Source of the DNA: a virus
Direction: 5' to 3' (one strand)
IMG/VR virus record: IMGVR_UViG_3300030107_003246
Span: 1-57,180 of that record
DNA: 57,180 bases
Shown here: positions 1 through 57,180 of the stretch, piece after piece
How the letters are laid out: the number at the start of each line of letters is the position of its first letter
Numbering within the stretch: the first letter of the stretch is position 1
Made by a program: the position numbers and the translations under genes
The notes under the pieces: generated by a model
The model's input: the letters and a program-made list of their open reading frames with translations, nothing else
What the model was told of the DNA's origin: nothing
The model's database searches: none

Positions 1-1
1 A

Positions 2-3000
2 AAAGGTGTTGATAATTCATCAACCATAACTGCATTACAATTAGATATGTCAGAGGCTGGGAAAGCAATATTTAATTCAGATGTAAGTAGTTCAATAGCT
101 TCAACCTTTAGTGCTGGTACAGGTTCATTTGGACACATTGATGGTACTGGTGTATCTGACCAATTAGCCGCAGCCATAGTAGCAGAAATTGATAATGATG
201 AAATACCAATTGCGAGATTAGCAGAGGATGCAGTTACTGTTACTGCTGGAACTGGTTTGACAGATGGTGGCTCTGTAACATTGGGTGGTTCGGTTACATT
301 GAATGTAGCGGCTGGAAACTTTATAGATGTACAGGCAAACCAAGTTGATGTAGATTTATCTGAAGCTAGTGAAGCCGCTATTGCTGATGGTGACTACGTT
401 CTTTTCTTAGATGGTGGTGCTACTGGTACTTTGAAAAAAGAAGCATTGGCAGATGTAACCACATTATTTGCAGGTGCTGGTATGACTGCCACTAACTCAG
501 TTTTAAATGTTATAGGTGGAACAGGTATAACTGCTAACGCTAATGAAATAACTACTACGGACAGTGAAATCGTACACGATGATTTAAGTGGATTTGTTGC
601 TAATGAACACATAGACCATAGTGGAGTAACAATTACAGCAGGAGATGGTTTAACAGGCGGTGGAACAATAGCCTCAACAAGAACTCTTGCAGTTGGCGCT
701 GGTACAGGTATTGATGTTGCAGCTGATGCTGTTTCAGTAGATGTCTCAGACTTTATGACAAATGGTTCAAACAATAGGGTTCTAACTGCTACTGGTACAG
801 ACGCTATGAACGCTGAAGCTAATCTTACTTTTGATGGAAGTACATTAACTATTACAGGTGATGCAATTGTTGCAAATGAAAAAGCCATATCAACTTCAAC
901 ATTTATATCAGGTATAACTGGAGATGGATTTAGATTAGAAGACCAGGGTTCTGATGGAACATTATTAGAGGTAGACAATGTAGTAGTAAGAAATACACTA
1001 AGAACGCACATATTCCAAAAGGATATTGTTAAAGCAACCAATGGTATTTTATTTATTTCAGATAGTGGTGTTATATCAGGTTCTACTGGAACTACGAGTA
1101 GTGGTACAGTGTCTTTTGACAATACAAAATCAGCTACATTTACTAACAATCAAGAATTATTTTTTAAAGATGTTGCTGATGATGGAACAATAAACTCTGT
1201 ACATTTTACAATAAATGGAAGTAAGTCTACAAGTGGAGATATTGATACATACGATGTGGATAATGTTGTTGGAAACTTATCCAATTTAACAACTGGTGGT
1301 ACAGCAGCTAGAATAACTGGTGGTACATTAACCTTAGATGCTTCGTCACCAAACAGTCCTTATTTAGATGTAAACGCTGCTAGTGGTTCACCTGTAGTAA
1401 GAGTTGGTAATTTAGCTGGAATAACATCTCCTAGATTTGGAGCTTTATCAAACGACCACGCATTTGGAATGTGGGCATCAGGTTCTGTTTACTTAGAGGG
1501 TGCTATAAATGCTAAAACAGGTAATATTGGTACTTGGGGAATCGGTGCTACTGCTATCAGTAGTTCTGGCAATACAGTAAATATAGATGCCGATGCTGAG
1601 AGAATTACTATCTCTAAAGCTGATGGTACTAATATGATTTTCTTAGGTGAGGTTGATGGTGGTAGTGTATATGGATTGAAAATTTTTGATGGAACTGGAA
1701 CAGCTGATGGTGACATTTTAGTTGAGTTAGGTCAAGGTGGAAACACAATAGCAGGTTGGACTGTATCAACTGGTGCTATTACAAGTCCAAGTAGTATCAT
1801 AACTATAAGTTCAGATGCAAAAAGAATTACGATTAACGATGGAAGTAATGATAGAATTTATTTAGGTGAAGTTGATGGTAGCACAACTTACGGATTAAAA
1901 ATATTTGATGGTGGTGGAACTGCTGATGGAAACAGATTAGTAGAACTTGGTGAGGGCGCTAATATGATTGCTGGTTGGGATTTGATGCCAGGAACAATTA
2001 AGAGCGATAATCAAGGTGGAAGTGTTGCTCTAAGTGCATTTAGTCAATCTCTTACAATTTGGACTGGTAGTATAAATTACGGACAACCTAAACTTGTATT
2101 AGGTAAGTTGCCATTACACGATGGAACTGTAGATAGCCCATATGGTTTGGCAGTATTTAGTGGTAGTATAGGAGAGACTGTATCAGGCTCTGAAGAAAAT
2201 GCTTCGGTATTAATAACAGCAAACAAAGCTAGATTAGCTGGTTGGGAACTTATACCTGGTAGATTGAGTAGTGGTACAGTTGCTGATATAAATGGTAATA
2301 ATGCTTCAATCGCACTTGGAACTGGCGCTACCACAGCAACTGGTACACCAACAGACGGATTATTTTTTGTTAGTGCTTCAACATCGCCTGTGTTCTATGT
2401 TGGTTCAACATTCTCTTATGTCGATGATGTTCTTACTGCTGGTGGTTGGAAGATTGGTAAAGGACAAATATCATCTTCTAATGGACAAGCGATATTAAGT
2501 GGTAGTGGTGTTCTTTCTTTAGGAACTGGAACACATAATTATGCTCAATCTAATAGAACTTATATTGATGGACCTGGCAATAGAATGTCTATTGGTAGAT
2601 ACTTTCAGTTTTCTAGTAATGTATTAAATGTTGCTGATTGGGAAATTGGTGATAAAAAAATAATTTACAACGATAGTGGAACTGAGAGATTTAGATTAGA
2701 TGCTCTTACAGGAGATGTTCAGATAGATGGAGATGACGCGCTTGGAATAATTCTTGGAGATGTAGGCGCTGGTATTTCATTAGATTCTGAGACTAGTATA
2801 CCTGTATTTTTTGGTACAAAAGAGGATGGAAGTCAAAGTGTATTTAGAGTAGGTAGTACTAGTGCTTTTATGAAGTTTGACAGTGGTGTTGGTTTTGAAG
2901 TAAGTTCTTCTAAATTTCAGATAAAAACTGATGGGGATGTAGTAGTTAGAAAAGTAGATGCTGTTGCTGGTACAATTGGCGGATTCAGTATTACAAATAG

Positions 3001-3208
3001 TGCAATATCAAGTTCATCAACACCAAAAAGAGGTTTGATACTAAAGCCAGGTGATTCTATTAAGGGATTCGGAACAACTGCTCATACATTAAGAAGTGCA
3101 CAAGGTAAATTTAGTTTTGGTGTTGGTGCAATAGCACCACCAGAAGGTGCTGATGTACAATGGAATTCAGATATGGCTGCCGCACCTGGTGGTGATATTT
3201 CGTTATAA
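2..3208 (+). CDS. Tail fibre-type structural protein, 5' end cut off by window
   Basis: The frame is open from the first bases of the window. The first ATG (47) has no ribosome binding site, so the true start lies upstream and the gene is partial. The visible part is about 1069 residues, rich in Gly, Ser, Thr, Ala and Asp, with short beta-strand-like repeats and no enzymatic motif. The C-terminal half holds about seven modules beginning with a Gly/Ala-Gly/Asp-Trp-x-Ile/Leu signature (for example GTWGIGATAISS, AGWTVSTGAITS, GGWKIGKGQISS), and two modules share a near-identical GEVDG..YGLKIFDG segment. It also has a TGSFG motif near residue 40 that recurs in other fibre proteins here. It is followed after 15 nt by another fibre gene. 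A trimeric tail fibre or baseplate-attached adhesin is likely. No family was identified with certainty. Confidence 0.75.
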   Translation, partial: KGVDNSSTITALQLDMSEAGKAIFNSDVSSSIASTFSAGTGSFGHIDGTGVSDQLAAAIVAEIDNDEIPIARLAEDAVTVTAGTGLTDGGSVTLGGSVTLNVAAGNFIDVQANQVDVDLSEASEAAIADGDYVLFLDGGATGTLKKEALADVTTLFAGAGMTATNSVLNVIGGTGITANANEITTTDSEIVHDDLSGFVANEHIDHSGVTITAGDGLTGGGTIASTRTLAVGAGTGIDVAADAVSVDVSDFMTNGSNNRVLTATGTDAMNAEANLTFDGSTLTITGDAIVANEKAISTSTFISGITGDGFRLEDQGSDGTLLEVDNVVVRNTLRTHIFQKDIVKATNGILFISDSGVISGSTGTTSSGTVSFDNTKSATFTNNQELFFKDVADDGTINSVHFTINGSKSTSGDIDTYDVDNVVGNLSNLTTGGTAARITGGTLTLDASSPNSPYLDVNAASGSPVVRVGNLAGITSPRFGALSNDHAFGMWASGSVYLEGAINAKTGNIGTWGIGATAISSSGNTVNIDADAERITISKADGTNMIFLGEVDGGSVYGLKIFDGTGTADGDILVELGQGGNTIAGWTVSTGAITSPSSIITISSDAKRITINDGSNDRIYLGEVDGSTTYGLKIFDGGGTADGNRLVELGEGANMIAGWDLMPGTIKSDNQGGSVALSAFSQSLTIWTGSINYGQPKLVLGKLPLHDGTVDSPYGLAVFSGSIGETVSGSEENASVLITANKARLAGWELIPGRLSSGTVADINGNNASIALGTGATTATGTPTDGLFFVSASTSPVFYVGSTFSYVDDVLTAGGWKIGKGQISSSNGQAILSGSGVLSLGTGTHNYAQSNRTYIDGPGNRMSIGRYFQFSSNVLNVADWEIGDKKIIYNDSGTERFRLDALTGDVQIDGDDALGIILGDVGAGISLDSETSIPVFFGTKEDGSQSVFRVGSTSAFMKFDSGVGFEVSSSKFQIKTDGDVVVRKVDAVAGTIGGFSITNSAISSSSTPKRGLILKPGDSIKGFGTTAHTLRSAQGKFSFGVGAIAPPEGADVQWNSDMAAAPGGDISL

Positions 3209-3223
3209 TAGGAGGAATAAATA

Positions 3224-5530
3224 ATGGCAAATTATCCATTTAAAATAAATATAACAAAAGGAAATGGTGATCAAGTAACTTTTTACACATCTTCCTTTGC
3301 AACAGATGCTGATGCATTAGTAAGTGCTTCAGTTATGGTTGAAAAAATAAATTTAATACCTGCTGGCAACACATATATTGAAAGTATAGAAGCAACTAAT
3401 ATGCATGGCTCAAGAAAATATGGTCAAAGTAATGAGGGTTCAGATTTCCTTTCAGCTTCTTACACAGAACCAAACACAGGTAGTGTAATTTTTACAGATA
3501 CAGAAACAAGTACTAATGATGGTCTTGCTTCATATCAGTTTCACGGAACTAAAGTTTGTTCTGTTTTGGGTATACCAGAGGGTATACCTATAAGACCTGA
3601 AAACTTTAAATTTGATGATAGCGCAGATGGATCGAATTATTTATCTGGAGATGTAGTTGCAGATAGTATACAATTAAAGCAAGGATTAAAAATGTCGTCA
3701 CAAGCAAGAATGAGAAGTAACTTAGTTTGGGATGAAGTTTTTGGAGAAGGAAATATACAGTGGGTTAGTGGAAGTTCTAATCAATTAAGAATTGGTTATG
3801 ATGACCAAAATGATGACTACCAAATTAGAGGAAATGGTGCGACAATCATTGAAGGTTTTAAGCATATCGGAACTACAAGTAATTCTATAAGAAGTGGCAG
3901 TTTTTTAAGATTAGATGCTGCTGATATAGATATGAAGTCTGGTGCTGGTAAACTTACTGTCGGAGAAACAGGCGCTCCGATAATCCAAATAGGTGATGGT
4001 TATGGGATTACAGACGCCGCACCTGGTGCTGGTTTAGGTAATTTAGCTGGTATATATATAGGCTCACAAGCTAAAATAAAGATGACTTCTGGACCAGGAG
4101 ATGGTTCTGATGCAGAAGCAGAATTAACTCCAAGTGGTTTTTATATTGAACTTACCAATACTAGTACTTTTGCCAATACGGCTACGGATAGTGATTTTCA
4201 ACTTGTACTACGAAACAATACCGATACATCAGAAGCTTTTGTCGGTATTGCATTTCAAGCAGAAGCTGGATTTAATGCTGATAGAATAAATGCGGCTATC
4301 TTTGCAGAGAGGGTAGATGCTGGTGCTAGTGATGTTAATAGTGATTTGGTATTTGCAACTAATAATGATGCTGACGATGATTTGTTTGAAAGGATGCGCT
4401 TAGATACTAATGGAAATTTAGGGATCGGTACAGATACTCCTGGTACGGCTGGTGGCACAGTAGGATCAACTGGCGGATTGCTACATCTAGGATCATCCGC
4501 AAGTTCAGGTTCAATTATAAAATTAGAAAATACAAATACAGATGCTTATGCGGGAGCTATTCATTTTATTAAAAATGGGCATGGTGAAGCTGACAATGAT
4601 GTTATAGGTAATATAGAGTTCAGAGGTGACGATAGTGGAAATAATGAAACTATATTTGCTTATATTCGAGCAAGGTCAGGTGATATTACTGATGGTAGTG
4701 AAGATGGAGATTTAGAATTTCATTGTATAGATGGTGGTGTTGATAGAACTATGATGTATCTGAATGGAGATACTGCTGATGTTGTCGTCTATCAAGATTT
4801 ATATGTTACAGGTACTGAACCTGATTTTGGTGCACTTGGCACTAAACATTATAGAATACATAACAATAATTCTCATAACTATCACGATTTTACTGGTGGT
4901 GATTGGATTATTAGAAATAATACTACTACTCTTTGGACTTTAGCTGACTCTACAGATGTTATGGCTATGAGAAAAATAAAGCCAAGTTCAGATAATACCT
5001 ATGATATAGGTGGAAGTAGTGCTAGATGGGATAATATATATGCCACAAATGGAACGATACAAACTTCTGATAGAAATGAAAAAACACAAATAACTAGTTC
5101 TGATTTAGGATTATCTTTTATAAACGATCTTAATCCTGTAAAGTATAAGTGGATAAGTGGTAGTAGAACACATTATGGATTGATAGCGCAAGAAGTATCT
5201 CAATCATTATCAGGTGATTTTGCTGGATATATTGAACCAAAACTTTATCAAAGTGCAAGTTTACAATTAGAAAATTATACATCTGATATGTCAGGCTCTG
5301 CTTTGACTTACAAAGATTATGCTGAAAATACATTACTTACGGAAATTAGTGATTGGGATGAATATACATTTTATGGTACAGGTAGTTTAGGATTGAGGTA
5401 TGATGAATTCATATCACCGATGATAAAAGCTATACAAGAATTATCTGCACAGGTAGAAACTCTAAAAGCACAAATAAGTGGTAGTAGTGACTTTAACGCT
5501 TTAAAAACGACACTTACCAATAATGGATAA
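3224..5530 (+). CDS. Tail fibre/spike protein with C-terminal S74 intramolecular chaperone
   Basis: This 768-aa protein has a strong ribosome binding site (AGGAGG) 9 nt before ATG. The N-terminal and central parts are fibre-like, low in Cys and rich in Gly, Ser, Asp and Thr. The C-terminus carries the peptidase S74 / endosialidase chaperone signature: residues SDRNEKTQI at about 615-623, then LNPVKYKW, HYGLIAQEV and a C-terminal amphipathic helix (residues about 735-755). In the family, the Ser at the start of the S-D pair (here Ser615) self-cleaves after the trimer has folded. The protein therefore probably trimerises through this domain and loses it on maturation. It lies directly after another fibre gene and before a promoter-like element. 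The receptor or target is unknown. Confidence 0.85.
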   Translation: MANYPFKINITKGNGDQVTFYTSSFATDADALVSASVMVEKINLIPAGNTYIESIEATNMHGSRKYGQSNEGSDFLSASYTEPNTGSVIFTDTETSTNDGLASYQFHGTKVCSVLGIPEGIPIRPENFKFDDSADGSNYLSGDVVADSIQLKQGLKMSSQARMRSNLVWDEVFGEGNIQWVSGSSNQLRIGYDDQNDDYQIRGNGATIIEGFKHIGTTSNSIRSGSFLRLDAADIDMKSGAGKLTVGETGAPIIQIGDGYGITDAAPGAGLGNLAGIYIGSQAKIKMTSGPGDGSDAEAELTPSGFYIELTNTSTFANTATDSDFQLVLRNNTDTSEAFVGIAFQAEAGFNADRINAAIFAERVDAGASDVNSDLVFATNNDADDDLFERMRLDTNGNLGIGTDTPGTAGGTVGSTGGLLHLGSSASSGSIIKLENTNTDAYAGAIHFIKNGHGEADNDVIGNIEFRGDDSGNNETIFAYIRARSGDITDGSEDGDLEFHCIDGGVDRTMMYLNGDTADVVVYQDLYVTGTEPDFGALGTKHYRIHNNNSHNYHDFTGGDWIIRNNTTTLWTLADSTDVMAMRKIKPSSDNTYDIGGSSARWDNIYATNGTIQTSDRNEKTQITSSDLGLSFINDLNPVKYKWISGSRTHYGLIAQEVSQSLSGDFAGYIEPKLYQSASLQLENYTSDMSGSALTYKDYAENTLLTEISDWDEYTFYGTGSLGLRYDEFISPMIKAIQELSAQVETLKAQISGSSDFNALKTTLTNNG

Positions 5531-5541
5531 TTCACAAACTT

Positions 5542-5554
5542 TATATTTATATAT
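5542..5554 (+). promoter_or_regulatory. Putative late promoter element (TATATTTATATAT)
   Basis: This AT element sits in the 44-nt gap between the fibre gene and the 1263-aa enzyme gene, 20 nt before its ATG. It matches the element found upstream of eleven other genes or operons in this window. The promoter role is inferred from recurrence and position. Confidence 0.5.
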
Positions 5555-5574
5555 GAATAACTACATAGGAAATT

Positions 5575-8500
5575 ATGGATAAACTCACAGAATTCTTAAC
5601 AAAACCTTTTTTAACTGAGGGAGCTAGAGATCCAGGTATATTTAAAGCTATATTTTTAGCTGGTGGACCTGGAAGTGGTAAATCTTATGTTGCTGGTCAA
5701 TTATTTGGTATACCTGAAAAGATAAATGTATCTAAGTCAGGTTTAAAAATGGTAAACCAAGATTCTGAATTGGAAATGTTACTAAAGAAATACTATGGTA
5801 CTACAGACTTAGATATTATGCCAGATGAACTATTTGCTGATTTGACAGGTGTTGATAGAGATGGAAATAAAGTTGATTACGATACAAGCGGTTTAAGAGC
5901 ATTTGCCAAAACATTAAGTAAAGAAAGATTGAGATTATATACTGAGGGTAGATTGGGTGTAATTATAGATGGAACTGGACACAAATATGGTTCTGTAAAA
6001 GAAAAGAAACAAAAATTAGAAGCATTGGGTTATGATTGTTTTATGGTTTTTGTTAATACATCATTAGAAGTTGCTCTACAAAGAAATGAAGAAAGAGCAA
6101 GGGTTGTGCCAGAAAAAATTGTTAGAAAGAGTTGGCAAGATGTTCAAAACAATTTAGCATTTTTTCAAGGTTTGTTTGGTATGGGTAATTTTATGGTGGT
6201 TGGTAATAATAAGTTTTTAGATGCCAATCAAGCAAAAAGAAAATTTAAAATGTTAGTTAGTAAAGGTATTGATAAGTTTTTAAAACAGAAACCTAAAAAT
6301 AAAATAGCAAAGGCTTGGTTAAGAAAAGAAAAGAAATTTCAAAAAGTATTTAAAGATCCTGGCCAATCTCGTTTCTTTGAGGCTATTAAGATAGATGTTA
6401 ATGTTGGTGATACAATTAAAGTAGGTAGATTCAAAAACAAAAAAGTGTATGTTAAAAGTATTGGAAAAGACAAACACGGAATGCCAACAATAAATGGAAA
6501 GCCAGTTGTAAAATTTAGAATGGGTAAAGATACAGACTTTTTGAAAAGTGTAGATGAAGCACCAAGAGTTCCACGAAAGAAAGGACAACATCGTGGTTCA
6601 AAGTCACATTCAGATTTATACACAGATGAAAATCCAAAAGGAACAATCAAAGGATTAAAGTTCGCTACAGTCGCAGATGCTAAGGCTTCTGTAAGTAAGA
6701 TAAATGGAAGTGGTAAAAAACACGCACACAAAATTCAAGCTGCTGTCGCTATGGAACAAAGAGCTAGAGAGATGGGTAAGGCTTCACAAGCTGCTGTTTA
6801 TAGAGCATACATCAATAAGATGAAAAAGAAAACCAAAAAGAAGAATGAAGAGTTTGGTGCACCTAAAGGATTCTTACCATCACCAAGCCGTAAGATGGTA
6901 AAGAAGATGAAGAAGAAAGGAAACACTTCAGTTCCCTATGGTAGTGGTTATAAAAAAATAAAAAATATAAAAGAAAGTCTTGACTTGTATACTAAAGAAT
7001 TCGTATATTCTATTGTTGAGAATGGGGATAGTGCATCTAATTTGAACGAAAAAAAAAATAAAAAAGTAATCGGTGTATTTGGTGGTAGATTCCAACCATT
7101 TCATTCAGGTCATTTAGCTACTTACAAATGGTTAAGTAAGAGAGTAGATGAGGCTTATATAACCACATCTAATATCAAACAACCACCACGACATCCATTG
7201 AACTTCAAAGAAAAAGTTCAACATATGGTTAAGATGGGCATTCCTAAAAACAGAATCATAGAGGAAAAATCACCTTATGTAGCAAACAATCTTTTGAAAA
7301 AATTTAAAGCCGATGATACAGCAGTTGTCTACACCTTTGGTGCAAAAGACGCTGGTAGGTTAAAAGCTGGCACAAAAAAGAGTGGTGGTAAAACTTACTA
7401 TCAAGACTTTTTAAAAAACAAAAATAATTTAGAGGGATTCGACATACACGGATATTATCTTACAGCACCACAATCAGGTAATGTTAGTGGCACTCAAATG
7501 AGACAATTGTTAGGAGATCCTAATATAGACGAAAAACAAAGACAAAAGTTATTTAAAAGTTCGTTTGGATACTTTGACAAAGCTGTCTATAATATGATGA
7601 CAAAAAGTTTTAAAAAACTATTTGAATCATTGATAATAACAGATGAGTTGATAGAAGAATTTTTGTTAGAAGCTACTTCTAGTCCAGATGGAAATTTAGA
7701 TGATGGTCCTTCTACATTTTATACTGATTATAACACATATAAAAAAACTTCTAAAGAATGGTTAGATTCTTTATATGATAAAGCTGGTTGGAAAGTAGTA
7801 AATTATATATTAGATGATAGAGCAGAGAATGGGATAGAGACAAACTACCATTCAGTACCTTTAACATTTTTAGACCACGGTCAAGCTACTGGCTCTACGA
7901 GAGCAGTCAATAAATACAAAAAATGGATGGGGGAAGTTGTTAGACCATTAGGTTGGGAAATAGTTAATTGGATGGGAAGTTCAGCTGCTATCAATAATAT
8001 TATAGGTAGTTTATTTGCAGCTGGTGCTGACGCTGATTCTTATACAGATGAAGATGGAGATGGTCTGTTTGAAAACATTCAAAGTAAAAGTAAATTAAAA
8101 CAAAGAAGTAAAGAAAAGGAGTTACTGCTTATGGGCGGAGCTTATGGTCATTTAAGTCATCCATTTGATAATAAAAATCTTACATTTTCAGATTTTAAAA
8201 CACTAATTATTAATACGTTACAAGGTAATCTTAGTAGTGAAGGCGCTGTTACAGAAAAAACAGATGGTCAAAATATAATGATAAGTTGGAAGAATGGAAA
8301 ACTTATCGCAGCTCGTAACAAAGGACATATTAAAAATCACGGTGCCAGTGCATTGGATATAAATGGTATTAAAAATATGTTCGCTGGGAGAGGTGAAATC
8401 GAAAAAGCCTTTGTTTATGCTATGAGAGATTTACAGATAGCAGTTGGAAAATTAAGTAAAGCGCAAAAGGACAAAGTATTTGATGAGGGTAAAAAGTTTA

Positions 8501-9366
8501 TGTCTTTAGAAGTGATATATCCAAAGACAGCAAATGTAATACCATATGATAAAGCATTGTTACAATTTCACGGAACAATAGAGTACGATTCTGCTGGATC
8601 TCCAATAGGAGAGGACAGAGGTAGTGCCAGAATGTTAGCTGGTATGATAAAGCAAATAAATCAAGACATACAAAAAGCATTTAAGATTACAAAACCATTT
8701 GTTACTAATTTGCCAAAAGTAAAAGATTTTAGTAAAAGACAAAGTTACTTTTTAGGTAAATTAAACAAATTAAAAAAAGAGTACGGATTGAAAGATACTG
8801 ATACATTAGCTGATTATCACCAAGCCTATTGGTATGAATATATTTTTAACGCAGGAAAACAATTAGATAATCCTAATGTAAAAAATAATGTTATGGCTGG
8901 TCTTTTAAAAAGATGGGCATTTTTTGATAAGTCCTATAAGATTCCGCAGATTAAAAAAGATTTAAAAGACCACCCTAAATTTTTAGAATGGGTATTATCT
9001 ACTGATAAAAACGACCATTCTAAATTACAGAAAAAACACATTAGAGATTGGGAAGTTCTTTTCTTTGAATTGGGTGCCGAAGTATTATCTAATATCAAAG
9101 ATTTTATAGCAGCTAATCCTGATAAAGCTGTACAAAAGATAAAGAATGATTTGACTAAAACAATTTCTCAGGTAAAAAAAGCAAAGGATCCTTCTAAATT
9201 AGAAATGTTAAAAACACAATTAGATAGATTAAATGCTTTAGGTGGTTTCAAAAAGATTATTCCAAGTGAGGGAATAACTTTTGTTTTCAAAGGAAAGGTT
9301 TATAAGTATACAGGAGCATTTGCACCTGTAAATCAAATTTTAGGAATGTTAAAGTTCGTGAGGTAA
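5575..9366 (+). CDS. Multidomain P-loop kinase / HxGH nucleotidyltransferase / ligase-like protein
   Basis: This 1263-aa protein has at least three enzyme-like parts. Residues 25-230 form a P-loop kinase domain with Walker A GGPGSGKS at 30-37, of the zeta-toxin/polynucleotide-kinase-like type. A Lys-rich linker follows (about 240-480). Residues 497-680 form a cytidylyltransferase-like domain with the HxGH motif HSGH at 510-513 and a family-typical SGTQMR at 638-643. The last 400 residues carry features of the covalent nucleotidyltransferase (ligase) superfamily: K-T-D-G at 895-898 (motif I), SLEVIYP at 977-983 (motif III-like), SEGITFVF at 1231-1238 (motif IV) and VYKY at 1242-1245 (motif V-like). 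The N-terminus (residues 1-15, ending L-T-E) resembles a T4 capsid-targeting sequence. Domain identity comes from motifs; substrates are unknown. Nucleic-acid end repair is one possibility. Confidence 0.7.
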   Translation: MDKLTEFLTKPFLTEGARDPGIFKAIFLAGGPGSGKSYVAGQLFGIPEKINVSKSGLKMVNQDSELEMLLKKYYGTTDLDIMPDELFADLTGVDRDGNKVDYDTSGLRAFAKTLSKERLRLYTEGRLGVIIDGTGHKYGSVKEKKQKLEALGYDCFMVFVNTSLEVALQRNEERARVVPEKIVRKSWQDVQNNLAFFQGLFGMGNFMVVGNNKFLDANQAKRKFKMLVSKGIDKFLKQKPKNKIAKAWLRKEKKFQKVFKDPGQSRFFEAIKIDVNVGDTIKVGRFKNKKVYVKSIGKDKHGMPTINGKPVVKFRMGKDTDFLKSVDEAPRVPRKKGQHRGSKSHSDLYTDENPKGTIKGLKFATVADAKASVSKINGSGKKHAHKIQAAVAMEQRAREMGKASQAAVYRAYINKMKKKTKKKNEEFGAPKGFLPSPSRKMVKKMKKKGNTSVPYGSGYKKIKNIKESLDLYTKEFVYSIVENGDSASNLNEKKNKKVIGVFGGRFQPFHSGHLATYKWLSKRVDEAYITTSNIKQPPRHPLNFKEKVQHMVKMGIPKNRIIEEKSPYVANNLLKKFKADDTAVVYTFGAKDAGRLKAGTKKSGGKTYYQDFLKNKNNLEGFDIHGYYLTAPQSGNVSGTQMRQLLGDPNIDEKQRQKLFKSSFGYFDKAVYNMMTKSFKKLFESLIITDELIEEFLLEATSSPDGNLDDGPSTFYTDYNTYKKTSKEWLDSLYDKAGWKVVNYILDDRAENGIETNYHSVPLTFLDHGQATGSTRAVNKYKKWMGEVVRPLGWEIVNWMGSSAAINNIIGSLFAAGADADSYTDEDGDGLFENIQSKSKLKQRSKEKELLLMGGAYGHLSHPFDNKNLTFSDFKTLIINTLQGNLSSEGAVTEKTDGQNIMISWKNGKLIAARNKGHIKNHGASALDINGIKNMFAGRGEIEKAFVYAMRDLQIAVGKLSKAQKDKVFDEGKKFMSLEVIYPKTANVIPYDKALLQFHGTIEYDSAGSPIGEDRGSARMLAGMIKQINQDIQKAFKITKPFVTNLPKVKDFSKRQSYFLGKLNKLKKEYGLKDTDTLADYHQAYWYEYIFNAGKQLDNPNVKNNVMAGLLKRWAFFDKSYKIPQIKKDLKDHPKFLEWVLSTDKNDHSKLQKKHIRDWEVLFFELGAEVLSNIKDFIAANPDKAVQKIKNDLTKTISQVKKAKDPSKLEMLKTQLDRLNALGGFKKIIPSEGITFVFKGKVYKYTGAFAPVNQILGMLKFVR

Positions 9367-9368
9367 TT

Positions 9369-9896
9369 ATGGGATATAGTAAAGAAACAGAAAGACAAAA
9401 TAAAGCATTAGGGGATTTATTGCAAGGAAGAGCGCCTGAAAAAAGAGTAATGGTTGGCTATGAGGGTAAAGAAAAAGAAAAGGGTGATATTATTCCTAAA
9501 ATGACAGAGATAATGAAAGGGGTTAGAATGCCTTGGTTTTGTCCTGAATGTGATTCTGTTATGAAACAAAAATTAGATGATAAGATGTGGAGATTGTTCG
9601 GACATTGTTTTGATTGTCAAGTTAAGATAGAAAATAAACTTCGTATAGAGGGTAAATATGAAGAATGGGCTGAAGAGAAAATCAGACAAAATAAAATTTC
9701 TTTTTTAAAAGATTCTATACAAAAAATAAATGAATTTAGAAATCAAAAAGCTCCTGAATTTTATAATCAAGTTGGAGTTAATTATCCTGAATTAGAAAAA
9801 GAAAAATGGGATGTTGATATGACGCAAGTAAATGCTATGGCTGATGAGGCTTTAGAAGAATACACAAAAGTTTTAAACGAACTGGAGAAACAATAA
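9369..9896 (+). CDS. Hypothetical zinc-ribbon protein
   Basis: This 175-aa protein starts 3 nt after the previous stop, with GAGGT as ribosome binding site. A single treble-clef or zinc-ribbon motif is visible: Cys58-x2-Cys61 and Cys80-x2-Cys83, separated by a charged 18-residue loop (CPEC...CFDC). The rest is a charged helical region (residues 90-175) without recognisable motifs. Its stop overlaps the next start by one base, so the two are probably translationally coupled. Position between the kinase/ligase fusion and the terminase suggests a late-expressed or virion-associated role. I do not recognise the family. Confidence 0.6.
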   Translation: MGYSKETERQNKALGDLLQGRAPEKRVMVGYEGKEKEKGDIIPKMTEIMKGVRMPWFCPECDSVMKQKLDDKMWRLFGHCFDCQVKIENKLRIEGKYEEWAEEKIRQNKISFLKDSIQKINEFRNQKAPEFYNQVGVNYPELEKEKWDVDMTQVNAMADEALEEYTKVLNELEKQ

Positions 9897-10204
9897 TGAA
9901 AATTTGGAAATTAATACTCGGATTTTTTGGTGTAGTAGGCGCACTCTTTGCAGCTAAATCAGTTAAAAGTAAAGAAGTTGAAAAGCTAAAAGAAGTTATT
10001 AAAGAAAACAAAAAAGAAGAGAAAAAAGTTGAAAAAGAAATAAAGTCATTAGAAGAAAATAAAAAAGTTTCTAAAAGAGAGATAGGAAATCTCAAAAGAA
10101 AATTAACTAATAGCAAAAAGAAAACTCAAAAGATGCAAGAGGCTTACGATAATGATGAAGTCGAATCAGCTGAAGATTTTTTGAGAAAATTTGCTAAAAA
10201 ATAG
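9896..10204 (+). CDS. Small membrane-anchored coiled-coil protein
   Basis: This 102-aa protein starts in an A-TAATG overlap with the upstream stop. Residues 4-20 (KLILGFFGVVGALFAAK) form one hydrophobic segment after a short positive N-terminus. A very Lys/Glu-rich coiled coil follows to about residue 80, then a short acidic tail (ESAEDFLRKF). One N-terminal membrane anchor plus a coiled coil is the architecture of inner-membrane spanins (Rz-like), which would fit a lysis role, but phage proteins of unrelated function share this build. No lysis gene cluster is otherwise evident. The function is unassigned. Confidence 0.55.
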   Translation: MKIWKLILGFFGVVGALFAAKSVKSKEVEKLKEVIKENKKEEKKVEKEIKSLEENKKVSKREIGNLKRKLTNSKKKTQKMQEAYDNDEVESAEDFLRKFAKK

Positions 10205-10215
10205 GGAGAAATAAA

Positions 10216-10512
10216 ATGTCAAGCGATATGCATGAATCACCGTCAACTTATGATGAGTTTAAAAAGAAAGGGCATCCAGGTAAATTTTATGCTACTACAA
10301 CTGTAGCAGATGGAATGACTGCTTATACAGGTTCAAATTATGGGTGGAATGCTGCAATAGTAAAAACTCACGGTAGCGCAGTATTTCATTTATCAGGAGG
10401 TGGAACAATACCAGCTACAAATTTATCTGCAGGAGTAGTATATGAATTTTCTTTACAGAAAATAACTGATGCTTCTAGTGCTGTAATTTACCTTTTAAAA
10501 ACACAAGAGTAA
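10216..10512 (+). CDS. Hypothetical small beta-rich protein, probably structural
   Basis: This 98-aa protein has a ribosome binding site (AGGGAG) 8-9 nt before ATG. Composition is Gly/Ala/Thr/Ser-rich with alternating hydrophobic residues in the second half (VFHLSGGG, VYEFSLQKI, VIYLLKTQ), suggesting a small beta-sandwich. The same look is seen in the 108-aa protein at 26669-26995, and both resemble small virion-decoration or fibre-associated proteins. No membrane segment or catalytic motif is present. It sits between two membrane-type small genes and ends immediately before the next gene's leader. Confidence 0.5.
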   Translation: MSSDMHESPSTYDEFKKKGHPGKFYATTTVADGMTAYTGSNYGWNAAIVKTHGSAVFHLSGGGTIPATNLSAGVVYEFSLQKITDASSAVIYLLKTQE

Positions 10513-10524
10513 GTGAGGATTAGT

Positions 10525-10923
10525 ATGAAAGTATTAAAATATTTTTTAATATTCTTTTTTGCTTTATCAATGGCAGATGGGCAGGAAATACAAAAAGATG
10601 GAAAGACACCAAAGACATTTACTTATGATGAAGCATTAGAGATGTTAAAGGCTCGTGACGCACAATGGGAAGGCAAAATAGAAAAAGCTGATTCATTAAT
10701 TGCATCACAAAAAGTAGTGATTAGTGATTGTGAAAACTTAGTGGTAAAATTAGAAGAATCTGCTAATGTTGATTCATTATTAATTATTGCCAAAGATTCA
10801 CAGATTAAATTACTTAAAGCTCGTGACGAAGCTAATGAGAAAATGGTAAAGTTGATTGAAACAAAATGGTATGAAAATCAATATCTTTGGTTAGGCATTG
10901 GATTTATTTTAGGAAAAATATAA
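10525..10923 (+). CDS. Small protein with signal sequence, coiled coil and C-terminal hydrophobic segment
   Basis: A GTG 12 nt upstream (10513) is in frame, but the ATG at 10525 is preferred because it has GAGGA about 7 nt before it and begins a clear signal-like sequence (Lys-Val-Leu-Lys then FLIFFFALSMA). The 132-aa product has a helical, probably coiled-coil centre with two KARD repeats (about 30-115) and a C-terminal hydrophobic stretch (YLWLGIGFILG). A secreted or anchored N-terminus plus a C-terminal membrane helix recalls unimolecular spanins, but there is no lipobox Cys. A lysis or envelope role is only a guess. Its stop overlaps the terminase start (TAATG). Confidence 0.5.
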   Translation: MKVLKYFLIFFFALSMADGQEIQKDGKTPKTFTYDEALEMLKARDAQWEGKIEKADSLIASQKVVISDCENLVVKLEESANVDSLLIIAKDSQIKLLKARDEANEKMVKLIETKWYENQYLWLGIGFILGKI

Positions 10924-12500
10924 TGAAACCAAAGCAGCTAAAAGAGGTAATAAAAAGCGAATATAAAAAATGCGCTCAAGATCCTGCATACTTTATGAAA
11001 AAGTATTGTATGGTTCAGCATCCAATAAAAGGTAAAGTTCCTTTTCATCTTTGGGCTTATCAAGAAGAATCACTTAAAACTTTTGAAGAACATAGGTTTA
11101 ATATAATCTTAAAAGCACGACAGTTAGGTTTATCTACATTATCAGCCGGTTACTCCCTCTGGATGATGACATTTCATCAAGATAAAAATATCTTAGTAAT
11201 TGCAACTAAACAAGATACTGCCAAAAACTTAGTAACAAAAGTAAGAGTAATGCACGCCAATTTACCCTCTTGGCTAAAACAAAAATGTACAGAGGATAAT
11301 AAACTATCTTTACGATATAACAATGGTTCACAAATTAAAGCAGTCTCAAGCGGAGAAGATTCGGGTAGGTCAGAGGCTCTTTCATTATTAATTTTGGATG
11401 AGGCTGCTTTCATTGATAAGATTGAACCAATATGGGCTGCTGCTTCACAGACACTATCTACTGGTGGACAATGTATCGCTTTATCCACACCAAATGGTAT
11501 AGGTAATTGGTTTCATAAGACTTGGGTTGGTGCAGAAGATGGAACTAATGATTGGAACTTTATTAGATTACATTGGAACTTACATCCTGAAAGAGATGAT
11601 GAGTGGAGAGAAGAACAAAATAGACTATTAGGTCCTTCATTAGCTGCTCAAGAATGTGATTGTGACTTTCTAACTTCAGGACAAACTGTTATTGATGGTG
11701 TTATATTAGAAGAGTATAAACAAACACACGTTACAGAACCATTAGAAAAAAGAGGGGTGGATAGTAACCTTTGGATATGGCAACCAGCAAACTATACTAA
11801 AGATTATGTGTTAAGTGCTGATGTTAGTAGAGGTGATGGTTCAGATTATTCTGCATTTCATATTATGGAAATAGAAACAATGGAGCAAGTTGCAGAATAT
11901 AAGGGTAAAATATCAACAAAAGATTTTGGAAACCTATGTGTAAATACAGCAACAGAATATAACAATGCTTTATTAGTGGTTGAGAACAACAACATAGGTT
12001 GGGCTACACTACAACAATGTATTGATAGAGGTTATGAGAATTTATTTTACACAAGTAAAGATTTAAAGTATGTAGATACAGAACACCAAATGTCTAATAG
12101 ATATAGAGTATCGGATAGAAATATGGTGGCTGGATTTAGTATGACAATGAAAACAAGACCATTAGTTATTGCTAAATTAGAAGAATATTTCAGAGAAAAG
12201 TCAGTTATTGTCCGTTCAAATCGATTAATTGATGAGTTGTTTGTATTTATATATAACAACAATAAAGCTGAAGCTATGCAGGGCTATAACGATGATTTAG
12301 TAATGAGTTTTGCTCTTACTCTTTGGGTAAGAGATACTGCATTAAGACTTAGAAATGAGGGAATAGAGCTAACTAAAAGAACTTTAAGTGGTGTAGCATC
12401 GCAGATGTTGCCACAAACACCAACCAATAAAACGAATTCTTGGGAAATGGAAGTAGGACCCAATGGAGAAAAAGAATCGTTAGATTGGTTAATTAACTAA
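10923..12500 (+). CDS. Terminase large subunit (T4 gp17-like)
   Basis: This 525-aa DNA-packaging motor has ATPase and nuclease domains. The ATG at 10923 overlaps the previous stop (TAATG). An upstream in-frame start at 10887 would overlap the previous gene more deeply and is less likely. The ATPase has a Walker A variant KARQLGLST (residues 64-72), Walker B LLILDE (155-160) and coupling motif STP (188-190). The RNase H-like nuclease has Asp300 (SADVSRGDGSDYS), Glu354 (VVENN) and a late Asp pair (YNDDLVMSFAL). Length and motif order match T4-type headful terminases. No small subunit gene is obvious in the window. The portal gene follows after 10 nt. Confidence 0.95.
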   Translation: MKPKQLKEVIKSEYKKCAQDPAYFMKKYCMVQHPIKGKVPFHLWAYQEESLKTFEEHRFNIILKARQLGLSTLSAGYSLWMMTFHQDKNILVIATKQDTAKNLVTKVRVMHANLPSWLKQKCTEDNKLSLRYNNGSQIKAVSSGEDSGRSEALSLLILDEAAFIDKIEPIWAAASQTLSTGGQCIALSTPNGIGNWFHKTWVGAEDGTNDWNFIRLHWNLHPERDDEWREEQNRLLGPSLAAQECDCDFLTSGQTVIDGVILEEYKQTHVTEPLEKRGVDSNLWIWQPANYTKDYVLSADVSRGDGSDYSAFHIMEIETMEQVAEYKGKISTKDFGNLCVNTATEYNNALLVVENNNIGWATLQQCIDRGYENLFYTSKDLKYVDTEHQMSNRYRVSDRNMVAGFSMTMKTRPLVIAKLEEYFREKSVIVRSNRLIDELFVFIYNNNKAEAMQGYNDDLVMSFALTLWVRDTALRLRNEGIELTKRTLSGVASQMLPQTPTNKTNSWEMEVGPNGEKESLDWLIN

Positions 12501-12510
12501 GAGGCAAATT

Positions 12511-14316
12511 ATGGCACAACAAGATTTATTTTCAAGACTAAAACGATTGTTTTCAACAAATACCATCGTTAGAAATATAGGTGGTAAGAAATTAAAAATC
12601 GTAGATACAGGACAATTACAATCAAATGTTCAAACTAATTTAGTAGACAGATATACTAAGTTATATTCTAATATGCAACAATATGGTTACAACGACCAAT
12701 TATATGCACAACAATTACGATTAGGATTGTTTAGGGATTACGAATCTATGGATAGTGATTCTATCATCGCTTCTGCTTTAGATATTTATTCAGATGAATC
12801 AACAATGAAAAATGAATATGGTAAAGTATTAGATATTAAAACAGACAATGACCAAATTTATGATGTTTTACATAATCTCTTTTATGATATTATTAATATA
12901 GAATTTAATCTATGGCCTTGGATTCGTAATATGAATAAGTATGGTGATTTCTTTTTACAATTAGAAGTTGCTGAAAATTATGGTATAACAAATGTTACAC
13001 CAATGTCCGCTTATGATGTAGCTCGTTTAGAAGGGCACGATCCTAATAATCCATCTTTGGTACAATTTCAATTAACACCACAAGGTGATGCTAGTAGACA
13101 CTCAGCTAAACAACAAGACCCAAAGACATTTGAGAATTATGAAGTAGCTCACTTCAGACTTTTATCAGATTCTAATTATGTTCCATATGGTAGGTCACAA
13201 TTAGAGGGTGGTAGAAAAGTGTGGAAACAATTAACTCTTATGGAAGATGCTATGTTGATACATCGTATAATGAGAGCGCCAGAAAAGAGAGTATTTAAAT
13301 TAGACATTGGTAATATACCGCCAGCTGAAGTTGATAATTATATGCAACAGGTAGTTAATAAAATGAAGAAGGCTCCTGTTATTGATGAAAAAACAGGTGA
13401 TTACAATCTTCGTTATAATATCCAAAACCTTACAGAAGATTTCTTTTTACCTGTAAGAGGTGGAGATAGTGGAACTTCCATTGATAGTTTGGCTGGATTA
13501 ACTTACGAGGCAGTTGAAGATATTGAATATTTAAAAAATAAATTATTGGCATCTCTAAGAGTTCCAAAGGCTTTCTTAGGATATGAAGAGGGATTGGGTT
13601 CTAAAGCTACATTAGCAGCTGAGGATGTTCGATTTGCCAGAACAATTGAAAGAATACAGAGAATTGTAGTTAGTGAATTGACTAAGATTGCTGTAGTTCA
13701 TTTGTATTCTCAGGGATTTAGAGATCAAGAGCTTGTAAATTTTGATTTAGGTTTGACAAATCCATCTACAATATATGAACAGGAAAAAATTGAGTTGTGG
13801 AATAATAAAGCCTCACTTGCTGATTCTATGTTGAGAGATGGTTTAGTATCATCTGAATGGATTTACAAAAATGTATTTGGTTTTACCGATGAACAAATTA
13901 AAGAAAATGATGACCAAATAATTTTTGATTTTAAAAATAAATTTAGAAGGCAACAAATTGAAGCTGAGGGTAATGATCCTGCTAAAAGTGGTGAGTCACA
14001 AGGAACACCATCTGATTTAGCGATGGGTAGAACAGGTCATGAGTTAGAAGATGAGGGTGGTTCAGAAAGAGGTGGACAACCTGGCGCTGGACGACCTAAA
14101 GAAGCTAATAAATATACTAAGGATAGTGGTGCGAGAGGTAGAGATCCTTTAGGAGCTCACGATAAAAAGATGGCTTATGGTGGAGTAGCTACTAAACATT
14201 ATGAAAATTTGTTTAAACATTTGGGAAGTAATGCAAAAACACTACTTTCAGAAGCAAGTGAGGTAGAAGATGAATATAAAGATGAAGTATCTTCCCTCAA
14301 TACTAAGAAAAATTAA
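12511..14316 (+). CDS. Portal vertex protein (T4 gp20-like)
   Basis: This 601-aa protein, with GAGG about 8 nt before ATG, lies directly after the terminase as in many tailed phages. Typical T4-type portal features are present: YSDESTMKNEYG early, MEDAMLIHRIMRAPEKRVF near residue 245-265, a long wing/stem segment and LLASLRVPKAFLGYEEG with the following TLAAEDVRFARTIERIQR, which is the stem/crown helical region. The C-terminal about 110 residues are Gly/Gln/Glu-rich and probably disordered. The protein forms the dodecameric ring through which DNA is packaged and to which the neck is attached. Confidence 0.93.
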   Translation: MAQQDLFSRLKRLFSTNTIVRNIGGKKLKIVDTGQLQSNVQTNLVDRYTKLYSNMQQYGYNDQLYAQQLRLGLFRDYESMDSDSIIASALDIYSDESTMKNEYGKVLDIKTDNDQIYDVLHNLFYDIINIEFNLWPWIRNMNKYGDFFLQLEVAENYGITNVTPMSAYDVARLEGHDPNNPSLVQFQLTPQGDASRHSAKQQDPKTFENYEVAHFRLLSDSNYVPYGRSQLEGGRKVWKQLTLMEDAMLIHRIMRAPEKRVFKLDIGNIPPAEVDNYMQQVVNKMKKAPVIDEKTGDYNLRYNIQNLTEDFFLPVRGGDSGTSIDSLAGLTYEAVEDIEYLKNKLLASLRVPKAFLGYEEGLGSKATLAAEDVRFARTIERIQRIVVSELTKIAVVHLYSQGFRDQELVNFDLGLTNPSTIYEQEKIELWNNKASLADSMLRDGLVSSEWIYKNVFGFTDEQIKENDDQIIFDFKNKFRRQQIEAEGNDPAKSGESQGTPSDLAMGRTGHELEDEGGSERGGQPGAGRPKEANKYTKDSGARGRDPLGAHDKKMAYGGVATKHYENLFKHLGSNAKTLLSEASEVEDEYKDEVSSLNTKKN

Positions 14317-14323
14317 TTAATCA

Positions 14324-14336
14324 TATATTTATATAT
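14324..14336 (+). promoter_or_regulatory. Putative late promoter element (TATATTTATATAT)
   Basis: The element lies in the gap after the portal gene, 30 nt before the ATG at 14367. It is identical in its 13-nt core to the copies at 5542 and 50702. It probably starts transcription of the head-assembly genes. Confidence 0.5.
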
Positions 14337-14366
14337 GAAGAATTGTATAAATGATTGGAGTTCAAT

Positions 14367-15221
14367 ATGAGTTCAAAAACAAAACACTCAAAAATTCGTA
14401 ATACCGGAATTTTATTTGAGTTACTAACTAGACAGATTACGGTTGATGTGTTAAATAACGATAAGAAAGGTTCAGCAGCTAACATATTAAAAGAATTTTT
14501 TAATAAAAATACTCAATTGGGAAAAGAATATGAATTATATAGAGTATTGACTGTTGAAAACTATAAATCAGAAACAAAAGCCAATCATTTAGTAGATGCT
14601 GTGATAAAGGCTAGACAAAAATTAAATGAAAGTTCTTTAAAAAGAGAAAAATATAATTTAATTAAAGAAGTTCGTTCAAATTATGACATAAATGATTTTT
14701 TTATGGCAAGAATTCCAAATTATAAAGTCAATGCTTCAATCTATAAGTTGTTTTCTATAAAAGAACCTACAAATCCTAAAGTAGAAACAGAAAGTCGTTT
14801 TACAATTATAGAAAATATAACTAGAAAGTCAATTTCAGCCAAAAAGAAAGAAGATGTAGTGGTTGAGGGATACAAAAAGCAAGAAAAAGATTTAAGATTA
14901 CTTGCATATGGCATTTTAGTTGAAAAATTTAACAAAAAATATAGTACTCTTAGTAAAACTCAAAGAAATTTACTAAAAGAGTATATAAATAACATTTCTA
15001 ATACAAATTCTCTTAAAGAGTTTATTGAAACCGAAACAATTAAGGTAAAAAAAGAACTCCAATCACATTTACCTAAAGTTTCAGACAAAGTTACAAAGAT
15101 TAAGCTAAAAGAAGCTATAAATCAAGCAGAAACTCTTATGAAAGGTAGAATAGTTGAGGATAAGCAAGTAGTTACACTAATGAGGTATTATCAATTAGTT
15201 AAGGAGCTAAAGAATGTCTAA
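14367..15221 (+). CDS. Hypothetical helical protein of the head module
   Basis: This 284-aa protein starts at ATG 14367. A TTG at 14355 is in frame, but TTGGAG there serves better as the ribosome binding site. The sequence is strongly helical and Lys/Glu-rich, with a conserved-looking N-terminus (KHSKIRNTGILFELLTRQI) and no catalytic or membrane motif. It occupies the place between portal and prohead protease that T4 uses for the small core proteins gp67/gp68, so a role in prohead core or portal assembly is possible, but no similarity to those is visible. It overlaps the next gene by 8 nt. Confidence 0.6.
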   Translation: MSSKTKHSKIRNTGILFELLTRQITVDVLNNDKKGSAANILKEFFNKNTQLGKEYELYRVLTVENYKSETKANHLVDAVIKARQKLNESSLKREKYNLIKEVRSNYDINDFFMARIPNYKVNASIYKLFSIKEPTNPKVETESRFTIIENITRKSISAKKKEDVVVEGYKKQEKDLRLLAYGILVEKFNKKYSTLSKTQRNLLKEYINNISNTNSLKEFIETETIKVKKELQSHLPKVSDKVTKIKLKEAINQAETLMKGRIVEDKQVVTLMRYYQLVKELKNV

Positions 15222-15642
15222 AATGGACAAACTCAAAGAAATTATTCGTGAGTTAATTAGAAAAGAACTTTCGGAAGCATCTGTAACTGGTGATATAGCT
15301 GGCTATCAAACGCCGTACGCTTTTACTGGCAAATCTGCTAAAGGTAAGAAAAAGAAAAAGAAAATTTCTACCAATTCAACAGGATATAATGTAGTAAAAG
15401 AGGGAAAGTATCACGATTATAGAAATGATGAAAGTTTAACACCAAAACAAAAGATTGGTCGTTCAATGAGAGAGATTAGGGATTCTCTTAATGAATTAAA
15501 TAAATTAGTAAAGATGAATGTTCGTCTTAAAAATGAATTGAATGTCGATTCAAGGTCATATTGGAAAAATACCCATAAGGCTTTAAACAAAATAAGTGAG
15601 AGGTTAGTAAAACTAGCAAACAAAGTTGGTCAGTTACAGTAG
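15214..15642 (+). CDS. Hypothetical head-module protein
   Basis: This 142-aa basic protein has a strong AAGGAG ribosome binding site inside the end of the preceding gene. The N-terminus is an amphipathic helix (DKLKEIIRELIRKELSEAS) ending in L-S-E at residues 19-21, which matches the (L/I)xE site cut by T4-type prohead proteases. A Lys run (residues 43-50) follows, then a helical C-terminal half (about 80-142) likely to form a coiled coil. It may be an internal or core head protein. No known family was recognised. Confidence 0.55.
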   Translation: MSKMDKLKEIIRELIRKELSEASVTGDIAGYQTPYAFTGKSAKGKKKKKKISTNSTGYNVVKEGKYHDYRNDESLTPKQKIGRSMREIRDSLNELNKLVKMNVRLKNELNVDSRSYWKNTHKALNKISERLVKLANKVGQLQ

Positions 15643-15649
15643 GTTCACT

Positions 15650-15835
15650 ATGGCGTTTGAGGATAAGAAGAAGTCCTATATGGACACTCTTTTTAGTATT
15701 TCAACTCTGTTAAAGAGATGGCAGGTAGAGATACAGAAAAAAGATGTAGATAAGAATTATATGTTAAGGAGACTTGGCCAATGGATAGAACAATTGGAAA
15801 GTCTTAGACACGAAATAATGATGGAGAAAGACTAA
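15650..15835 (+). CDS. Small helical hypothetical protein
   Basis: This 61-aa protein starts at ATG 15650, 7 nt after the previous stop. An earlier in-frame start at 15626 would overlap the upstream gene and lacks support. The protein is a single charged helical hairpin candidate (STLLKRWQVEIQKKD and LRRLGQWIEQLESLRHEIM). The ribosome binding site is weak, so coupling to the upstream gene is likely. It overlaps the next start by one base (TAATG). It could be a T4 gp67-sized core protein, but this is only by size and place. Confidence 0.5.
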   Translation: MAFEDKKKSYMDTLFSISTLLKRWQVEIQKKDVDKNYMLRRLGQWIEQLESLRHEIMMEKD

Positions 15836-16698
15836 TGATTTCACTATTAGAAATTGCAACAAATATGAATGAGGCTGATGTCGATGATGATAAAATCGTC
15901 AAGTATAAAGACAAAGAGGGTGAGTCTCAAGAAATGACTGCTGGTGCTGCTAAAAAGCAACCAGATGACCATCCAGCAAAAGTTGCTTATAATAAAATGT
16001 CAGGTGATGATGGCGATGATAGTGAAAAGGATTCTGGTGGTAAATTAGGTAGTGGTGATTTTGATAGAGATAGTGATGATGATGCCAAACCTGATACAGA
16101 TGATGGTGATGCTGACGATGATGCTGGAGATGACGATACTGATGTGTCTAAAATAGATCCTGAAATGTTAGCCGATGTAGGAGATATTGAAAGTGGTACT
16201 GATTTAGATAGATTTATAAATGATAATGGTGATAAATTATCAGACCAACAAGAAGATGATTTGTATAAAGTTCAAGAAAAATTAGATGATGATAGTATAT
16301 CTTCATTAGCAGCAAAAAATGAAATTAAAGGAATTTTATATCACGGTAGTAAAACTAATGCTACTCAGATTTCTGATGATAATTATGGTATGATTGATGC
16401 AGGTGATATACAAAAAACAATAATGGATGATCCTGAAATATCAAAAATATTAGGCGATGAAGATGATGTATATTTTGATGGGGATGAATTAGTTAGTTCA
16501 AAATATGATGATGAAACAGTTACAAGAGTTACTGGTTTTATGACTATCGGAGATTTAAAAAAGAAAATTAAAGATTTTGCAAAAACTAAAAAAGAATCAG
16601 TTAGAGTAATCAACGGAAAAAAATATAAAGCAGTAAAAGAATCAAAGAACCATCCTCTAAAACAAATTTATGACAGAACATTTAGGAGCTTAAAATGA
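15835..16698 (+). CDS. Acidic hypothetical protein of prohead core region
   Basis: This 287-aa protein begins MISLLEIATNMNEA, a short amphipathic helix that may be a capsid-targeting segment. Residues 15-110 are an extremely Asp-rich, presumably disordered stretch (many DDGD repeats). Residues 115-250 are a more ordered acidic helical part, and the C-terminal 40 residues are basic (KKESVRVINGKKYKAVKES). An acidic core with a basic tail is common in scaffolding or internal head proteins of T4-like phages. Its end overlaps the protease start by 4 nt. The function is unproven. Confidence 0.55.
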   Translation: MISLLEIATNMNEADVDDDKIVKYKDKEGESQEMTAGAAKKQPDDHPAKVAYNKMSGDDGDDSEKDSGGKLGSGDFDRDSDDDAKPDTDDGDADDDAGDDDTDVSKIDPEMLADVGDIESGTDLDRFINDNGDKLSDQQEDDLYKVQEKLDDDSISSLAAKNEIKGILYHGSKTNATQISDDNYGMIDAGDIQKTIMDDPEISKILGDEDDVYFDGDELVSSKYDDETVTRVTGFMTIGDLKKKIKDFAKTKKESVRVINGKKYKAVKESKNHPLKQIYDRTFRSLK

Positions 16699-17294
16699 GA
16701 CAATTAATAGTAGATTACTTACCATTTGAAATACAAGCCGATCAAATCAATGAGGCTATGAAAGAAAACAACGGAAAGCTCGTTGTTAAAGGTGTTCTTC
16801 AAAGAGCAGACACCAAAAATCAAAATGGTAGAGTATATCCAAAAGAAATTTTAGTAAGAGAAGCGAAGAAGTATTCTGCTAATTTCGTAAAACAAAAAAG
16901 AGCTATGGGTGAATTAGACCATCCTGAATCATCTGTTGTTAATTTACAGAATGTATCTCATAATGTAACAGATATGAATTTTAATGGAGATGATTTAGTT
17001 GGTACAGTAGAAGTCTTAACTACACCAAGTGGAAACATTTTAAGAGAATTATTTAAGAATGGTATTAAGTTAGGTATATCTTCTCGTGGTATGGGTTCTG
17101 TTGAAACTATGAATGAAAATGGTGCACAAGAGGTGCAAGATGATTTTGAATTAATTGCTTTTGACTTCGTTTCTAATCCATCTACGCATGGTGCTTTTCT
17201 TCATCCAATGAATGAGAGTGTGGAAAATATTGCTGTCCGTGATACTAAGTATGGTAGAGTCGAAGCAGTAATTAATGATATAATGAGAGGCTAA
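16695..17294 (+). CDS. Prohead core protease (T4 gp21-like, S80 family)
   Basis: This 199-aa serine protease matures the capsid by cutting after (L/I)-x-E sites. The family pattern is visible: an N-terminal KGVLQRADTKNQNGRVYPKEIL segment, the likely catalytic His76 in GELDHPE, the likely nucleophile Ser in GISSRGMGS (residues 128-135), and FDFVSNPS (157-163), the site expected to supply the acidic partner. Its own I-N-E at residues 18-20 could be an autocleavage site. The gene lies between core-type proteins and the scaffold, the T4 order, and overlaps the preceding gene by ATGA. Confidence 0.93.
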   Translation: MRQLIVDYLPFEIQADQINEAMKENNGKLVVKGVLQRADTKNQNGRVYPKEILVREAKKYSANFVKQKRAMGELDHPESSVVNLQNVSHNVTDMNFNGDDLVGTVEVLTTPSGNILRELFKNGIKLGISSRGMGSVETMNENGAQEVQDDFELIAFDFVSNPSTHGAFLHPMNESVENIAVRDTKYGRVEAVINDIMRG

Positions 17295-18434
17295 ATGCCA
17301 GCTAAATCCAAACAACAACAAAAGTTTATGGGTATAGTTAGGGCGATACAAAAGGGTGAAGCGCCCGCTGGAAAATTTTCAAAAGCAGCTCAGAAAGCTG
17401 CTAAGTCTATGAAGAAAGGTAGTGTAAGGAAGTATGCTAAAACAAAGCACGATGACTTACCAAAAAAAGTAAAGGAAGAAAAGAAAAGGGATTACAAAGC
17501 TGAGTATAAGAAATTTCAATCTTCTACGAAAGCTAAGAAATACAGAGCTGAATTAAATAAGTATAATCGTAAGAAAGGTACTTATGGAAATGGTGATGGT
17601 AAAGACGCATCACATAAGGGAGGAAAGATAGTGGGATTTGAATCACAATCTAAAAACAGAGGAAGAGCTGAAAAAAGTCGATTGAAGAAAGAGGCTGTCA
17701 TTACCGAAAATCCTGCAGTTATAGCTACAGCAGCTAGAATGGCAATACAAAACGCACAAGGTAAAAAAGTATCTGTAAATACTGCACGCCAAACATCTTA
17801 TGCTAAGAAAGATCCTTCTGCTCATAAAAAAGCTAAAAGTATTTTTCAAAGAATTAAAGACAAATTTAAGAAAAAAGATAAGCCAGCTCCGAAAAAACAA
17901 TCTAAATCAGATGTAGATTTTTACAAAAGACAATACACAGGTGAATCCGTAGTTGAAAAAGTAACATATCACGATGGTGGTAGAACTGTTGGTATAGATG
18001 TTAGAGATTTATATAATTATCTGTTGGCTTTAAAGAAAGCCAATCCTGCTAAATTTAAAAAAGATATGCAAAATAGACATATTAAAGCTATATTTAAAAG
18101 ATATTCTAAAGGTGGAGAAATGTATCAAGAAGGTTTTGGTGGGGAATTAAAAGGAAAAGCTAAACAAAAATTTGAAAAAGCAAGAAAAGAAAATGCTGAA
18201 GTATTGGGATATAAACTTACTGGCAAAAGTGATATAAATGAAGTTAATATAAAAGATATACAATCAGTTCTTAAAAAAAAACAAGCCAAAAAGATTAATG
18301 GTATGTATATGGATATGACAACTGCTAATGCTATTATGACAGTTTATAAAGCACTTAACAAATCTAATCAAAAAAAATTCACTAAATTACCATTAAGGAA
18401 AATGGTAGATGTAACTTGGAAGTTAGTAAAGTGA
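17295..18434 (+). CDS. Basic head-module protein with DUF3008-like N-terminus
   Basis: This 379-aa very basic protein begins MPAKSKQQQKFMGIVRAIQKG, resembling the DUF3008 family found in many marine phages. Lys/Arg/Ala-rich, likely DNA-binding or disordered sequence fills residues 20-210. Another distinct segment, residues 315-379 (VLKKKQAKKINGMYMDMT...), looks like a small helical domain. An I-T-E (AVITENPAV) near residue 137 matches the prohead protease consensus, so an internal head protein bound to DNA is plausible. ATG follows the protease stop directly. The function is not established. Confidence 0.6.
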   Translation: MPAKSKQQQKFMGIVRAIQKGEAPAGKFSKAAQKAAKSMKKGSVRKYAKTKHDDLPKKVKEEKKRDYKAEYKKFQSSTKAKKYRAELNKYNRKKGTYGNGDGKDASHKGGKIVGFESQSKNRGRAEKSRLKKEAVITENPAVIATAARMAIQNAQGKKVSVNTARQTSYAKKDPSAHKKAKSIFQRIKDKFKKKDKPAPKKQSKSDVDFYKRQYTGESVVEKVTYHDGGRTVGIDVRDLYNYLLALKKANPAKFKKDMQNRHIKAIFKRYSKGGEMYQEGFGGELKGKAKQKFEKARKENAEVLGYKLTGKSDINEVNIKDIQSVLKKKQAKKINGMYMDMTTANAIMTVYKALNKSNQKKFTKLPLRKMVDVTWKLVK

Positions 18435-18454
18435 TAAGAAAAATTAATAAATTA

Positions 18455-18466
18455 GATATTTATATC
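18455..18466 (+). promoter_or_regulatory. Putative late promoter element (GATATTTATATC)
   Basis: The element sits in the 46-nt gap before the 210-aa gene, 14 nt from its ATG and just before the AAGGAG ribosome binding site. It belongs to the ATATTTATAT family seen twelve times in the window. Confidence 0.45.
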
Positions 18467-18480
18467 TAAGGAGAAAAACT

Positions 18481-19113
18481 ATGTCAAATATTAAACTAAA
18501 AGATTTATTGAATGAAGTGGGATTGAGTGGAGTAGTTTCACGAAGTCCGTGGGCTAAAAACGAAGAAAAAAAACCACAAATAAATGTAAAAGAATTAGTT
18601 AATTCTATTAACAATTATAGTTCTTTAGGTGAAAATATTTATGGTAATGGCAATTTAAAACAAGTAGCAGAAACACTTTCAAAAATGGCTGAGGGTGCTG
18701 CACAACATACACTTTCTGAAACAGAAGATATGTTTGACAAAGTTACTGTTAGTCGTAATATGAAAGAACTCACAGGTTTATCTAAACAATTTGGCAAAGT
18801 AGCTATGGAAGCTAACTCTCTTCAAGAAAGAATGACAGGTCTTTATGAGGATATGGGAAATATTTTAGGAAGATATTATAAGATAAACGAAAAGCACGTT
18901 CGAGGTCACGATGACGATGATAGAGATATGAGAGATGATATGGATGAAGCTGATAAAATGATGTTCAGAGAAGAAGATGATTATAAGGCATTCTTTAAAA
19001 AAGCTATGAAAAAATTTAATGTATCTGATATTGAAGATATGAATGATGAAGAGAAAAAAGACTTCTTCAATTATGTAGATAGAAATTATAAGGCGAAAAA
19101 AGAAACAGATTAG
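18481..19113 (+). CDS. Hypothetical head-module protein, acidic C-terminus
   Basis: This 210-aa protein has AAGGAG 8-9 nt before ATG. The N-terminal segment IKLKDLLNEVG ends in L-N-E (residues 10-12), matching the T4-type prohead protease site, so this may be a processed internal or core protein. The centre is helical (residues 40-140). An Asp/Arg-rich acidic stretch follows (about 140-160), then a charged helical C-terminus. It has no enzymatic motif. It is followed 8 nt later by the bS21 gene and probably shares its transcript. Confidence 0.55.
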   Translation: MSNIKLKDLLNEVGLSGVVSRSPWAKNEEKKPQINVKELVNSINNYSSLGENIYGNGNLKQVAETLSKMAEGAAQHTLSETEDMFDKVTVSRNMKELTGLSKQFGKVAMEANSLQERMTGLYEDMGNILGRYYKINEKHVRGHDDDDRDMRDDMDEADKMMFREEDDYKAFFKKAMKKFNVSDIEDMNDEEKKDFFNYVDRNYKAKKETD

Positions 19114-19121
19114 AGGTAAAT

Positions 19122-19349
19122 ATGGCAATAAAGGTTGTTGTAAAAAATAATAATTACGAAAAAGCTCTTAGTATATTTAAGAGAAAAGTAAAAGATTCCA
19201 ATTTAATGTATGATTTAAGAGAGCGTGAGTTCTACAAAAAACCATCTGATATTAAAAAAGAAAAGAAAAGTAAGGCAAAAGCTCGTAATTATTGGAAAAA
19301 AGTTAAACTATTAGAAGAAGATAGTCGTAAAAGAGGAAGAAAATTTTAA
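19122..19349 (+). CDS. rpsU: Phage-encoded ribosomal protein bS21
   Basis: This 75-aa basic protein matches the small ribosomal subunit protein bS21: N-terminal VVVKNNNYEKALSIFKRKV, then LREREFYKKPSDIKKEKKSKA and a basic C-terminal helix. bS21 binds the 30S platform near the anti-Shine-Dalgarno region and exchanges easily, and phage copies are known in SAR11 myophages and large phages. It probably enters host ribosomes and biases initiation toward phage late mRNA. GAGGT precedes ATG. It lies between head genes and just ahead of the scaffold leader, so it should be expressed late, with the structural proteins. Confidence 0.9.
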   Translation: MAIKVVVKNNNYEKALSIFKRKVKDSNLMYDLREREFYKKPSDIKKEKKSKAKARNYWKKVKLLEEDSRKRGRKF

Positions 19350-19354
19350 TTTTT

Positions 19355-19370
19355 TATATTTATATATATA
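19355..19370 (+). promoter_or_regulatory. Putative late promoter element (TATATTTATATATATA)
   Basis: The element begins 5 nt after the bS21 stop and is 101 nt from the scaffold ATG, so the transcript would carry a long leader containing two hairpins. It is an extended copy of the recurring AT motif. Confidence 0.5.
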
Positions 19371-19380
19371 AAAACTAAAC

Positions 19381-19431
19381 ACACCGTTCCTATCATATAC
19401 GGTGTAACCGAAATATAATAATTCTATTATA
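19381..19431 (+). other. Two hairpins in the leader of the scaffold/capsid operon
   Basis: The first is ACACCGT (19381-19387) pairing with ACGGTGT (19399-19405) across an 11-nt loop. The second is TATAATA (19414-19420) pairing with TATTATA (19425-19431) across a 4-nt loop. Neither is followed by a T-run, so they are not terminators. They may protect or regulate the mRNA for the scaffold and capsid proteins. Confidence 0.4.
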
Positions 19432-19471
19432 GTTCCCAATAACTATACTAAATCCAAACAGGAGAATAACA

Positions 19472-20536
19472 ATGGATGATCTCTTAAAAGAGGCAATTGC
19501 TGACGCTAAAGCAGTTCGTGAAACAGCTTTAGAAAATGCAAAGATGGCTTTAGAAGAGGCTTTCACTCCAAGATTGCAGAATATGCTTTCTCAAAAGATT
19601 CAGACAGAAATGGAAGATGAAGATGAGGAAAAGCAAGATGAAATCTCATACAAAGAAGATGACGAAGATCCTTCAGACGAAGAAGCGCCAGAAGAAATGG
19701 CGATGAAAGATGCTGACGAAGATCCTTCTGACGAAGATTCTGATGAGATGGATGAATCTGAAATAATCGAAATCGATGGTGTTAAATATGCACCAGTAGT
19801 CGCTGAAGAAGAAGATGAAGAAGATGAAATGGAAGAAGGCGAAGATAAAGAAGATGACGATATGGAAGAAGATCTTGATTTAGAAGCTGTAATTAAAGAG
19901 CTGGAGTCTGAAATCGATGAAATCGCTAAAGATGATGATGATGAAAAGAATGAGGAAATCGAAGAAGGTGAAGAAATTGAAGAAAATGATGTATCTTCTG
20001 GCATAGGCAAAGGAACAGGAGTCAATAAAAAGGCTAATGATTCCTCTGGTGTCGGAAGTGACGGAAAAGCTAAACTCAAAGAGAATGAAGAAGTTGATGA
20101 AGATGTAGATCTTGATGAAGTTCTTAAAGCTCTTTCTGAGGAAGAAGATGAAGATGAGAAAAAGGATGAAGTTGCAGAACTTAAATCCGATCTTGAAGAA
20201 CATCGTTCCGTAATCGAAACTCTTCGTGGAAAGCTAAATGAAGTCAATTTGCTAAATGCTAAACTTTTATTCACAAACAAACTGTTCAGAAAGCACGGTT
20301 TGTCTAACGAACAGAAGATGAAAGTCGTTGAGCAATTCGATAGAGCATCAAACCTTAGAGAAGTTAAGTTAGTGTATTCTACACTTGGCGAATCTTTTGG
20401 TGCTAGGAAAAATGAAATTAATGAATCTAAGGGAAGCGCTTCCAAACCAGTAGCGTCTACCAAACCTGAAAAAGAAGTAATAACTGAAAGTTCAGATTTG
20501 AGAGACAGGTTTAAGAAGTTAGCTAACCTTATTTAA
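19472..20536 (+). CDS. Prohead core scaffolding protein (T4 gp22-like)
   Basis: This 354-aa protein lies directly before the major capsid gene, the T4 gp22 position. Residues 1-45 form a helix; residues 45-240 are overwhelmingly Glu/Asp, as in scaffold proteins. The C-terminal 120 residues form a conserved-looking helical domain (LLNAKLLFTNKLFRKHG and ASNLREVKLVYSTLGESF), which probably contacts the shell. It should form the inner core of the prohead and be degraded by the protease at 16695. AGGAG precedes ATG. A long 122-nt leader with hairpins suggests strong, separately controlled expression. Confidence 0.85.
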   Translation: MDDLLKEAIADAKAVRETALENAKMALEEAFTPRLQNMLSQKIQTEMEDEDEEKQDEISYKEDDEDPSDEEAPEEMAMKDADEDPSDEDSDEMDESEIIEIDGVKYAPVVAEEEDEEDEMEEGEDKEDDDMEEDLDLEAVIKELESEIDEIAKDDDDEKNEEIEEGEEIEENDVSSGIGKGTGVNKKANDSSGVGSDGKAKLKENEEVDEDVDLDEVLKALSEEEDEDEKKDEVAELKSDLEEHRSVIETLRGKLNEVNLLNAKLLFTNKLFRKHGLSNEQKMKVVEQFDRASNLREVKLVYSTLGESFGARKNEINESKGSASKPVASTKPEKEVITESSDLRDRFKKLANLI

Positions 20537-20550
20537 TTGGGAGACATATA

Positions 20551-22173
20551 ATGTCAAACTTTGATAATCTGAACTCTTTGATGACTGGGCATAACCCACA
20601 CAAAGAGCTTCTCAAACAGACTAGGAAACTGGTCGATAAATGGGAACCGACCGGATTGTTAGACGAAATCGATGACTCCACTAAGAAAACAGGAATGGCT
20701 GTTCTTTTAGAAAACCAGGCAACTCAGCTTATTAAAGAAGCTTCGGGTACAGGTACTGGCGGTTCTAAAGAAGAATGGTCTGGTGTTGCTTTACCACTGG
20801 TTCGTAGAATCTTTGGTGAACTTTCAGCACAAGAGTTTGTTAGTGTACAACCGATGAATCTTCCATCAGGTCTGATTTTCTTTTTAGACTTCAAATATGG
20901 ATCTGCCGGATCACAAATCGATCAAAACTCTGATGTATTTGGTAATACTTCAGGTTCTGGCGATGCTAGTGGTGGTCTTTATGGTGCAGGTAAATTTGGA
21001 TATTCAATCAACGATAAGAAAGCTGAAGGTATTACTCCACTTGGAATGACTACTGGTTCTGCTACTTGGAAAGAAGTTGATTTTGAACCTGATCTAAGTG
21101 CTTCTGTTGCTGATGGAACACTTTTAAAAGTTCAACTTGGTGCTGGTTTATTTACTAGACCTGACTACAATGGCATACGTGCTTGGGAACTTAGTGGTTC
21201 TGGTGTAACAGCTGTTTATCCAGCTTATAGTGTTGTCGATGATGTAAACAATGTAACAACTGCGAGTTTCTTTGCTAAGATTACTCCTGCTGATGGTATG
21301 TTGTTCGGTGTTCGCTATCACGAATCTCCAACTGCTGAGAATCGTGGTGATTTTGAACAGAGTTCATTTACTACACCTGGTCCTTCTTCTGCTGATGATC
21401 TTGAGATTCCAGAAGTAGACATCCAGTTAAGAAGTGAAGCTATCGTTGCTAAAACAAGAAAGTTGAAAGCTGTATGGACACCTGAACTTGCTCAGGATCT
21501 TAACGCTTATCACTCTGTTGATGCCGAAGCTGAACTTACAGCGATGCTATCTGAGTATATCGCTATGGAAATCGATTTGGAAATCGTTGATATGTTAAAA
21601 GCTAATGCTTCTGCTAAGACAGCATACTGGTCAGCTAAAGTTGGCTATGAGTATGATGGTTCTGGCACAGGTGATGATGCTTTTTCACAGATTAGTGGTG
21701 CTTCAAACGCATACACAAAGTCATCCTGGTTCCAAACACTTGGAATTAGAATCCAATCTGTTTCTAATGCAATTCATCAGAAAACACTACGTGGTGGTGC
21801 TAACTTTGTAATCGTTTCACCTGAAACTGCTACAATCTTAGAGTCTGTAAGTGGATATGTTGCTAATACTGGTGACGCTTCTGCTAAGACATACGCTATG
21901 GGTGTTGAAGCAATTGGTTCAATCAATAACAGATATACTGTCTATAAGAATCCTTATATGCTAGACAATACAATACTATGTGGTTTCAGAGGAAGTAACT
22001 TCCTTGAAACAGGTGCTGTATATGCTCCGTATGTACCGATGATTATGACTCCGTTAGTATACGATCCTCAAAACTTTACTCCACGTAAAGGTGTGATGAC
22101 TCGTTACGCTAAGAAGATGGTTCGTCCTGAATTCTACGGAAAAGTTATTGTAACTGACATCGATCAAGTTTAA
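20551..22173 (+). CDS. Major capsid protein (T4 gp23-like)
   Basis: This 540-aa HK97-fold-type capsid protein has GGGAG 8-9 nt before ATG. It has the T4-like N-terminal delta region followed by I61-K-E63 then ASGTG, matching the prohead protease site and placed close to where T4 gp23 is cut. Conserved segments include LPLVRRIFGELSAQEFVSVQPMN, KLKAVWTPELAQDL and the C-terminal VYKNPYML...YAPYVPMIMTPLVYDP...RKGVMTRYAKKMV. Codon use is visibly richer in G/C-ending codons than in the surrounding AT-rich genes, as expected for a highly expressed protein. A strong terminator follows 22 nt downstream. Confidence 0.95.
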   Translation: MSNFDNLNSLMTGHNPHKELLKQTRKLVDKWEPTGLLDEIDDSTKKTGMAVLLENQATQLIKEASGTGTGGSKEEWSGVALPLVRRIFGELSAQEFVSVQPMNLPSGLIFFLDFKYGSAGSQIDQNSDVFGNTSGSGDASGGLYGAGKFGYSINDKKAEGITPLGMTTGSATWKEVDFEPDLSASVADGTLLKVQLGAGLFTRPDYNGIRAWELSGSGVTAVYPAYSVVDDVNNVTTASFFAKITPADGMLFGVRYHESPTAENRGDFEQSSFTTPGPSSADDLEIPEVDIQLRSEAIVAKTRKLKAVWTPELAQDLNAYHSVDAEAELTAMLSEYIAMEIDLEIVDMLKANASAKTAYWSAKVGYEYDGSGTGDDAFSQISGASNAYTKSSWFQTLGIRIQSVSNAIHQKTLRGGANFVIVSPETATILESVSGYVANTGDASAKTYAMGVEAIGSINNRYTVYKNPYMLDNTILCGFRGSNFLETGAVYAPYVPMIMTPLVYDPQNFTPRKGVMTRYAKKMVRPEFYGKVIVTDIDQV

Positions 22174-22195
22174 TTGAATATCAATTAATCTACTT

Positions 22196-22227
22196 AAAAA
22201 GGGTGGGAGTTTTCTCACCCTTTTTTT
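22196..22227 (+). terminator. Rho-independent terminator after major capsid gene
   Basis: AAAAAGGGTG (22196-22205) pairs with CACCCTTTTT (22216-22225) and runs into a T-tract (22221-22227). It lies 22 nt after the capsid stop and ends the scaffold-capsid unit. Confidence 0.85.
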
Positions 22228-22235
22228 GTGCCTTG

Positions 22236-22248
22236 TATATTTATTAAT
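22236..22248 (+). promoter_or_regulatory. Putative late promoter element (TATATTTATTAAT)
   Basis: The element lies 8 nt after the capsid terminator and 29 nt before the ATG of the neck gene, exactly where a new promoter is needed. This juxtaposition is among the best evidence that the recurring motif is a promoter. Confidence 0.55.
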
Positions 22249-22277
22249 GAATAAATACATCTTTTTAGGAGAATATA

Positions 22278-23444
22278 ATGGAAGCAATTTGGCCAGGTAG
22301 TAGTTCATTTTCGACTGGTGATACTCCATATGGATTTTACGATGCAGATACAGACTTTTCGGGATCTAGTAATCATAATGTGGATAAATTTTCAGATTGG
22401 GCAGCTAAAAGATTAGGCTATCCTATAGTAGCAGTGGAATTACAGAAAGAACAATTTTATGCTTGTTACGAAGAAGCTATCACAGAATATAGCGCACAGG
22501 TTAATCAATTTAATATAAGAGATAATATGTTAGCATTACAAGGACAAAATACAGGTTCTGGTGCTACAAAAACAGATTTAACACATAGAAAATTGACGCC
22601 AACAATAGGTAGAAATATACAACTTGCTGAACAATATGGAACAGAAGCAGGTGTTGGTGGCACAGTAGATTTTAAAAGTGGTTCTATAGAAATCACAAGT
22701 GGTTCGCAAGTTTATGATTTGAATGCTTTAATATCAGAAGTATCTGAAAGTGGTAATGCCATAGAAGTTAGAAAGATATTTTATGAGGCTTCGCCCGCAG
22801 TTACTAGATATTTCGATCCCTATGCTGGTACAGGTGATGGTTCGTATAATATGTTAGATTCATTTGGGTGGGGTAATAATTCGCCAGCTGTTCAATTTAT
22901 GATGATGCCGATGTACGCTGATTTATTAAAAGTTCAAGCGATTGAGTTTAATGACCAAATAAGAAAGTCTGCATATTCCTTTGAGTTAGTCAATAACAAA
23001 TTGAGAATATTTCCAAATCCAACAAGTAACTATAACTTACATCTTAGATATTTAGTAAAGCAAGATAGAGATAGTACACTACAAGGAACTACAGATGGTG
23101 TAATTACAGATTTTTCAAATGCACCTTTTGATAATATGACATTTGCTAATATAAATGAAGTTGGTAAACAATGGATTAAAAAATATGGATTAGCTCTCTG
23201 TAAAGAATTATTAGGAACAATACGAAGTAAATATGCTTCATTACCAATACCTGGCGCTGAAACTACATTAGATGGAGACACTTTACGAACAGAGGCGTCT
23301 ACTGAAAAAGAAACATTAGTAGAACAACTTAGGGAAATGTTAGACCAAACAAGTAGAAAAGCTCTATTAGAAGCTGACAAAGATGAGGCTGAATTTCTAC
23401 AAGAAAAATTGGCTAAAGTACCCTATCCAATATACATAGGATAA
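22278..23444 (+). CDS. Neck/head-completion protein (T4 gp13-like)
   Basis: This 388-aa protein follows the capsid gene with its own promoter element and AGGAG. Near the N-terminus (about 35-70) it has FSDWAAKRLGYPIVAVELQKEQFYACYEEAITEYS, the type of motif found in neck/connector proteins of marine T4-like phages. The C-terminal half includes beta-rich LRIFPNPTSNYNLHLRYLV and a charged helical tail. In T4, gp13 with gp14 completes the filled head before tail joining. The assignment rests on position and the early motif. It is followed by another small completion gene after 4 nt. Confidence 0.65.
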   Translation: MEAIWPGSSSFSTGDTPYGFYDADTDFSGSSNHNVDKFSDWAAKRLGYPIVAVELQKEQFYACYEEAITEYSAQVNQFNIRDNMLALQGQNTGSGATKTDLTHRKLTPTIGRNIQLAEQYGTEAGVGGTVDFKSGSIEITSGSQVYDLNALISEVSESGNAIEVRKIFYEASPAVTRYFDPYAGTGDGSYNMLDSFGWGNNSPAVQFMMMPMYADLLKVQAIEFNDQIRKSAYSFELVNNKLRIFPNPTSNYNLHLRYLVKQDRDSTLQGTTDGVITDFSNAPFDNMTFANINEVGKQWIKKYGLALCKELLGTIRSKYASLPIPGAETTLDGDTLRTEASTEKETLVEQLREMLDQTSRKALLEADKDEAEFLQEKLAKVPYPIYIG

Positions 23445-23448
23445 TCAT

Positions 23449-23937
23449 ATGGCTGGTAGATTTTTACCTCAATCTGATGTAAACTTAATTACAAGAGTTA
23501 CGCGCGAATTAGTTGGGGATAAACAAAATAACAAAGATGGTATTATAAATCAGGAGTGTGTTGTATACAAACCATCACTTCAAGAATCTGTAACCAATAT
23601 GTATGGTGAAGCAGCTGGTGGTAAAAAAGTATATAAAGATGGTGTTCAGATGAACGCACTAATAGACGCAGAAGATTTTGATTTTAATCAAGAAGAATTT
23701 GGACCTGATGCTGGACAAACAGCAACATTTTCATTTCTAAGACAATCTTTTATAGATGCCAGTATGGTATTAGAAATAGGTGATTTGATAGATTGGAACT
23801 ATGGATATTTTGAAGTTGGTTCTATAAATGAAAATCAATTAATAGGTGGACAATTTGACCAAAACTATTCGGTTATAGCAAACACTTTCTTAATCAGAAA
23901 GAGTTCTATACAGATAGAGAGAATTAGGAGTATCTAA
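23449..23937 (+). CDS. Neck/head-tail joining protein (gp14-like)
   Basis: This 162-aa protein is shorter than T4 gp14. It begins MAGRFLPQSDVNLITRVTREL and has mixed alpha/beta character with a Phe/Asp/Gln-rich centre (EDFDFNQEEFGPDAG) and ends FLIRKSSIQIERIRSI. It has no enzymatic or membrane motif. Genes before and after are neck- and tail-completion-like, so a role in head-tail joining is inferred by position. Its stop overlaps the next start by one base, with AGGAG in its final codons serving that next gene. Confidence 0.55.
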   Translation: MAGRFLPQSDVNLITRVTRELVGDKQNNKDGIINQECVVYKPSLQESVTNMYGEAAGGKKVYKDGVQMNALIDAEDFDFNQEEFGPDAGQTATFSFLRQSFIDASMVLEIGDLIDWNYGYFEVGSINENQLIGGQFDQNYSVIANTFLIRKSSIQIERIRSI

Positions 23938-25475
23938 TGGCTCGTAAAAAACCAATACCTCGTTCTGCTAGAAAAGAATTAAATCGAGGCAGAATAAGGT
24001 CGAGAGATGACGACACAGTAAAAAATATATCAGTTGGATTGATGGACATCGATGCAGCTATTATGTTCTATTTTAATAATACAATTCAACCAGAAGTTGA
24101 AGAGAATGGTGAAACTGTCAAAGTTCCACTTATGTATTCTAATCCCGAAAGATGGGCTATAGTACAAAAGAATGGATATTTAGTTGATAATAAAAAACAA
24201 CTTATCATACCACTAATAGCTTTTAAAAGAACTTCTATAGAAAAAGATGATACGATGAGTGTGGATAAATTAGATCCTAAAGATCCTAAATTATTTTACA
24301 CTTTTCAAAGAAAATATTCAGAAAAAAATCGTTATGATAAATTTGCTGTACAGCAAGGATTAAATAAAGTCAATGAACTTTATACTGTGGGTGTTCCAGA
24401 TTATGTAAGTGTAAGTTATGATTTTGTTATTTGGACATCTTATACCGAACAGATGAACAAAATTGTTGAAAAAATTATTTGGAGTGAGGGTTCTTATTGG
24501 GGCGAAGATGGTAAGTTTAAATTTAGAACAACAATAGATAGTTATACAGATGCCAGCGAAGTATCTGTTAATTCAGAAAGATTAATTAGAACTAATTTTA
24601 CAGTAACATTAAAAGGTTATTTAATACCTGAACAATTTAATAAAGTTCTTACAACTCAAAAAACATTAACACCAAAAAGAATTTTAATTGGAGATGATGT
24701 AAGCGTAAATCTAACTAACTTAGTTGGAGATAGTAAAACTAAAGATGTAAAAATATCTGTACAACAAGGTGCTGCTGGTGGTACTTTGGATAAATCATTT
24801 CAGATAATAGCTGGAACTGGTGTAAGTATCGGTGGTGAGGGAACATTTGACGGAACAGAGGAAAAGGATTTTACTTTTTCTATTGGACAAGAAGTAGGAA
24901 CTACGAGTACAGTTCAATTTAATGCTGTTAGTGCTTCAAACGCTTTACATATCGGACCAACATCTTTTACCATATCACAAAATGATAGAGGTATAGCTGA
25001 AATAAGCACAGATTTACAGGTTAAAGGTGATATTTTTGCAGAAAACTATGTGGTTTCATCATCTATAGTATCGATGTCTGTACAACAAGCAAGTGGTTCA
25101 ACGAGGTTTGGTGATACAATTGATGATACACACCAATTTACAGGAAGTTTAAATGTTTCAGGATCTTTATCGGTGGATGGAGTCACTACAGGTGATACTA
25201 ATACATATTTAAGAAAATCGTTTGTTCATAAATCTAATGCTATAACAGCAACAACTGCCAGCTTTACTGCAGTAACCGCTTCCGCTCCAACAGGACTAAC
25301 TGCTACATCAGAAAACGATTTTATATTCTTTCTAAACGGACAATATATGGAACACGATGCTTTAAAAATACATCAAGCTGGCGCTACATTTCAATTGCAC
25401 GTGGATACTGATAGTATTGGATATGAGTTAGAAGATGACGATGAAATTATGGCTATGGGTAAATTTAATTCATAG
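23937..25475 (+). CDS. Tail completion/sheath-stabiliser protein (gp15/gp3-like) fused to fibre-type C-terminus
   Basis: This is a 512-aa protein. Residues 1-235 resemble the T4 gp3/gp15 tail terminator family: MFYFNNTIQPEVEENG, VKVPLMYSNPERWA, IIPLIAFKRTSIEKDDTM and a long VSYDFVIWTSYTEQMNKIVEKI strand-helix. Residues 250-512 are unlike that family. They read as fibre sequence (GSTRFGDTIDDTHQFTGSL, VSGSLSVDG) and end in a compact domain (FLNGQYMEHDALKIHQAG). This suggests the sheath terminator carries an appended fibre or collar adhesin. ATG follows AGGAG and overlaps the previous stop. Confidence 0.6.
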   Translation: MARKKPIPRSARKELNRGRIRSRDDDTVKNISVGLMDIDAAIMFYFNNTIQPEVEENGETVKVPLMYSNPERWAIVQKNGYLVDNKKQLIIPLIAFKRTSIEKDDTMSVDKLDPKDPKLFYTFQRKYSEKNRYDKFAVQQGLNKVNELYTVGVPDYVSVSYDFVIWTSYTEQMNKIVEKIIWSEGSYWGEDGKFKFRTTIDSYTDASEVSVNSERLIRTNFTVTLKGYLIPEQFNKVLTTQKTLTPKRILIGDDVSVNLTNLVGDSKTKDVKISVQQGAAGGTLDKSFQIIAGTGVSIGGEGTFDGTEEKDFTFSIGQEVGTTSTVQFNAVSASNALHIGPTSFTISQNDRGIAEISTDLQVKGDIFAENYVVSSSIVSMSVQQASGSTRFGDTIDDTHQFTGSLNVSGSLSVDGVTTGDTNTYLRKSFVHKSNAITATTASFTAVTASAPTGLTATSENDFIFFLNGQYMEHDALKIHQAGATFQLHVDTDSIGYELEDDDEIMAMGKFNS

Positions 25476-25500
25476 TTCCACCTTTCTTTTACTATTTCTT

Positions 25501-25513
25501 TATATTTATTACT
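25501..25513 (+). promoter_or_regulatory. Putative late promoter element abutting a start codon
   Basis: TATATTTATTACT runs directly into the ATG at 25514, leaving no room for a ribosome binding site. Transcription from here would give a leaderless or internally initiated mRNA. Confidence 0.4.
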
Positions 25514-25792
25514 ATGAGAAAAAGGCATTGGAAAGATAGAAAAAATAGAAAATGTCCATCTTGTAGTAAGATGCTGACATATTCGAGAAAAGATGCTTTT
25601 GATAGAGCAGTCGGTAATAATAGTGTATGTAAGTCGTGCGCACAGATGGATAGAAAAGTAACTGTAGCTACGATTGAAAAGATGAAACAACCGAAATCTA
25701 TAGAGCATAAAAGAAAAATTTCAAAGTCAATGAGAGTTCATTGGCAAAGTAGAAGAGAAGATGTATGGCTTTACAAAAAAGTAAACAATTAA
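25514..25792 (+). CDS. Small basic zinc-ribbon protein, homing-endonuclease-like fragment?
   Basis: This 92-aa, very basic protein has two Cys pairs, Cys14-x2-Cys17 and Cys39-x2-Cys42, and a later KSIEHKRKISKSMRVHW segment resembling the NUMOD3 DNA-binding motif of homing endonucleases. No HNH, GIY-YIG or other catalytic motif is seen, so it may be a remnant or a small DNA-binding regulator. It lies between a tail-completion gene and a fibre gene, a typical site for mobile intronless endonucleases. It overlaps the next gene by 28 nt. No ribosome binding site precedes ATG, so the start is uncertain. Confidence 0.5.
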   Translation: MRKRHWKDRKNRKCPSCSKMLTYSRKDAFDRAVGNNSVCKSCAQMDRKVTVATIEKMKQPKSIEHKRKISKSMRVHWQSRREDVWLYKKVNN

Positions 25793-26667
25793 ATCCTAGA
25801 CTTACAGGTTCATTTACCCTTTCTGGTAGTCTTGTTGGTTCAACTGCTGAATTCACAGATTATGGTGGTAATGTAAGTGGCTCAGCAACCTCAACTGGTT
25901 CGTTTGGTAAGGTTATAACTGGTGAGCTTACTGCAAGTGGTATACAAGTAAATGGTAATGTAAGTGTGTTTGATGATTTAATTGTTGGAGAATACATTAA
26001 ACATAAGGGTGATGTAAATACACGAATCTACTTTACCGATGATAGGATTAGATTTCAAGCTGGTGGTCTTGATTTCGTGGGGATGCATAATAAGAGTTCA
26101 ACACCACACCTTGTCACCATTAATAATGGTTCTAACAACATAGACTTTCAAATTAAGGATAATTCTAATAATACACTTTTTAGAACTGATGCTGATGAAC
26201 AATTAGTAAAATTTCCAGACGCGCTACAAATAAGTGGCTCAGCAACTTCAACTGGTTCATTTGGTAGAGCAGAAATTAATGATAATGTATCAATAGGTGG
26301 TGATATTTTATTAGATGAAGACCAAAGAATATATTTTGAAGAAGATAAACAAACTTGGATAGAATCTAATGGTGCAAATTTAATTAGGATAGTTACTAAT
26401 AATAGTCAAATGTTGCTATTAGACCACGAGACTGGTAATAGAGCAGTATTTGGTAATGGAACTAAAGTTTTTATAGGTGCTAATAATAATGAATTACCAT
26501 CTAATGAGTTAGAAGTTGTTGGAACTATAAGTGGTTCAGGAATTTTATCCATTGAGGGAAATATAACAGGTAGTGGTAATATAAACACTACAGGTGGTAG
26601 AGTATTTGAACAAGGAACATCAGTAATAGACCACGCTACGGCGATGGCAATAGTATTTGGAGGATAA
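25765..26667 (+). CDS. Fibre-type structural protein
   Basis: This 300-aa protein is Gly/Ser/Thr/Asn-rich with beta-strand repeats. It has two SGSATSTGSFG motifs (about residues 35-45 and 155-165), each followed by a short beta segment, then IYFEEDKQTWIESNG and a C-terminal GTISGSGILSIEGNITGSGN stretch. No S74 chaperone is present. It starts inside the end of the preceding gene with only a weak ribosome binding site. It is probably a short fibre or an adaptor that joins larger fibres, part of the 25765-36218 adhesin block. Confidence 0.65.
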   Translation: MALQKSKQLNPRLTGSFTLSGSLVGSTAEFTDYGGNVSGSATSTGSFGKVITGELTASGIQVNGNVSVFDDLIVGEYIKHKGDVNTRIYFTDDRIRFQAGGLDFVGMHNKSSTPHLVTINNGSNNIDFQIKDNSNNTLFRTDADEQLVKFPDALQISGSATSTGSFGRAEINDNVSIGGDILLDEDQRIYFEEDKQTWIESNGANLIRIVTNNSQMLLLDHETGNRAVFGNGTKVFIGANNNELPSNELEVVGTISGSGILSIEGNITGSGNINTTGGRVFEQGTSVIDHATAMAIVFGG

Positions 26668-26668
26668 T

Positions 26669-26995
26669 ATGGCTAATACATTTAAAAGTGCAGCAAGCGG
26701 TTCAACAACGAGTATACAAACATTGTATACTTGTCCTGCTGCTACTACTGCTGTAGTTCACGCAGTATATTTAAGTAACATTGATGGTACAAATGATGCT
26801 ACTATTGATTTATCTATTAGTGGTAGTGCTAATTTTGATGATAGAAGATACATACTAAAGACTGTAGATGTACCAGCAGACTCGACAGTAGTAATTGAGA
26901 AACCTATTAATTTAGGTGCTGGTGATTTATTAGAAACAGCAGCTTCTGCAAATGGTGATATAGATGTTTTTGCAAGTATATTGGAAATGACATAA
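26669..26995 (+). CDS. Small beta-rich virion-associated protein
   Basis: The ATG at 26669 has a GGAGGATAAT ribosome binding site within the end of the fibre gene. An in-frame start 12 nt earlier overlaps that gene and is less likely. The 108-aa product is Ala/Ser/Thr/Asp-rich with alternating hydrophobics (TTAVVHAVYLSNI, VPADSTVVIEKPINLGAGD, DIDVFASILEM), a pattern typical of small jelly-roll decoration or fibre-cap proteins. A similar build is seen at 10216-10512. Its function is unknown. Confidence 0.55.
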   Translation: MANTFKSAASGSTTSIQTLYTCPAATTAVVHAVYLSNIDGTNDATIDLSISGSANFDDRRYILKTVDVPADSTVVIEKPINLGAGDLLETAASANGDIDVFASILEMT

Positions 26996-26996
26996 T

Positions 26997-28304
26997 ATGT
27001 CTAACCTTAAATATATAGGTAAAAATATATTAAAACACGACCTCGAAGTTCGTAGAGGTAATGTAAGTGGTTCGTCTGCCTCGACTGGCTCATTTGGATT
27101 ATCTCAGATAGATGGTATTGATTTAAGAACAACTGGAGTTTCTCGTGATGAAGTTTTAAAATTTAATGGAACAAGGTTTGTTCCAGCAGCGCATGATGCT
27201 ACTTTTGTATTTTCAATAGCAGATTTTGATATGAATTATTCAACCTCACCAACATTAATTGGTTCAGGTTCTTGGAAAGCCGCAGGTACTATCACATTTA
27301 CTGCAACTTATAATAACGGTCCGCCTGATGGATTTGAGGGAAGTTCTGCAGGAGCGCCAAAAATTCAAGGTTATGTCAATAGTTCAATAAGTAGTTCATA
27401 TGATATGTTTCCATTGAGTTCAAGCTTTACATCAGGAACAAATCCTATGGCTATAACTTTTCCATTAACGAGTGGACACGATATAAGATTTAGATTATTT
27501 GCTTCAGCTGGAAGTGATACTAGTAATAGTTATACAGACCAAAGAATATATTTTAGAAATCAATTTGTTTATGGTGAAATAAGTAAGAACAATGGATTTG
27601 CTCAAGCAGATATAAGAACATTAGCAGCTGCCAATACAGTTACTACTAATGATACAACAAGAACACTTACAGTATCAGTTGGTGGTTCTAATTATTTGGC
27701 ATTTGCACATAGAAGTGGTGATACTAATGTAGCACAAGTAAGAGCTGGTAGTGGTGCTAATTTATTAACTGTTGCTATGGACAGAACAGATGCTACTGCA
27801 CTAACACCATTAAAGGAAACAGTAAGTTATTTAAATACTGCTGGATTTACAGAAAACTTTCTTGTGTACGCTAGTGCAATAGCTAATGTAGATGCACACT
27901 CAACAACTTTTACTACAGTAACATCTACACAAAAGAAAAATTATTTTATTTGGGGATTCGATGCACAAGCAGATAGTTATGATGAAAGTTTCTTAGAAAC
28001 TTCAGGTGATTGGGATTCCTACAATGCAAACTCTTCATATGATGATGGAAATATCATAAGCCAAACATTAAGTGTTGGTTCTTTTACAGACAAATATGTT
28101 ATAATAGCTTTTCCAGATAGGTATGGAGATAATGCATCAGAATTTCAATTTAAAGATAATGGTACAGGTTTACCTTTTGATGTAACAGCACAGAGTGATG
28201 TCACAGTAACAAATGTAGTTGGTTTTCAAGAAACGTATCACGTTTGGAGATCGACAAATTTATTAACAATGAGTAATCTAACGATTCTCATAGATTCGGT
28301 ATAG
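26997..28304 (+). CDS. Fibre/adhesin-type structural protein
   Basis: This 435-aa protein begins one base after the previous stop. The N-terminus carries the shared module VSGSSASTGSFGLSQIDG (about 25-42), which probably docks or folds like the same motif in neighbouring fibres. The remaining 380 residues form beta-rich domains with repeated YIIAFPDRYGD, YFIWGFDAQ and VWRSTNLLTMSNLTILIDS segments, perhaps receptor-binding heads. It lacks an S74 domain. It precedes the giant repeat fibre by 9 nt and may form part of the same fibre. Confidence 0.6.
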   Translation: MSNLKYIGKNILKHDLEVRRGNVSGSSASTGSFGLSQIDGIDLRTTGVSRDEVLKFNGTRFVPAAHDATFVFSIADFDMNYSTSPTLIGSGSWKAAGTITFTATYNNGPPDGFEGSSAGAPKIQGYVNSSISSSYDMFPLSSSFTSGTNPMAITFPLTSGHDIRFRLFASAGSDTSNSYTDQRIYFRNQFVYGEISKNNGFAQADIRTLAAANTVTTNDTTRTLTVSVGGSNYLAFAHRSGDTNVAQVRAGSGANLLTVAMDRTDATALTPLKETVSYLNTAGFTENFLVYASAIANVDAHSTTFTTVTSTQKKNYFIWGFDAQADSYDESFLETSGDWDSYNANSSYDDGNIISQTLSVGSFTDKYVIIAFPDRYGDNASEFQFKDNGTGLPFDVTAQSDVTVTNVVGFQETYHVWRSTNLLTMSNLTILIDSV

Positions 28305-28313
28305 GAACATAGA

Positions 28314-31300
28314 ATGGGCGTAAAAGTAACAGGACAATTTGAACCCGCAGGTGATTTTTCTATAGTAGATGGCGCAGATGTATCTGGAGCTATCACTGGT
28401 AGTCACTTTAGTGGTTCAGCTGCTTCAACAGGCTCATTCGGGCGTTTATTTGTTTCTTCATCTATGGAGCTTGGTGGTGGAATATTCACATCTGCTTCGA
28501 TAGCATCAGGTGGTGCTACTGGTGGAACTGGTGGTACTGGAACTGGTGGAACTGGTGGTACAGGTCAAACAGGCGGAACAGGTGGTACTGGTCAAACAGG
28601 CGCTACAGGTGGCACTGGTGGTACTGGCGGAACTGGTCACACAGGTGGTACTGGTGGTACTGGGCAAACAGGTGGTACTGGCGGAACTGGACAAACAGGT
28701 GGTACTGGTGGTACAGGAGAAACTGGAGCAACTGGTGGCACAGGCGGAACTGGTGGAACTGGTACTGGTGGTACGGGCGGAACTGGTCAAACTGGCGGAA
28801 CTGGTGGCACAGGTGAAACTGGCGGAACTGGTGGAACTGGTCACACAGGAGGAACTGGTGGTGTAGGTGCTACTGGCGGAACTGGTGGTACTGGTGGCAC
28901 AGGTGAAACAGGCGCTACAGGCGGAACTGGCGGAACTGGTGGAACAGGTACTGGTGGTACTGGCGGAACAGGTCAAACTGGCGGAACTGGTGGTACAGGT
29001 GAAACTGGCGGAACAGGAGGAACTGGAGCAACTGGTGGAACAGGTGGAACTGGTACTGGTGGTACTGGTGGAGATGGTGCTACGGGCGGAACTGGTGGTA
29101 CTGGTGGTGCTGGTACTGGTGGTACTGGTGGAACTGGGCAAACAGGTGGTACTGGTGGCACAGGTCAAACTGGTGGTACTGGTGGCACAGGTCACACAGG
29201 TGGAACAGGCGGAACTGGAACTGGTGGTACTGGTGGAACAGGCGCTACAGGTGGCACAGGTGGAACTGGTGGACAAGGTACTGGTGGTACTGGTGGAACT
29301 GGACATACAGGTGGAACAGGTGGAGATGGAGCAACAGGCGGAACTGGCGGAACTGGTGGCACAGGAGAAACTGGTGCAACTGGTGGAACTGGCGGAACTG
29401 GTGGAACAGGCACTGGTGGAACTGGTGGTACTGGACATACAGGTGGAACAGGTGGTACTGGACAAACAGGCGGAACTGGCGGAGATGGTGCTACGGGCGG
29501 AACTGGCGGAACTGGTGGAACAGGCACTGGTGGTACTGGTGGCACAGGTCAAACTGGTGGAACAGGCGGAACTGGTCAAACTGGCGGAACTGGCGGAACT
29601 GGGCATACTGGTGGTACTGGTGGAACGGGCACTGGTGGAACAGGTGGTACTGGAGCAACTGGTGGCACAGGTGGAACTGGTGGACAAGGAACTGGTGGTA
29701 CTGGTGGTACTGGTCACACAGGTGGAACTGGTGGAACTGGAACTGGTGGAACAGGTGGAGATGGTGCTACAGGTGGTACTGGTGGAACTGGACAAACTGG
29801 AGCAACAGGTGGAACTGGTGGTACTGGTGGACAAGGAACAGGCGGAACAGGTGGAACTGGACATACTGGTGGTACTGGTGGCACAGGTGGAACTGGAGAA
29901 ACGGGCGCTACTGGTGGTACTGGTGGAACTGGTGGAACAGGCACTGGTGGAACTGGCGGAACTGGGCAGACAGGTGGAACTGGTGGTACAGGTCAAACTG
30001 GCGGAACAGGTGGAACTGGAGAAACAGGCGGAACTGGTGGCACAGGTCACACAGGTGGAACAGGTGGAGATGGAGCAACAGGCGGAACTGGTGGAACAGG
30101 TGGAACTGGAACTGGTGGAACTGGTGGTACAGGCGCTGCGTCTACCGCTACTGGGGGTACTGGAGGAACTGGTGAAACAGGTGCAACGGGAGGCACAGGT
30201 GGAACTGGTGGAACAGGTACTGGCGGTACTGGTGGAACAGGCGCTACAGGTGGAACTGGCGGAACTGGTGGACAAGGAACTGGTGGAACTGGTGGTACTG
30301 GTCACACAGGAGGAACTGGCGGAACTGGACAGACAGGCGGAACTGGTGGAACAGGCGCTACAGGTGGTACTGGTGGAACTGGTACTGGTGGAACAGGTGG
30401 AGATGGAGCAACTGGTGGCACTGGTGGTACAGGTGGAACTGGGGAAACAGGCGCTACAGGTGGAACTGGTGGAACAGGCGGAACAGGCACTGGTGGAACT
30501 GGTGGTCAAGGTGCAACTGGTGGTACTGGTGGTACAGGTCACACAGGCGGAACTGGTGGAACTGGAGCAGCTAGCACAGCAACTGGTGGTACTGGTGGAA
30601 CTGGAGAAACAGGTGCCACAGGCGGTACTGGTGGTACTGGCGGAACTGGTACTGGTGGTACTGGTGGTGTAGGTGCTACTGGCGGAACTGGTGGCACAGG
30701 TCACACAGGCGGAACAGGCGGAACTGGACATACTGGTGGTACAGGTGGAACTGGAACTGGTGGAACAGGAGGAACTGGAGCAGCTAGCACAGCAACTGGT
30801 GGTACTGGTGGTACTGGTCAAACAGGCGCTACTGGTGGTACAGGTGGAACAGGCGGAACTGGCACTGGTGGAACTGGTGGTACTGGTGAAACAGGTGGAA
30901 CTGGTGGCACAGGTCAAACTGGTGGAACTGGTGGAACTGGAGCGACTGGTGGAACTGGCGGAACTGGAACTGGTGGAACAGGTGGAGATGGAGCAACTGG
31001 TGGAACTGGGGGAACTGGTGGTACAGGTGAAACTGGAGCAACTGGTGGTACTGGTGGTACTGGTGGAACAGGCACTGGTGGTACTGGTGGTGTAGGTGCT
31101 ACAGGAGGAACTGGCGGAACTGGACATACAGGTGGAACTGGTGGAACTGGAGCAGCTAGTACAGCAACAGGAGGAACTGGTGGTACTGGACAGACAGGCG
31201 CTACAGGTGGAACTGGTGGTACTGGTGGAACTGGTACTGGTGGTACTGGTGGTGTAGGAGCAACTGGCGGAACTGGTGGAACTGGGCATACTGGTGGCAC

Positions 31301-34300
31301 TGGTGGAACAGGTCATACTGGTGGAACAGGTGGAACTGGAACTGGTGGTACAGGCGGAACTGGCGCTGCGTCTACAGCAACTGGCGGAACTGGTGGTACT
31401 GGAGAAACAGGTGGAACAGGCGGAACTGGTCAAACTGGCGGAACTGGTGGTACTGGACAAACAGGTGCTACAGGCGGAACTGGTGGAACAGGTGGAACTG
31501 GTACTGGTGGTACTGGTGGAGATGGTGCTACTGGCGGAACTGGCGGCACAGGTCAAACTGGCGGTACTGGTGGCACTGGACATACAGGCGGAACTGGCGG
31601 AACTGGTACTGGTGGTACTGGTGGTGTAGGAGCAACTGGCGGAACTGGTGGCACAGGTGGAACTGGAGAAACAGGCGCTACTGGCGGTACTGGTGGTACT
31701 GGTGGAACTGGCACAGGTGGAACTGGTGGAACTGGAGCAGCTAGCACAGCAACTGGTGGTACTGGTGGAACTGGACAAACTGGAGCAACTGGTGGAACAG
31801 GAGGAACTGGACAAACAGGTGGTACTGGTGGTACTGGACATACTGGCGGAACTGGTGGAACTGGTACTGGTGGAACTGGTGGTGTAGGTGCTACTGGTGG
31901 AACAGGCGGAACTGGCGGCACAGGAGAAACTGGAGCAACTGGTGGTACAGGTGGAACAGGCGGAACTGGCACTGGTGGTACTGGTGGTCAAGGTGCTACG
32001 GGCGGAACTGGTGGTACAGGTCACACAGGTGGAACTGGCGGTCAAGGAGCAACTGGTGGAACTGGTGGAACTGGTACAGGAGGAACTGGTGGTGTAGGTG
32101 CTACTGGTGGAACTGGCGGAACAGGTGGAACTGGAGAAACAGGCGCAACTGGCGGAACTGGTGGTACTGGTGGAACAGGAACTGGCGGAACTGGTGGTCA
32201 AGGTGCTACGGGCGGAACTGGTGGTACTGGACATACAGGTGGAACAGGTGGAACTGGAGCAGCTAGTACAGCAACTGGTGGAACAGGTGGAACTGGACAG
32301 ACAGGCGCAACTGGCGGAACTGGTGGTACTGGTGGAACAGGCACTGGTGGTACTGGTGGTACAGGTCACACAGGTGGTACTGGTGGAACTGGAGCGCAAG
32401 GAGCGCAAGGTGCAACTGGTGGTACTGGTGGAACAGGCGGAACTGGTACTGGTGGTACTGGTGGTGTAGGTGCTACAGGTGGTACTGGTGGAACTGGCGG
32501 TACAGGTGAAACTGGAGCAACTGGCGGAACTGGTGGTACTGGTGGAACTGGTACTGGTGGAACAGGTGGTCAAGGTGCTACAGGTGGTACTGGTGGAACT
32601 GGAGCAACTGGTGGAACAGGTGGAACTGGAGCAACTGGTGGAACAGGTGGAACTGGAACTGGTGGAACAGGTGGTACTGGAGCAGCTAGTACAGCGACTG
32701 GTGGTACTGGTGGAACTGGTCAAACTGGCGGAACAGGCGGAACTGGAGCGCAAGGAGCGCAAGGTGCAACTGGAGGAACTGGTGGTACTGGACATACAGG
32801 TGGAACAGGCGGAACTGGTACTGGTGGTACAGGCGGAACTGGAGCGCAAGGAGCGCAAGGTGCAACTGGTGGAACAGGTGGTACTGGACAAACTGGAGCA
32901 ACAGGTGGAACTGGTGGAACAGGTACTGGTGGAACTGGCGGAACTGGGGCGCAAGGAGCGCAAGGTGCAACTGGTGGAACTGGTGGCACAGGTCAAACTG
33001 GAGCAACTGGCGGAACTGGTGGAACTGGAACTGGTGGAACAGGTGGTCAAGGTGCGACTGGTGGAACTGGTGGTCAAGGTGCTACAGGCGGAACTGGTGG
33101 TACTGGAGCGCAGGGAGCGCAAGGTGCGACTGGTGGTACTGGTGGCACAGGTCAAACTGGAGCAACTGGTGGTACTGGTGGTACTGGTACTGGTGGTACA
33201 GGCGGAACTGGAGCGCAGGGAGCGCAAGGTGTAACTGGTGGTACAGGCGGAACTGGAGCGCAGGGAGCGCAAGGTGCAACTGGTGGAACAGGTGGTACTG
33301 GTCAAACAGGTGCTACGGGCGGAACTGGTGGAACAGGTACTGGTGGAACTGGTGGTACTGGAGCGCAAGGAGCGCAAGGTGTAACTGGCGGAACAGGTGG
33401 TACTGGAGCGCAGGGAGCGCAAGGTGTAACTGGCGGAACAGGTGGAACTGGAGAAACAGGTGGAACAGGCGGAACTGGAGCAGCTAGTACAGCAACTGGT
33501 GGAACAGGCGGAACTGGAGCAACTGGTGGTACTGGTGGAACTGGTACAGGAGGAACTGGTGGTACTGGAGCAGCTAGCACAGCAACTGGTGGAACAGGTG
33601 GTACTGGACAAACTGGAGCAACTGGTGGAACAGGTGGAACTGGTCAAACTGGCGGAACTGGTGGTACTGGAGCAGCTAGTACAGCAACTGGTGGAACAGG
33701 CGGAACTGGAGCGCAAGGTGCAACTGGTGGAACTGGTGGAACAGGTACTGGTGGAACAGGTGGAACTGGAGCAGCTAGCACAGCAACAGGCGGAACTGGT
33801 GGAACTGGTGGTACAGGTGCTGCGTCTACAGCAACTGGTGGAACTGGTGGTACTGGTGGTACTGGAGCAGCTAGTACAGCGACAGGCGGAACTGGTGGCA
33901 CTGGACAAACAGGTGCTACGGGCGGAACTGGTGGAACTGGTACTGGTGGAACTGGTGGTACTGGAGCAGCTAGTACAGAAACAGGTGGAACTGGTGGTAC
34001 TGGTGGAACTGGAGCAGCTAGTACAGAAACAGGTGGTACTGGTGGTACTGGTGGCACAGGCGGAACTGGTGGAACTGGAACTGGTGGAACTGGCGGTCAA
34101 GGAGCAGCTGGTTCAGATGGTGATGATGGAGCGCAAGGTGATCAAGGTGCTCAAGGTGCTCAAGGTGCTCAGGGTGCTCAAGGTGCTCAAGGTCCTCAAG
34201 GTAATCAAGGTCCTCAAGGTGGTACTGGTGGAACAGGCGCTACAGGTGGTACTGGAGCTACTGGAGCAACTGGTGGTACTGGTGGTACTGGTGGAACTGG

Positions 34301-34844
34301 AGCAGCTAGTACAGCGACTGGTGGAACAGGTGGAACTGGAGCAGCTAGCACAGCAACAGGTGGAACTGGTGGAACTGGTGGAACAGGTGGTGCTGGTACA
34401 TCCGATGGTGGTACTTTTGACTTAGGTGCTACTCAATGTGATGGATTATATGTAGGTAATGGTGCAACCAATTCATCAGCGGCTACAGATACTGTTAGAT
34501 GTGAGGGTGATGTTATTGCTTTCTACTCATCAGATGTAACCTTAAAAGAAAATATTATTCAAATTGAAGATCCTTTAGAAAAGCTGAAAAAGATAGGTGG
34601 TTATACTTATGATTGGAAGGATAGTTATATTGAATCACAAGGTGGTTTAGATGATAAATTTATGAGAAAAAGTGATGTTGGTGTTTTGGCTCACGAAATA
34701 AAAGAAATTATGCCAGAGGTTGTTGGTGAAAATAAAAGAACAGGAATATTGGGTGTTAAATATGAAAAAATAGTTCCGTTGTTAATTGAGTCTATCAAAA
34801 AATTAACAGAAGAATTAGAGGAGTTAAAAAATGGCAGTTCCTAG
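28314..34844 (+). CDS. Giant collagen-like Gly-X-Thr repeat fibre with S74-type C-terminus
   Basis: This is a 2176-aa protein with a short unique N-terminus (residues 1-65, containing [13 protein letters not shown] as in neighbouring fibres). About 1964 residues (66-2029) of Gly-X-Thr triplets follow, with X being Gly, Gln, His, Glu, Ala, Asp or Val. The C-terminal domain has S2073-D-x2-LKEN, YTYDWKD and a terminal helix ([12 protein letters not shown]), the S74 intramolecular chaperone pattern. Gly at every third position indicates a collagen triple helix or polyglycine-II helix. Proline is nearly absent. Two regular interruptions occur: Gly-Thr-Gly and GAASTATG. A short canonical Gly-Ala-Gln/Gly-Pro-Gln part sits near residue 1940. 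AGGAA precedes ATG. Confidence 0.85.
28509..34400 (+). repeat. 5.9-kb coding repeat of 9-nt Gly-X-Thr units
   Basis: The tandem 9-nt unit is GGN-NNN-AC(T/A), repeated several hundred times with synonymous variation, so the DNA is much more G/C-rich than its surroundings while the protein pattern is strict. Longer higher-order blocks (about 100-200 nt) recur, consistent with growth by duplication and unequal exchange. Glu-rich and Leu-rich open frames in the other five frames are by-products of the repeat. Confidence 0.95.
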
Positions 34845-35880
34845 CACAGGCACTCTTAGTATGGTGGGAATCTTTTCAGAAAAAAATGAAGATGATTATA
34901 GTGCATTTAATGAAGATGGTGAATCTAATATAAGTTTACTTGGTTTATCTAGAGATGGTACTGATGATAGCAGTGGCGGAGATTTAACTATAAATACAGC
35001 TGGTGGTCAAGGGGGAGATGGAGTGGCGCCATACGCTATGAGTGAGTTTTATGGTTACGATCACGATTTAAGTATATCATATGCAGCTTTTATTCTTGAT
35101 GATTGGAATGAGGGAACAATAAATGCTGGTAATGATGTCAATATGGATACAAGAGCAACATTCAATACAACCGATTTTGAAGATGGTGACCTATATGTAG
35201 ACCACGGAACTAATCAAACTACAAACACTCAAACTGATAGACCTTTATGGACAACATATGGTACACCATCAATAGTTTCAGATGAAATGAGATTTACTAA
35301 TACTGATGAGACATATGGTATGTTTTGTAAGACAACAGACCAAAATAATCCTGGTATTAATAATGTACCTACAACTCAATGTGTTGCGTGGAGATTTAGA
35401 TTTTTTATGAATACTACTAATAATAAAGATTCGAATTTGCACATAAATATGAATACCACCAGTCATACTAATCCAGCAGTAACTACAAATTCTTATCAAT
35501 TTAGAATTAGGGATAATTCAGACCCTGCTACTGGAAGAATAGATTTTTATAAAAGAATTTCTACAACATCAAATACTTTATTGGCTAGTAGTACTTCAGG
35601 TGCTTACACTTTGGGAACAACTCAAGATTTTATTTTATCTTGGCATAGAGCTGGTACTGGTCGTTCAGCTACATATACTTGGAAGGTTGGTATGGCACCA
35701 ACCACAACACCTAGTGCTAATATAATAAAACATAATAATGAACTTACTGTAAATGATGGCACATATTTTATTGCTAGAGGAATTTCAATGAGAGCAGCTA
35801 AAGCTATGAGTGTGCCAACATCAACTCATTATCACTCTTATGATATGCTTTCTTGTGTACAGATGGATGACCCATCATAA
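34831..35880 (+). CDS. Structural protein, probable adhesin/fibre tip
   Basis: This 349-aa protein overlaps the end of the giant fibre by 14 nt, with GAGGAG as ribosome binding site. The N-terminal 80 residues ([15 protein letters not shown] ... [12 protein letters not shown]) are a motif common to marine phage virion proteins. The rest is a beta-rich domain ([43 protein letters not shown]) with a concanavalin-like look. Adjacency and coupling to the collagen-like fibre suggest it is its tip or partner. No catalytic motif was seen. Confidence 0.6.
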
Positions 35881-36218
35881 TGGCTACATATTTTTCAGGA
35901 AGTGATGGTAATATTTATGTAGAACCATATGATAATCAATTTACAGCTTCATTATACAAAACTCAATATATTCAAATTGTTGAAGATGCAGATGATGATG
36001 ATGGTGTATCTACTATGCCTGGTATATTATACGATACAAGTAATAATATGTATCAAGAATATAAGTGGAGTGCTGCTACTCTTATAGATGGTAGTGGCAG
36101 TTTTGATGAATCAAATTTACAAGGGTGTATATGGGTTTATAATTTAACTGATTCTCAAAAAAACACAATAGAAAATGATGCTCAATACATAGCTACTTAT
36201 GTCACATCAAGTTTATAA
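35880..36218 (+). CDS. Hypothetical protein, end of fibre operon
   Basis: This 112-aa acidic protein starts in a TAATG overlap with the preceding stop. It contains an Asp run (DADDDDG, about residues 41-47), Tyr/Trp-rich strands (YQEYKWSAATLIDGSGSF, GCIWVYNL) and no membrane or catalytic motif. It closes the coupled fibre block before the promoter-like element at 36247. A small accessory structural or chaperone role is possible. I do not recognise a family. Confidence 0.5.
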   Translation: MATYFSGSDGNIYVEPYDNQFTASLYKTQYIQIVEDADDDDGVSTMPGILYDTSNNMYQEYKWSAATLIDGSGSFDESNLQGCIWVYNLTDSQKNTIENDAQYIATYVTSSL

Positions 36219-36246
36219 AAATAATTGTTTTTTATATTTTTAGTTT

Positions 36247-36258
36247 ATACTTATATAT
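36247..36258 (+). promoter_or_regulatory. Putative late promoter element (TATACTTATATA) at head of modification cassette
   Basis: A variant of the recurring motif abuts the ATG at 36259. It would control the eight-gene cassette that follows. As at 25501, no ribosome binding site fits between it and the start. Confidence 0.4.
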
Positions 36259-37011
36259 ATGGGTTATAGTAATAGAGTAGAAAAAATAAAATACGATTTT
36301 GTATCACCATTCGGACCTAGCATAATGGTAGGAACTATTCCTGACAGCATATACGATGAGTTTAGTGAAATAATTCACAGAGTTATTGAAGAAAAACAAA
36401 GAAGTCACACAAAACAATTGTCAGGTAGATTAGATGAAGAATGGACTGTAGAGAGACAAGAATTATTTGAAACTAGAACTGAAGAGTTTATGACCTCTAT
36501 AGTTAATAAATATTGTACAGATTTATTGGAAAGACTTTATTCAGTTAAACATTTGTCTGAAGAAAATGACCGAAGTATTAAAGAACAAACAAATATTCCT
36601 ATAGAGGTTTTGAATACAGGTGGTTGGGTAAATAATATGGGAAGTTATGAATATAATCCAGTTCACTACCATCCGTTTTGTAATATAACGACTGTATTTT
36701 ATTTTAATAGTATTGATGGTGATTTTATAGACGAAATTATAGCACCTACAAATACGGAGAGAAATCATAATGCTCCACCATCAGAACCAGGAAATACAGA
36801 TGATGGTATGCTTGAAATAATTTACAACTCTTCACACTATTTTGAGTTGGGTACTATGAGGATAAAGCCAAAAGAAAAACAATTTTTAATTTTTCCAGCA
36901 CATTTATTACATCAGGTATATCCATTTATATCTAATAAAAAAAGAATTAGCGCTTCATTTAACTTTACAGTAAATGCTGATTCGCAAATTATAAATTATG
37001 GGGCGAGGTAA
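36259..37011 (+). CDS. 2-oxoglutarate/Fe(II) dioxygenase-like protein
   Basis: This 250-aa protein resembles the phage-type putative 2OG-Fe(II) oxygenase family (PF13759-like). It has a GGWVNNMGSYEYNPVHYHPF segment with His136 and His138, a beta core FYFNSIDG, an FLIFPAHLLHQVYPF segment with His218, and Arg229 in KKRISASFNF for 2-oxoglutarate. The iron-binding acid is not obvious and may be replaced or lie elsewhere. It should hydroxylate an unidentified protein, sugar or small molecule. It is the first gene of the cassette, lacks a ribosome binding site, and its stop overlaps the next start. An internal ATG (Met23) is a possible alternative start. Confidence 0.7.
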   Translation: MGYSNRVEKIKYDFVSPFGPSIMVGTIPDSIYDEFSEIIHRVIEEKQRSHTKQLSGRLDEEWTVERQELFETRTEEFMTSIVNKYCTDLLERLYSVKHLSEENDRSIKEQTNIPIEVLNTGGWVNNMGSYEYNPVHYHPFCNITTVFYFNSIDGDFIDEIIAPTNTERNHNAPPSEPGNTDDGMLEIIYNSSHYFELGTMRIKPKEKQFLIFPAHLLHQVYPFISNKKRISASFNFTVNADSQIINYGAR

Positions 37012-38489
37012 TGAACGATTCTTTATATAAAAATGGTTATGTTGTATTAGAAAACTTCTTTACACAAAGACAAATAGATTTTTTTATGAATCAAGTAGTT
37101 GAGGCAAAATTAAATAATGATTTGACTTTAGGAAAAGATGCTGATGAAAATACTGATTTACATCCTATGAGTTGGAATGTAAATTCACATCCTGTTTGGC
37201 AAAATACTTTATATAGCGTCTTACCTCAAGTTTCTAAAGTAACCGATGAGATATTAATTCCTACATATTCTTACCAAAGAACATACATAAAAGGTGCTGA
37301 AATGTCACATCATACAGATTGGCCTTGGTGTCAAATATCAATTACTGTAAATATTGGACAATCACATCCTTATCCATTATATATAACAGACTTTCAAACT
37401 AAAAAATATGTGAAGATAAATCAAAAACCAGGTGATGCTTTATTGTATATGGGATATAATACATCTCATCATAGAAAGAAATTTGAGGGAGATTTTTATT
37501 CTCAATTATTTCTACATTATATAATAGATAATAATGAGATGCAACAATATAAAAGATTTGATGAAGAAATTTTTAATTTTGAATTGAAAGAAAATATGGA
37601 AAAGGTTTTCTATACTGATGGTGTTAAGAAAATTAAAAATGAAAAATTTTCATATAATATGAAAGAGGAAGATAAAAATAAAATTGTTCCATATCAAGCA
37701 AAAATGATGAGAAGTACTAATAGAAATCCTAGAATAGATATAAATGATTTTGGTACTGATATTAGTCTAAGAGGTGGGCAATATAAAACTAAACAACTTT
37801 ATCATTTTATGGATAGTATACATCAGACTAAAAATTCTTTAGAACCTAAATTTTGTAATGACCTTATAGATTTATATGAGGATTATGCTGAAAGAGGTGA
37901 TGTGTTTCACGGAATGACTCATAGAGGACTTGACAACGATTACAAAAACACAGGTGAAATGAATTTAATGGATGTGCCAGAGGGTAAAGACTTTACAAAA
38001 ACATTACAGAGTGTATCAGATCATTGTATAATGATGTATATTAGAAAGTTTGGACTAATGGAACACTACGACCCATTTGAAATAACTGCTGGTGGTGCTT
38101 ACTATCCAATGTGGGAAGTACATAAATACGAAAAAGGTATAGGACATTATGAAGCTTGGCATACTGAGGGTGCTAATCTTTATGAATATGGAAATAGAAT
38201 TTTTGTTAGTATGTTTTATTTAAATGATGTAGAAGAGGGTGGTAGAACTGTATTTCCTTTTACAGGTAATGGTATAAAATGTGAAGAAGGAAAACATTTA
38301 GCTTTTCCTTGTTACTGGCCTTATGTACATTATGCACAAACACCATTATCTTCTGATAAATACATAATCACTACTTGGCTTCAGAGTGTATGGCCAGAAG
38401 AATATCAAGAAAATTTTGTAAGAACTGAGGGGCACGATAAAGACAAAGACATTAGAAAGACAAAATTTATTTGGGATAAGGGTGGATAA
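37011..38489 (+). CDS. Tandem 2OG-Fe(II) dioxygenase (prolyl-4-hydroxylase-like C-terminus)
   Basis: This 492-aa protein has two dioxygenase domains. The first (1-175) has H101-T-D103 and a later His pair at 153-154 in GYNTSHHRKKFEGD. The second (270-462) resembles P4Hc: WHTEGAN with H384-T-E386, YLNDVEEGGRTVFPF, His440 and Lys450 in SSDKYIITTWLQ. The HxE in place of HxD is a variant in the iron triad. Such enzymes hydroxylate Pro, Lys, Asp or other residues, or act on glycans and lipids. Coupling to glycosyltransferases and proximity to a collagen-like fibre make a virion target possible, though that fibre has almost no Pro. Confidence 0.75.
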   Translation: MNDSLYKNGYVVLENFFTQRQIDFFMNQVVEAKLNNDLTLGKDADENTDLHPMSWNVNSHPVWQNTLYSVLPQVSKVTDEILIPTYSYQRTYIKGAEMSHHTDWPWCQISITVNIGQSHPYPLYITDFQTKKYVKINQKPGDALLYMGYNTSHHRKKFEGDFYSQLFLHYIIDNNEMQQYKRFDEEIFNFELKENMEKVFYTDGVKKIKNEKFSYNMKEEDKNKIVPYQAKMMRSTNRNPRIDINDFGTDISLRGGQYKTKQLYHFMDSIHQTKNSLEPKFCNDLIDLYEDYAERGDVFHGMTHRGLDNDYKNTGEMNLMDVPEGKDFTKTLQSVSDHCIMMYIRKFGLMEHYDPFEITAGGAYYPMWEVHKYEKGIGHYEAWHTEGANLYEYGNRIFVSMFYLNDVEEGGRTVFPFTGNGIKCEEGKHLAFPCYWPYVHYAQTPLSSDKYIITTWLQSVWPEEYQENFVRTEGHDKDKDIRKTKFIWDKGG

Positions 38490-39042
38490 AAAATATAAAT
38501 TTACTGATGAATCTATATTAAAAGATAAAAGGATAGTAATGCACTCGTGGGAAACACCTGTGATGAAACAGATGGTTAGGTGGGTATGTGCTAATGGTGG
38601 TAATATTTTAGAAGTTGGTTTTGGTATGGGTATAGCATCTGATTTTATACAACAATATAATATAAGTTCTCATACTATCTGTGAAAACAATCCTGATGTT
38701 ATTGAGAGATTAAAAATTTGGGCTAAAGATAAACAAAATGTAAAAATTGTAGAGGGTGATTGGCATCGACACAGAGATAATTTTAAAAAATATGATGGTA
38801 TATTGTTTGATACATTTGACGATATGTATATAGAAAAATTTAAAAAGGAAACAGTTTACAAATTGTCAAAAGAAAAGACTAATTTTTGTATATGGGATAA
38901 TATGGAGAGTGAAACAGCGCCATATGAAAAATATCAAACGATGAAAATTAAAGTAAATAAATCATTTGAAGATAGTTGGAACTACCATCCAACAGATATT
39001 GTTTATGTACATAAAATTACTATAAATGGAGAAAGTAATTGA
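38482..39042 (+). CDS. SAM-dependent methyltransferase, guanidinoacetate methyltransferase-like
   Basis: This 186-aa protein has a GTG start inside the preceding gene. Motif I is ILEVGFGMGIAS (residues 42-53). HSWETPVMKQM (21-31) and DGILFDTF match the GAMT / arginine N-methyltransferase-2 family, which methylates guanidino groups. The sequence is shorter than typical GAMT but retains its core. In this cassette it could methylate a guanidino-bearing sugar or an Arg on a protein; the substrate is unknown. Its TGA stop overlaps the TTG start of the next gene. Confidence 0.7.
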   Translation: MDKKYKFTDESILKDKRIVMHSWETPVMKQMVRWVCANGGNILEVGFGMGIASDFIQQYNISSHTICENNPDVIERLKIWAKDKQNVKIVEGDWHRHRDNFKKYDGILFDTFDDMYIEKFKKETVYKLSKEKTNFCIWDNMESETAPYEKYQTMKIKVNKSFEDSWNYHPTDIVYVHKITINGESN

Positions 39043-42000
39043 TAGAGGTTGTAAAGGACATAGAAATAGAAGTAAAATTTGATGCAGGTCCCTTTGTACA
39101 AATTACTTCTAAAGCTAAAAAAGATACTGAATATAATGTAGAGTTTTGGGATTCGGATAGTGATTACTTAGTATTTGATTCTATGATAAAAATTAATACG
39201 TGGACAGCTTTTTCTAGAAAGTGGTATACTAATTGGCGAATAGTGGTGTATGAAGATTCTAAATTAATTTATCAATATCAATTAGATTTAAAAGGTAAAG
39301 ATGTTTTTATAAGATTAGCTTCAAATATGTTAGGAGATAATTTTGCTTGGATTTCATATGTAGAAGAATTTAGAAAAAAACACAATTGTAATATATTTTG
39401 TGGAACATTATTTCCAGAAATATTTGAAGAAACTTATGATTTTACTTTTTGGAAAGAAGGTTCAGAATGGCCATCAAAAGAATTTTACGCTACATATGAA
39501 GTTGGGGTTTTTGGTTATAAAAATGAAGAACCATTTTATGAATTTGATAATTCTTGTAACAAACAAAGTTTATCTGATATTTCTATGCAACAAGCGGCTA
39601 CTGATATATTAGGACTACCATATAAAGAAATTAAACCAAAACTCAACTTAGAAAAATTTGAAAGTAAAAATAAAATTGAAGGTAAATATGTTTGTATAGG
39701 AATACACGCTAGCGCACAACTTAAATATTGGAATTACGAAAATGGTTGGCAAAAAATAGTTGATTATTTTTTGAATATTGGATATAAAGTTATATATTTA
39801 TCTAGAGAGAAGTCAGGTTTTATGGGAAATAAAATTCCAACTGGCGTTATTGATAAATCAGGTGACTTGCCGTTAGAAGATAGAATTGGTGATTTAAAGA
39901 ACGCCGAACTATTTATAGGTACAAGTTCAGGATTAAGTTGGTTGGCTTGGGCTGTAGATATTCCAGTGGTTTTAATTCACGGACACAATCATTCTTGGTA
40001 TAATTTTGCTGATAAAACAAAACATATCAACTTAGAAAATGATGATAGTGTTTGTACAGGTTGTTGGCATACCGATGGATTTGCACCAGGAGATTGGTAT
40101 TTTTGTCCAAAACACAAAGATACAGATAGACAATTTGAATGTACTAAAAAAATAACACCTGAAATGGTAATAGAGGGAATAGAAGTTATGCTAAATGATA
40201 AACAAAAATCGATTAAAACTTTACAAAGTGCTATAAATTTAACAATGGATGTAACATCAGAAGTAGGAAAGATGTGGTTTTACAATACTACTAAATCTGA
40301 GTTTTACGTTAGAGTGGTAGATCCTTATTCTGATTTAACTTTATATACTTCAAAAATAACTTTTGAAGATAATACTGCTTTTTGGCTTCCATTTAAATAT
40401 GTTACTCCTTGGGAAAATTATTATTTAGATAAATTAAACGTTGAAGTTTATACAACCGACCAAACAAAAATTAAAACATTTGATGTCAAATTAAATGACA
40501 ATGTTGTTAATAATAAAGATGAATTTAAATATGTAACCAATAAATTTGATGTAAGTTGGGCAAACCACAAAGAGATATTTTATGCAGATGAGTATAAAGG
40601 TTTATTTGATTTAAACGAAGATTCTGTGGTTTTAGATTTAGGTGCACATATAGGAGTTTTTACGAGATGGGTTTCAAAACAAAATGTTAAAGTTTGTTAT
40701 TCATTAGAACCAAATCCAACTTTATGGAATGGACTTAATAAAACATTTGAAAATTCAGATAATGTTAAACTTTTAAATAATGCATTAGGAGAACTTACTG
40801 AAGATAGATGGTTAAAGTATCCACAATATTCTACATCAAATGGTTCTTTTTATATCAATGATTGGCCTGAAATAGAAGATTGGGTTAATCCTACTAATTA
40901 TAATAATCCATTTACATACGAAAGAGATATAGTGGTTTCTAATATCAAATGCCTGTCATTTGATGATTTTATTGAACAAAATAAAATAGAAAAAATAGAT
41001 GTTATAAAATGTGATGTAGAAGGCGCTGAGTATGAAATATTTCGTAATGCAAGTGAAGATTATTTAAAAGAAAATGTTAGTACAATTTTATTAGAATTTC
41101 ATCACAATAAAGATAGATTAAAACCCATATTAGATAAATTAATAAAATGTGGATTTTTAGTTAAATATTTAAAAGGTGATGCTGACGCATATGATGGAAC
41201 TATTTTATTTACAAAAAAGAAATCAAAACCTGTAAAGGTTGGTGAAGATAGATGGGTTATGGGTGCAAATATTGGACACGACTCTGGCGCTACATTGGTT
41301 AAAAATGGTAAAATATTCGTTTCAGTAAATTCAGAAAGAATTACTAGAATAAAGCACGATGAAGCTAATGATGATTTTCCTTGGAAAGCTATGGACTATT
41401 GTTTAGATTATGCTGGGATAAAGAAAGATGATTTAGAAAGAATTGTTTGGAATGGTATAGGATTACCTCCCGAATTAGCTATAGATCCAAATGGACTTTG
41501 GGCTAGTAGATTAAAAGAGAATGGTTATAATTTTTCTGAAGATAGATTAAATTATTGTACACATCATTTAGCACACGCTTATTCAGCACATTACTCAAGT
41601 GGATTTGAAGAATCAGTTTCAATCGTAGTCGATGCTGGTGGAGAAACTAATTATAGAGAAGTAATTGATAAATTTTTTACTAATAAAATAGCACATATGA
41701 AAAAATATCCAATAGAAAAATGTGTGGAAGCTAGTAGTATTTATGAAATTAAAAAGGGTGTATTCACTAAAATATATTCTGCTTTCAAACCTTTTCCCGA
41801 AGCTGATTTATGGCCGACATTAGGACAATCAATTGGAGAATTTTATGCTTTAGGTTGTAACTATATAGGTATGGATGGTTTATATGATGCTGGAAAACTT
41901 ATGGGATTAGCTTCATATGGTAGACCTGAAGAATCTAAAAAAAGATTTGATGAACCAGTTGTGTATTTAGATCCAGATCCTAAATCAGGAGATTACTTTA

Positions 42001-43034
42001 TAAGAGTGCATCACGCTGTTCCGAGAGAAGAACAAACTTCAGAAACTCTTATGTATATAGATACACCGAGACCAATATATTGGAATTCTAATATATCAGG
42101 TGAAGATTTTCAATCGAAAGCCGATTGGGCTTGGATGGTTCAACATCAATTCGAAAAAATGATATTGTTTTTAGCTAAGAAAGCTTCAATGAATTCTAAT
42201 GTTAAATACTTAACAGGTTCTGGTGGTTGCTTTCTTAATTCAATTGCTAATCAAAAAATAGTTGATTTAGGTTTATTTGATGACCACTTTTATGTACCAG
42301 CATCGGATGATGGTGGCATATCAATTGGAACTGCCTTTTATGGATATTATAATTTTCATCCTGATAAAGGTAAGGTAAATTTAAATAATAAAGAAGAGAC
42401 TGTTTTTATGGGTAAGGATTACTCTGAGGAGGAAATAATGAGTGATATAGAAAATTTTGATAAAATAATTTATGAAAAAATTGAGGATGAAGAGGAGTTA
42501 GCTAAAAAAGTTGCTTCTTTTGTACACGATGGAAAGGTTGTTGGTTTCTTTCAAGGTGGTAGTGAAATGGGGCCTAGAGCATTAGGACATCGTAGTATAT
42601 TAGGAGACCCAACTCATCCCGATATGCAAGATATAATCAATAATAGGGTAAAACATAGAGAGTGGTACAGACCTTTTGCTCCTGCTTGTACTGTAGAAGA
42701 TGCTCATAAATATTTCACACATACTACAGAAAGCCCTTATATGTTGTTAATAGCTCAAGTAAAAGAAGAATTCAAAGAGAAGTTGCCATCTATAACACAC
42801 GTAGATGGAACTGCTCGATTACAAACTGTAAGGAGAGAAACTAATCAGAGGTACTATGATGTGATAAAAGAGTTTGGAAAACTATCGGGTATTCCAGTAG
42901 TTTTGAATACTTCTTTTAATGAAGCTGGTGAACCTATAGTAGAAACTCCTGCTGATGCTATAAGATGTTTTCTTAAAAATGATATTGATTATTTAGTTGT
43001 AGAAAATTATTTAATAACACCAATCAGAGACTAA
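39039..43034 (+). CDS. Trifunctional fusion: BAHT-type heptosyltransferase, FkbM methyltransferase, NodU/CmcH carbamoyltransferase
   Basis: This 1331-aa protein starts at TTG, with GGAG 7 nt upstream and TTGA overlapping the previous stop. Residues 1-385 resemble autotransporter heptosyltransferases (TibC-like): LGDNFAWISYVEEFRKKH (98-115), TSSGLSWLAWAVDIPVV (295-311) and four Cys (339, 342, 356, 368) as in the iron-binding site of TibC. A beta-sandwich-like linker (395-500) follows. Residues 525-730 are an FkbM methyltransferase (VLDLGAHIGVF at 531-541, IKCDVEGAEYEIF at 656-668). Residues 738-1331 are a full O-carbamoyltransferase with metal-binding HHLAH (843-847) and GPRALGHRS (from 1178). 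One polypeptide thus could add, methylate and carbamoylate a sugar. Confidence 0.85.
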   Translation: MIEVVKDIEIEVKFDAGPFVQITSKAKKDTEYNVEFWDSDSDYLVFDSMIKINTWTAFSRKWYTNWRIVVYEDSKLIYQYQLDLKGKDVFIRLASNMLGDNFAWISYVEEFRKKHNCNIFCGTLFPEIFEETYDFTFWKEGSEWPSKEFYATYEVGVFGYKNEEPFYEFDNSCNKQSLSDISMQQAATDILGLPYKEIKPKLNLEKFESKNKIEGKYVCIGIHASAQLKYWNYENGWQKIVDYFLNIGYKVIYLSREKSGFMGNKIPTGVIDKSGDLPLEDRIGDLKNAELFIGTSSGLSWLAWAVDIPVVLIHGHNHSWYNFADKTKHINLENDDSVCTGCWHTDGFAPGDWYFCPKHKDTDRQFECTKKITPEMVIEGIEVMLNDKQKSIKTLQSAINLTMDVTSEVGKMWFYNTTKSEFYVRVVDPYSDLTLYTSKITFEDNTAFWLPFKYVTPWENYYLDKLNVEVYTTDQTKIKTFDVKLNDNVVNNKDEFKYVTNKFDVSWANHKEIFYADEYKGLFDLNEDSVVLDLGAHIGVFTRWVSKQNVKVCYSLEPNPTLWNGLNKTFENSDNVKLLNNALGELTEDRWLKYPQYSTSNGSFYINDWPEIEDWVNPTNYNNPFTYERDIVVSNIKCLSFDDFIEQNKIEKIDVIKCDVEGAEYEIFRNASEDYLKENVSTILLEFHHNKDRLKPILDKLIKCGFLVKYLKGDADAYDGTILFTKKKSKPVKVGEDRWVMGANIGHDSGATLVKNGKIFVSVNSERITRIKHDEANDDFPWKAMDYCLDYAGIKKDDLERIVWNGIGLPPELAIDPNGLWASRLKENGYNFSEDRLNYCTHHLAHAYSAHYSSGFEESVSIVVDAGGETNYREVIDKFFTNKIAHMKKYPIEKCVEASSIYEIKKGVFTKIYSAFKPFPEADLWPTLGQSIGEFYALGCNYIGMDGLYDAGKLMGLASYGRPEESKKRFDEPVVYLDPDPKSGDYFIRVHHAVPREEQTSETLMYIDTPRPIYWNSNISGEDFQSKADWAWMVQHQFEKMILFLAKKASMNSNVKYLTGSGGCFLNSIANQKIVDLGLFDDHFYVPASDDGGISIGTAFYGYYNFHPDKGKVNLNNKEETVFMGKDYSEEEIMSDIENFDKIIYEKIEDEEELAKKVASFVHDGKVVGFFQGGSEMGPRALGHRSILGDPTHPDMQDIINNRVKHREWYRPFAPACTVEDAHKYFTHTTESPYMLLIAQVKEEFKEKLPSITHVDGTARLQTVRRETNQRYYDVIKEFGKLSGIPVVLNTSFNEAGEPIVETPADAIRCFLKNDIDYLVVENYLITPIRD

Positions 43035-43037
43035 TAA

Positions 43038-44327
43038 ATGACTTGGGTTTTAGGTGTAAACATAGGGCATCAATCTGGCGCTACTTTAGTAAGAAGTGGT
43101 AAGGTATTTGTTTCTATAAATTTAGAAAGAATTACTAGAATTAAAAATGACAATGGCTATCCACCGCCAGAAGAAAATAATTGGGATTATTCATTAATAG
43201 AATTTCCTTGGAAAGCTATGGACTATTGTTTAGATTATGCTAACATACAGAAAACGGATTTAGATAGAATTGTTTGGAATGGTATTGGTTTAACACCAGA
43301 CCAACAAATAAGTGTAGATGGATTTTTAGTTCAGAAGTTGAAAAAAAATGGATACGATTTGCCAAATGATAGATTAAATTATTGTACACATCATTTAGCA
43401 CACGCATACTCAACTCATTACTCAAGTGGTTTTGATGAATCTATTATTTTAGTAGCTGACAATGCTGGTGAAATGAATTACAAACAAACAGTAGATGATT
43501 TTGTAGAAAATAAAATAGCACATATCCAAAAAACAAGACTTGGTGAGTGTGTTGAAGCTACTAGTATTTACGAAGTTAAGAAAGGTGTATTTAAAAGAAT
43601 ATACTCTCGCTACAAAGCAGCTTACTCATATTTTAATACAGTAGGAAAACACAAAGATGGGTCTGGTTTTAGCACTAGATATAGGTTAGGAAAGTCACTT
43701 GGAGAGTGGTATTATGATAATTGTATTCACATAGGTTTGACTGGAGATGATGCTGGAAAACTTATGGGATTAGCTCCTTTTGGAGATGAAGAAAAAGTTA
43801 GAGAAAAGTATAAAGAACCAATGGTATACATTGATAAAGATCCTAAAGCTGGTGAATACTTAATAAGAGCTCACGAATATCTTCCATATGAAGAGCAAGA
43901 AGAATTGGATGAAATGTATATAAATACACCAATACCATCTTATATGAGTGATACTATATATGAAAATGATTTTCAATCTAAAGCAGATCATGCTTGGTTT
44001 GTACAAAATCAATTTGAAAGAGTTGTTGAATTTTTAGCTAAAAAGTGTTCAATGATTTCAGATGTCAAAAACTTTTGTGCTGCAGGTGGCAGTTTCTTAA
44101 ATTCTGTGGCAAATCAAAAAATAATAGATTTGGATATTTTTGATAATCACTTTTTTGTTCCAGCAGCTGATGATGGTGGTATAAGTTTAGGATGTGCTTT
44201 TTATGGTTACTTTAACTTTCATAGTAAAAAAGGAATTTTCAACTTATCTAATAGAGAGGATAGTGCTTTTATGGGAAAAAAATATAATGAAAAAGAAATA
44301 TTAGGAGCTCTTAATGAATATAGCTAA
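43038..44327 (+). CDS. Truncated carbamoyltransferase paralogue (N-terminal domain only)
   Basis: This 429-aa protein is closely similar along its length to residues 738-1150 of the preceding fusion: GVNIGHQSGATLV, KAMDYCLDYA, RLNYCTHHLAHAYSTHYSSGF and AAGGSFLNSVANQKI. It ends at FMGKKYNEKEILGALNEYS, before the family's C-terminal domain with the GPRALG motif. It is therefore a tandem duplicate that lost the YrdC-like half that makes carbamoyl-adenylate. It could act in trans with a neighbour's C-domain, serve as a regulator, or be decaying. A 14-nt overlap with the next gene may mark where the deletion joined them. Confidence 0.8.
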   Translation: MTWVLGVNIGHQSGATLVRSGKVFVSINLERITRIKNDNGYPPPEENNWDYSLIEFPWKAMDYCLDYANIQKTDLDRIVWNGIGLTPDQQISVDGFLVQKLKKNGYDLPNDRLNYCTHHLAHAYSTHYSSGFDESIILVADNAGEMNYKQTVDDFVENKIAHIQKTRLGECVEATSIYEVKKGVFKRIYSRYKAAYSYFNTVGKHKDGSGFSTRYRLGKSLGEWYYDNCIHIGLTGDDAGKLMGLAPFGDEEKVREKYKEPMVYIDKDPKAGEYLIRAHEYLPYEEQEELDEMYINTPIPSYMSDTIYENDFQSKADHAWFVQNQFERVVEFLAKKCSMISDVKNFCAAGGSFLNSVANQKIIDLDIFDNHFFVPAADDGGISLGCAFYGYFNFHSKKGIFNLSNREDSAFMGKKYNEKEILGALNEYS

Positions 44328-46260
44328 AAAGCCACAAACCGATGTGGATATTCTTCATTATATTAATCAGACAAAAGAATTTTGGAAAGTAACAGATTTT
44401 CAAAAAGAGATATTAGATTTTGAGGGTTTCACACCACATATTCCTGATGACCTTAATTTTTACATAGGACATCCTGAAATGGCAGTAGATTACAGATCTG
44501 ATCGTGGTACTTCTTTTGGAGATATTATTCCATATACTAGATTGCCTGAGTTATTAAAAATATATTATAGAGGGTGTAAAGTATTTATACCAAAATGGTT
44601 CATTGATGTTTTTCAGCACAATCCATATATTGATGGAACACACGACTTTGATTATAAGTGGGGTTCTATGGGAACTTTTGGAACAACGATTCAGCGATGT
44701 ACTAATGTTTGGGGATTGAGAACAGAAGATTACACACCAAAATTATTTGCTTCACCGAATATTAAAAAAAGAAAAAACACTATATTGTTTACATTAAATA
44801 GTAAAACTGGTGGAAGATTTGGAGATAATGATTTATTAGAAGAAGTAGTTGAACATTTAGGAAAAAAATATCACTGTGTACAATTAGGTTTGTCAGATGA
44901 CTATTTAGTCAAATCAGCACATAAACACGTTTTAAATATTTCTAGAAATAAATTAATTGACTTTGTTGCAGAATTTCCTATATACATAGGCGCACAGAGT
45001 AGTATATATCATATAGCAAAGGGTTTGGGTTTAAAGACAATTGGGATATTGCCAGAAAAACAAAGACTAAAAGAAGCAGGTAGTGTACAAACTATATTTG
45101 GTGGATTTCATCCAGACTATGTACAATTACCTTTGCTTACAGTAACCAATACTATGGAAGTTGTACCTTGTGGAGAAGAACATTTTGAAAGAGCTAAATA
45201 TTTTCAACCAATGTTTCCCAATCAACCGCCAAATGGGGGCGCAGGTGAAAACTCTATAGCAGGATATAATGACACTATAGCACATTTAGGTTGGTTATAT
45301 CCCGATACACCACATTTAACTATGAGCCCTTTGGGAACTGAAAGATGCCCTACGCTATCTAAAGAAACTATTGATATGGCTTTAAATGATGAGATATATC
45401 CATTCAATGATGATAGATTGTGGGATTATTACAAACATAAAGAGTTGTGGACTGCACCAAATACTGATCCTCTAAATATTGCAAAAGGCTTTTCAACAGT
45501 GCTTAAAAAAGAAAAACCTAAAATAATATCATCTCATATACCTAGAACAGGTGGAAATTTATTTAGAAATGTTTTATACGATTTATATGGTGTTCGTGAT
45601 TGTTTAGAAAATGTAAAAGATAAAATATATTATGATGAAAAGTATTTTACACGTAAAGGTGATATGGTTATGTACGAAGATTATGGAGATAAGCCAGAAT
45701 ATAATTATTATGAAGTCAATCCCACAGTGGATGTTCCACAATACGAATGTATACACGGGCATTTTAGATTAGGTAAATATAAACAATTATTTAATTCTCA
45801 TAAATTAATTGTTTGGCTTAGAAATCCTATAGATAGATTAATATCACACTATTACTTTTTAAAAAATTCACCACTACATATCGATCCTATACAAAACAAA
45901 CTGATAGCAGAAGAATTAGACTTATATCAATTTTGTGAGTTAGAAACTTCTAAAAATATCTATAAAAAGTATTTTCAAAAATATTCTAAAAATATAGACT
46001 TCATAGGAATTACTGAAAGTTATAATGATAGTTTGAGAAAGTTTGAAAAAATGTTTGATGTTGAAGTAGGAGATACATATCCATATTTTGATATAGAATC
46101 AGGCGATTCAGATTTTAAAAACAATATACAAAATTCAAAGTGGGCTGTATATAAAAAAGAATATGATAAAATAGATAGAAACTTTATAAAAAAATTAAAT
46201 CAAGATGACATAGAAATATACAATCAATCAGTAAGAATAAATTCGGAATATAAATTATGA
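44314..46260 (+). CDS. GT9-like glycosyltransferase fused to sulfotransferase
   Basis: This 648-aa protein has AGGAG 9 nt before ATG. Residues 45-310 resemble heptosyltransferase/ADP-heptose GT9 folds (GTSFGDIIPYTRLPELLK, GAQSSIYHIAKGLGLKTIGI). Residues 400-648 form a sulfotransferase: ISSHIPRTGGNLFRNV (405-420) as the PAPS 5'-phosphosulfate loop and VWLRNPIDRLISHYYF as the 3'-phosphate motif. The fusion could transfer a sugar and then sulfate it, or act as two enzymes on one glycan. A sulfated phage glycan would be unusual. It overlaps the following gene by ATGA. Donor sugar and acceptor are unknown. Confidence 0.75.
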   Translation: MNIAKKPQTDVDILHYINQTKEFWKVTDFQKEILDFEGFTPHIPDDLNFYIGHPEMAVDYRSDRGTSFGDIIPYTRLPELLKIYYRGCKVFIPKWFIDVFQHNPYIDGTHDFDYKWGSMGTFGTTIQRCTNVWGLRTEDYTPKLFASPNIKKRKNTILFTLNSKTGGRFGDNDLLEEVVEHLGKKYHCVQLGLSDDYLVKSAHKHVLNISRNKLIDFVAEFPIYIGAQSSIYHIAKGLGLKTIGILPEKQRLKEAGSVQTIFGGFHPDYVQLPLLTVTNTMEVVPCGEEHFERAKYFQPMFPNQPPNGGAGENSIAGYNDTIAHLGWLYPDTPHLTMSPLGTERCPTLSKETIDMALNDEIYPFNDDRLWDYYKHKELWTAPNTDPLNIAKGFSTVLKKEKPKIISSHIPRTGGNLFRNVLYDLYGVRDCLENVKDKIYYDEKYFTRKGDMVMYEDYGDKPEYNYYEVNPTVDVPQYECIHGHFRLGKYKQLFNSHKLIVWLRNPIDRLISHYYFLKNSPLHIDPIQNKLIAEELDLYQFCELETSKNIYKKYFQKYSKNIDFIGITESYNDSLRKFEKMFDVEVGDTYPYFDIESGDSDFKNNIQNSKWAVYKKEYDKIDRNFIKKLNQDDIEIYNQSVRINSEYKL

Positions 46261-47870
46261 GTAAGGTATTTGGTATAATAGGTCACGCTCACGATTCTAC
46301 AGTTGCTTATATAGAAGATGGTGAAATAAAAGTGGTTATAGAAGAGGAGAGAATTCGTAAGATTAAATCTTGGGCACTTAGTGGGGTTTATCCGTGGTTT
46401 GCTATGGATACAATAGAAAATGATATGGGATATAAATTAGAGGATTCGGACTATATTTGTATAGCAGAAGTAGCAGAGCCAGATTTAGATAGATATAAAT
46501 CAGAAGAGATGAGAAGAAAGGTGGTTACATATCCACATCATTTACTTCACGCAGTTGGCGCATATTATACATCAGGTTTTAAAGAAAAGACTTTAGTTAT
46601 TACTCACGATGGAAGTGGTTTTAAAACTGTTGGTAGGGTTTATTTAGGTTATGATGATAAATTACATTTAGTACATAAACAACCAAAAGAAAAATCAGCG
46701 TCTATTGGACAATATTTTGGTCGTTGTACAACTCAGTTTGCACCAAAAGGAGCTGTGTGGCATTCTCTTAAAGATGAGGGAAAGCTTATGGGTATGGCTG
46801 GTCACGGAAAATATAATGAAGAGATGTATAATAAATTAAAACAATTATTACACTACACCAATGATTTGAATTTTGGTCCTTGTGGAAATTGGAATAGAGT
46901 AGAAACATTTTTTGAATCACTTCGTGAAGAGGAATCTGATTGGAGTGATAATTTCGAACTAAGAGCCGAGTGGGCTTTCAATGTACAAAAGTTATTAGAA
47001 GATGTTTTTTTAGAATATTTAGAAGATTTACATAAATTTTATCCTGAATATAAAAGGGTGGCAGTTGCTGGTGGCATTTTTGCTAATGTAAAATTAAATC
47101 AAAAAATAAATGAATTGGATTGGGTTGATGAAGTTTATGTGTATCCTGCTATGAGTGATTCTGGACTAGCATTAGCAGCTGCTATAATGAAATCAGTAGA
47201 ATTAGGTGAGTGGGAAAATAAAAGATTTGAAAATGTATTTTTAGGAAACGATTATACAAAAGACGAAATAAAAAAAGAAGAAAAAGAATGGAATTTCAAT
47301 AAAGAAAAATTTGACTCTAAAAAAGTTGCTAAACTATTAAATGATGGAAATATTATTGGTTGCTTTCAAGGAAAAATGGAATATGGACCTAGAGCATTGG
47401 GTTCAAGAAGTATTTTAGTTAGAGCTACCGATAAAGAGATGCACGAAACTTTAAATAATAGATTAGAAAGACACGAAATAATGCCATTTGCTCCAATTAT
47501 TTTAGGAGAGAAAGTAGATGATGTTTGTAAAAATACAAAATCAAAAATGACTGCAGAGTTTATGACAATGTGTTATACAGTAAAAGATGAGTGGGTTGAT
47601 AAAATACCAGCAGTAGTTCATAGAGTGGATAATACACTAAGACCTCAATTAGTTTTTAAAGAAAGAAATAAATTCTTTCATAGTATTTTAAATGAATATT
47701 ACAAAATATCTAAAATACCAGTTCTCTTAAACACATCTTTTAATGGTCACGGACAACCGATTATATATGATTTGAATCAGCCATTTGAACATTTAGAAAA
47801 AGGAACTGTTGATTATTTAGTTTTGGAAGATAATTTATATTGGAGTAAAAATGAGAAGAAGGCCGATTAG
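46257..47870 (+). CDS. O-carbamoyltransferase, NodU/CmcH family
   Basis: This 537-aa protein is complete, with both domains. The N-terminal Kae1-like part has HHLLHAVGAYYTSGF (metal His) and GMAGHGKYNEE. The C-terminal YrdC-like domain has FQGKMEYGPRALGSRSIL and IPVLLNTSFNGHGQPI. The family moves a carbamoyl group from carbamoyl phosphate, through carbamoyl-adenylate, to hydroxyls of sugars. It differs clearly from the fused copy at 39039, so it was probably acquired or diverged separately and may carbamoylate another position. It is coupled at both ends. Confidence 0.88.
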   Translation: MSKVFGIIGHAHDSTVAYIEDGEIKVVIEEERIRKIKSWALSGVYPWFAMDTIENDMGYKLEDSDYICIAEVAEPDLDRYKSEEMRRKVVTYPHHLLHAVGAYYTSGFKEKTLVITHDGSGFKTVGRVYLGYDDKLHLVHKQPKEKSASIGQYFGRCTTQFAPKGAVWHSLKDEGKLMGMAGHGKYNEEMYNKLKQLLHYTNDLNFGPCGNWNRVETFFESLREEESDWSDNFELRAEWAFNVQKLLEDVFLEYLEDLHKFYPEYKRVAVAGGIFANVKLNQKINELDWVDEVYVYPAMSDSGLALAAAIMKSVELGEWENKRFENVFLGNDYTKDEIKKEEKEWNFNKEKFDSKKVAKLLNDGNIIGCFQGKMEYGPRALGSRSILVRATDKEMHETLNNRLERHEIMPFAPIILGEKVDDVCKNTKSKMTAEFMTMCYTVKDEWVDKIPAVVHRVDNTLRPQLVFKERNKFFHSILNEYYKISKIPVLLNTSFNGHGQPIIYDLNQPFEHLEKGTVDYLVLEDNLYWSKNEKKAD

Positions 47871-50295
47871 AGCTCCTTGGGAGGGCGAATTTATGAAACA
47901 GAGACAAGACCATATTAAAATAATTAAAGATCCTATTATTAGATGTATACACACTAATGATGAATATTTTACCTTATATGTAGAACAATATATAAAGAAT
48001 CAAAAAGGACAATTGTGTTTTTGGAATTCATATAGTCTAAATGGTATGAATGCATGGCATGGAAATTGGGTTCAATGGCACGCTGATTGGGTTTTTAAAG
48101 TGTATGGGTTAAATAAAGGTAAATATACTTTTTTAAAAAGATATGATTATGATTTAAAAGGTAAAAATGTACAAATAGTTTTAGATACAAAAGATTGGGA
48201 AGAAGCTGGTGAGTGGTTAGGTTATTGTAAGAAATTTCAAAAAGAAACTGGTTGTAAATTATTCATCGCATCAGATGAGTTTAATAGAGGACATTTTTCC
48301 AATCAAAATACAGACCAGATTATAAAATTTACAGAAACTTATAATAAAGGTGTAGAGACAATTGATGGCATAGGTGTACCACCTGATGAATATAGCAATT
48401 CACCGATACACGATTTATATGCTAGGTATGATATAGGTAGGTTTCCTTTGACTACTAGAAAGAAGTATGGATTTGAAAGAGACCAATGGAGAGTTGATGA
48501 TAAAGATAAAGAAAGTTCACATAACTCTATTACTTTTAAACAACAGAATAAATTACCTTTAGGTTTAATTGAAATGATGAATTTTACATTCGATGGTTGG
48601 AAAAATCCTGTGACTATTTCACAATCACAATTAGATGAATATTATGGTATAGTTGATAAAGATGTAGAAATAGAGGAAGCAACATCAGCTGACATAGTAA
48701 AACAAATACTTGGATTCAAAACAAAATATTGGGATGGTGTAGATTTAAAAAAAGAAGGACATAGAAAAATAAAAGGAGAATTTACTCAACACGAATTCTT
48801 TTCAGGTGGATTTCATAGTTGGGGTAAAGGAGAAAATGCCACACGAGTTGCTATACAAATATTGAGTTACAATAAACCTTACTATTTAAAAAGAACTTTA
48901 GATTCTTTAATGGAAGTTATAGAACACAATGATAAAATTTGTGTATTGGAACAATCTGATAAACCTGATTTGAAAGAACAAGCAATTGCTGTTTGTAAAG
49001 AATATGATAATATAACTATAATTTCTATTGATGAAAATTTAGGACAAAGAGGTGCAACAAATAAAGTTTGGGAAAGTGGATTTTTTGATAATTGCCAATA
49101 CATTATGTTTTCAGACCACGATAATGAATATCACGAACCATTAACTATACTTTGTGATAAATTAGATGAAGAAAATAATGTGACGATAGCAACATTTTAT
49201 AATTCACCCGAACACGACATTACACACAAAGATGGTAATTGGTTATACAAACAGACTGCTAGAGCTGGTAATATGATGATGAGGCGTGATGAATTAATTC
49301 AAATGCTACCAATTGATGTAGACTTATATTCAGAGACAAAAACAGATGAGGATTACTGTGCTTGGTTTGCAGGTTTAGATTGGTGGGTACAGTGGTGGCA
49401 CGATGAAAGTGGTGGTAAACAAAATAGAGATAATTTTGTAGCTTGTTATATGGGTGGTTGTACACATTTTGGAGTAGAATCAACTTGGCAAGGTAAATAT
49501 GATGATGAAATTCCACGACACGAATCACTTTTGATGAAAGATAAAACTATGGAACAGATAGTAAAAAAATATCCACCGAGAAGAGAGTATAATCACGGAA
49601 AAGAGTGGTGGTATGAAAAAGAAAAGCTTGATTTAAAAGATGTTACATTGGTAATAGTGGATTGTATAGATTATGAAAGAGCTTTAAGAGCTGTCAATAT
49701 TTCTACTATATATGCCAAATTTGGAGATGTTAAATTTTTTACATCTATGGATAAAGATAATGATGATATAGTAAAAATACCACATTGTCAATCTAATTTT
49801 GATGTTATACATTTTATGTGGAAGAAAATGAATTCATATATCAAAACTAAGTATATTTTACATATAGAATTTGATGGTTTTATTTTAAATCCAAAAGCTT
49901 GGAAAGATGAGTTTTTAAATTATGATTATATAGGTGCACCGTGGTGGTATGAAGAAAATAATGTTGGAAATGCTGGATTTAGTTTAATAAGTAAAAAAAT
50001 GTTAGACTTTATACAAAAAGATGATGTTATGGACTTATATCCATCAGATGATGACGCTATATGTAGAATTAATAGAAAATATTTAGAGGAAAACGGAATA
50101 AAATTTGCACCTGAAGAGTTAGCAGCTGATTTCTCTTTTGAGGCTAATGAAAAGCGTGGTGATAAGTGGGATGGACAGTTTGGATTTCACAGTCCATCAA
50201 TGGAAAATGAAAGACACCCTAATAAATTTAGAGGTGGTATAACAAATATTGATAATTGGCCTGATAAAGATAAGATTAGATGGCCGAATGGTTAA
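47851..50295 (+). CDS. GT2-family glycosyltransferase fused to DUF5672 domain, with BAHT-like N-terminal module
   Basis: This 814-aa protein overlaps the previous gene by 20 nt. ATG 47893, after GGAGGGC, is an equally good start. Residues 30-160 resemble the N-terminal module of the 39039 heptosyltransferase (YDLKGKNVQIVL, GEWLGYCKKFQKETGCKLF). Residues 331-560 are a GT-A fold GT2-like transferase (IQILSYNKPYYLKRTL, SDHDNEY at 421-427 as the metal/donor site). Residues 595-790 match DUF5672 (DYIGAPWWYEENNVGNAGFSLIS, 689-708), associated with glycosyltransferases. The likely role is adding sugars to the same glycan. It ends the cassette; a promoter-like element follows. Confidence 0.8.
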   Translation: MRRRPIRAPWEGEFMKQRQDHIKIIKDPIIRCIHTNDEYFTLYVEQYIKNQKGQLCFWNSYSLNGMNAWHGNWVQWHADWVFKVYGLNKGKYTFLKRYDYDLKGKNVQIVLDTKDWEEAGEWLGYCKKFQKETGCKLFIASDEFNRGHFSNQNTDQIIKFTETYNKGVETIDGIGVPPDEYSNSPIHDLYARYDIGRFPLTTRKKYGFERDQWRVDDKDKESSHNSITFKQQNKLPLGLIEMMNFTFDGWKNPVTISQSQLDEYYGIVDKDVEIEEATSADIVKQILGFKTKYWDGVDLKKEGHRKIKGEFTQHEFFSGGFHSWGKGENATRVAIQILSYNKPYYLKRTLDSLMEVIEHNDKICVLEQSDKPDLKEQAIAVCKEYDNITIISIDENLGQRGATNKVWESGFFDNCQYIMFSDHDNEYHEPLTILCDKLDEENNVTIATFYNSPEHDITHKDGNWLYKQTARAGNMMMRRDELIQMLPIDVDLYSETKTDEDYCAWFAGLDWWVQWWHDESGGKQNRDNFVACYMGGCTHFGVESTWQGKYDDEIPRHESLLMKDKTMEQIVKKYPPRREYNHGKEWWYEKEKLDLKDVTLVIVDCIDYERALRAVNISTIYAKFGDVKFFTSMDKDNDDIVKIPHCQSNFDVIHFMWKKMNSYIKTKYILHIEFDGFILNPKAWKDEFLNYDYIGAPWWYEENNVGNAGFSLISKKMLDFIQKDDVMDLYPSDDDAICRINRKYLEENGIKFAPEELAADFSFEANEKRGDKWDGQFGFHSPSMENERHPNKFRGGITNIDNWPDKDKIRWPNG

Positions 50296-50307
50296 AAAAA
50301 TAGATTT

Positions 50308-50323
50308 TCAGATATTTATCTGA
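50308..50323 (+). promoter_or_regulatory. Palindromic late-promoter-like element
   Basis: TCAGATA-TT-TATCTGA is a perfect 7-bp inverted repeat that includes the ATATTTAT core, 33 nt before the ATG at 50357. It could be a promoter, an operator or a weak hairpin ending the cassette transcript. Confidence 0.4.
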
Positions 50324-50356
50324 TATATATTAATATGAAAGTAATAGGAGTAAATA

Positions 50357-50662
50357 ATGAGTGAAATTAAGTTTACAGAGGAAGAGTTACAATCTCTTAG
50401 TGATTTAAGTAAAAAATACCAAGACATTCAACTTTTAATGGGGCAGGTTTCAGTACAGAAGCTTGTAAATACCCAACGAGCAGAAAAGATTGAAGAAAAT
50501 GAATTACAATTGCAAGCCGATTATGTTGAAGCTCAAGAAAAAGAACGTGAGTTAGTAGCACAATTGAATGAAAAATATGGAGCTGGTCAATTGAATCCAC
50601 AAACAGGTGTTTTTACGCCATCGCCTCCTCAAGAAACTCAAGAAATAAAAGCCGAAGAGTAA
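50357..50662 (+). CDS. Small acidic coiled-coil protein before tail sheath
   Basis: This 101-aa protein has AGGAG about 9 nt before ATG. A nearly continuous amphipathic helix spans residues 5-75 (EEELQSLSDLSKKYQDI, ENELQLQADYVEAQEKERE), suggesting a coiled-coil dimer or chaperone. A short flexible tail follows (PQTGVFTPSPPQETQE). It has its own promoter-like element and immediately precedes the sheath gene, so it may be a tail-assembly helper. No known family was recognised. Confidence 0.6.
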   Translation: MSEIKFTEEELQSLSDLSKKYQDIQLLMGQVSVQKLVNTQRAEKIEENELQLQADYVEAQEKERELVAQLNEKYGAGQLNPQTGVFTPSPPQETQEIKAEE

Positions 50663-50701
50663 AAAAACTTACCAATCGGTTGTGTTTTGAGATTTTTAGC
50701 T

Positions 50702-50714
50702 TATATTTATATAT
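50702..50714 (+). promoter_or_regulatory. Putative late promoter element of tail sheath gene
   Basis: TATATTTATATAT lies in the 94-nt gap before the sheath gene, 42 nt from its ATG. The core is identical to copies at 5542 and 14324. Confidence 0.5.
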
Positions 50715-50756
50715 AATAAATTTCAATAATTTTTAAACCCTTTAAGGAGAAAACAC

Positions 50757-53264
50757 ATGGCAGAGAGAATAGTCAGTCCTGGTGTATTTACTCGTGAGAA
50801 AGATTTATCTTTTCTACCGCAAGGGATTTCTGAGATTGGAGCTGCTATTGTCGGACCTACTGCAAAAGGTCCTTCATTTGTACCTACAATAGTTAGAAGT
50901 TTTGAGCAATTTGAACAGGTATTTGGATCTTATAATAGTGATTACTATACACCTTATACTGTAAAAGAATATTTACGTTCCGCAGGAACTGTAACAATAG
51001 TAAGAGTTGGATATATCGGCGGTTATTCCGTAGGTGGATTCAATCTACTTATTAGTGGTTCGTCAGCGAACTATGGTGAGAATGGAAAATTAGTTGTAGC
51101 TTCATTTTTACCAGCAATCAATAATAGTAATGGAACGGGTGCTCTAAGTGGTTCTATCAAAGGTGCTACAAGCGCTAGTAATTTTACATTAGAATTAGCT
51201 GGTGCTAACGCAACTGCCAGTTTAACAAATCTTTCAATAATAACTAAAGGTTCTGCTACTGGAGAGAACGATGCTGTATCTGGTGATTACATTTTAAGGC
51301 AAGTTCCTTCAGATCCTAAAGCACAATCAATTGGTAGTACAGAAGCTCCAGGATATATGTATAAGTTTTTTGAAAGCTCTGTAAGTGCTTCATTTGCCGC
51401 AGGTATGATAGCTTCTGAGGGTATAACTGCAGGTAGATTGTTTACTGAAGATGCAACCTTTAATTTTGCTGGTGGAACAGAAACAGTTGATACATCTAAT
51501 GGTAATTATATTACTACAATTACAGGTAATTCAGACGCTTCTTCAGCTAGAACACCTTTTATTAATTCACAATTAATCGGTGGTAGTGGTACAAATCTGT
51601 TTAGAATTTATACAAGAGCAGATGGAAATGATACTAATCAGTTTTATGTTGTGATTAGAGATGTTAAGAGACCGCAAGGTTCTAATTCAAGTCCAAGTTA
51701 TGCACAATTTGGTTTGGCTGTATATCGAACAGGTGATGCCGCACCAATAGAAAGCTATACTGGACTTAATATGGATCCTGATTCATCTAATTACATAGTA
51801 AAAGTAATTGGTGATATGTTTCAAACTGTAAATAACAATGGTGAGATTACCACATATGGTGATTATCCTAATATGTCTCAATATATCAGAGTTGGTGATT
51901 ACAAAGAGGATGTATTTAGAAGTAATACTAACTTACAACCTATGGGTCACGCTGCTGTATTAGATCCTATTGTTTCTACAAACGTTGTACCAACAGCTTC
52001 ATTTGGATTAACACAAACCAGTGATGGTGATAATAGTAATACTGGAACATACAAAGAGTATCTTCCTTATGGTATTAAATTACATCCTGATTATCCTAAT
52101 AGTGAAATAACTACAAACTATGCTTATTTAGCACCAATTTCAAGTGGTGAAACGGCTGGTAGTAATGTTGATTTCGCTTTGGAGAATATGTTTGGATATG
52201 GTGATACTACATCATTTGAATACTCAAATAAAACCAATTTTGCTATAAACACACAAACTTTGACAATATCACAATCAGTTGAACAGTTAAAGTTTTCTGT
52301 TCCAATGCAACACGGTTTTGATGGTATTAATCCAGCTGCTTCAAAAGCTACAGGAACATCAATCTCATCTACAAATAGTATGGGATTTGATATGTCATCA
52401 ACAACTGCTAGTGGTTCAATTGCTTTCAAAAGAGCGATAAATGCCATATCTAATCCTGATGATTACGATATTAATATGCTCGTAACTCCAGGTGTGATAC
52501 ATAAACACCATTCAGTAGTTACTAATCACGCAATTGATAAAGTTGAAGAAAGAGCTGATGCTTTTTATGTATTAGATAGTGCTGACATAGACGATAATGT
52601 TGCTACAGCCGTTGATAATGTTGTATCTTTAGATACTAACTATGTAGCTACTTATTATCCGTGGGTTAAGATTGAAGATCCCGCTGGTCAAGGTCAAGTT
52701 TGGGTGCCACCATCAGTAGTAATACCTGGTGTGATTGCTTTCACAGATAGTGTAGCTCACGAATGGTTTGCTCCTGCTGGATTGAATAGAGGTGGATTAT
52801 CTAATGTTAGGATGACTAAGAAGAAACTTACTCATACTGATAGAGATACACTTTATGAGGGTAGAGTTAATCCGATTGCTTCATTTCCTGGTCAAGGAGT
52901 TGTGGTATTTGGACAAAAGACACTACAAGCTAAACCATCTGCACTTGATAGAATCAATGTTCGTAGACTATTAATTAGATTGAAGAAATTTATTGCTTCT
53001 TCAAGCAGATTCTTAGTATTTGAACAAAACGATTCATCTACAAGAGCTAGATTCTTAAATATAGTAAATCCGTTCTTAGAATCAGTACAATCCAATAGTG
53101 GATTAAGTGCTTTCAAAGTTGTGATGGATGATACAAACAATACACCTGATGTCGTTGATAGAAATCAGTTGATTGGACAGATATTCATACAACCTACGAG
53201 AACGGCAGAGTTTATTGTTTTGGACTTCTCAGTATTGCCAACAGGCGCTGCATTTCCAGAGTAA
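50757..53264 (+). CDS. Tail sheath protein (T4 gp18-like)
   Basis: This 835-aa protein forms the contractile sheath. The N-terminus RIVSPGVFTREKDLSFLPQGI and GAAIVGPTAKGPSFVPT, and the C-terminal domain (residues 680-835) with YEGRVNPIASFPGQGVVVFGQKTL, NVRRLLIRLKKFI, FEQNDSSTRARFLN and QPTRTAEFIVLDFS, are diagnostic of contractile sheaths. It is longer than T4 gp18 (659 aa). The extra length lies in the central, surface-exposed domains, which are Gly/Ser/Thr-rich. AAGGAG precedes ATG and a strong terminator follows, so it is a highly expressed single gene. It shows that the phage has a contractile (myovirus) tail. Confidence 0.96.
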   Translation: MAERIVSPGVFTREKDLSFLPQGISEIGAAIVGPTAKGPSFVPTIVRSFEQFEQVFGSYNSDYYTPYTVKEYLRSAGTVTIVRVGYIGGYSVGGFNLLISGSSANYGENGKLVVASFLPAINNSNGTGALSGSIKGATSASNFTLELAGANATASLTNLSIITKGSATGENDAVSGDYILRQVPSDPKAQSIGSTEAPGYMYKFFESSVSASFAAGMIASEGITAGRLFTEDATFNFAGGTETVDTSNGNYITTITGNSDASSARTPFINSQLIGGSGTNLFRIYTRADGNDTNQFYVVIRDVKRPQGSNSSPSYAQFGLAVYRTGDAAPIESYTGLNMDPDSSNYIVKVIGDMFQTVNNNGEITTYGDYPNMSQYIRVGDYKEDVFRSNTNLQPMGHAAVLDPIVSTNVVPTASFGLTQTSDGDNSNTGTYKEYLPYGIKLHPDYPNSEITTNYAYLAPISSGETAGSNVDFALENMFGYGDTTSFEYSNKTNFAINTQTLTISQSVEQLKFSVPMQHGFDGINPAASKATGTSISSTNSMGFDMSSTTASGSIAFKRAINAISNPDDYDINMLVTPGVIHKHHSVVTNHAIDKVEERADAFYVLDSADIDDNVATAVDNVVSLDTNYVATYYPWVKIEDPAGQGQVWVPPSVVIPGVIAFTDSVAHEWFAPAGLNRGGLSNVRMTKKKLTHTDRDTLYEGRVNPIASFPGQGVVVFGQKTLQAKPSALDRINVRRLLIRLKKFIASSSRFLVFEQNDSSTRARFLNIVNPFLESVQSNSGLSAFKVVMDDTNNTPDVVDRNQLIGQIFIQPTRTAEFIVLDFSVLPTGAAFPE

Positions 53265-53287
53265 TTTTTAAACTCAATTATAATACG

Positions 53288-53314
53288 AAAAGCCCCACAT
53301 TAGTGGGGTTTTTT
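53288..53314 (+). terminator. Rho-independent terminator after tail sheath gene
   Basis: CCCCAC (53293-53298) pairs with GTGGGG (53303-53308) across an ATTA loop, flanked by an A-run and a T-tract (53309-53314). It lies 23 nt after the sheath stop. Confidence 0.9.
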
Positions 53315-53324
53315 GTTTTTGCTT

Positions 53325-53336
53325 GATATTTATATA
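53325..53336 (+). promoter_or_regulatory. Putative late promoter element (GATATTTATATA)
   Basis: The element begins 10 nt after the sheath terminator and lies 124 nt upstream of the 193-aa gene, giving a long leader. Confidence 0.5.
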
Positions 53337-53421
53337 AGATGAATGGAAATTTGAATCGTCAATGACAGTAGTTCATCAATGTATTGGCATAAAAAAAGAT
53401 TCAATAAATAATAAACATATC

Positions 53422-53444
53422 TAATTTAAGTAGGACTTAAATTA
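53422..53444 (+). repeat. 10-bp perfect inverted repeat in leader
   Basis: TAATTTAAGT (53422-53431) and ACTTAAATTA (53435-53444) are separated by AGG. The repeat ends 5 nt before the AGGAG ribosome binding site (53449-53453) of the next gene, so a hairpin could affect its translation or mRNA stability; it could also be a protein-binding site. Confidence 0.6.
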
Positions 53445-53460
53445 AATTAGGAGAAACATA

Positions 53461-54042
53461 ATGGGAACAAGAGGAAGTTTAGCCAAACTCAGTAGAGAGC
53501 TATATCCTGGTTTAGATGCAATCGATCAAAACTTAGTATCGTTAGATAATGCAAACACCTTTAGTAATAGTCAGACTGGTGGACAAGCGAGACCAATATC
53601 AGGTTCTTTAGCCATAGCTGCTGCTATGAATTTAGAAGCTAATAGACGCTATCACGTAACTGATACAGATGGTGCAACTTATCAATTGCCACATTCTAGT
53701 GGTTCACTAAATACAGGCGATGTAATAGAAGTATTCTACAACGCCATATTAGGTGACAGTGAAGTTCATAAGTTCGCTGCAGGTGGAGGTGAATTATTTG
53801 CGCCTTCGTCTAATGTATACAAATCAGGTAATGCAGCTGCTGGTAATGTTTTTGCATTAGTAGCTAAGCCCGATGGTGATTCAAATGACTTTTTGAACTT
53901 AACTGGTGCTTCAAATGGTGGTATTGGAATAGGTACTTATTTAAAGTGTCTGTTTGATGGTGCTAAATGGCACGTTGAGGGTCATATTATGAATAGCGGT
54001 AATGGTGGAGTTGCTGTAACAGCGGCTTTTGCTGATAGTTAA
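53461..54042 (+). CDS. Highly expressed orphan structural protein between sheath and tube
   Basis: This 193-aa protein is transcribed as a single gene, with its own promoter element, 124-nt leader, hairpin, AGGAG and terminator, like the capsid and sheath genes. It starts MGTRGSLAKLSRELYPGLDAID and continues as a Gly/Ala/Asn/Ser-rich beta-type domain (YHVTDTDGATYQLPHSSGSLNTGD, VIEVFYNAIL, GTYLKCLFDGAKWHVEGHIM). There is no membrane, catalytic or Cys motif. Isolation by strong signals implies many copies in the virion, for example a capsid or tail decoration protein. No family was recognised. Confidence 0.65.
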   Translation: MGTRGSLAKLSRELYPGLDAIDQNLVSLDNANTFSNSQTGGQARPISGSLAIAAAMNLEANRRYHVTDTDGATYQLPHSSGSLNTGDVIEVFYNAILGDSEVHKFAAGGGELFAPSSNVYKSGNAAAGNVFALVAKPDGDSNDFLNLTGASNGGIGIGTYLKCLFDGAKWHVEGHIMNSGNGGVAVTAAFADS

Positions 54043-54065
54043 GGCAGTTAATCATAAAACAACTG

Positions 54066-54095
54066 AAAAGGGTGAGATTTTTCTCACCCTTTTTT
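54066..54095 (+). terminator. Rho-independent terminator after orphan structural gene
   Basis: AAAAGGGTGAGA (54066-54077) pairs perfectly with TCTCACCCTTTT (54082-54093) across TTTT, followed by more T. It is a 12-bp stem 23 nt after the stop and closely resembles the capsid-gene terminator. Confidence 0.92.
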
Positions 54096-54165
54096 GTTTT
54101 CTATAAAACTATTAAAAAACTATGAAATATTTGACTAATATCCTGTATCGATTTTTTATTTTTTG

Positions 54166-54178
54166 AATATTTATATAT
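54166..54178 (+). promoter_or_regulatory. Putative late promoter element of tail tube gene (AATATTTATATAT)
   Basis: It lies about 70 nt after the terminator and 32 nt before the tube ATG. Confidence 0.5.
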
Positions 54179-54210
54179 GAAAGAATTAAACTTTAATTAG
54201 GAGAACTGTA

Positions 54211-54699
54211 ATGGCAGACTTAATAGATCCTTCAGAAATTATGTTCACTCCGTTTGAACCGAAAACGAAAAATCGGTTCATAATGTACATAGAAGGTGTT
54301 CCAGCATATTTGATTAAAACAGCAAACCGCCCTACTATAACTTTTGAAGAAATAGAATTAGATCACATAAACGTTAAACGATATGTGAAAGGAAAGGGAG
54401 CTTGGGAAACTTTAGAGGTTACTCTATACGATCCGATTGTACCATCAGGTGCACAAGCAGTTATGGAATGGGTTCGTTTACATAAAGAGTCTGTTACTGG
54501 TAGAGATGGATATTCCGATTTTTATAAAAAAGATATTACATTTAATGTATTAGGACCTGTTGGAGACAAAGTGGAAGAGTGGACACTTAAAGGTGCTATG
54601 ATACAATCAGCCAATTTTGGTGATTTAGATTGGTCAGTTAGTGAACCAGCAGAAATTACATTAACACTAAGATACGATTACGCTATCTTACAATTCTAA
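54211..54699 (+). CDS. Tail tube protein (T4 gp19-like)
   Basis: This 162-aa protein has AGGAG before ATG. Typical tail-tube features are an N-terminal PFEPKTKNRFIMYIEGVPAYLIK segment, the mid-part VTLYDPIVPSGAQAVMEWVRLH and the closing ETLTLRYDYAIL-like strand (ITLTLRYDYAILQF). It assembles hexameric rings around the tape measure. The length equals T4 gp19 (163 aa) almost exactly. It is followed by a small membrane protein gene after 12 nt, then the chaperone and tape measure genes, the usual tail order. Confidence 0.95.
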   Translation: MADLIDPSEIMFTPFEPKTKNRFIMYIEGVPAYLIKTANRPTITFEEIELDHINVKRYVKGKGAWETLEVTLYDPIVPSGAQAVMEWVRLHKESVTGRDGYSDFYKKDITFNVLGPVGDKVEEWTLKGAMIQSANFGDLDWSVSEPAEITLTLRYDYAILQF

Positions 54700-54711
54700 G
54701 AGGAGTTAAAT

Positions 54712-54921
54712 ATGGGTTTTATTCAAGAAATGCTCTCTAGCGATGCAAAAATATCTTCAAAACGAACAGTCGGTTTTGCCGCTTTCATTATGTTGATTGC
54801 AAGTTGGGGGGCTGATACTTTTTCATCTTTTGAAGTCAAAGATAAAATACTAGAATGTTTTATGTACATTTCAGTAGTTGGATTAGGAGTTACAGCCGCC
54901 GAAAAATTTGGTAAAAAATAG
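54712..54921 (+). CDS. Small two-helix membrane protein, holin-like
   Basis: This 69-aa protein has GAGGAG before ATG. Two hydrophobic segments, residues 19-37 (TVGFAAFIMLIASWGADTF) and 49-64 (ECFMYISVVGLGVTAA), are joined by a short charged loop, with a basic end (EKFGKK). Size and two-helix topology are typical of many phage holins or small membrane proteins found near tail genes. No endolysin gene is near, so lysis is only possible, not shown. Confidence 0.55.
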   Translation: MGFIQEMLSSDAKISSKRTVGFAAFIMLIASWGADTFSSFEVKDKILECFMYISVVGLGVTAAEKFGKK

Positions 54922-54952
54922 TTATAGTTTTAAAAAATCATAGGAGTCAATT

Positions 54953-55699
54953 ATGGCAGAATATAAATTCCCTACAGAAGTAGTGGATCTGCCGTCAAAA
55001 GGATTATTATATCCAAAAGATAGCCCGCTATCTTCTGGTCAAATAGAAATCAAATATATGACGGCTAAAGAAGAGGATATTCTTACATCCGCTAATCTTA
55101 TTAAAAAGGGTATAGTTGTTGAGAAGTTAATAGAGGCTTTGATAGTAGATAAGTCAATTAAATCAAATGAATTGTTAATTGGAGATAAAAATGCTGTTCT
55201 CATCGCATCTCGTATTCTTGCGTATGGTAAAGAGTATGAAGTAGAAATAGCTGGTCAAAGAGTAGAGGTTGATTTAACACAATTAAGCGATAATAAATTA
55301 GATGAGAGTTTAGTCGTAGATGGTAAAAATGAATTTGAATTTGAATTGCCAGCAACCAAAAGAAAGCTAACATTTAAATTACTTACATCAGGTGATGAAA
55401 AAGAGATAGAAAAAGAAATTGAGGGGTATAGAAAAGTTGGAGATGGCATTGGTTATGATTTAACTACACGACTGAAAAGTCAAATAATTTCAGTTGATGG
55501 TGACGATAAAAAAACTACAATAAATAATTTTGTAGATAATGAATTTTTATCGAGAGATTCAATAGCTTTTAGAGAATATTTAAATAAAATATCGCCAGAT
55601 GTGGATATGACATCTACATACATAGATTCAGATGGAATTGAGAAGGAGTTTACGGTCCCTATGACCGTTACGTTTCTTTGGCCTGCCGCCGGAGTATAA
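54953..55699 (+). CDS. Tail assembly chaperone / baseplate-hub protein (T4 gp26-like)
   Basis: This 248-aa protein has AGGAG before ATG. It begins FPTEVVDLPSKGLLYP and continues with an alpha/beta domain (IEIKYMTAKEEDILTSANL, EFELPATKRKLTFKLLTSGDE) of the T4 baseplate-hub (gp26) type, ending in MTVTFLWPAAGV. It lies directly upstream of the tape measure region, the universal place for tail-assembly chaperones. The reading frame 3' of its stop is open in the +1 frame and encodes a conserved-looking extension, so a longer, frameshifted form is likely (see 55665-55898). Confidence 0.75.
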   Translation: MAEYKFPTEVVDLPSKGLLYPKDSPLSSGQIEIKYMTAKEEDILTSANLIKKGIVVEKLIEALIVDKSIKSNELLIGDKNAVLIASRILAYGKEYEVEIAGQRVEVDLTQLSDNKLDESLVVDGKNEFEFELPATKRKLTFKLLTSGDEKEIEKEIEGYRKVGDGIGYDLTTRLKSQIISVDGDDKKTTINNFVDNEFLSRDSIAFREYLNKISPDVDMTSTYIDSDGIEKEFTVPMTVTFLWPAAGV

Positions 55700-55898
55700 A
55701 CCACAACTACACGAAGAAATATTTCAAATAAGCTTTAACTCACAGAGTATGTTCTCATTTTCTGAGGTATACAACATGCCTATATATCTTAGAAAGTTTT
55801 ACTTTAAAAGGTTACAAAAACATTACAAAGAACAAGCTGAAGAGATAAAAAAAGCTAACCAAAAAAATAAAAGTAAGCACCCAAATTTCAGAAAATAA
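55665..55898 (+). CDS. Downstream part of a probable frameshifted tail-assembly chaperone
   Basis: A +1 (equivalently -2) frame opens after a stop at 55662, overlaps the end of the 54953 gene for 35 nt and runs to TAA at 55896. It encodes GLPPEYKPQLHEEIFQISF, then FSEVYNMPIYLRKFYFKRLQ and a basic tail. No start with a ribosome binding site lies at its beginning; the only internal ATG (55749) has no good one. The MPIYLRKFY motif resembles sequences in T4-like tail chaperones. It is best explained as a ribosomal frameshift product, as in the lambda G/GT and Mu chaperones. The exact shift site is unknown. Confidence 0.6.
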   Translation, partial: PLRFFGLPPEYKPQLHEEIFQISFNSQSMFSFSEVYNMPIYLRKFYFKRLQKHYKEQAEEIKKANQKNKSKHPNFRK

Positions 55899-55906
55899 CA
55901 TAGTTT

Positions 55907-55919
55907 GATATTTATTATT
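55907..55919 (+). promoter_or_regulatory. Putative late promoter element (GATATTTATTATT)
   Basis: It lies in the gap after the chaperone extension, 37 nt before the ATG of the 63-aa gene and upstream of the tape measure gene. Confidence 0.45.
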
Positions 55920-55956
55920 GAACCAATCCACACAAAAAACCTTATGGAGAATCGAA

Positions 55957-56148
55957 ATGGGTTTATTAGATAAACTTGTAGATAAAATTATCGACAGTGC
56001 TAAAAAGAAAAAACAAAGCGCTTCTGTAAAGAGGGCTATTAAAAATAATCCTGCATTAAAAAAAGCTATGGACAATCATCAAAAAGCAGTTGATGTATTA
56101 AAAGTCAAAGTAGCTCAAATGGCAAAAGAAAAAGGTATAAAACTCTAA
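55957..56148 (+). CDS. Small basic helical protein before tape measure
   Basis: This 63-aa protein starts at ATG 55957, with GGAG about 9 nt before it. A TTG at 55918 is in frame but lies in the promoter-like element and lacks a ribosome binding site. The sequence is a Lys/Ala-rich amphipathic helix (LLDKLVDKIIDSAKKKK, LKKAMDNHQKAVDVLKVKV). Position between chaperone and tape measure, which it abuts, suggests a tail-assembly helper. No family was recognised. Confidence 0.55.
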   Translation: MGLLDKLVDKIIDSAKKKKQSASVKRAIKNNPALKKAMDNHQKAVDVLKVKVAQMAKEKGIKL

Positions 56149-56149
56149 A

Positions 56150-57180
56150 ATGGCTACCAAAAAAGATGTAGATAATGCAAAAGCGATAGCAGCTGCTAAT
56201 AAGGCTGCAGCACAAACAGCCAAAGAACAAGCGGCTCACGAAAAAGACATCGCTAATTATAAAGATAAAACTCTAAGAGCTTCTCTTTCCGCTCGTGGTA
56301 TTTCCAAAGAAGAATATCTAAATGCACAAAAAAGAGCTAGAGATGAAGCACTAGTAACCAAACAAAAACAAGACCAAGCTAAGATTGGAAAGACTACAGC
56401 AAGTTTAACTCAAAAAATAAATAAGTTATTAGATTCTGGTGCTGGTGCTATATTAAAATCATATAATTTAACTGAACAATTAGAACAATCGCAACAAGCT
56501 GCAGTTCTATCTACAGGAGATCTTCAAAAAGGTTACAATTTAGTTAATGACGCACAACTAGCAGCTGTTGATGCAATAAAAGCTGGAACATTTGATGCTA
56601 ATGGTTTTATGGAGGATTTGGAAGAACAATTTGAAGGTATGAGTGATGAAGCAAAAGAAGCTTTAGATACTATGAGAGATAGCTTAAAAAGTTTTTCTAA
56701 AACAGCAGAAGAGGCTGGAAAGGGTTTAGAAAATGCTCTAAACATAGACGCAAAAACATTAGATGGTTTAGAGGGTGCAAGGGATAAATTAAAAGAATAT
56801 TCTGCTATAGCATCAAGCCCAAAATTAATGGGCGCTTTTGCTATTGGACTAGCAGTAAAATTTATGACAGATTTTGTTGGGAAAGCCTTAGAGGTTAAAC
56901 AAAGTTTAGGTGTATCTGCAGTAGAATCTGCAAGAATAGCTACCAACCTTAAAGCTGCTAGTGTTTCAGCTAAATTATTTGGTGGTAGTGCTGAACAAGC
57001 AGAAGCTGCTGTATTCAGTTTAGAAGAAAATTTTGGTTCACTTGATAATATATCATTAGGTGTATCTACTAAGGTTGGTGCTTTAACAGGACAATTTGGA
57101 TTGGCTGGTGATAGCGCTGGTAAACTTTTAAAATCTTTAGAGGGTGTAAGTGGTGCTTCTTTAGAAACAAATATTGAATT
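56150..57180 (+). CDS. Tail tape measure protein, 3' end cut off by window
   Basis: The frame is open from ATG 56150 through the end of the window (343 codons), so the gene is partial. The N-terminal 100 residues are an Ala/Lys/Gln-rich coiled coil, then helical stretches (EEQFEGMSDEAKEALDTM, KSFSKTAEEAGKGLENAL), a hydrophobic helix (PKLMGAFAIGLAVKFMTDFV, about 224-243) and further helical sequence resembling the start of phage tape measure repeats (LGVSAVESARIATNLKAASV). It follows tube and chaperone genes directly. It determines tail length and is exported with the DNA. Its start has a weak ribosome binding site and is probably coupled to the preceding gene. Confidence 0.8.
   Translation, partial: MATKKDVDNAKAIAAANKAAAQTAKEQAAHEKDIANYKDKTLRASLSARGISKEEYLNAQKRARDEALVTKQKQDQAKIGKTTASLTQKINKLLDSGAGAILKSYNLTEQLEQSQQAAVLSTGDLQKGYNLVNDAQLAAVDAIKAGTFDANGFMEDLEEQFEGMSDEAKEALDTMRDSLKSFSKTAEEAGKGLENALNIDAKTLDGLEGARDKLKEYSAIASSPKLMGAFAIGLAVKFMTDFVGKALEVKQSLGVSAVESARIATNLKAASVSAKLFGGSAEQAEAAVFSLEENFGSLDNISLGVSTKVGALTGQFGLAGDSAGKLLKSLEGVSGASLETNIE

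Follow-up and report, generated by a model that had tools for sequence, protein, structure and literature searches.

Among the closest described counterparts of the locus analysed here are the bacterial autotransporter heptosyltransferases (BAHT) TibC and AAH with TibA and AIDA-I, to whose family its lead enzyme belongs on its curated score and its active-site residues and whose genes lie near that of a repetitive surface protein rich in hydroxyl residues; the autotransporter gene often comes next after the BAHT gene (available text of PMC4358343). The same portion of that source assigns roles to the catalytic base Asp-110 and to the sugar-binding residues Arg-286, Trp-305, Thr-226 and Lys-230 of TibC, and the TibC sites it gives as mapped in TibA are Ser, never Thr. 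In Clostridioides difficile, the collagen-like Gly-X-Thr repeats of the spore-surface protein BclA3 are O-glycosylated on Thr, with Ser also accepted, by SgtA, the gene of which adjoins that of its substrate (PMC7157674, in the part available). Viruses also modify their own proteins: phage-encoded glycosyltransferases of the mycobacteriophages Che8, Corndog and Myrna decorate virion proteins (PMC12363180, excerpt citing Freeman 2023), and Mimivirus L230 is a glycosyltransferase through which the virus modifies its own collagen-like, proline-low proteins (PMC9614988, excerpt). However, what is decorated in the mycobacteriophages belongs to the capsid and the tail tube rather than to a collagen-like fibre, and the hosts differ, whereas L230 is a single bifunctional enzyme for Lys hydroxylation and glucosylation in a eukaryotic giant virus.

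The window, by which we mean the whole stretch of DNA analysed, comprises 57,180 nt of the IMG/VR record IMGVR_UViG_3300030107_003246 (positions 1 to 57,180). We consider it likely that the locus within it is a phage-encoded protein O-glycosylation system with the nearby collagen-like tail fibre as substrate. It resembles the BclA-type systems (BclA3, and also BclA of Bacillus anthracis) in having Gly-X-Thr repeats with a glycosyltransferase gene close by, but the BclA3 repeats are GPT and those here GGT, and SgtA adds GlcNAc. Compared with the BAHT systems, the candidate substrate is a collagen-like phage tail fibre in which the acceptor would be mainly Thr, not Ser, and the enzyme is phage-encoded, fused to FkbM and carbamoyltransferase domains and accompanied by extra decorating enzymes. 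The sequence-only reading had called such a system possibly undescribed; that holds for the phage version, but BclA/SgtA, TibC/TibA and glycosylated mycobacteriophage virions had already been described. The fibre has the following parts.

28314–34844, plus strand: long collagen-like tail fibre gene (ORF, 2,176 aa), with structural genes upstream of it and the sheath downstream
28509–34394, plus strand: G-X-T repeat region, fibre residues 66–2027; 599 triplets, 519 with Y=Thr, with GT and ST[AE]T interruptions
34530–34724, plus strand: intramolecular chaperone (Peptidase_S74) in the fibre tip, residues 2073–2137 (PF13884, 43.9 bits, cut-off 22)

The repeat region is composed of 1,052 Gly, 601 Thr, 19 Ser and 2 Pro, with no Lys or Arg, among its 1,962 residues, 92% of which were assigned by a dynamic-programming parse to the 599 G-X-Y triplets. 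GGT accounts for 376 of these, and the 519 triplets with Thr at Y bear out the earlier statement that the fibre carries hundreds of Y-position Thr. Interruptions consist of a single isolated G, 46 'GT' dipeptides and 18 'ST[AE]T' tetrapeptides, and exactly 11 triplets were found in 20 of the 66 tract segments (one of the 66, at the start, is empty). The G-X-T fraction was 0.79, compared with a mean of 0.38 and a maximum of 0.43 in 300 composition-preserving shuffles. Because the DNA copies are only ∼66% alike and the third bases of Gly and Thr codons are mixed (GGT/GGA/GGC 532/369/142; ACT/ACA 398/192), the repeat is one at the protein level rather than a product of plain DNA slippage. The fibre is collagen-like in its long Gly-X-Y runs; the Pfam Collagen model (PF01391) reached 24 bits, under its cut-off of 27.2, at 34083–34247. 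Instead of a triple helix, a proline-poor, Gly-rich shaft could adopt a polyglycine-II type bundle. In the cuticle collagen of Riftia, galactosyl-Thr occupies the Y position in place of hydroxyproline. Y-position Thr as the sugar carrier would be common to both, although the Riftia molecule is an animal protein carrying galactose, and a stabilising role for a glycan on the fibre is suggested by analogy with it.

Downstream of the fibre the features are as follows.

34831–35880, plus strand: small gene after the fibre, no family; homologues in loci L025, L031, L043 and L075
35880–36218, plus strand: small gene, no family match
36259–37011, plus strand: 2OG-Fe(II) oxygenase (2OG-FeII_Oxy_5; PF13759, 50.2 bits, cut-off 27), accessory
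37011–38489, plus strand: two-domain oxygenase (PF13640, 28.2 bits, cut-off 27), accessory
38482–39042, plus strand: methyltransferase-like protein, weak assignment (PF00398, 19.8 bits, below the cut-off of 24)
39069–40184, plus strand: TibC/Aah-type protein O-heptosyltransferase domain (TIGR04414), residues 11–382 of the 39039–43034 protein
39336–39338, plus strand: codon aligned with the TibC catalytic base Asp-110 (D in 83/83 aligned viral proteins)
40053–40142, plus strand: four-Cys iron finger, Cys 339, 342, 356 and 368, aligned with TibC Cys-339/342/358/370
40635–41159, plus strand: FkbM-type methyltransferase domain, residues 533–707 of the 39039–43034 protein (PF05050, 58.2 bits; TIGR01444, 76.7, cut-off 37.7)
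41259–43034, plus strand: carbamoyltransferase of the NodU/TobZ type, the fusion's third domain (PF02543, PF16861; phrog_1601, 414 bits)
43038–44327, plus strand: second carbamoyltransferase gene, N-terminal domain only (PF02543, 78.7 bits)
44314–46260, plus strand: sulfotransferase domain, residues 399–637 (PF03567, 40.1 bits, cut-off 22), behind an N-terminal region with no family match
46257–47870, plus strand: third carbamoyltransferase, complete (PF02543, PF16861; PDB 9s2t, 7xb6 and TobZ 3ven)
47851–50295, plus strand: GT2 glycosyltransferase plus DUF5672 (PF00535, PF18922)
50357–50662, plus strand: conserved small gene that delimits the slot on its far side and lies ahead of the sheath in most sheath loci reaching that far
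50757–53264, plus strand: tail sheath (PF04984, PF17482), the anchor for comparing relatives

The cassette (36259–50295) is thus a tightly packed, same-strand run of soluble enzymes of ∼14 kb lying 3′ of the fibre, with two 2OG-Fe(II) oxygenase genes, the weakly matched methyltransferase, the TibC-FkbM-carbamoyltransferase fusion, two more carbamoyltransferase genes, the sulfotransferase fusion and the GT2-DUF5672 protein. Fibre and enzyme operon are both present as had been claimed, but the fibre is not immediately upstream, as the two small genes intervene and 4.2 kb separate it from the start of the TibC gene. The C-terminal part of the two-domain oxygenase is weakly prolyl 4-hydroxylase-like (PDB 3itq, E=5e-4), and the N-terminus of the GT2 protein is faintly TibC-like (TIGR04414, 19.2 bits, far below the cut-off). 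The C-terminal domain PF16861 was not matched in the second carbamoyltransferase gene, and the predicted structure of the N-terminus of the sulfotransferase protein had a pLDDT of 29.5. Neither the window nor the sister genome G002 gave a match to an ADP-heptose synthesis gene, and a search of 38 records for an adenylyltransferase family gave nine matches, none over the cut-off.

The TibC domain of the window scored 278.1 bits against TIGR04414, passing the curated cut-off of 200, and matched the structures PDB 4rap (E=1.1e-52) and 4rb4 (E about 1e-52). Asp-110, Lys-230, Arg-286 and Trp-305 of TibC are kept in the protein and Thr-226 is conservatively replaced by Ser; across the 83 viral proteins the D, W and K, as well as all four iron-finger Cys, are present in every sequence and R286 in just 25. 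Judged by sequence, the N-terminal domain of the 39039–43034 protein is a member of the family that glycosylates repetitive adhesin proteins; heptose transfer from ADP-heptose to protein hydroxyls and a dodecamer ring are further traits of that family. None of the window genes read was recognisable as an autotransporter; what lies near the TibC gene is the phage fibre. As the mapped TibC sites are Ser and the hydroxyl residues of the fibre repeat are overwhelmingly Thr, TibC may not act on Thr, and the enzyme acting on the fibre Thr may be something else.

Within the phage group of the window, the GGT fibre was found in 3/3 cassette genomes with the upstream region visible (G000, G002 and G005), which are close relatives on which the co-occurrence in this group rests, just the last 34 repeat residues of the fibre being visible in G005. 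By comparison, a GGT array was found at none of the 36 loci that lack the cassette and have a fibre-like gene in view. The co-occurrence check on relatives proposed in the sequence-only reading therefore came out in its favour and, with the TIGR04414 score and the active-site residues, supports its central idea that the fibre comes with a glycosylation cassette of its own. The shared cassette proteins are 57–97% identical among these genomes and the fibre tip has been exchanged, with 35% identity in G002 and a different end in G005. The 34831 homologues lie behind non-GGT fibres at loci where the cassette is absent, so it is the GGT repeat, not 34831, that tracks the cassette. Variation within the group extends to the FkbM domain, which the G005 homologue of the fusion protein is without, and to the second carbamoyltransferase gene, not present there as a separate copy.

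The sister G002 retains the fibre and the remainder of the cassette, but neither oxygenase nor the 38482 methyltransferase was matched in the 100,000 of its 101,285 bases searched; these three genes are accessory, not core. The earlier suggestion that the hydroxylases decorate the fibre consequently fails as a rule, since the sister does without them and relatives of the OX2 oxygenase are widespread where TibC is not seen (384 phage records, mostly of cyanophages, as are the 145 with relatives of the third carbamoyltransferase). Prolyl or lysyl hydroxylation of the collagen kind does not fit either, given this absence and a repeat with 2 Pro and no Lys. TibC-type genes were found in 4/50,697 phage records, the same four from two queries and none of them given as a cyanophage from the hosts in question, and at least 534 TibC relatives were confirmed in environmental viral contigs.

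Similar fibre–enzyme pairings recur in other phages, and some phages therefore probably glycosylate their own fibres by TibC-type enzymes. Gly-[Ser/Thr] arrays were found near TibC at 34/78 viral TibC loci (30 with 41 or more triplets, four with just 8–17) and were absent from the stretch examined at 44/78; of the TibC loci with the sheath in view, 8/14 had no array. Among loci of at least 10 kb, arrays were present at 34/73 TibC loci compared with 1/32 sheath and 0/30 TerL loci. By pattern, 28/36 whole TibC records had arrays and 8/36 had none; in 18 of the 28 the array lay mostly within 10 kb of TibC, against 6.3 expected (about 1 in 200,000 simulations), and in 15/24 against 5.1 after removal by eye of four near-duplicates. 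In the reciprocal test, TIGR04414 was found in 22/47 Gly-Thr-Ser array records (21 over the cut-off; TibC was not seen in the other 25) and in 4/47 comparison records (Fisher p 5e-5), the latter not being array-free, as 28/47 of their loci score with a loose Gly-X-Ser/Thr tract detector. Since TibC occurred in 3/28 of these loose-tract loci and 1/19 of the others, such a tract alone does not predict TibC; the comparison loci rich in G-X-T triplets (L120, L146, L156, L167, L172, L193 and L200) had it in 2/7, and 7/80 TerL loci had TibC with no array in the visible stretch. The gene order was array-TibC-sheath in 6/6 loci showing both array and sheath, and in two Methylobacter genomes a Gly-Thr-Ser/Ala/Asn tract protein with a signal-peptide-like N-terminus is followed about 50 bp downstream by a TibC gene. 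The arrays in this cross-phage link are Gly-[Ser/Thr]-Ser, a different flavour from the Gly-Gly-Thr of the window. As for the decorating enzymes, FkbM was near TibC at 26/86 loci and a sulfotransferase at 7/86 (five from one lineage), each against 0/79 of the shorter TerL loci, whereas carbamoyltransferases showed no clear enrichment (3/86 against 1/79); in G044, a fibre is accompanied by TibC, by a carbamoyltransferase and by a heptose-kinase-like gene.

These associations bear on what else the cassette could do. It might remodel the host surface (O-antigen or capsule), blocking superinfection or evading other phages, with the fibre an incidental neighbour, as glycosyltransferases in the host-recognition regions of pelagimyophages have been interpreted (PMC7029224, available text) and as the occurrence of carbamoyltransferases and oxygenases in many cyanophages might suggest. 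We regard this as unlikely, because the lead enzyme is from a protein-modifying family, above its curated cut-off, and phages, like the two bacterial gene pairs, show TibC tied to Ser/Thr arrays. Furthermore, the cassette proteins are without a membrane-spanning segment (maximum 19-residue hydropathy 1.38), so that nothing among them points to a flippase, a polymerase or a protein of the Gtr type.

Alternatively, the target could be another virion protein, such as the 34831 product or the tail adhesins, the GGT fibre being an unmodified neighbour. The lack of Thr among the mapped sites in TibA (PMC4358343, as far as the available text goes), the position of the 34831 product between fibre and enzymes and the many TibC loci where no array was seen all favour this; against it, the 34831 homologues accompany non-GGT fibres without the cassette, and across phages it is arrays that recur as neighbours of TibC, which leaves the idea about as improbable as host-surface remodelling. 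The pre-sheath slot does hold different cargo in relatives (ConA-like lectin genes in L024, L043 and L075; oxygenases and a sulfotransferase in L028), as would be expected of a site for unrelated accessory genes in which fibre and enzymes were linked by chance or hitch-hiking. The proximity and reciprocal tests over many phage records, the constant array-TibC-sheath order and the two-gene pairs in Methylobacter make this explanation very improbable.

Glycosylation of the fibre, the preferred reading, is based on the enzyme's family and active-site residues, on gene order and on the statistical TibC–array linkage, from which we infer the fibre as substrate, the donor, the sequence of steps and the benefit. 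In the course of infection, the soluble TibC-type domain (39069–40184) would attach heptose to numerous hydroxyl side chains of the Gly-X-Thr shaft, probably with host ADP-heptose as the donor. The GT2-DUF5672 protein, and perhaps also the N-terminus of the sulfotransferase protein, would extend the glycan, whose sugars would be capped by the carbamoyltransferases, the sulfotransferase and the FkbM methyltransferase. The outcome would be a hydrophilic, densely decorated shaft displayed on the virion, which might stiffen or stabilise a nearly proline-free shaft or shield it from proteases or stray binding. A bolder proposal, which we consider doubtful, is that phages have taken over TibC protein heptosylation as a general route to glycoprotein tail fibres, and that in this group the nearly proline-free (Gly-Gly-Thr)n shaft of ∼2,000 residues owes its folding or solubility entirely to hundreds of methylated, carbamoylated and sulfated heptose-Thr residues that replace proline and hydroxyproline. 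If true, this would be a heptose-stabilised collagen-like material, with a freely exchangeable tip on a sugar-coated rod.

A word search of a collection of open-access papers did not find phage, heptosyltransferase and collagen-like together; the one paper there that pairs O-heptosyltransferase with phage concerns amino-acid starvation in Cronobacter. Two papers on environmental phages explain phage glycosyltransferases by the protection of DNA or by alteration of the host surface (PMC10202952 and PMC7029224, in the parts available). The TibC–array linkage points to a further role, the glycosylation of the phage's own fibres, which is testable because the linkage names both enzyme and substrate, and the fibre itself offers a natural test of sugar as a stabiliser of collagen-like shafts that lack proline.

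This viral record, 57,180 bases long, represents a fragment of a T4-like phage, in which terminase, sheath and tube were assigned by family match and the portal and capsid genes were named from sequence and synteny. The features considered here are:

28314-34844, plus strand: collagen-like tail fibre gene encoding 2,176 residues; its tip is an S74 chaperone by family match
36259-50295, plus strand: cassette of seven enzyme genes, all on one strand, or eight counting a weakly matched methyltransferase

The Gly-X-Thr tract of the fibre (residues 66-2027) consists of 599 G-X-Y triplets, with Thr at Y in 519 and Gly-Gly-Thr (GGT) accounting for 376; it is broken by 46 GT and 18 ST[AE]T interruptions, most commonly after 11 triplets, and has 2 Pro, no Lys and no Arg. 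Regularity is much higher in the amino-acid sequence than in the DNA beneath it, and it is thus the protein repeat that is conserved; slippage of DNA repeats, or chance, was rejected as the origin of the repeat on these grounds and on the triplet parse. The shaft may fold as a triple helix or as a polyglycine-II type bundle, and from its composition a bare collagen helix would presumably be unstable. The repeat offers 601 Thr and 19 Ser as hydroxyl residues, and all but one of the Ser lie in 18 AAST motifs. As the sister record G002 has only 8 such motifs and G039, of a fourth lineage, 2, they are not obviously conserved targets. Set against the window, two near-identical contigs (L100 and L187; about 99%) carry in-frame repeat-length variants of the same fibre, which points to a repeat number still growing and shrinking, or else to repeats collapsed during assembly.

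The lead enzyme of the cassette is encoded at 39039-43034. By the tests made, its N-terminal domain is a member of the TibC/Aah family of protein O-heptosyltransferases: it scored 278.1 bits against TIGR04414 (cut-off 200), matched the solved TibC structures 4rap and 4rb4 with E values of about 1e-52, and kept Asp-110 (catalytic), Lys-230, Arg-286, Trp-305 and the four iron-finger Cys, with Thr-226 replaced by Ser. In a tree of TibC-type proteins the three members from the window's group formed one clade (support 1.0). According to the available text of PMC4358343, TibC heptosylates TibA and AIDA-I from ADP-heptose, requires its iron finger, and belongs to a family in which the substrate gene often comes next. 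The acceptors do not correspond exactly, since the TibA sites mapped in that text are Ser and not Thr, whereas the fibre repeat is overwhelmingly Thr. Neither of the two ADP-heptose synthesis families tried (adenylyltransferase TIGR02199 and heptose kinase) was matched in the window or in G002, so the host would have to supply the donor; across 38 records, TIGR02199 matched 9, none over its cut-off.

The cassette is compact, the six intergenic gaps computed from the gene at 37011 onward being -20 to +3 bases, and its other domains are of sugar-decorating kinds: FkbM methyltransferase, NodU/TobZ-type carbamoyltransferases, sulfotransferase and GT2. A surface-polysaccharide pathway is another reading of these genes, and the finding that no cassette protein has a membrane-spanning stretch counts against it. 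Hydroxylation of the fibre, which the sequence-only reading had included by counting hydroxylases among the decorating enzymes, was rejected: the two oxygenases of the window, like the methyltransferase at 38482, had no match in G002 (100,000 of 101,285 bases covered), and the Pro and Lys targets are nearly absent from the fibre. The carbamoyltransferase was also weakened as the key linked enzyme, as it was not clearly enriched near TibC genes (3/86 loci, against 1/79 terminase (TerL) loci). A scan with the third carbamoyltransferase of the window (46257-47870) found its own group and one weak match. The separate carbamoyltransferase gene at 43038-44327 has no C-terminal domain match and is 97% conserved in the sister, compared with 80-88% for its cassette neighbours; its product may act as a partner subunit. 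The GT2-DUF5672 protein had no match in the PDB, and an AlphaFold model of the N-terminus of the 44314-46260 product, built from a 3-row alignment, had a pLDDT of 29.5 and was left unused.

If the cassette serves the fibre, the two would be expected to occur together in relatives, as the sequence-only reading had proposed, and this was borne out in the three informative genomes, which are close relatives. In the sister G002 (101 kb; sheath 92% identical), a GGT fibre of 2,704 residues fills the same slot, together with counterparts of the five large cassette proteins (80-97% identity to the window). Contig G005 starts within GGT repeats, of which 34 residues are visible, and has a different fibre end and a cassette of 57-76% identity that is without the FkbM domain and without a separate second carbamoyltransferase gene. 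Conversely, 36 of 80 sheath loci had no cassette while leaving 1 kb or more of upstream sequence in view together with an S74 end or a fibre-like gene, and none of these had a GGT array. In cassette-less relatives the slot was empty or held ConA-like lectin genes or, in one contig with the fibre outside the visible stretch (L028), oxygenases and a sulfotransferase. Three cassette contigs (G001, G003 and G004) stop before the fibre and are uninformative on pairing, and the GGT fibre of G039, whose terminase is 91% identical, runs off the contig end. The lectin genes (Laminin_G_3) occupy the slot upstream of the sheath in L024, L043 and L075, where the fibres differ.

To examine linkage beyond this group, eight aligned TibC-type domains served as the query, which gave at least 534 confirmed relatives; the 80 highest-ranking loci, including 78 that do not belong to the window's group, were taken with up to 10 kb on either side. 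Among these best 80 of at least 534, Gly-[Ser/Thr] arrays lay near TibC in 34 of the 78 loci (at least 41 triplets in 30, just 8-17 in 4), the other 44 having no array in a stretch that was often a short contig, and 17 of the 26 loci with both flanks complete had an array, two of them weak. With the same detector, arrays were found in 1/80 sheath and 0/80 TerL loci; because these controls are shorter (median 8.0 and 7.3 kb, against 16.8 kb for TibC), the comparison was also made for loci of at least 10 kb, giving 34/73 for TibC (again from the best 80 of at least 534), 1/32 for sheath and 0/30 for TerL. Seven of the 80 TerL loci had a TibC gene but no array in view. FkbM domains lay near TibC in 26/86 loci and sulfotransferases in 7/86 (five from one lineage), compared with 0/79 for each in the shorter TerL loci, which fits the sugar-decoration scheme.

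Whole records gave a similar picture. We took 32 of the 34 listed matches longer than 50 kb outside the window's group, omitting two as near-duplicates, together with four further loci (L006, L226, L227 and L228). Among these listed matches 28 of 36 had an array by DNA pattern, and for 18 of these 28 the greater part of the array lay within 10 kb of TibC, against 6.3 expected from random placement, a result reached in about 1 in 200,000 simulations by a test that ignores shared ancestry; removal of 4 near-duplicates left 15/24 against 5.1. In the opposite direction, 47 array records of at least 30 kb were taken from the 80 listed of 120 stretches, found by the Gly-Thr-Ser DNA pattern only. TIGR04414 was matched in 22 of these 47 (21 over cut-off; 80 listed of 120) and in 4 of 47 comparison records, all over cut-off (Fisher p 5e-5), the latter drawn from GGT pattern, TerL and sheath scans, largely the first, and so not a random draw. 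TibC lay inside the short stretch in 5 of 94 array loci examined. The comparison set was not tract-free, which slightly lowers confidence in the main reading: 28 of its 47 loci scored with a loose tract detector. TibC occurred in 3 of these 28 (G033, G044 and G146) and, among the remaining 19, in G158 alone; in G033 and G044 array and TibC share a single operon-like row. A loose Gly-X-Ser/Thr tract is thus no predictor of TibC. The linked repeats are the dense Gly-[Ser/Thr]-[Ser/Thr] arrays and, for the group of the window itself, the GGT fibre; that the two are one kind we infer.

Several individual loci are instructive. In Microcystis phage Mel-JY01 (host Microcystis elabens) a Gly-Ser/Thr-Ser array in an open frame at 2-3052 lies 1.7 kb before a GT4-TibC protein (gene at 4750-8430), annotated in its record as an FkbM methyltransferase. 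This plus-strand frame of 1,016 residues (L226; PP395634.1) overlies annotated minus-strand hypotheticals at 1-651 and 739-2298. One stretch of L006 holds a Gly-Ser/Thr-Ser array, a GT4-FkbM protein and a sulfotransferase-TibC fusion; its portal gene (9952-12378) appears to contain intein-like insertions, with two blocks resembling intein ends by eye only. In G044, TibC, a carbamoyltransferase (41% identical to the window's third), dehydrogenases and a kinase precede a Gly-Ser/Thr fibre; the best family for the kinase was heptose-7-phosphate kinase TIGR02198, at 112 bits, under the cut-off of 345. All six TibC loci showing both array and sheath, by our reading about three independent lineages, have TibC between the two, as in the window; eight further TibC loci with the sheath in view had no array. 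At L007, adjacent TibC-type genes (10130-11954 and 11947-13971) converge on a tail-type protein of TNAGYAGTATNAGFATNSS-like Ser/Thr repeats, and this non-collagen repeat may be another type of substrate.

Among bacterial TibC loci, 76 of 80 had no array; one of these (L542) has an adjoining autotransporter-like repeat protein by eye. Two Methylobacter genomes (L518:6881-9071 and L520:6893-9071) have a two-gene unit in which a TibC-type gene lies about 50 bp after a protein of 279-283 residues with Gly-Thr-Ser/Ala/Asn tracts and a signal-peptide-like N-terminus, a putative minimal enzyme-substrate pair. The sheath, tube and TibC genes on contig L521 of a Winogradskyella MAG are of phage type, so this contig probably comes from a phage and was binned with the bacterial genome.

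Thus, of the proposal that the phage carries a fibre with its own glycosylation cassette, the pairing and the glycosyltransferase stand, and the hydroxylases, which are not constant, fall away. The cassette quite probably O-glycosylates the nearby collagen-like fibre as its substrate. Such a system is predicted to work like TibC and TibA, and resembles BclA3/SgtA, in which, according to the available text of PMC7157674, an enzyme encoded nearby glycosylates Thr within a collagen-like repeat. A recombinantly expressed E. coli prophage collagen was unglycosylated according to the accessible part of PMC3368898. Within the open-access literature searched, no paper concerned TibC-type enzymes and phage fibres; the available portions of PMC3368898, PMC7029224 and PMC10202952 made no such link, and the nearest precedent was the glycosylated mycobacteriophage virions described in the available text of PMC12363180, to which the window system would add. 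The enzyme belongs to a known family, and the system as a whole would be a variation on known ones. In the proposed working, the phage would make fibre and cassette enzymes together; the TibC-type domain, possibly with the other glycosyltransferase of the cassette, would place sugar on many shaft hydroxyls before assembly, and the remaining domains would methylate, carbamoylate and sulfate those sugars. The resulting sugar coat could stiffen and protect the fibre shaft and keep it soluble.

Follow-up and report, generated by a model that had tools for sequence, protein, structure and literature searches.

A virus genome fragment of 57,180 nucleotides (IMG/VR record IMGVR_UViG_3300030107_003246, positions 1 to 57,180; hereafter the window) encodes a single 1331-aa polypeptide that joins a glycosyltransferase, a methyltransferase and a carbamoyltransferase, and this gene raises the question of which molecule such a protein would modify. 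From sequence comparison, a predicted structure and gene neighborhoods, we consider it probable that the fusion, as a soluble multi-enzyme protein, adds sugars to the collagen-like fiber of its own phage within the infected cell.

The fusion gene and its cassette

The window is a fragment of a T4-like tailed phage genome, with genes for terminase, portal, capsid, tube and sheath, and its closest relatives by terminase are Microcystis phage Mel-JY01 (55%) and Flavobacterium immuto phages (54%). Between the long fiber gene and the sheath gene lies a cassette of plus-strand genes (36259–50295), with the fusion gene at its center. It starts with two 2OG-Fe(II) oxygenases, the first assigned to PF13759 (36259–37011) and the second identified with Pfam (37011–38489). 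The latter carries a C-terminal prolyl-4-hydroxylase-like domain, weakly matching a bacterial collagen prolyl-4-hydroxylase (3ITQ, E 5e-4), despite the near-absence of proline in the fiber tract described below. A small SAM methyltransferase-like protein (38482–39042; family scores under the cut-offs) precedes the fusion (39039–43034), which is followed by a tandem paralog of the fused carbamoyltransferase consisting of the N domain only (43038–44327; 56% identity). This paralog may require carbamoyl-AMP from the C domain of a partner; in three related contigs (L001–L003), an ORF equal in length to its 429-aa product comes after the fusion. The remaining genes encode a protein with an unknown N-terminal half and a sulfotransferase domain (44314–46260; PF03567), a second complete carbamoyltransferase (46257–47870; Pfam), and a GT2 and DUF5672 protein (47851–50295) in which aa 96–142 weakly resemble TibC. 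The idea of a TibC barrel as a common targeting module was dropped, as an HMM search for a shared barrel in the other cassette enzymes gave no significant match.

The fusion gene is a single unbroken ORF on the plus strand. Its TTG start overlaps the 3′ end of the preceding gene and is preceded, a few bases upstream, by GGAGAA (39028–39033). NCBIfam, Pfam and PHROGs agree on the three enzymes. A BAHT unit (bacterial autotransporter heptosyltransferase, the TibC/AAH family) comes first, and after an all-beta linker follow the FkbM methyltransferase and the complete carbamoyltransferase. With the window's own contig included, the fusion occurs in four IMG/VR contigs: it is full length in L002 (83% identity, with the same TTG start) and partial in L001 (99%) and L003 (85%). 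Because the fusion was found again in these three further contigs, an assembly artifact is ruled out. In the comparison of the window with L002, dN is lower than dS in every domain, with dN/dS ranging from ~0.04 in the carbamoyl C domain to 0.37 in the barrel and 0.5 in a short spacer; judged by these ratios, every domain of the fusion is under purifying selection. The earlier note on this DNA had proposed three enzymes in one polypeptide, which the family models above their cut-offs and the conservation in L001–L003 bear out, and had considered their order undescribed. The latter also holds for all collections searched, since none of the records of 50,697 phages and 72,556 plasmids reached 80% coverage of the fusion query and IMG/VR yielded the four contigs only.

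The FkbM domain (aa 530–707; 40626–41159) is complete, as had been supposed: TIGR01444 matches aa 530–688 with 76.7 bits (cut-off 37.7), Pfam Methyltransf_21 matches aa 533–707 above its cut-off (PF05050, 58.2 bits), and the SAM motif LDLGAHIGVF and the motif KCDVEGAEYE are both present. The preceding all-beta linker (aa 402–485; 40242–40493; seven predicted strands) is possibly a second TibC-like barrel, a reading to which its strand pattern lends appeal, with a Foldseek E of 0.025 to TibC that is no better than that to GH2 sandwiches and an E of 3.9 against the phage BAHT N-barrel HMM. An hhalign comparison on this point is weak, the motif search having caught near-identical sequences only.

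The carbamoyltransferase consists of an N domain (aa 739–1150; 41253–42488) with HHxxH and VDAGGE motifs, in which Pfam Carbam_trans_N matches aa 837–1099 above its cut-off (97.8 bits), and a C domain (aa 1160–1326; 42516–43016), matched by Carbam_trans_C, likewise above cut-off, with 240.3 bits; the C-terminal region of the fusion is 96% identical to that of L002. The enzyme had been described as a complete NodU-type carbamoyltransferase. Both domains are indeed there, but the NodU equivalog model NF041651 gave 151.8 bits against a cut-off of 1000, and by these scores the enzyme is NodU/TobZ-like in a wide sense and not NodU proper. It shares the two-domain layout of Nol-like, NodU, TobZ and GdmN O-carbamoyltransferases (414 bits to phrog_1601; PDB relatives include GdmN, VtdB-type and TobZ entries). 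Unlike the matched records, which lack such a fusion, the window's copy is the C-terminal part of a longer protein.

The BAHT unit and its phage relatives

The BAHT unit comprises an N-terminal beta-barrel (aa 1–86; 39039–39296; eight predicted strands; E 1.8e-24 with the phage BAHT N-barrel HMM) and a catalytic domain (aa 87–392; 39297–40214). TIGR04414 (hepto_Aah_TibC) matches aa 11–382 with 278.1 bits against a curated equivalog cut-off of 200 (E 1e-82). In the alignment to the TibC structure (4RAP), the catalytic base and donor-site residues are in place: TibC Asp110, Lys230, Arg286 and Trp305 correspond to D100, K229, R282 and W301 of the fusion, and Thr226 is conservatively changed to S225. 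The position of TibC Pro300 and AAH Ser294, which is tied to heptose stereoselectivity (PMC4358343), is occupied by S296 in the fusion, as in AAH, from which broad use of ADP-heptose isomers would be a guess. Four cysteines (40053–40142; C339-x2-C342-x13-C356-x11-C368) align with the TibC iron ligands C339/C342/C358/C370 (PMC4358343), and these cysteines, together with D100, K229 and W301, are invariant in 27 phage BAHTs. An AlphaFold model of aa 1–740, built with 27 aligned proteins from the window and the viral loci, has a pLDDT of 75.8 and a TM score of 0.80, by target length, to TibC, with ~30% identity in the structural alignment.

Thus, the TibC-like glycosyltransferase with four cysteines in the iron pattern is confirmed, and the earlier label heptosyltransferase stands in the sense of a protein O-heptosyltransferase. 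As an LPS heptosyltransferase it was dropped, because the RfaQ and heptosyltransferase I models scored far under their cut-offs and the TM score to WaaC was lower than that to TibC. The fusion shares with TibC and AAH the barrel, the GT-B domain, the iron finger and the catalytic residues, but differs from them in that it is phage-borne, is joined to methyl- and carbamoyltransferases and adjoins a Gly-X-Thr fiber, and in that no autotransporter was found among the window proteins scanned. BAHT enzymes characteristically form a ring-shaped dodecamer, which C-terminal fusions may alter.

With a profile from a six-row BAHT alignment, we confirmed BAHTs in at least 522 viral contigs, of which 80 loci were kept for study. 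Alongside stand-alone units of ~385–405 aa, the phage fusions include GT4-BAHT, GT4-BAHT-FkbM, GT25-GT4-BAHT-FkbM, GT4-MT-BAHT, GT4-MT24-BAHT-MT-GT2 and sulfotransferase-BAHT, so the pairing of BAHT with FkbM is recurrent. Phage multi-enzyme proteins such as A0A6J5SVC1 ("Glycosyltransferase Aah/TibC") and WWT39291.1 of Mel-JY01 likewise hold a BAHT inside a long multi-domain protein, but their partners are GT4, FkbM, other methyltransferases, GT2 and sulfotransferase, and none has a carbamoyltransferase. Among the BAHT loci examined, a carbamoyltransferase is joined to BAHT-FkbM in the window clade only; unfused carbamoyltransferases adjoin two other BAHT lineages. The exact domain order, although new in the collections searched, is less important than first thought because phage BAHT fusions form a large family to which the protein belongs; it is a new variant inside the BAHT family, and the broader association of BAHTs with fibers is the more interesting result.

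At 11 loci (L026, L027, L028, L059, L060, L067, L081, L083, L090, L092 and L096), a second BAHT-like ORF of ~310–324 aa, lacking the N-barrel, adjoins the longer BAHT fusion on the opposite strand. In L005, a sulfotransferase-BAHT fusion is followed, two genes further downstream, by a T4-like portal gene interrupted by an intein (9952–12378; PF14890).

Ser/Thr-rich collagen-like fibers near phage BAHTs

The candidate substrate is a 2176-aa fiber encoded on the plus strand a few genes upstream of the fusion (28314–34844), with a 1959-aa Gly-X-Thr tract and a C-terminal S74 chaperone. The tract contains 1050 Gly, 601 Thr, 519 G-X-T triplets and 2 Pro. Gly occupies every third position, with 230 triplets in runs of at least 15 (longest exact run 27) and slips between the runs. 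Both Gly and Thr are encoded by mixed codons, and the repeat is therefore no simple DNA repeat. For such a Gly-Gly-Thr fiber, a polyglycine-II bundle is a possible alternative to the triple helix. Antisense to the tract runs an open frame of 1864 aa (28506–34100, minus strand), best seen as a by-product of repeat composition; in Mel-JY01, an isolated phage that has a BAHT, an antisense frame across the GSS/GTS repeat frame is annotated as a gene (L007 739–2298, minus strand).

We defined a Gly-X-Y run as at least 10 triplets and called a tract Ser/Thr-rich when Ser+Thr made up at least 0.40 of its residues. Within ~10 kb, a Gly-X-Y run was present at 33 of 78 BAHT loci versus 1 of 80 random viral loci and a Ser/Thr-rich tract at 27 of 78 versus 0 of 80, the random loci having been picked by an arbitrary 14-mer irrespective of position near tail genes and the sequence searched amounting to 1.19 Mb and 0.68 Mb, respectively. 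As many BAHT loci are near duplicates, we clustered the lineages at 70% identity; 18 of the 30 phage lineages have a proline-poor, Ser/Thr-rich Gly-X-Y fiber gene within 10 kb (median distance from tract to BAHT 3.3 kb, closest 25–30 bp). BAHTs from cells, namely those of Acetobacter, Gluconobacter and Selenomonadales, lack a tract of this kind.

The association was also examined in reverse, with 80 viral contigs drawn by a Gly-every-third DNA pattern blind to X and Y and scanned in full for TIGR04414. A convincing BAHT was present in three of them, all within the 8–9 most Ser/Thr-rich contigs (P = 0.0007–0.001); the 0.40 cut-off had been set after the BAHT-linked tracts were viewed and before this second set was scanned. 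By the raw measure, the window's fiber (~0.3) falls under the cut-off because Gly also occupies X, and we therefore introduced the Ser/Thr fraction of non-Gly tract residues. This fraction is 0.69 in the window's fiber, and its median is 0.74 in BAHT-linked clusters versus 0.26 in the 80 arbitrary tracts (P = 1e-6). Collagens of E. coli prophages are rich in proline and charged residues (PMC3368898), so the Ser/Thr-rich, proline-free type is distinct.

The association of BAHTs with these fibers is supported by gene linkage but is not exclusive. No Ser/Thr-rich tract was found near 12 of the 30 lineages, four of which have ~10 kb or more of sequence on both sides. Conversely, no BAHT was found in five or six (depending on the cut-off) of the Ser/Thr-rich arbitrary contigs or in contigs G110 and G112 of relatives of the window phage, which encode a Ser/Thr-rich fiber. 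In G110, the sheath gene directly follows the fiber gene, without a cassette. Since these contigs are fragments, the BAHT could be encoded elsewhere or another enzyme could be used. A GGT/GAT-type tract like that of the window also occurs without a BAHT in a 221-kb contig (L134). A TerL-based matched control, made up mostly of short contigs, included a 216-kb contig with neither BAHT nor tract.

Relatives of the window phage encode GSS/GTS/GTD fibers of >2200 aa (L490 8313–16157 and L492 7993–14865), and in L490 the sheath gene directly follows the fiber gene, with no glycan cassette. Two contigs binned as archaea (L356, Thermoplasmatales; L372, Nitrosotalea) also encode long BAHT proteins close to a Ser/Thr-rich Gly-X-Y tract, possibly reflecting a virus or mis-binning.

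The pairing of BAHT and fiber, usual in related viruses, points to self-glycosylation of the fibers. The earlier proposal of a phage BAHT acting on its own Thr-rich fiber gains partial support from gene linkage in both directions and from the anatomy of the window, with the catalysis itself predicted from sequence. A literature search, which did not extend to many subscription papers or to any bioRxiv preprints, returned no paper tying BAHT or FkbM-carbamoyltransferase fusions to phage fibers.

Substrate, mechanism and significance

The fusion might instead glycosylate another virion protein, the collagen-like fiber being merely a neighbor; candidates in the window are an S74 fiber (3224–5530), a 1053-aa protein (47–3208), the product of 34831–35880, the sheath and the capsid. 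At the loci inspected, BAHTs that lack a nearby Gly-X-Y tract lie downstream of large tail fiber or tip proteins with ~20% Ser+Thr, some with S74-like ends, and glycosylation of capsid and tail-tube proteins is known in mycobacteriophages (Freeman 2023, as cited in PMC12619734). The latter case resembles ours in that a phage's own virion proteins are glycosylated, but it concerns capsid and tail-tube C-termini, and neither a BAHT nor a collagen-like fiber is reported for it in that citation. We regard a different virion substrate as unlikely, because it would leave the Ser/Thr shift and proline loss of Gly-X-Y tracts in BAHT phages unexplained.

It is quite improbable that the cassette alters host surface glycans, whether to exclude superinfecting phages or to convert the serotype, or that it assembles a free glycan. 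Cyanophages commonly encode FkbM and Nol-like carbamoyltransferases, which are filed as auxiliary genes; however, the BAHT unit belongs to the iron-finger protein O-heptosyltransferases and not to the LPS heptosyltransferases, and the cassette is located among late structural genes, with the fiber on one side and the sheath on the other.

The supply of donor sugar bears on whether the BAHT unit serves as a scaffold without catalysis or takes a different nucleotide sugar, with the fusion methylating and carbamoylating glycans made by another enzyme. ADP-heptose genes were not found in most BAHT phage contigs searched: matches to rfaE domain II fell short of the cut-off and could represent other nucleotidyltransferases, and GmhA (sedoheptulose-7-phosphate isomerase; 251 bits) was found in one huge BAHT phage only, LR756504, ~27 kb from its BAHT (L397 6072–6650; LR756504.1 430182–430640). 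We therefore rejected ADP-heptose synthesis by the phage. A scaffold or other-sugar role would fit this scarcity and the Ser in place of TibC Thr226, but the invariant D100, K229, W301 and cysteines of the phage BAHTs and the GmhA of LR756504 argue against it, and we consider it still less probable than action on host glycans. In the window, a 1263-aa protein (5575–9366) in which a kinase-like P-loop domain is joined to one resembling NMN adenylyltransferase was rejected as HldE-like and is NadR-like instead. Finally, viral glycosyltransferases do act on DNA (Pyle 2024, as cited in PMC12619734), but hypermodification of phage DNA with sugars by the cassette is the least credible reading, given that no base-modification genes were found among the identified window genes, that the BAHT unit resembles the protein-modifying TibC in fold and iron finger, and that BAHT linkage is to fiber genes.

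For the favored reading, glycosylation of the collagen-like fiber, the steps would be as follows. The BAHT unit would act in the cytoplasm, prior to assembly, and transfer heptose from host ADP-heptose onto the Thr, or Ser, residues of the Gly-X-Thr tract. The FkbM domain would then methylate a hydroxyl of the fiber-attached sugar and the carbamoyltransferase would add a carbamoyl group to it, whereas the neighboring sulfotransferase, GT2 and second carbamoyltransferase could further decorate or extend the sugar. Fusing the enzymes would keep the activities close to one another on a substrate that offers hundreds of sites. The phage would probably gain a stiff, soluble and protease-resistant fiber that does not rely on proline for stability and that has a variable sugar surface. 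The known acceptors of TibC are beta-helical autotransporters with a fold unlike that of a Gly-X-Y fiber, which counts against the fiber as the BAHT substrate, as does the scarcity of ADP-heptose genes in these phages. Glycosylated Thr, in turn, is a recognized means of stabilizing collagen (PMC3368898). In Clostridioides difficile, the gene directly upstream of bclA3 encodes SgtA, which glycosylates Thr in the BclA3 collagen repeat (PMC7157674). By analogy, this dedicated, adjacent glycosyltransferase sets a working precedent for placing the gene of an enzyme beside that of its collagen-like substrate, although it differs in the sugar (GlcNAc, not heptose), the enzyme, the location (spore surface) and the proline-rich Gly-Pro-Thr triplets.

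More tentatively, tailed phages in general, represented by several hundred contigs with a BAHT and by many lineages, may have proline-free glyco-collagen fibers in which O-heptosylation of Ser/Thr in the Gly-X-Y repeats replaces proline or hydroxyproline as the source of stability and swapped BAHT-fused enzyme modules diversify the sugar coat. The fusion and the fiber form a directly testable enzyme–substrate pair in place of a loose guess. If the proposed activity is correct, it would offer an enzyme kit for producing glycosylated collagen-like proteins and a possible answer to how proline-free collagen-like phage fibers stay together. The BAHT family, known from hyperglycosylation of bacterial adhesins, would then be a widespread phage tool for collagen-like tail fibers, and virion glycosylation would join the factors that shape phage adsorption and recognition.

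Follow-up and report, generated by a model that had tools for sequence, protein, structure and literature searches.

According to a 2016 review, the genes of tail-assembly chaperones shift by -1, -2 or +1 in different phages, T4 being the exception, and in lambda G/GT as well as in other such systems the gene precedes that of the tape measure protein and yields a minority product, which is extended C-terminally from another reading frame (PMC5009743). To T4-like phages poly-T -1 signals have been assigned (Vladimirov, Gautam and Davidson 2022, Virology 566:9-15, as cited in PMC12846349). A forward shift is described for influenza A PA-X, where ribosomes enter the +1 frame at UCC_UUU_CGU (PMC3498833), and a designed hairpin beside the E site was reported from 70S extracts to stimulate +1 shifting, to attenuate -1 shifting and to mimic an SD duplex, being active only without RF2, i.e. 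with a hungry A site (PMC6321510). In the present study a stretch of viral DNA of 57,180 nucleotides, called the window throughout, was analysed. It derives from a marine phage related to T4, and its tail-assembly chaperone gene (Table 1) very probably contains a programmed +1 frameshift at UUU_Y, which would yield a long form of the protein before the tape measure gene. Its position and the predicted minority product resemble those of lambda, but lambda shifts -1, whereas the site in the window would shift +1 at UUU_Y with a hairpin upstream; the short form is homologous to that of the gp26/gp51 chaperones of T4-like phages, yet their sites are cited as -1 and the one described here is +1. 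Tail chaperone frameshifts, those of T4-like phages included, are already known; neither a +1 site in this clade nor a natural upstream hairpin at a +1 site was found in the open-licence PMC literature.

Table 1 Features of the chaperone locus and its surroundings in the window
Feature	Position	Strand	Remarks
Large gene at the tail-sheath place of relatives	50757-53264		Upstream of the chaperone; position in relatives only
Tube gene, T4 gp19-type	54211-54699		Upstream of the chaperone; phrog_4542, E 7.5e-30
Tail-assembly chaperone, short form (TAC-N), gp26/PF12322-like, 248 aa	54953-55699	+	ATG 54953, TAA 55697-55699
SD-like AAGGAG	55643-55648	+	24 nt 5' of the slip codon; codon bias and anti-SD pairing vs synonymous shuffles
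Upstream RNA hairpin ACGGTC-CCTAT-GACCGT	55652-55668	+	3' end 4 nt before the slip codon; shuffle fold z, pair exchanges, covariation
Putative shift site TTT_CTT TGG CCT	55673-55684	+	TTT in 133/133; next base T (68) or C (65)
gp51-like extension (TAC-C) in the +1 frame, entered by the predicted shift	55677-55898	+	Predicted fusion of 314 aa
Small lysine-rich ORF, 63 aa, between chaperone and long gene	55957-56148	+	Weak match to phrog_31042, E 0.0025 (PHROG without known function)
Long gene truncated at the window end, probably for the tape measure protein	56150-57178	+	Flavobacterium phage immuto and Listeria phage LIS04 have a gene annotated as tail tape measure at this place

An earlier reading of the window, made from the sequence only, had stated that the +1 frame stays open behind the chaperone, and this is borne out: the frame is open from 55665 to a TAA at 55896-55898 (77 codons) and overlaps frame 0 by 35 nt. 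The extension of 70 residues given there proved slightly short, as 73 residues follow the slip codon. Its placement directly before the tape measure gene holds in so far as an ORF of at least 300 aa begins within 500 nt downstream in 87 of the 90 loci with enough sequence; in the window itself the small lysine-rich ORF intervenes. Pfam and PHROG profile searches with the long gene gave no family match that would provide a name. Between the tube gene and the chaperone a further ORF of 69 aa with hydrophobic stretches (54712-54921) is situated, which has no matches in Pfam or PHROG, and three large genes adjoining the tail genes (44314-50295) may, by their look, encode sugar- or group-transfer enzymes.

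The 248-aa protein belongs with T4 gp26. The window protein itself matches the baseplate hub family phrog_150 (E 5.4e-7) and scores 20.8 bits against PF12322, which is under the cut-off of 24.5; 34 of the 53 aligned members match PF12322 at E<=1e-3, the best one at 1.9e-16. An AlphaFold2 model of the 314-aa fusion has a mean pLDDT of 86.2, with a linker (residues 250-267) below 50. A sequence search of the PDB gave no relative (best E 0.059) and Foldseek against the PDB returned 221 matches, none of them at E <= 0.001; in a search of viral structures, T4-like baseplate hub assembly proteins and the hub subunit of Bacillus phage SP-15 were among 50 models at E <= 0.001. Re-alignment of 991 PDB chains ranked YqbN (Z 5.2) first and 2ob9, the tail assembly chaperone of HK97 (Z 5.0), second, both values being weak by the tool's own standard and both matches being confined to residues 1-93, which is suggestive of a tail-chaperone fold in the model, but not proof of it. 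As for the extension, both its place in the gene order and weak profile matches suggest that it belongs to the gp51 family known from T4-like phages. A match to phrog_634, 'baseplate hub assembly catalyst', was obtained with one of the 58 extensions aligned (E 0.0032). In hhalign comparisons, whose values rest on rows other than Melnitz2 and Rhizobium in the group of -1 extensions (stubs of 3 and 1 aa), the extension of this clade reached probabilities of 65.5% with the short gp51 of the Kyanoviridae type, 82.3% with extensions of the Thornevirus type and 0.9% with the C-terminus of T4/RB49 gp51, the first and the last of these being linked to each other at 88.4%. By analogy, a gp26-type gene made in both forms would have the role of a tail-assembly chaperone.

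Relatives were collected as the best 80 of 599 loci found by the chaperone and 80 of 177 found by the extension (77 of them new), together with records of named phages, resulting in 163 sequences (the window and L001-L162). Both parts are present in 160 of these, which collapse to 133 distinct 240-nt stretches, and in all 160 the extension lies in the +1 frame with an overlap of at least 29 nt, although the loci are related by descent, so that such counts are not independent events and overstate the independent evidence. Conservation of the overlap, proposed earlier as a check, is hereby confirmed, and the programmed +1 shift in the chaperone gene stands as the best-supported reading. The three exceptions are L004 and L005, which have no BLAST-detectable extension, and L042, which runs off its contig. 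Among the loci picked by the chaperone alone and not by the extension, the +1 relation is found in 79 of 80, the 80th being truncated. Within the close set, differences at codon positions 1/2/3 number 13113/5098/27606: the extension, assumed from its look to be conserved, evolves as a protein and, judged by this pattern, is under protein-level selection. A sequencing error joining the two frames, which had been named as a possible refutation, can be ruled out by independent metagenomes and isolate genomes, since it cannot account for 133 distinct loci. Farther away, RM378 (TTT TTT TGG), SP-15 (TTT_CAC), L278 and GXN1 (TTT_CGT) and LIS04 (TTT TTT AGT) are all open in +1, Vibrio phage D510 has an open -1 frame but no canonical heptamer, and LR756511 (L005) and XacN1 have hub-type genes, in which no clear shift arrangement is readable. 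Public annotation truncates the extension (gp51) at an internal start in immuto (L001 3339-3449) and in Syn9 (L193 1749-1892), and because of this the part supplied by the frameshift is lost there.

With the last Phe codon of frame 0 ahead of W/F/Y-P as the point of alignment, the 133 distinct loci read TTT TTT TGG CCT (64), TTT CTT TGG CCT (62) or near variants thereof (7). The slip codon, 55673-55675 in the window, is TTT in every one of them and is always followed by T (68) or C (65), which matches the need of a P-site tRNA-Phe moving from UUU to UUY; re-pairing in the +1 frame is possible at UUU_Y in 133/133. TTC makes up 26% of the Phe codons elsewhere in these genes and would be tolerable for the proteins of both frames, yet it never occurs at the slip codon (0/133). 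In the long plus-strand ORFs of the window T or C comes next after 188 of 607 TTT codons, and TTTYTTTGG occurs once on this strand. The base preceding TTT-TTT is T in none of 67 loci, the five loci with T there all being TTT-CTT, and before the site AAC (9/9) and AGC (5/5) are used although AAT and AGT are the usual codons; the -1 heptamer U_UUU_UUU thus seems to be avoided, and the X_XXY_YYZ pattern of a -1 heptamer is not found at the site across the 133 loci. The stop context GTA-TAA-A, one of two candidate sites in the sequence-only reading, has to be dropped, as the frame-0 stop is variable in kind (TAA 64, TAG 38, TGA 31) and lies 4 to 7 codons past the slip codon. The A-site codon, CUU in the window and UUU in half of the loci, is neither a stop nor rare (TTT 33.2, CTT 8.9 per 1000 codons), so that +1 shifting here would have to do without its usual trigger, a hungry codon.

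The other of those candidates, CTT-T, would place a prfB-like +1 slip on the following codon (CUU_U or UUU_U, the A site holding UGG), which we consider unlikely: 130 of 133 loci have CTT or TTT as codon 2, with T as the next base throughout, but the other three have CTA or TTA there, whose tRNA would be unable to re-pair at UAU, whereas a slip on codon 1 at UUU_C or UUU_U still works in these loci. With the later slip, moreover, neither the absence of TTC at codon 1 nor the invariable pyrimidine (T or C) behind it finds an explanation, and TTT_C at 55673, one codon earlier, is the most likely site. Rather improbable, too, is a -2 shift as in Mu, by which the tRNA of codon 2 would move back two bases onto TTY and one residue would be added. 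Re-pairing from UUU to UUU is possible in the TTT-TTT half (67/133), yet the 65 C-type loci, being as common, would need tRNA-Leu to move from CUU to UUC with a first-position mismatch, and an upstream duplex may, to follow PMC6321510, act as a roadblock against backward movement. The earlier claim that a +1 or -2 shift is needed instead of -1 therefore stands as to -1 and favours +1, while its -2 option fits the C-type half worse.

Translation of the extension as an independent small protein, initiated for example at ATG 55749 or at a non-canonical start in the overlap, is very improbable in view of the start codons. This ATG does exist, a start is found solely between slip and stop in 10 of 133 loci, others having one upstream, and the annotation of Microcystis phage Mel-JY01 gives a separate ORF that overlaps. 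However, in 71 of the 133 loci the stretch that begins at the upstream stop and reaches 45 nt beyond the frame-0 stop has no ATG, GTG or TTG, and in 106 it has no ATG, so that the lack of a usable start claimed before applies to these 71. Position 55749 is the earliest ATG of the extension frame and lies well within the extension, downstream of the FFGL...IF part; a protein started there, as considered in the sequence-only reading, would lack the extension's best-conserved portion, and the annotated piece in immuto comprises just 36 aa. Transcriptional slippage along a T run would find runs of seven T in the TTT-TTT type, but in the 65 of 133 loci whose fourth base is C, the window among them, T runs do not exceed four, which makes this explanation scarcely conceivable.

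Two conserved elements upstream of the slip codon do not figure in the sequence-only reading. At position -30 Lys is encoded by AAG in 45 of 47 cases and Glu by GAG in 31 of 31, compared with 25% and 24% elsewhere in the gene, and at -27 Glu is GAG in 63 of 74, as against about 25%. Anti-SD pairing within -42..-12 amounts to -9.2 kcal/mol vs -5.1 kcal/mol in synonymous shuffles, the native sequence pairing better than its shuffles in 66 of 71 representatives; no such gap was seen in four stretches elsewhere in the gene. Internal initiation from the SD-like element was considered and rejected, as the codon at -12 is ATG in just 19 of 71 representatives and hence not a conserved start. The arms of the hairpin pair 55652-55657 with 55663-55668 in the window. 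Folding of the stretch -30..0 gives a mean z of -1.53 relative to synonymous shuffles (below -1 in 45 of 71), whereas ten other stretches back to -270 show no hairpin signal (z between -0.51 and +0.06). Arms are exchanged in pairs among relatives (for instance ACGGTC/GACCGT, TACCGTC/GACGGTA, GGTGAC/GTCACC), and covariation in one register is 0.305 vs 0.239 in shuffled data (0/500 shuffles), being best at slide 0; 59.9% of the cells pair in a single fixed register, because registers are shifted among relatives. The hairpin signal is weaker in the GGAGG-type half (z -1.14 vs -1.88), and a strong SD-like element was not seen in the distant +1 phages RM378 and GXN1. Judged from the synonymous sites, both elements are selected beyond the amino acids, and they would act as stimulators of the shift. 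Structure downstream is weak, with a mean z of -0.41 (+6..+66) and -1.04 (+10..+90) vs dinucleotide shuffles in 71 loci; the stretch is coding in the new frame, and in the window itself a downstream stimulatory structure was not found.

Taken together, the conserved frame relation, the slip codon, the nucleotide-level selection upstream and the protein-level selection on the extension, all read from aligned sequences, are consistent with the following mechanism. The majority of ribosomes would terminate at the frame-0 stop and release TAC-N. A minority would change frame at UUU 55673-55675, where tRNA-Phe, sitting in the P site, would re-pair one base forward on UUC, by which base 55676 is skipped, and reading would resume with UUU GGC CUG on to 55898, giving the long form TAC-N+C. 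Ribosomes are probably pushed forward, and kept from slipping backward, by the SD-like AAGGAG together with the hairpin, which would refold just behind them. As with lambda gpG/gpGT, tube assembly on the tape measure protein would be set up by the proportion in which the two forms are made. For the slip at UUU_C the predicted tryptic junction peptide in the window is EFTVPMTVTFFGLPPEYK, while ...TFLGLPPEYK is predicted for a slip at CUU_U and ...TFLFGLPPEYK for a -2 shift.

With the +1 shift of prfB (RF2) the proposed mechanism has in common a forward slip on a pyrimidine-rich codon aided by an upstream SD-type duplex. In prfB, a slow UGA occupies the A site and the SD is 3 nt away, whereas the window site has no slow A-site codon and its SD-like element lies 24 nt off; nor is the hungry A site of the designed hairpin construct the case here. 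The likeness to PA-X consists in the C after UUU at the shift, and the Streptococcus phage GXN1 (L004) and a Thornevirus-like contig (L278) have the same UUU_CGU core; PA-X differs by the eukaryotic ribosome and by CGU in the A site, and we know of no upstream hairpin or SD element there.

Homologous genes are arranged differently in T4 and RB49, which possess two PF12322 genes each, the other nine of the 11 phage records searched having one. In T4 gp51, PF12322 covers residues 1-201 and a tail follows, T4 gp26 likewise being PF12322, and Vladimirov, Gautam and Davidson are said to have described in 2022 that T4 uses two genes in place of a shift. In T4 gp26 and gp51 (L170 3803-5229) are encoded divergently on opposite strands, as is the case in RB49. 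That gp51 of cyanophages is without the first ~200 residues has been noted before (PMC3037559). In cyanophages and KVP40 gp26 ends with T_TTT_TTC and the -1 frame opens into the short gp51; U_UUU_UUC is present in 65 of 65 distinct metagenomic loci, taken from the best 80 of 570, and Aeromonas phage P19 has the same -1 arrangement. Immediately before the site, all 69 of the -1 relatives counted have T, the count being limited to loci with the heptamer. The gp26 and short gp51 of Kyanoviridae (P-SSM2, P-SSM4, Syn9, S-PM2) and KVP40 resemble the window clade in gene order and in the Phe-Phe poly-U pivot ending gp26, but they use the -1 instead of the +1 frame, have a nearer SD-like element (GAGGG, ~10 nt upstream of the site) and lack the upstream hairpin signal (fold z +0.25).

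In a tree of 28 proteins all 15 +1 rows are found on one side of a 100/100 branch, with eight -1 and four T4/RB49 rows on the opposite one, RM378, D510 and the Rhizobium row forming long branches; owing to this split, one switch of direction suffices. We would tentatively suggest, though with somewhat more doubt than conviction, that direction switched once around a fixed Phe-Phe poly-U pivot and is set upstream, where an SD-like element at ~10 nt would lead to -1 in the cyanophages and one at 24 nt, together with a hairpin refolding against the E site, to +1 in this clade.

The locus adds a clear +1 frameshift site with its putative signals to a lineage of phages that is widespread and in which the long chaperone is at present missing from annotations or cut short in them. 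Homologous genes that seem to shift -1 in one branch and +1 in the other offer a natural experiment on the direction of slippage on bacterial ribosomes, and predictions on this direction are testable by synonymous mutations. An upstream-hairpin stimulator is, to our knowledge, known only from designed constructs; if the suggested switch is true, this clade would provide a natural and conserved case of it, working without a slow A-site codon.
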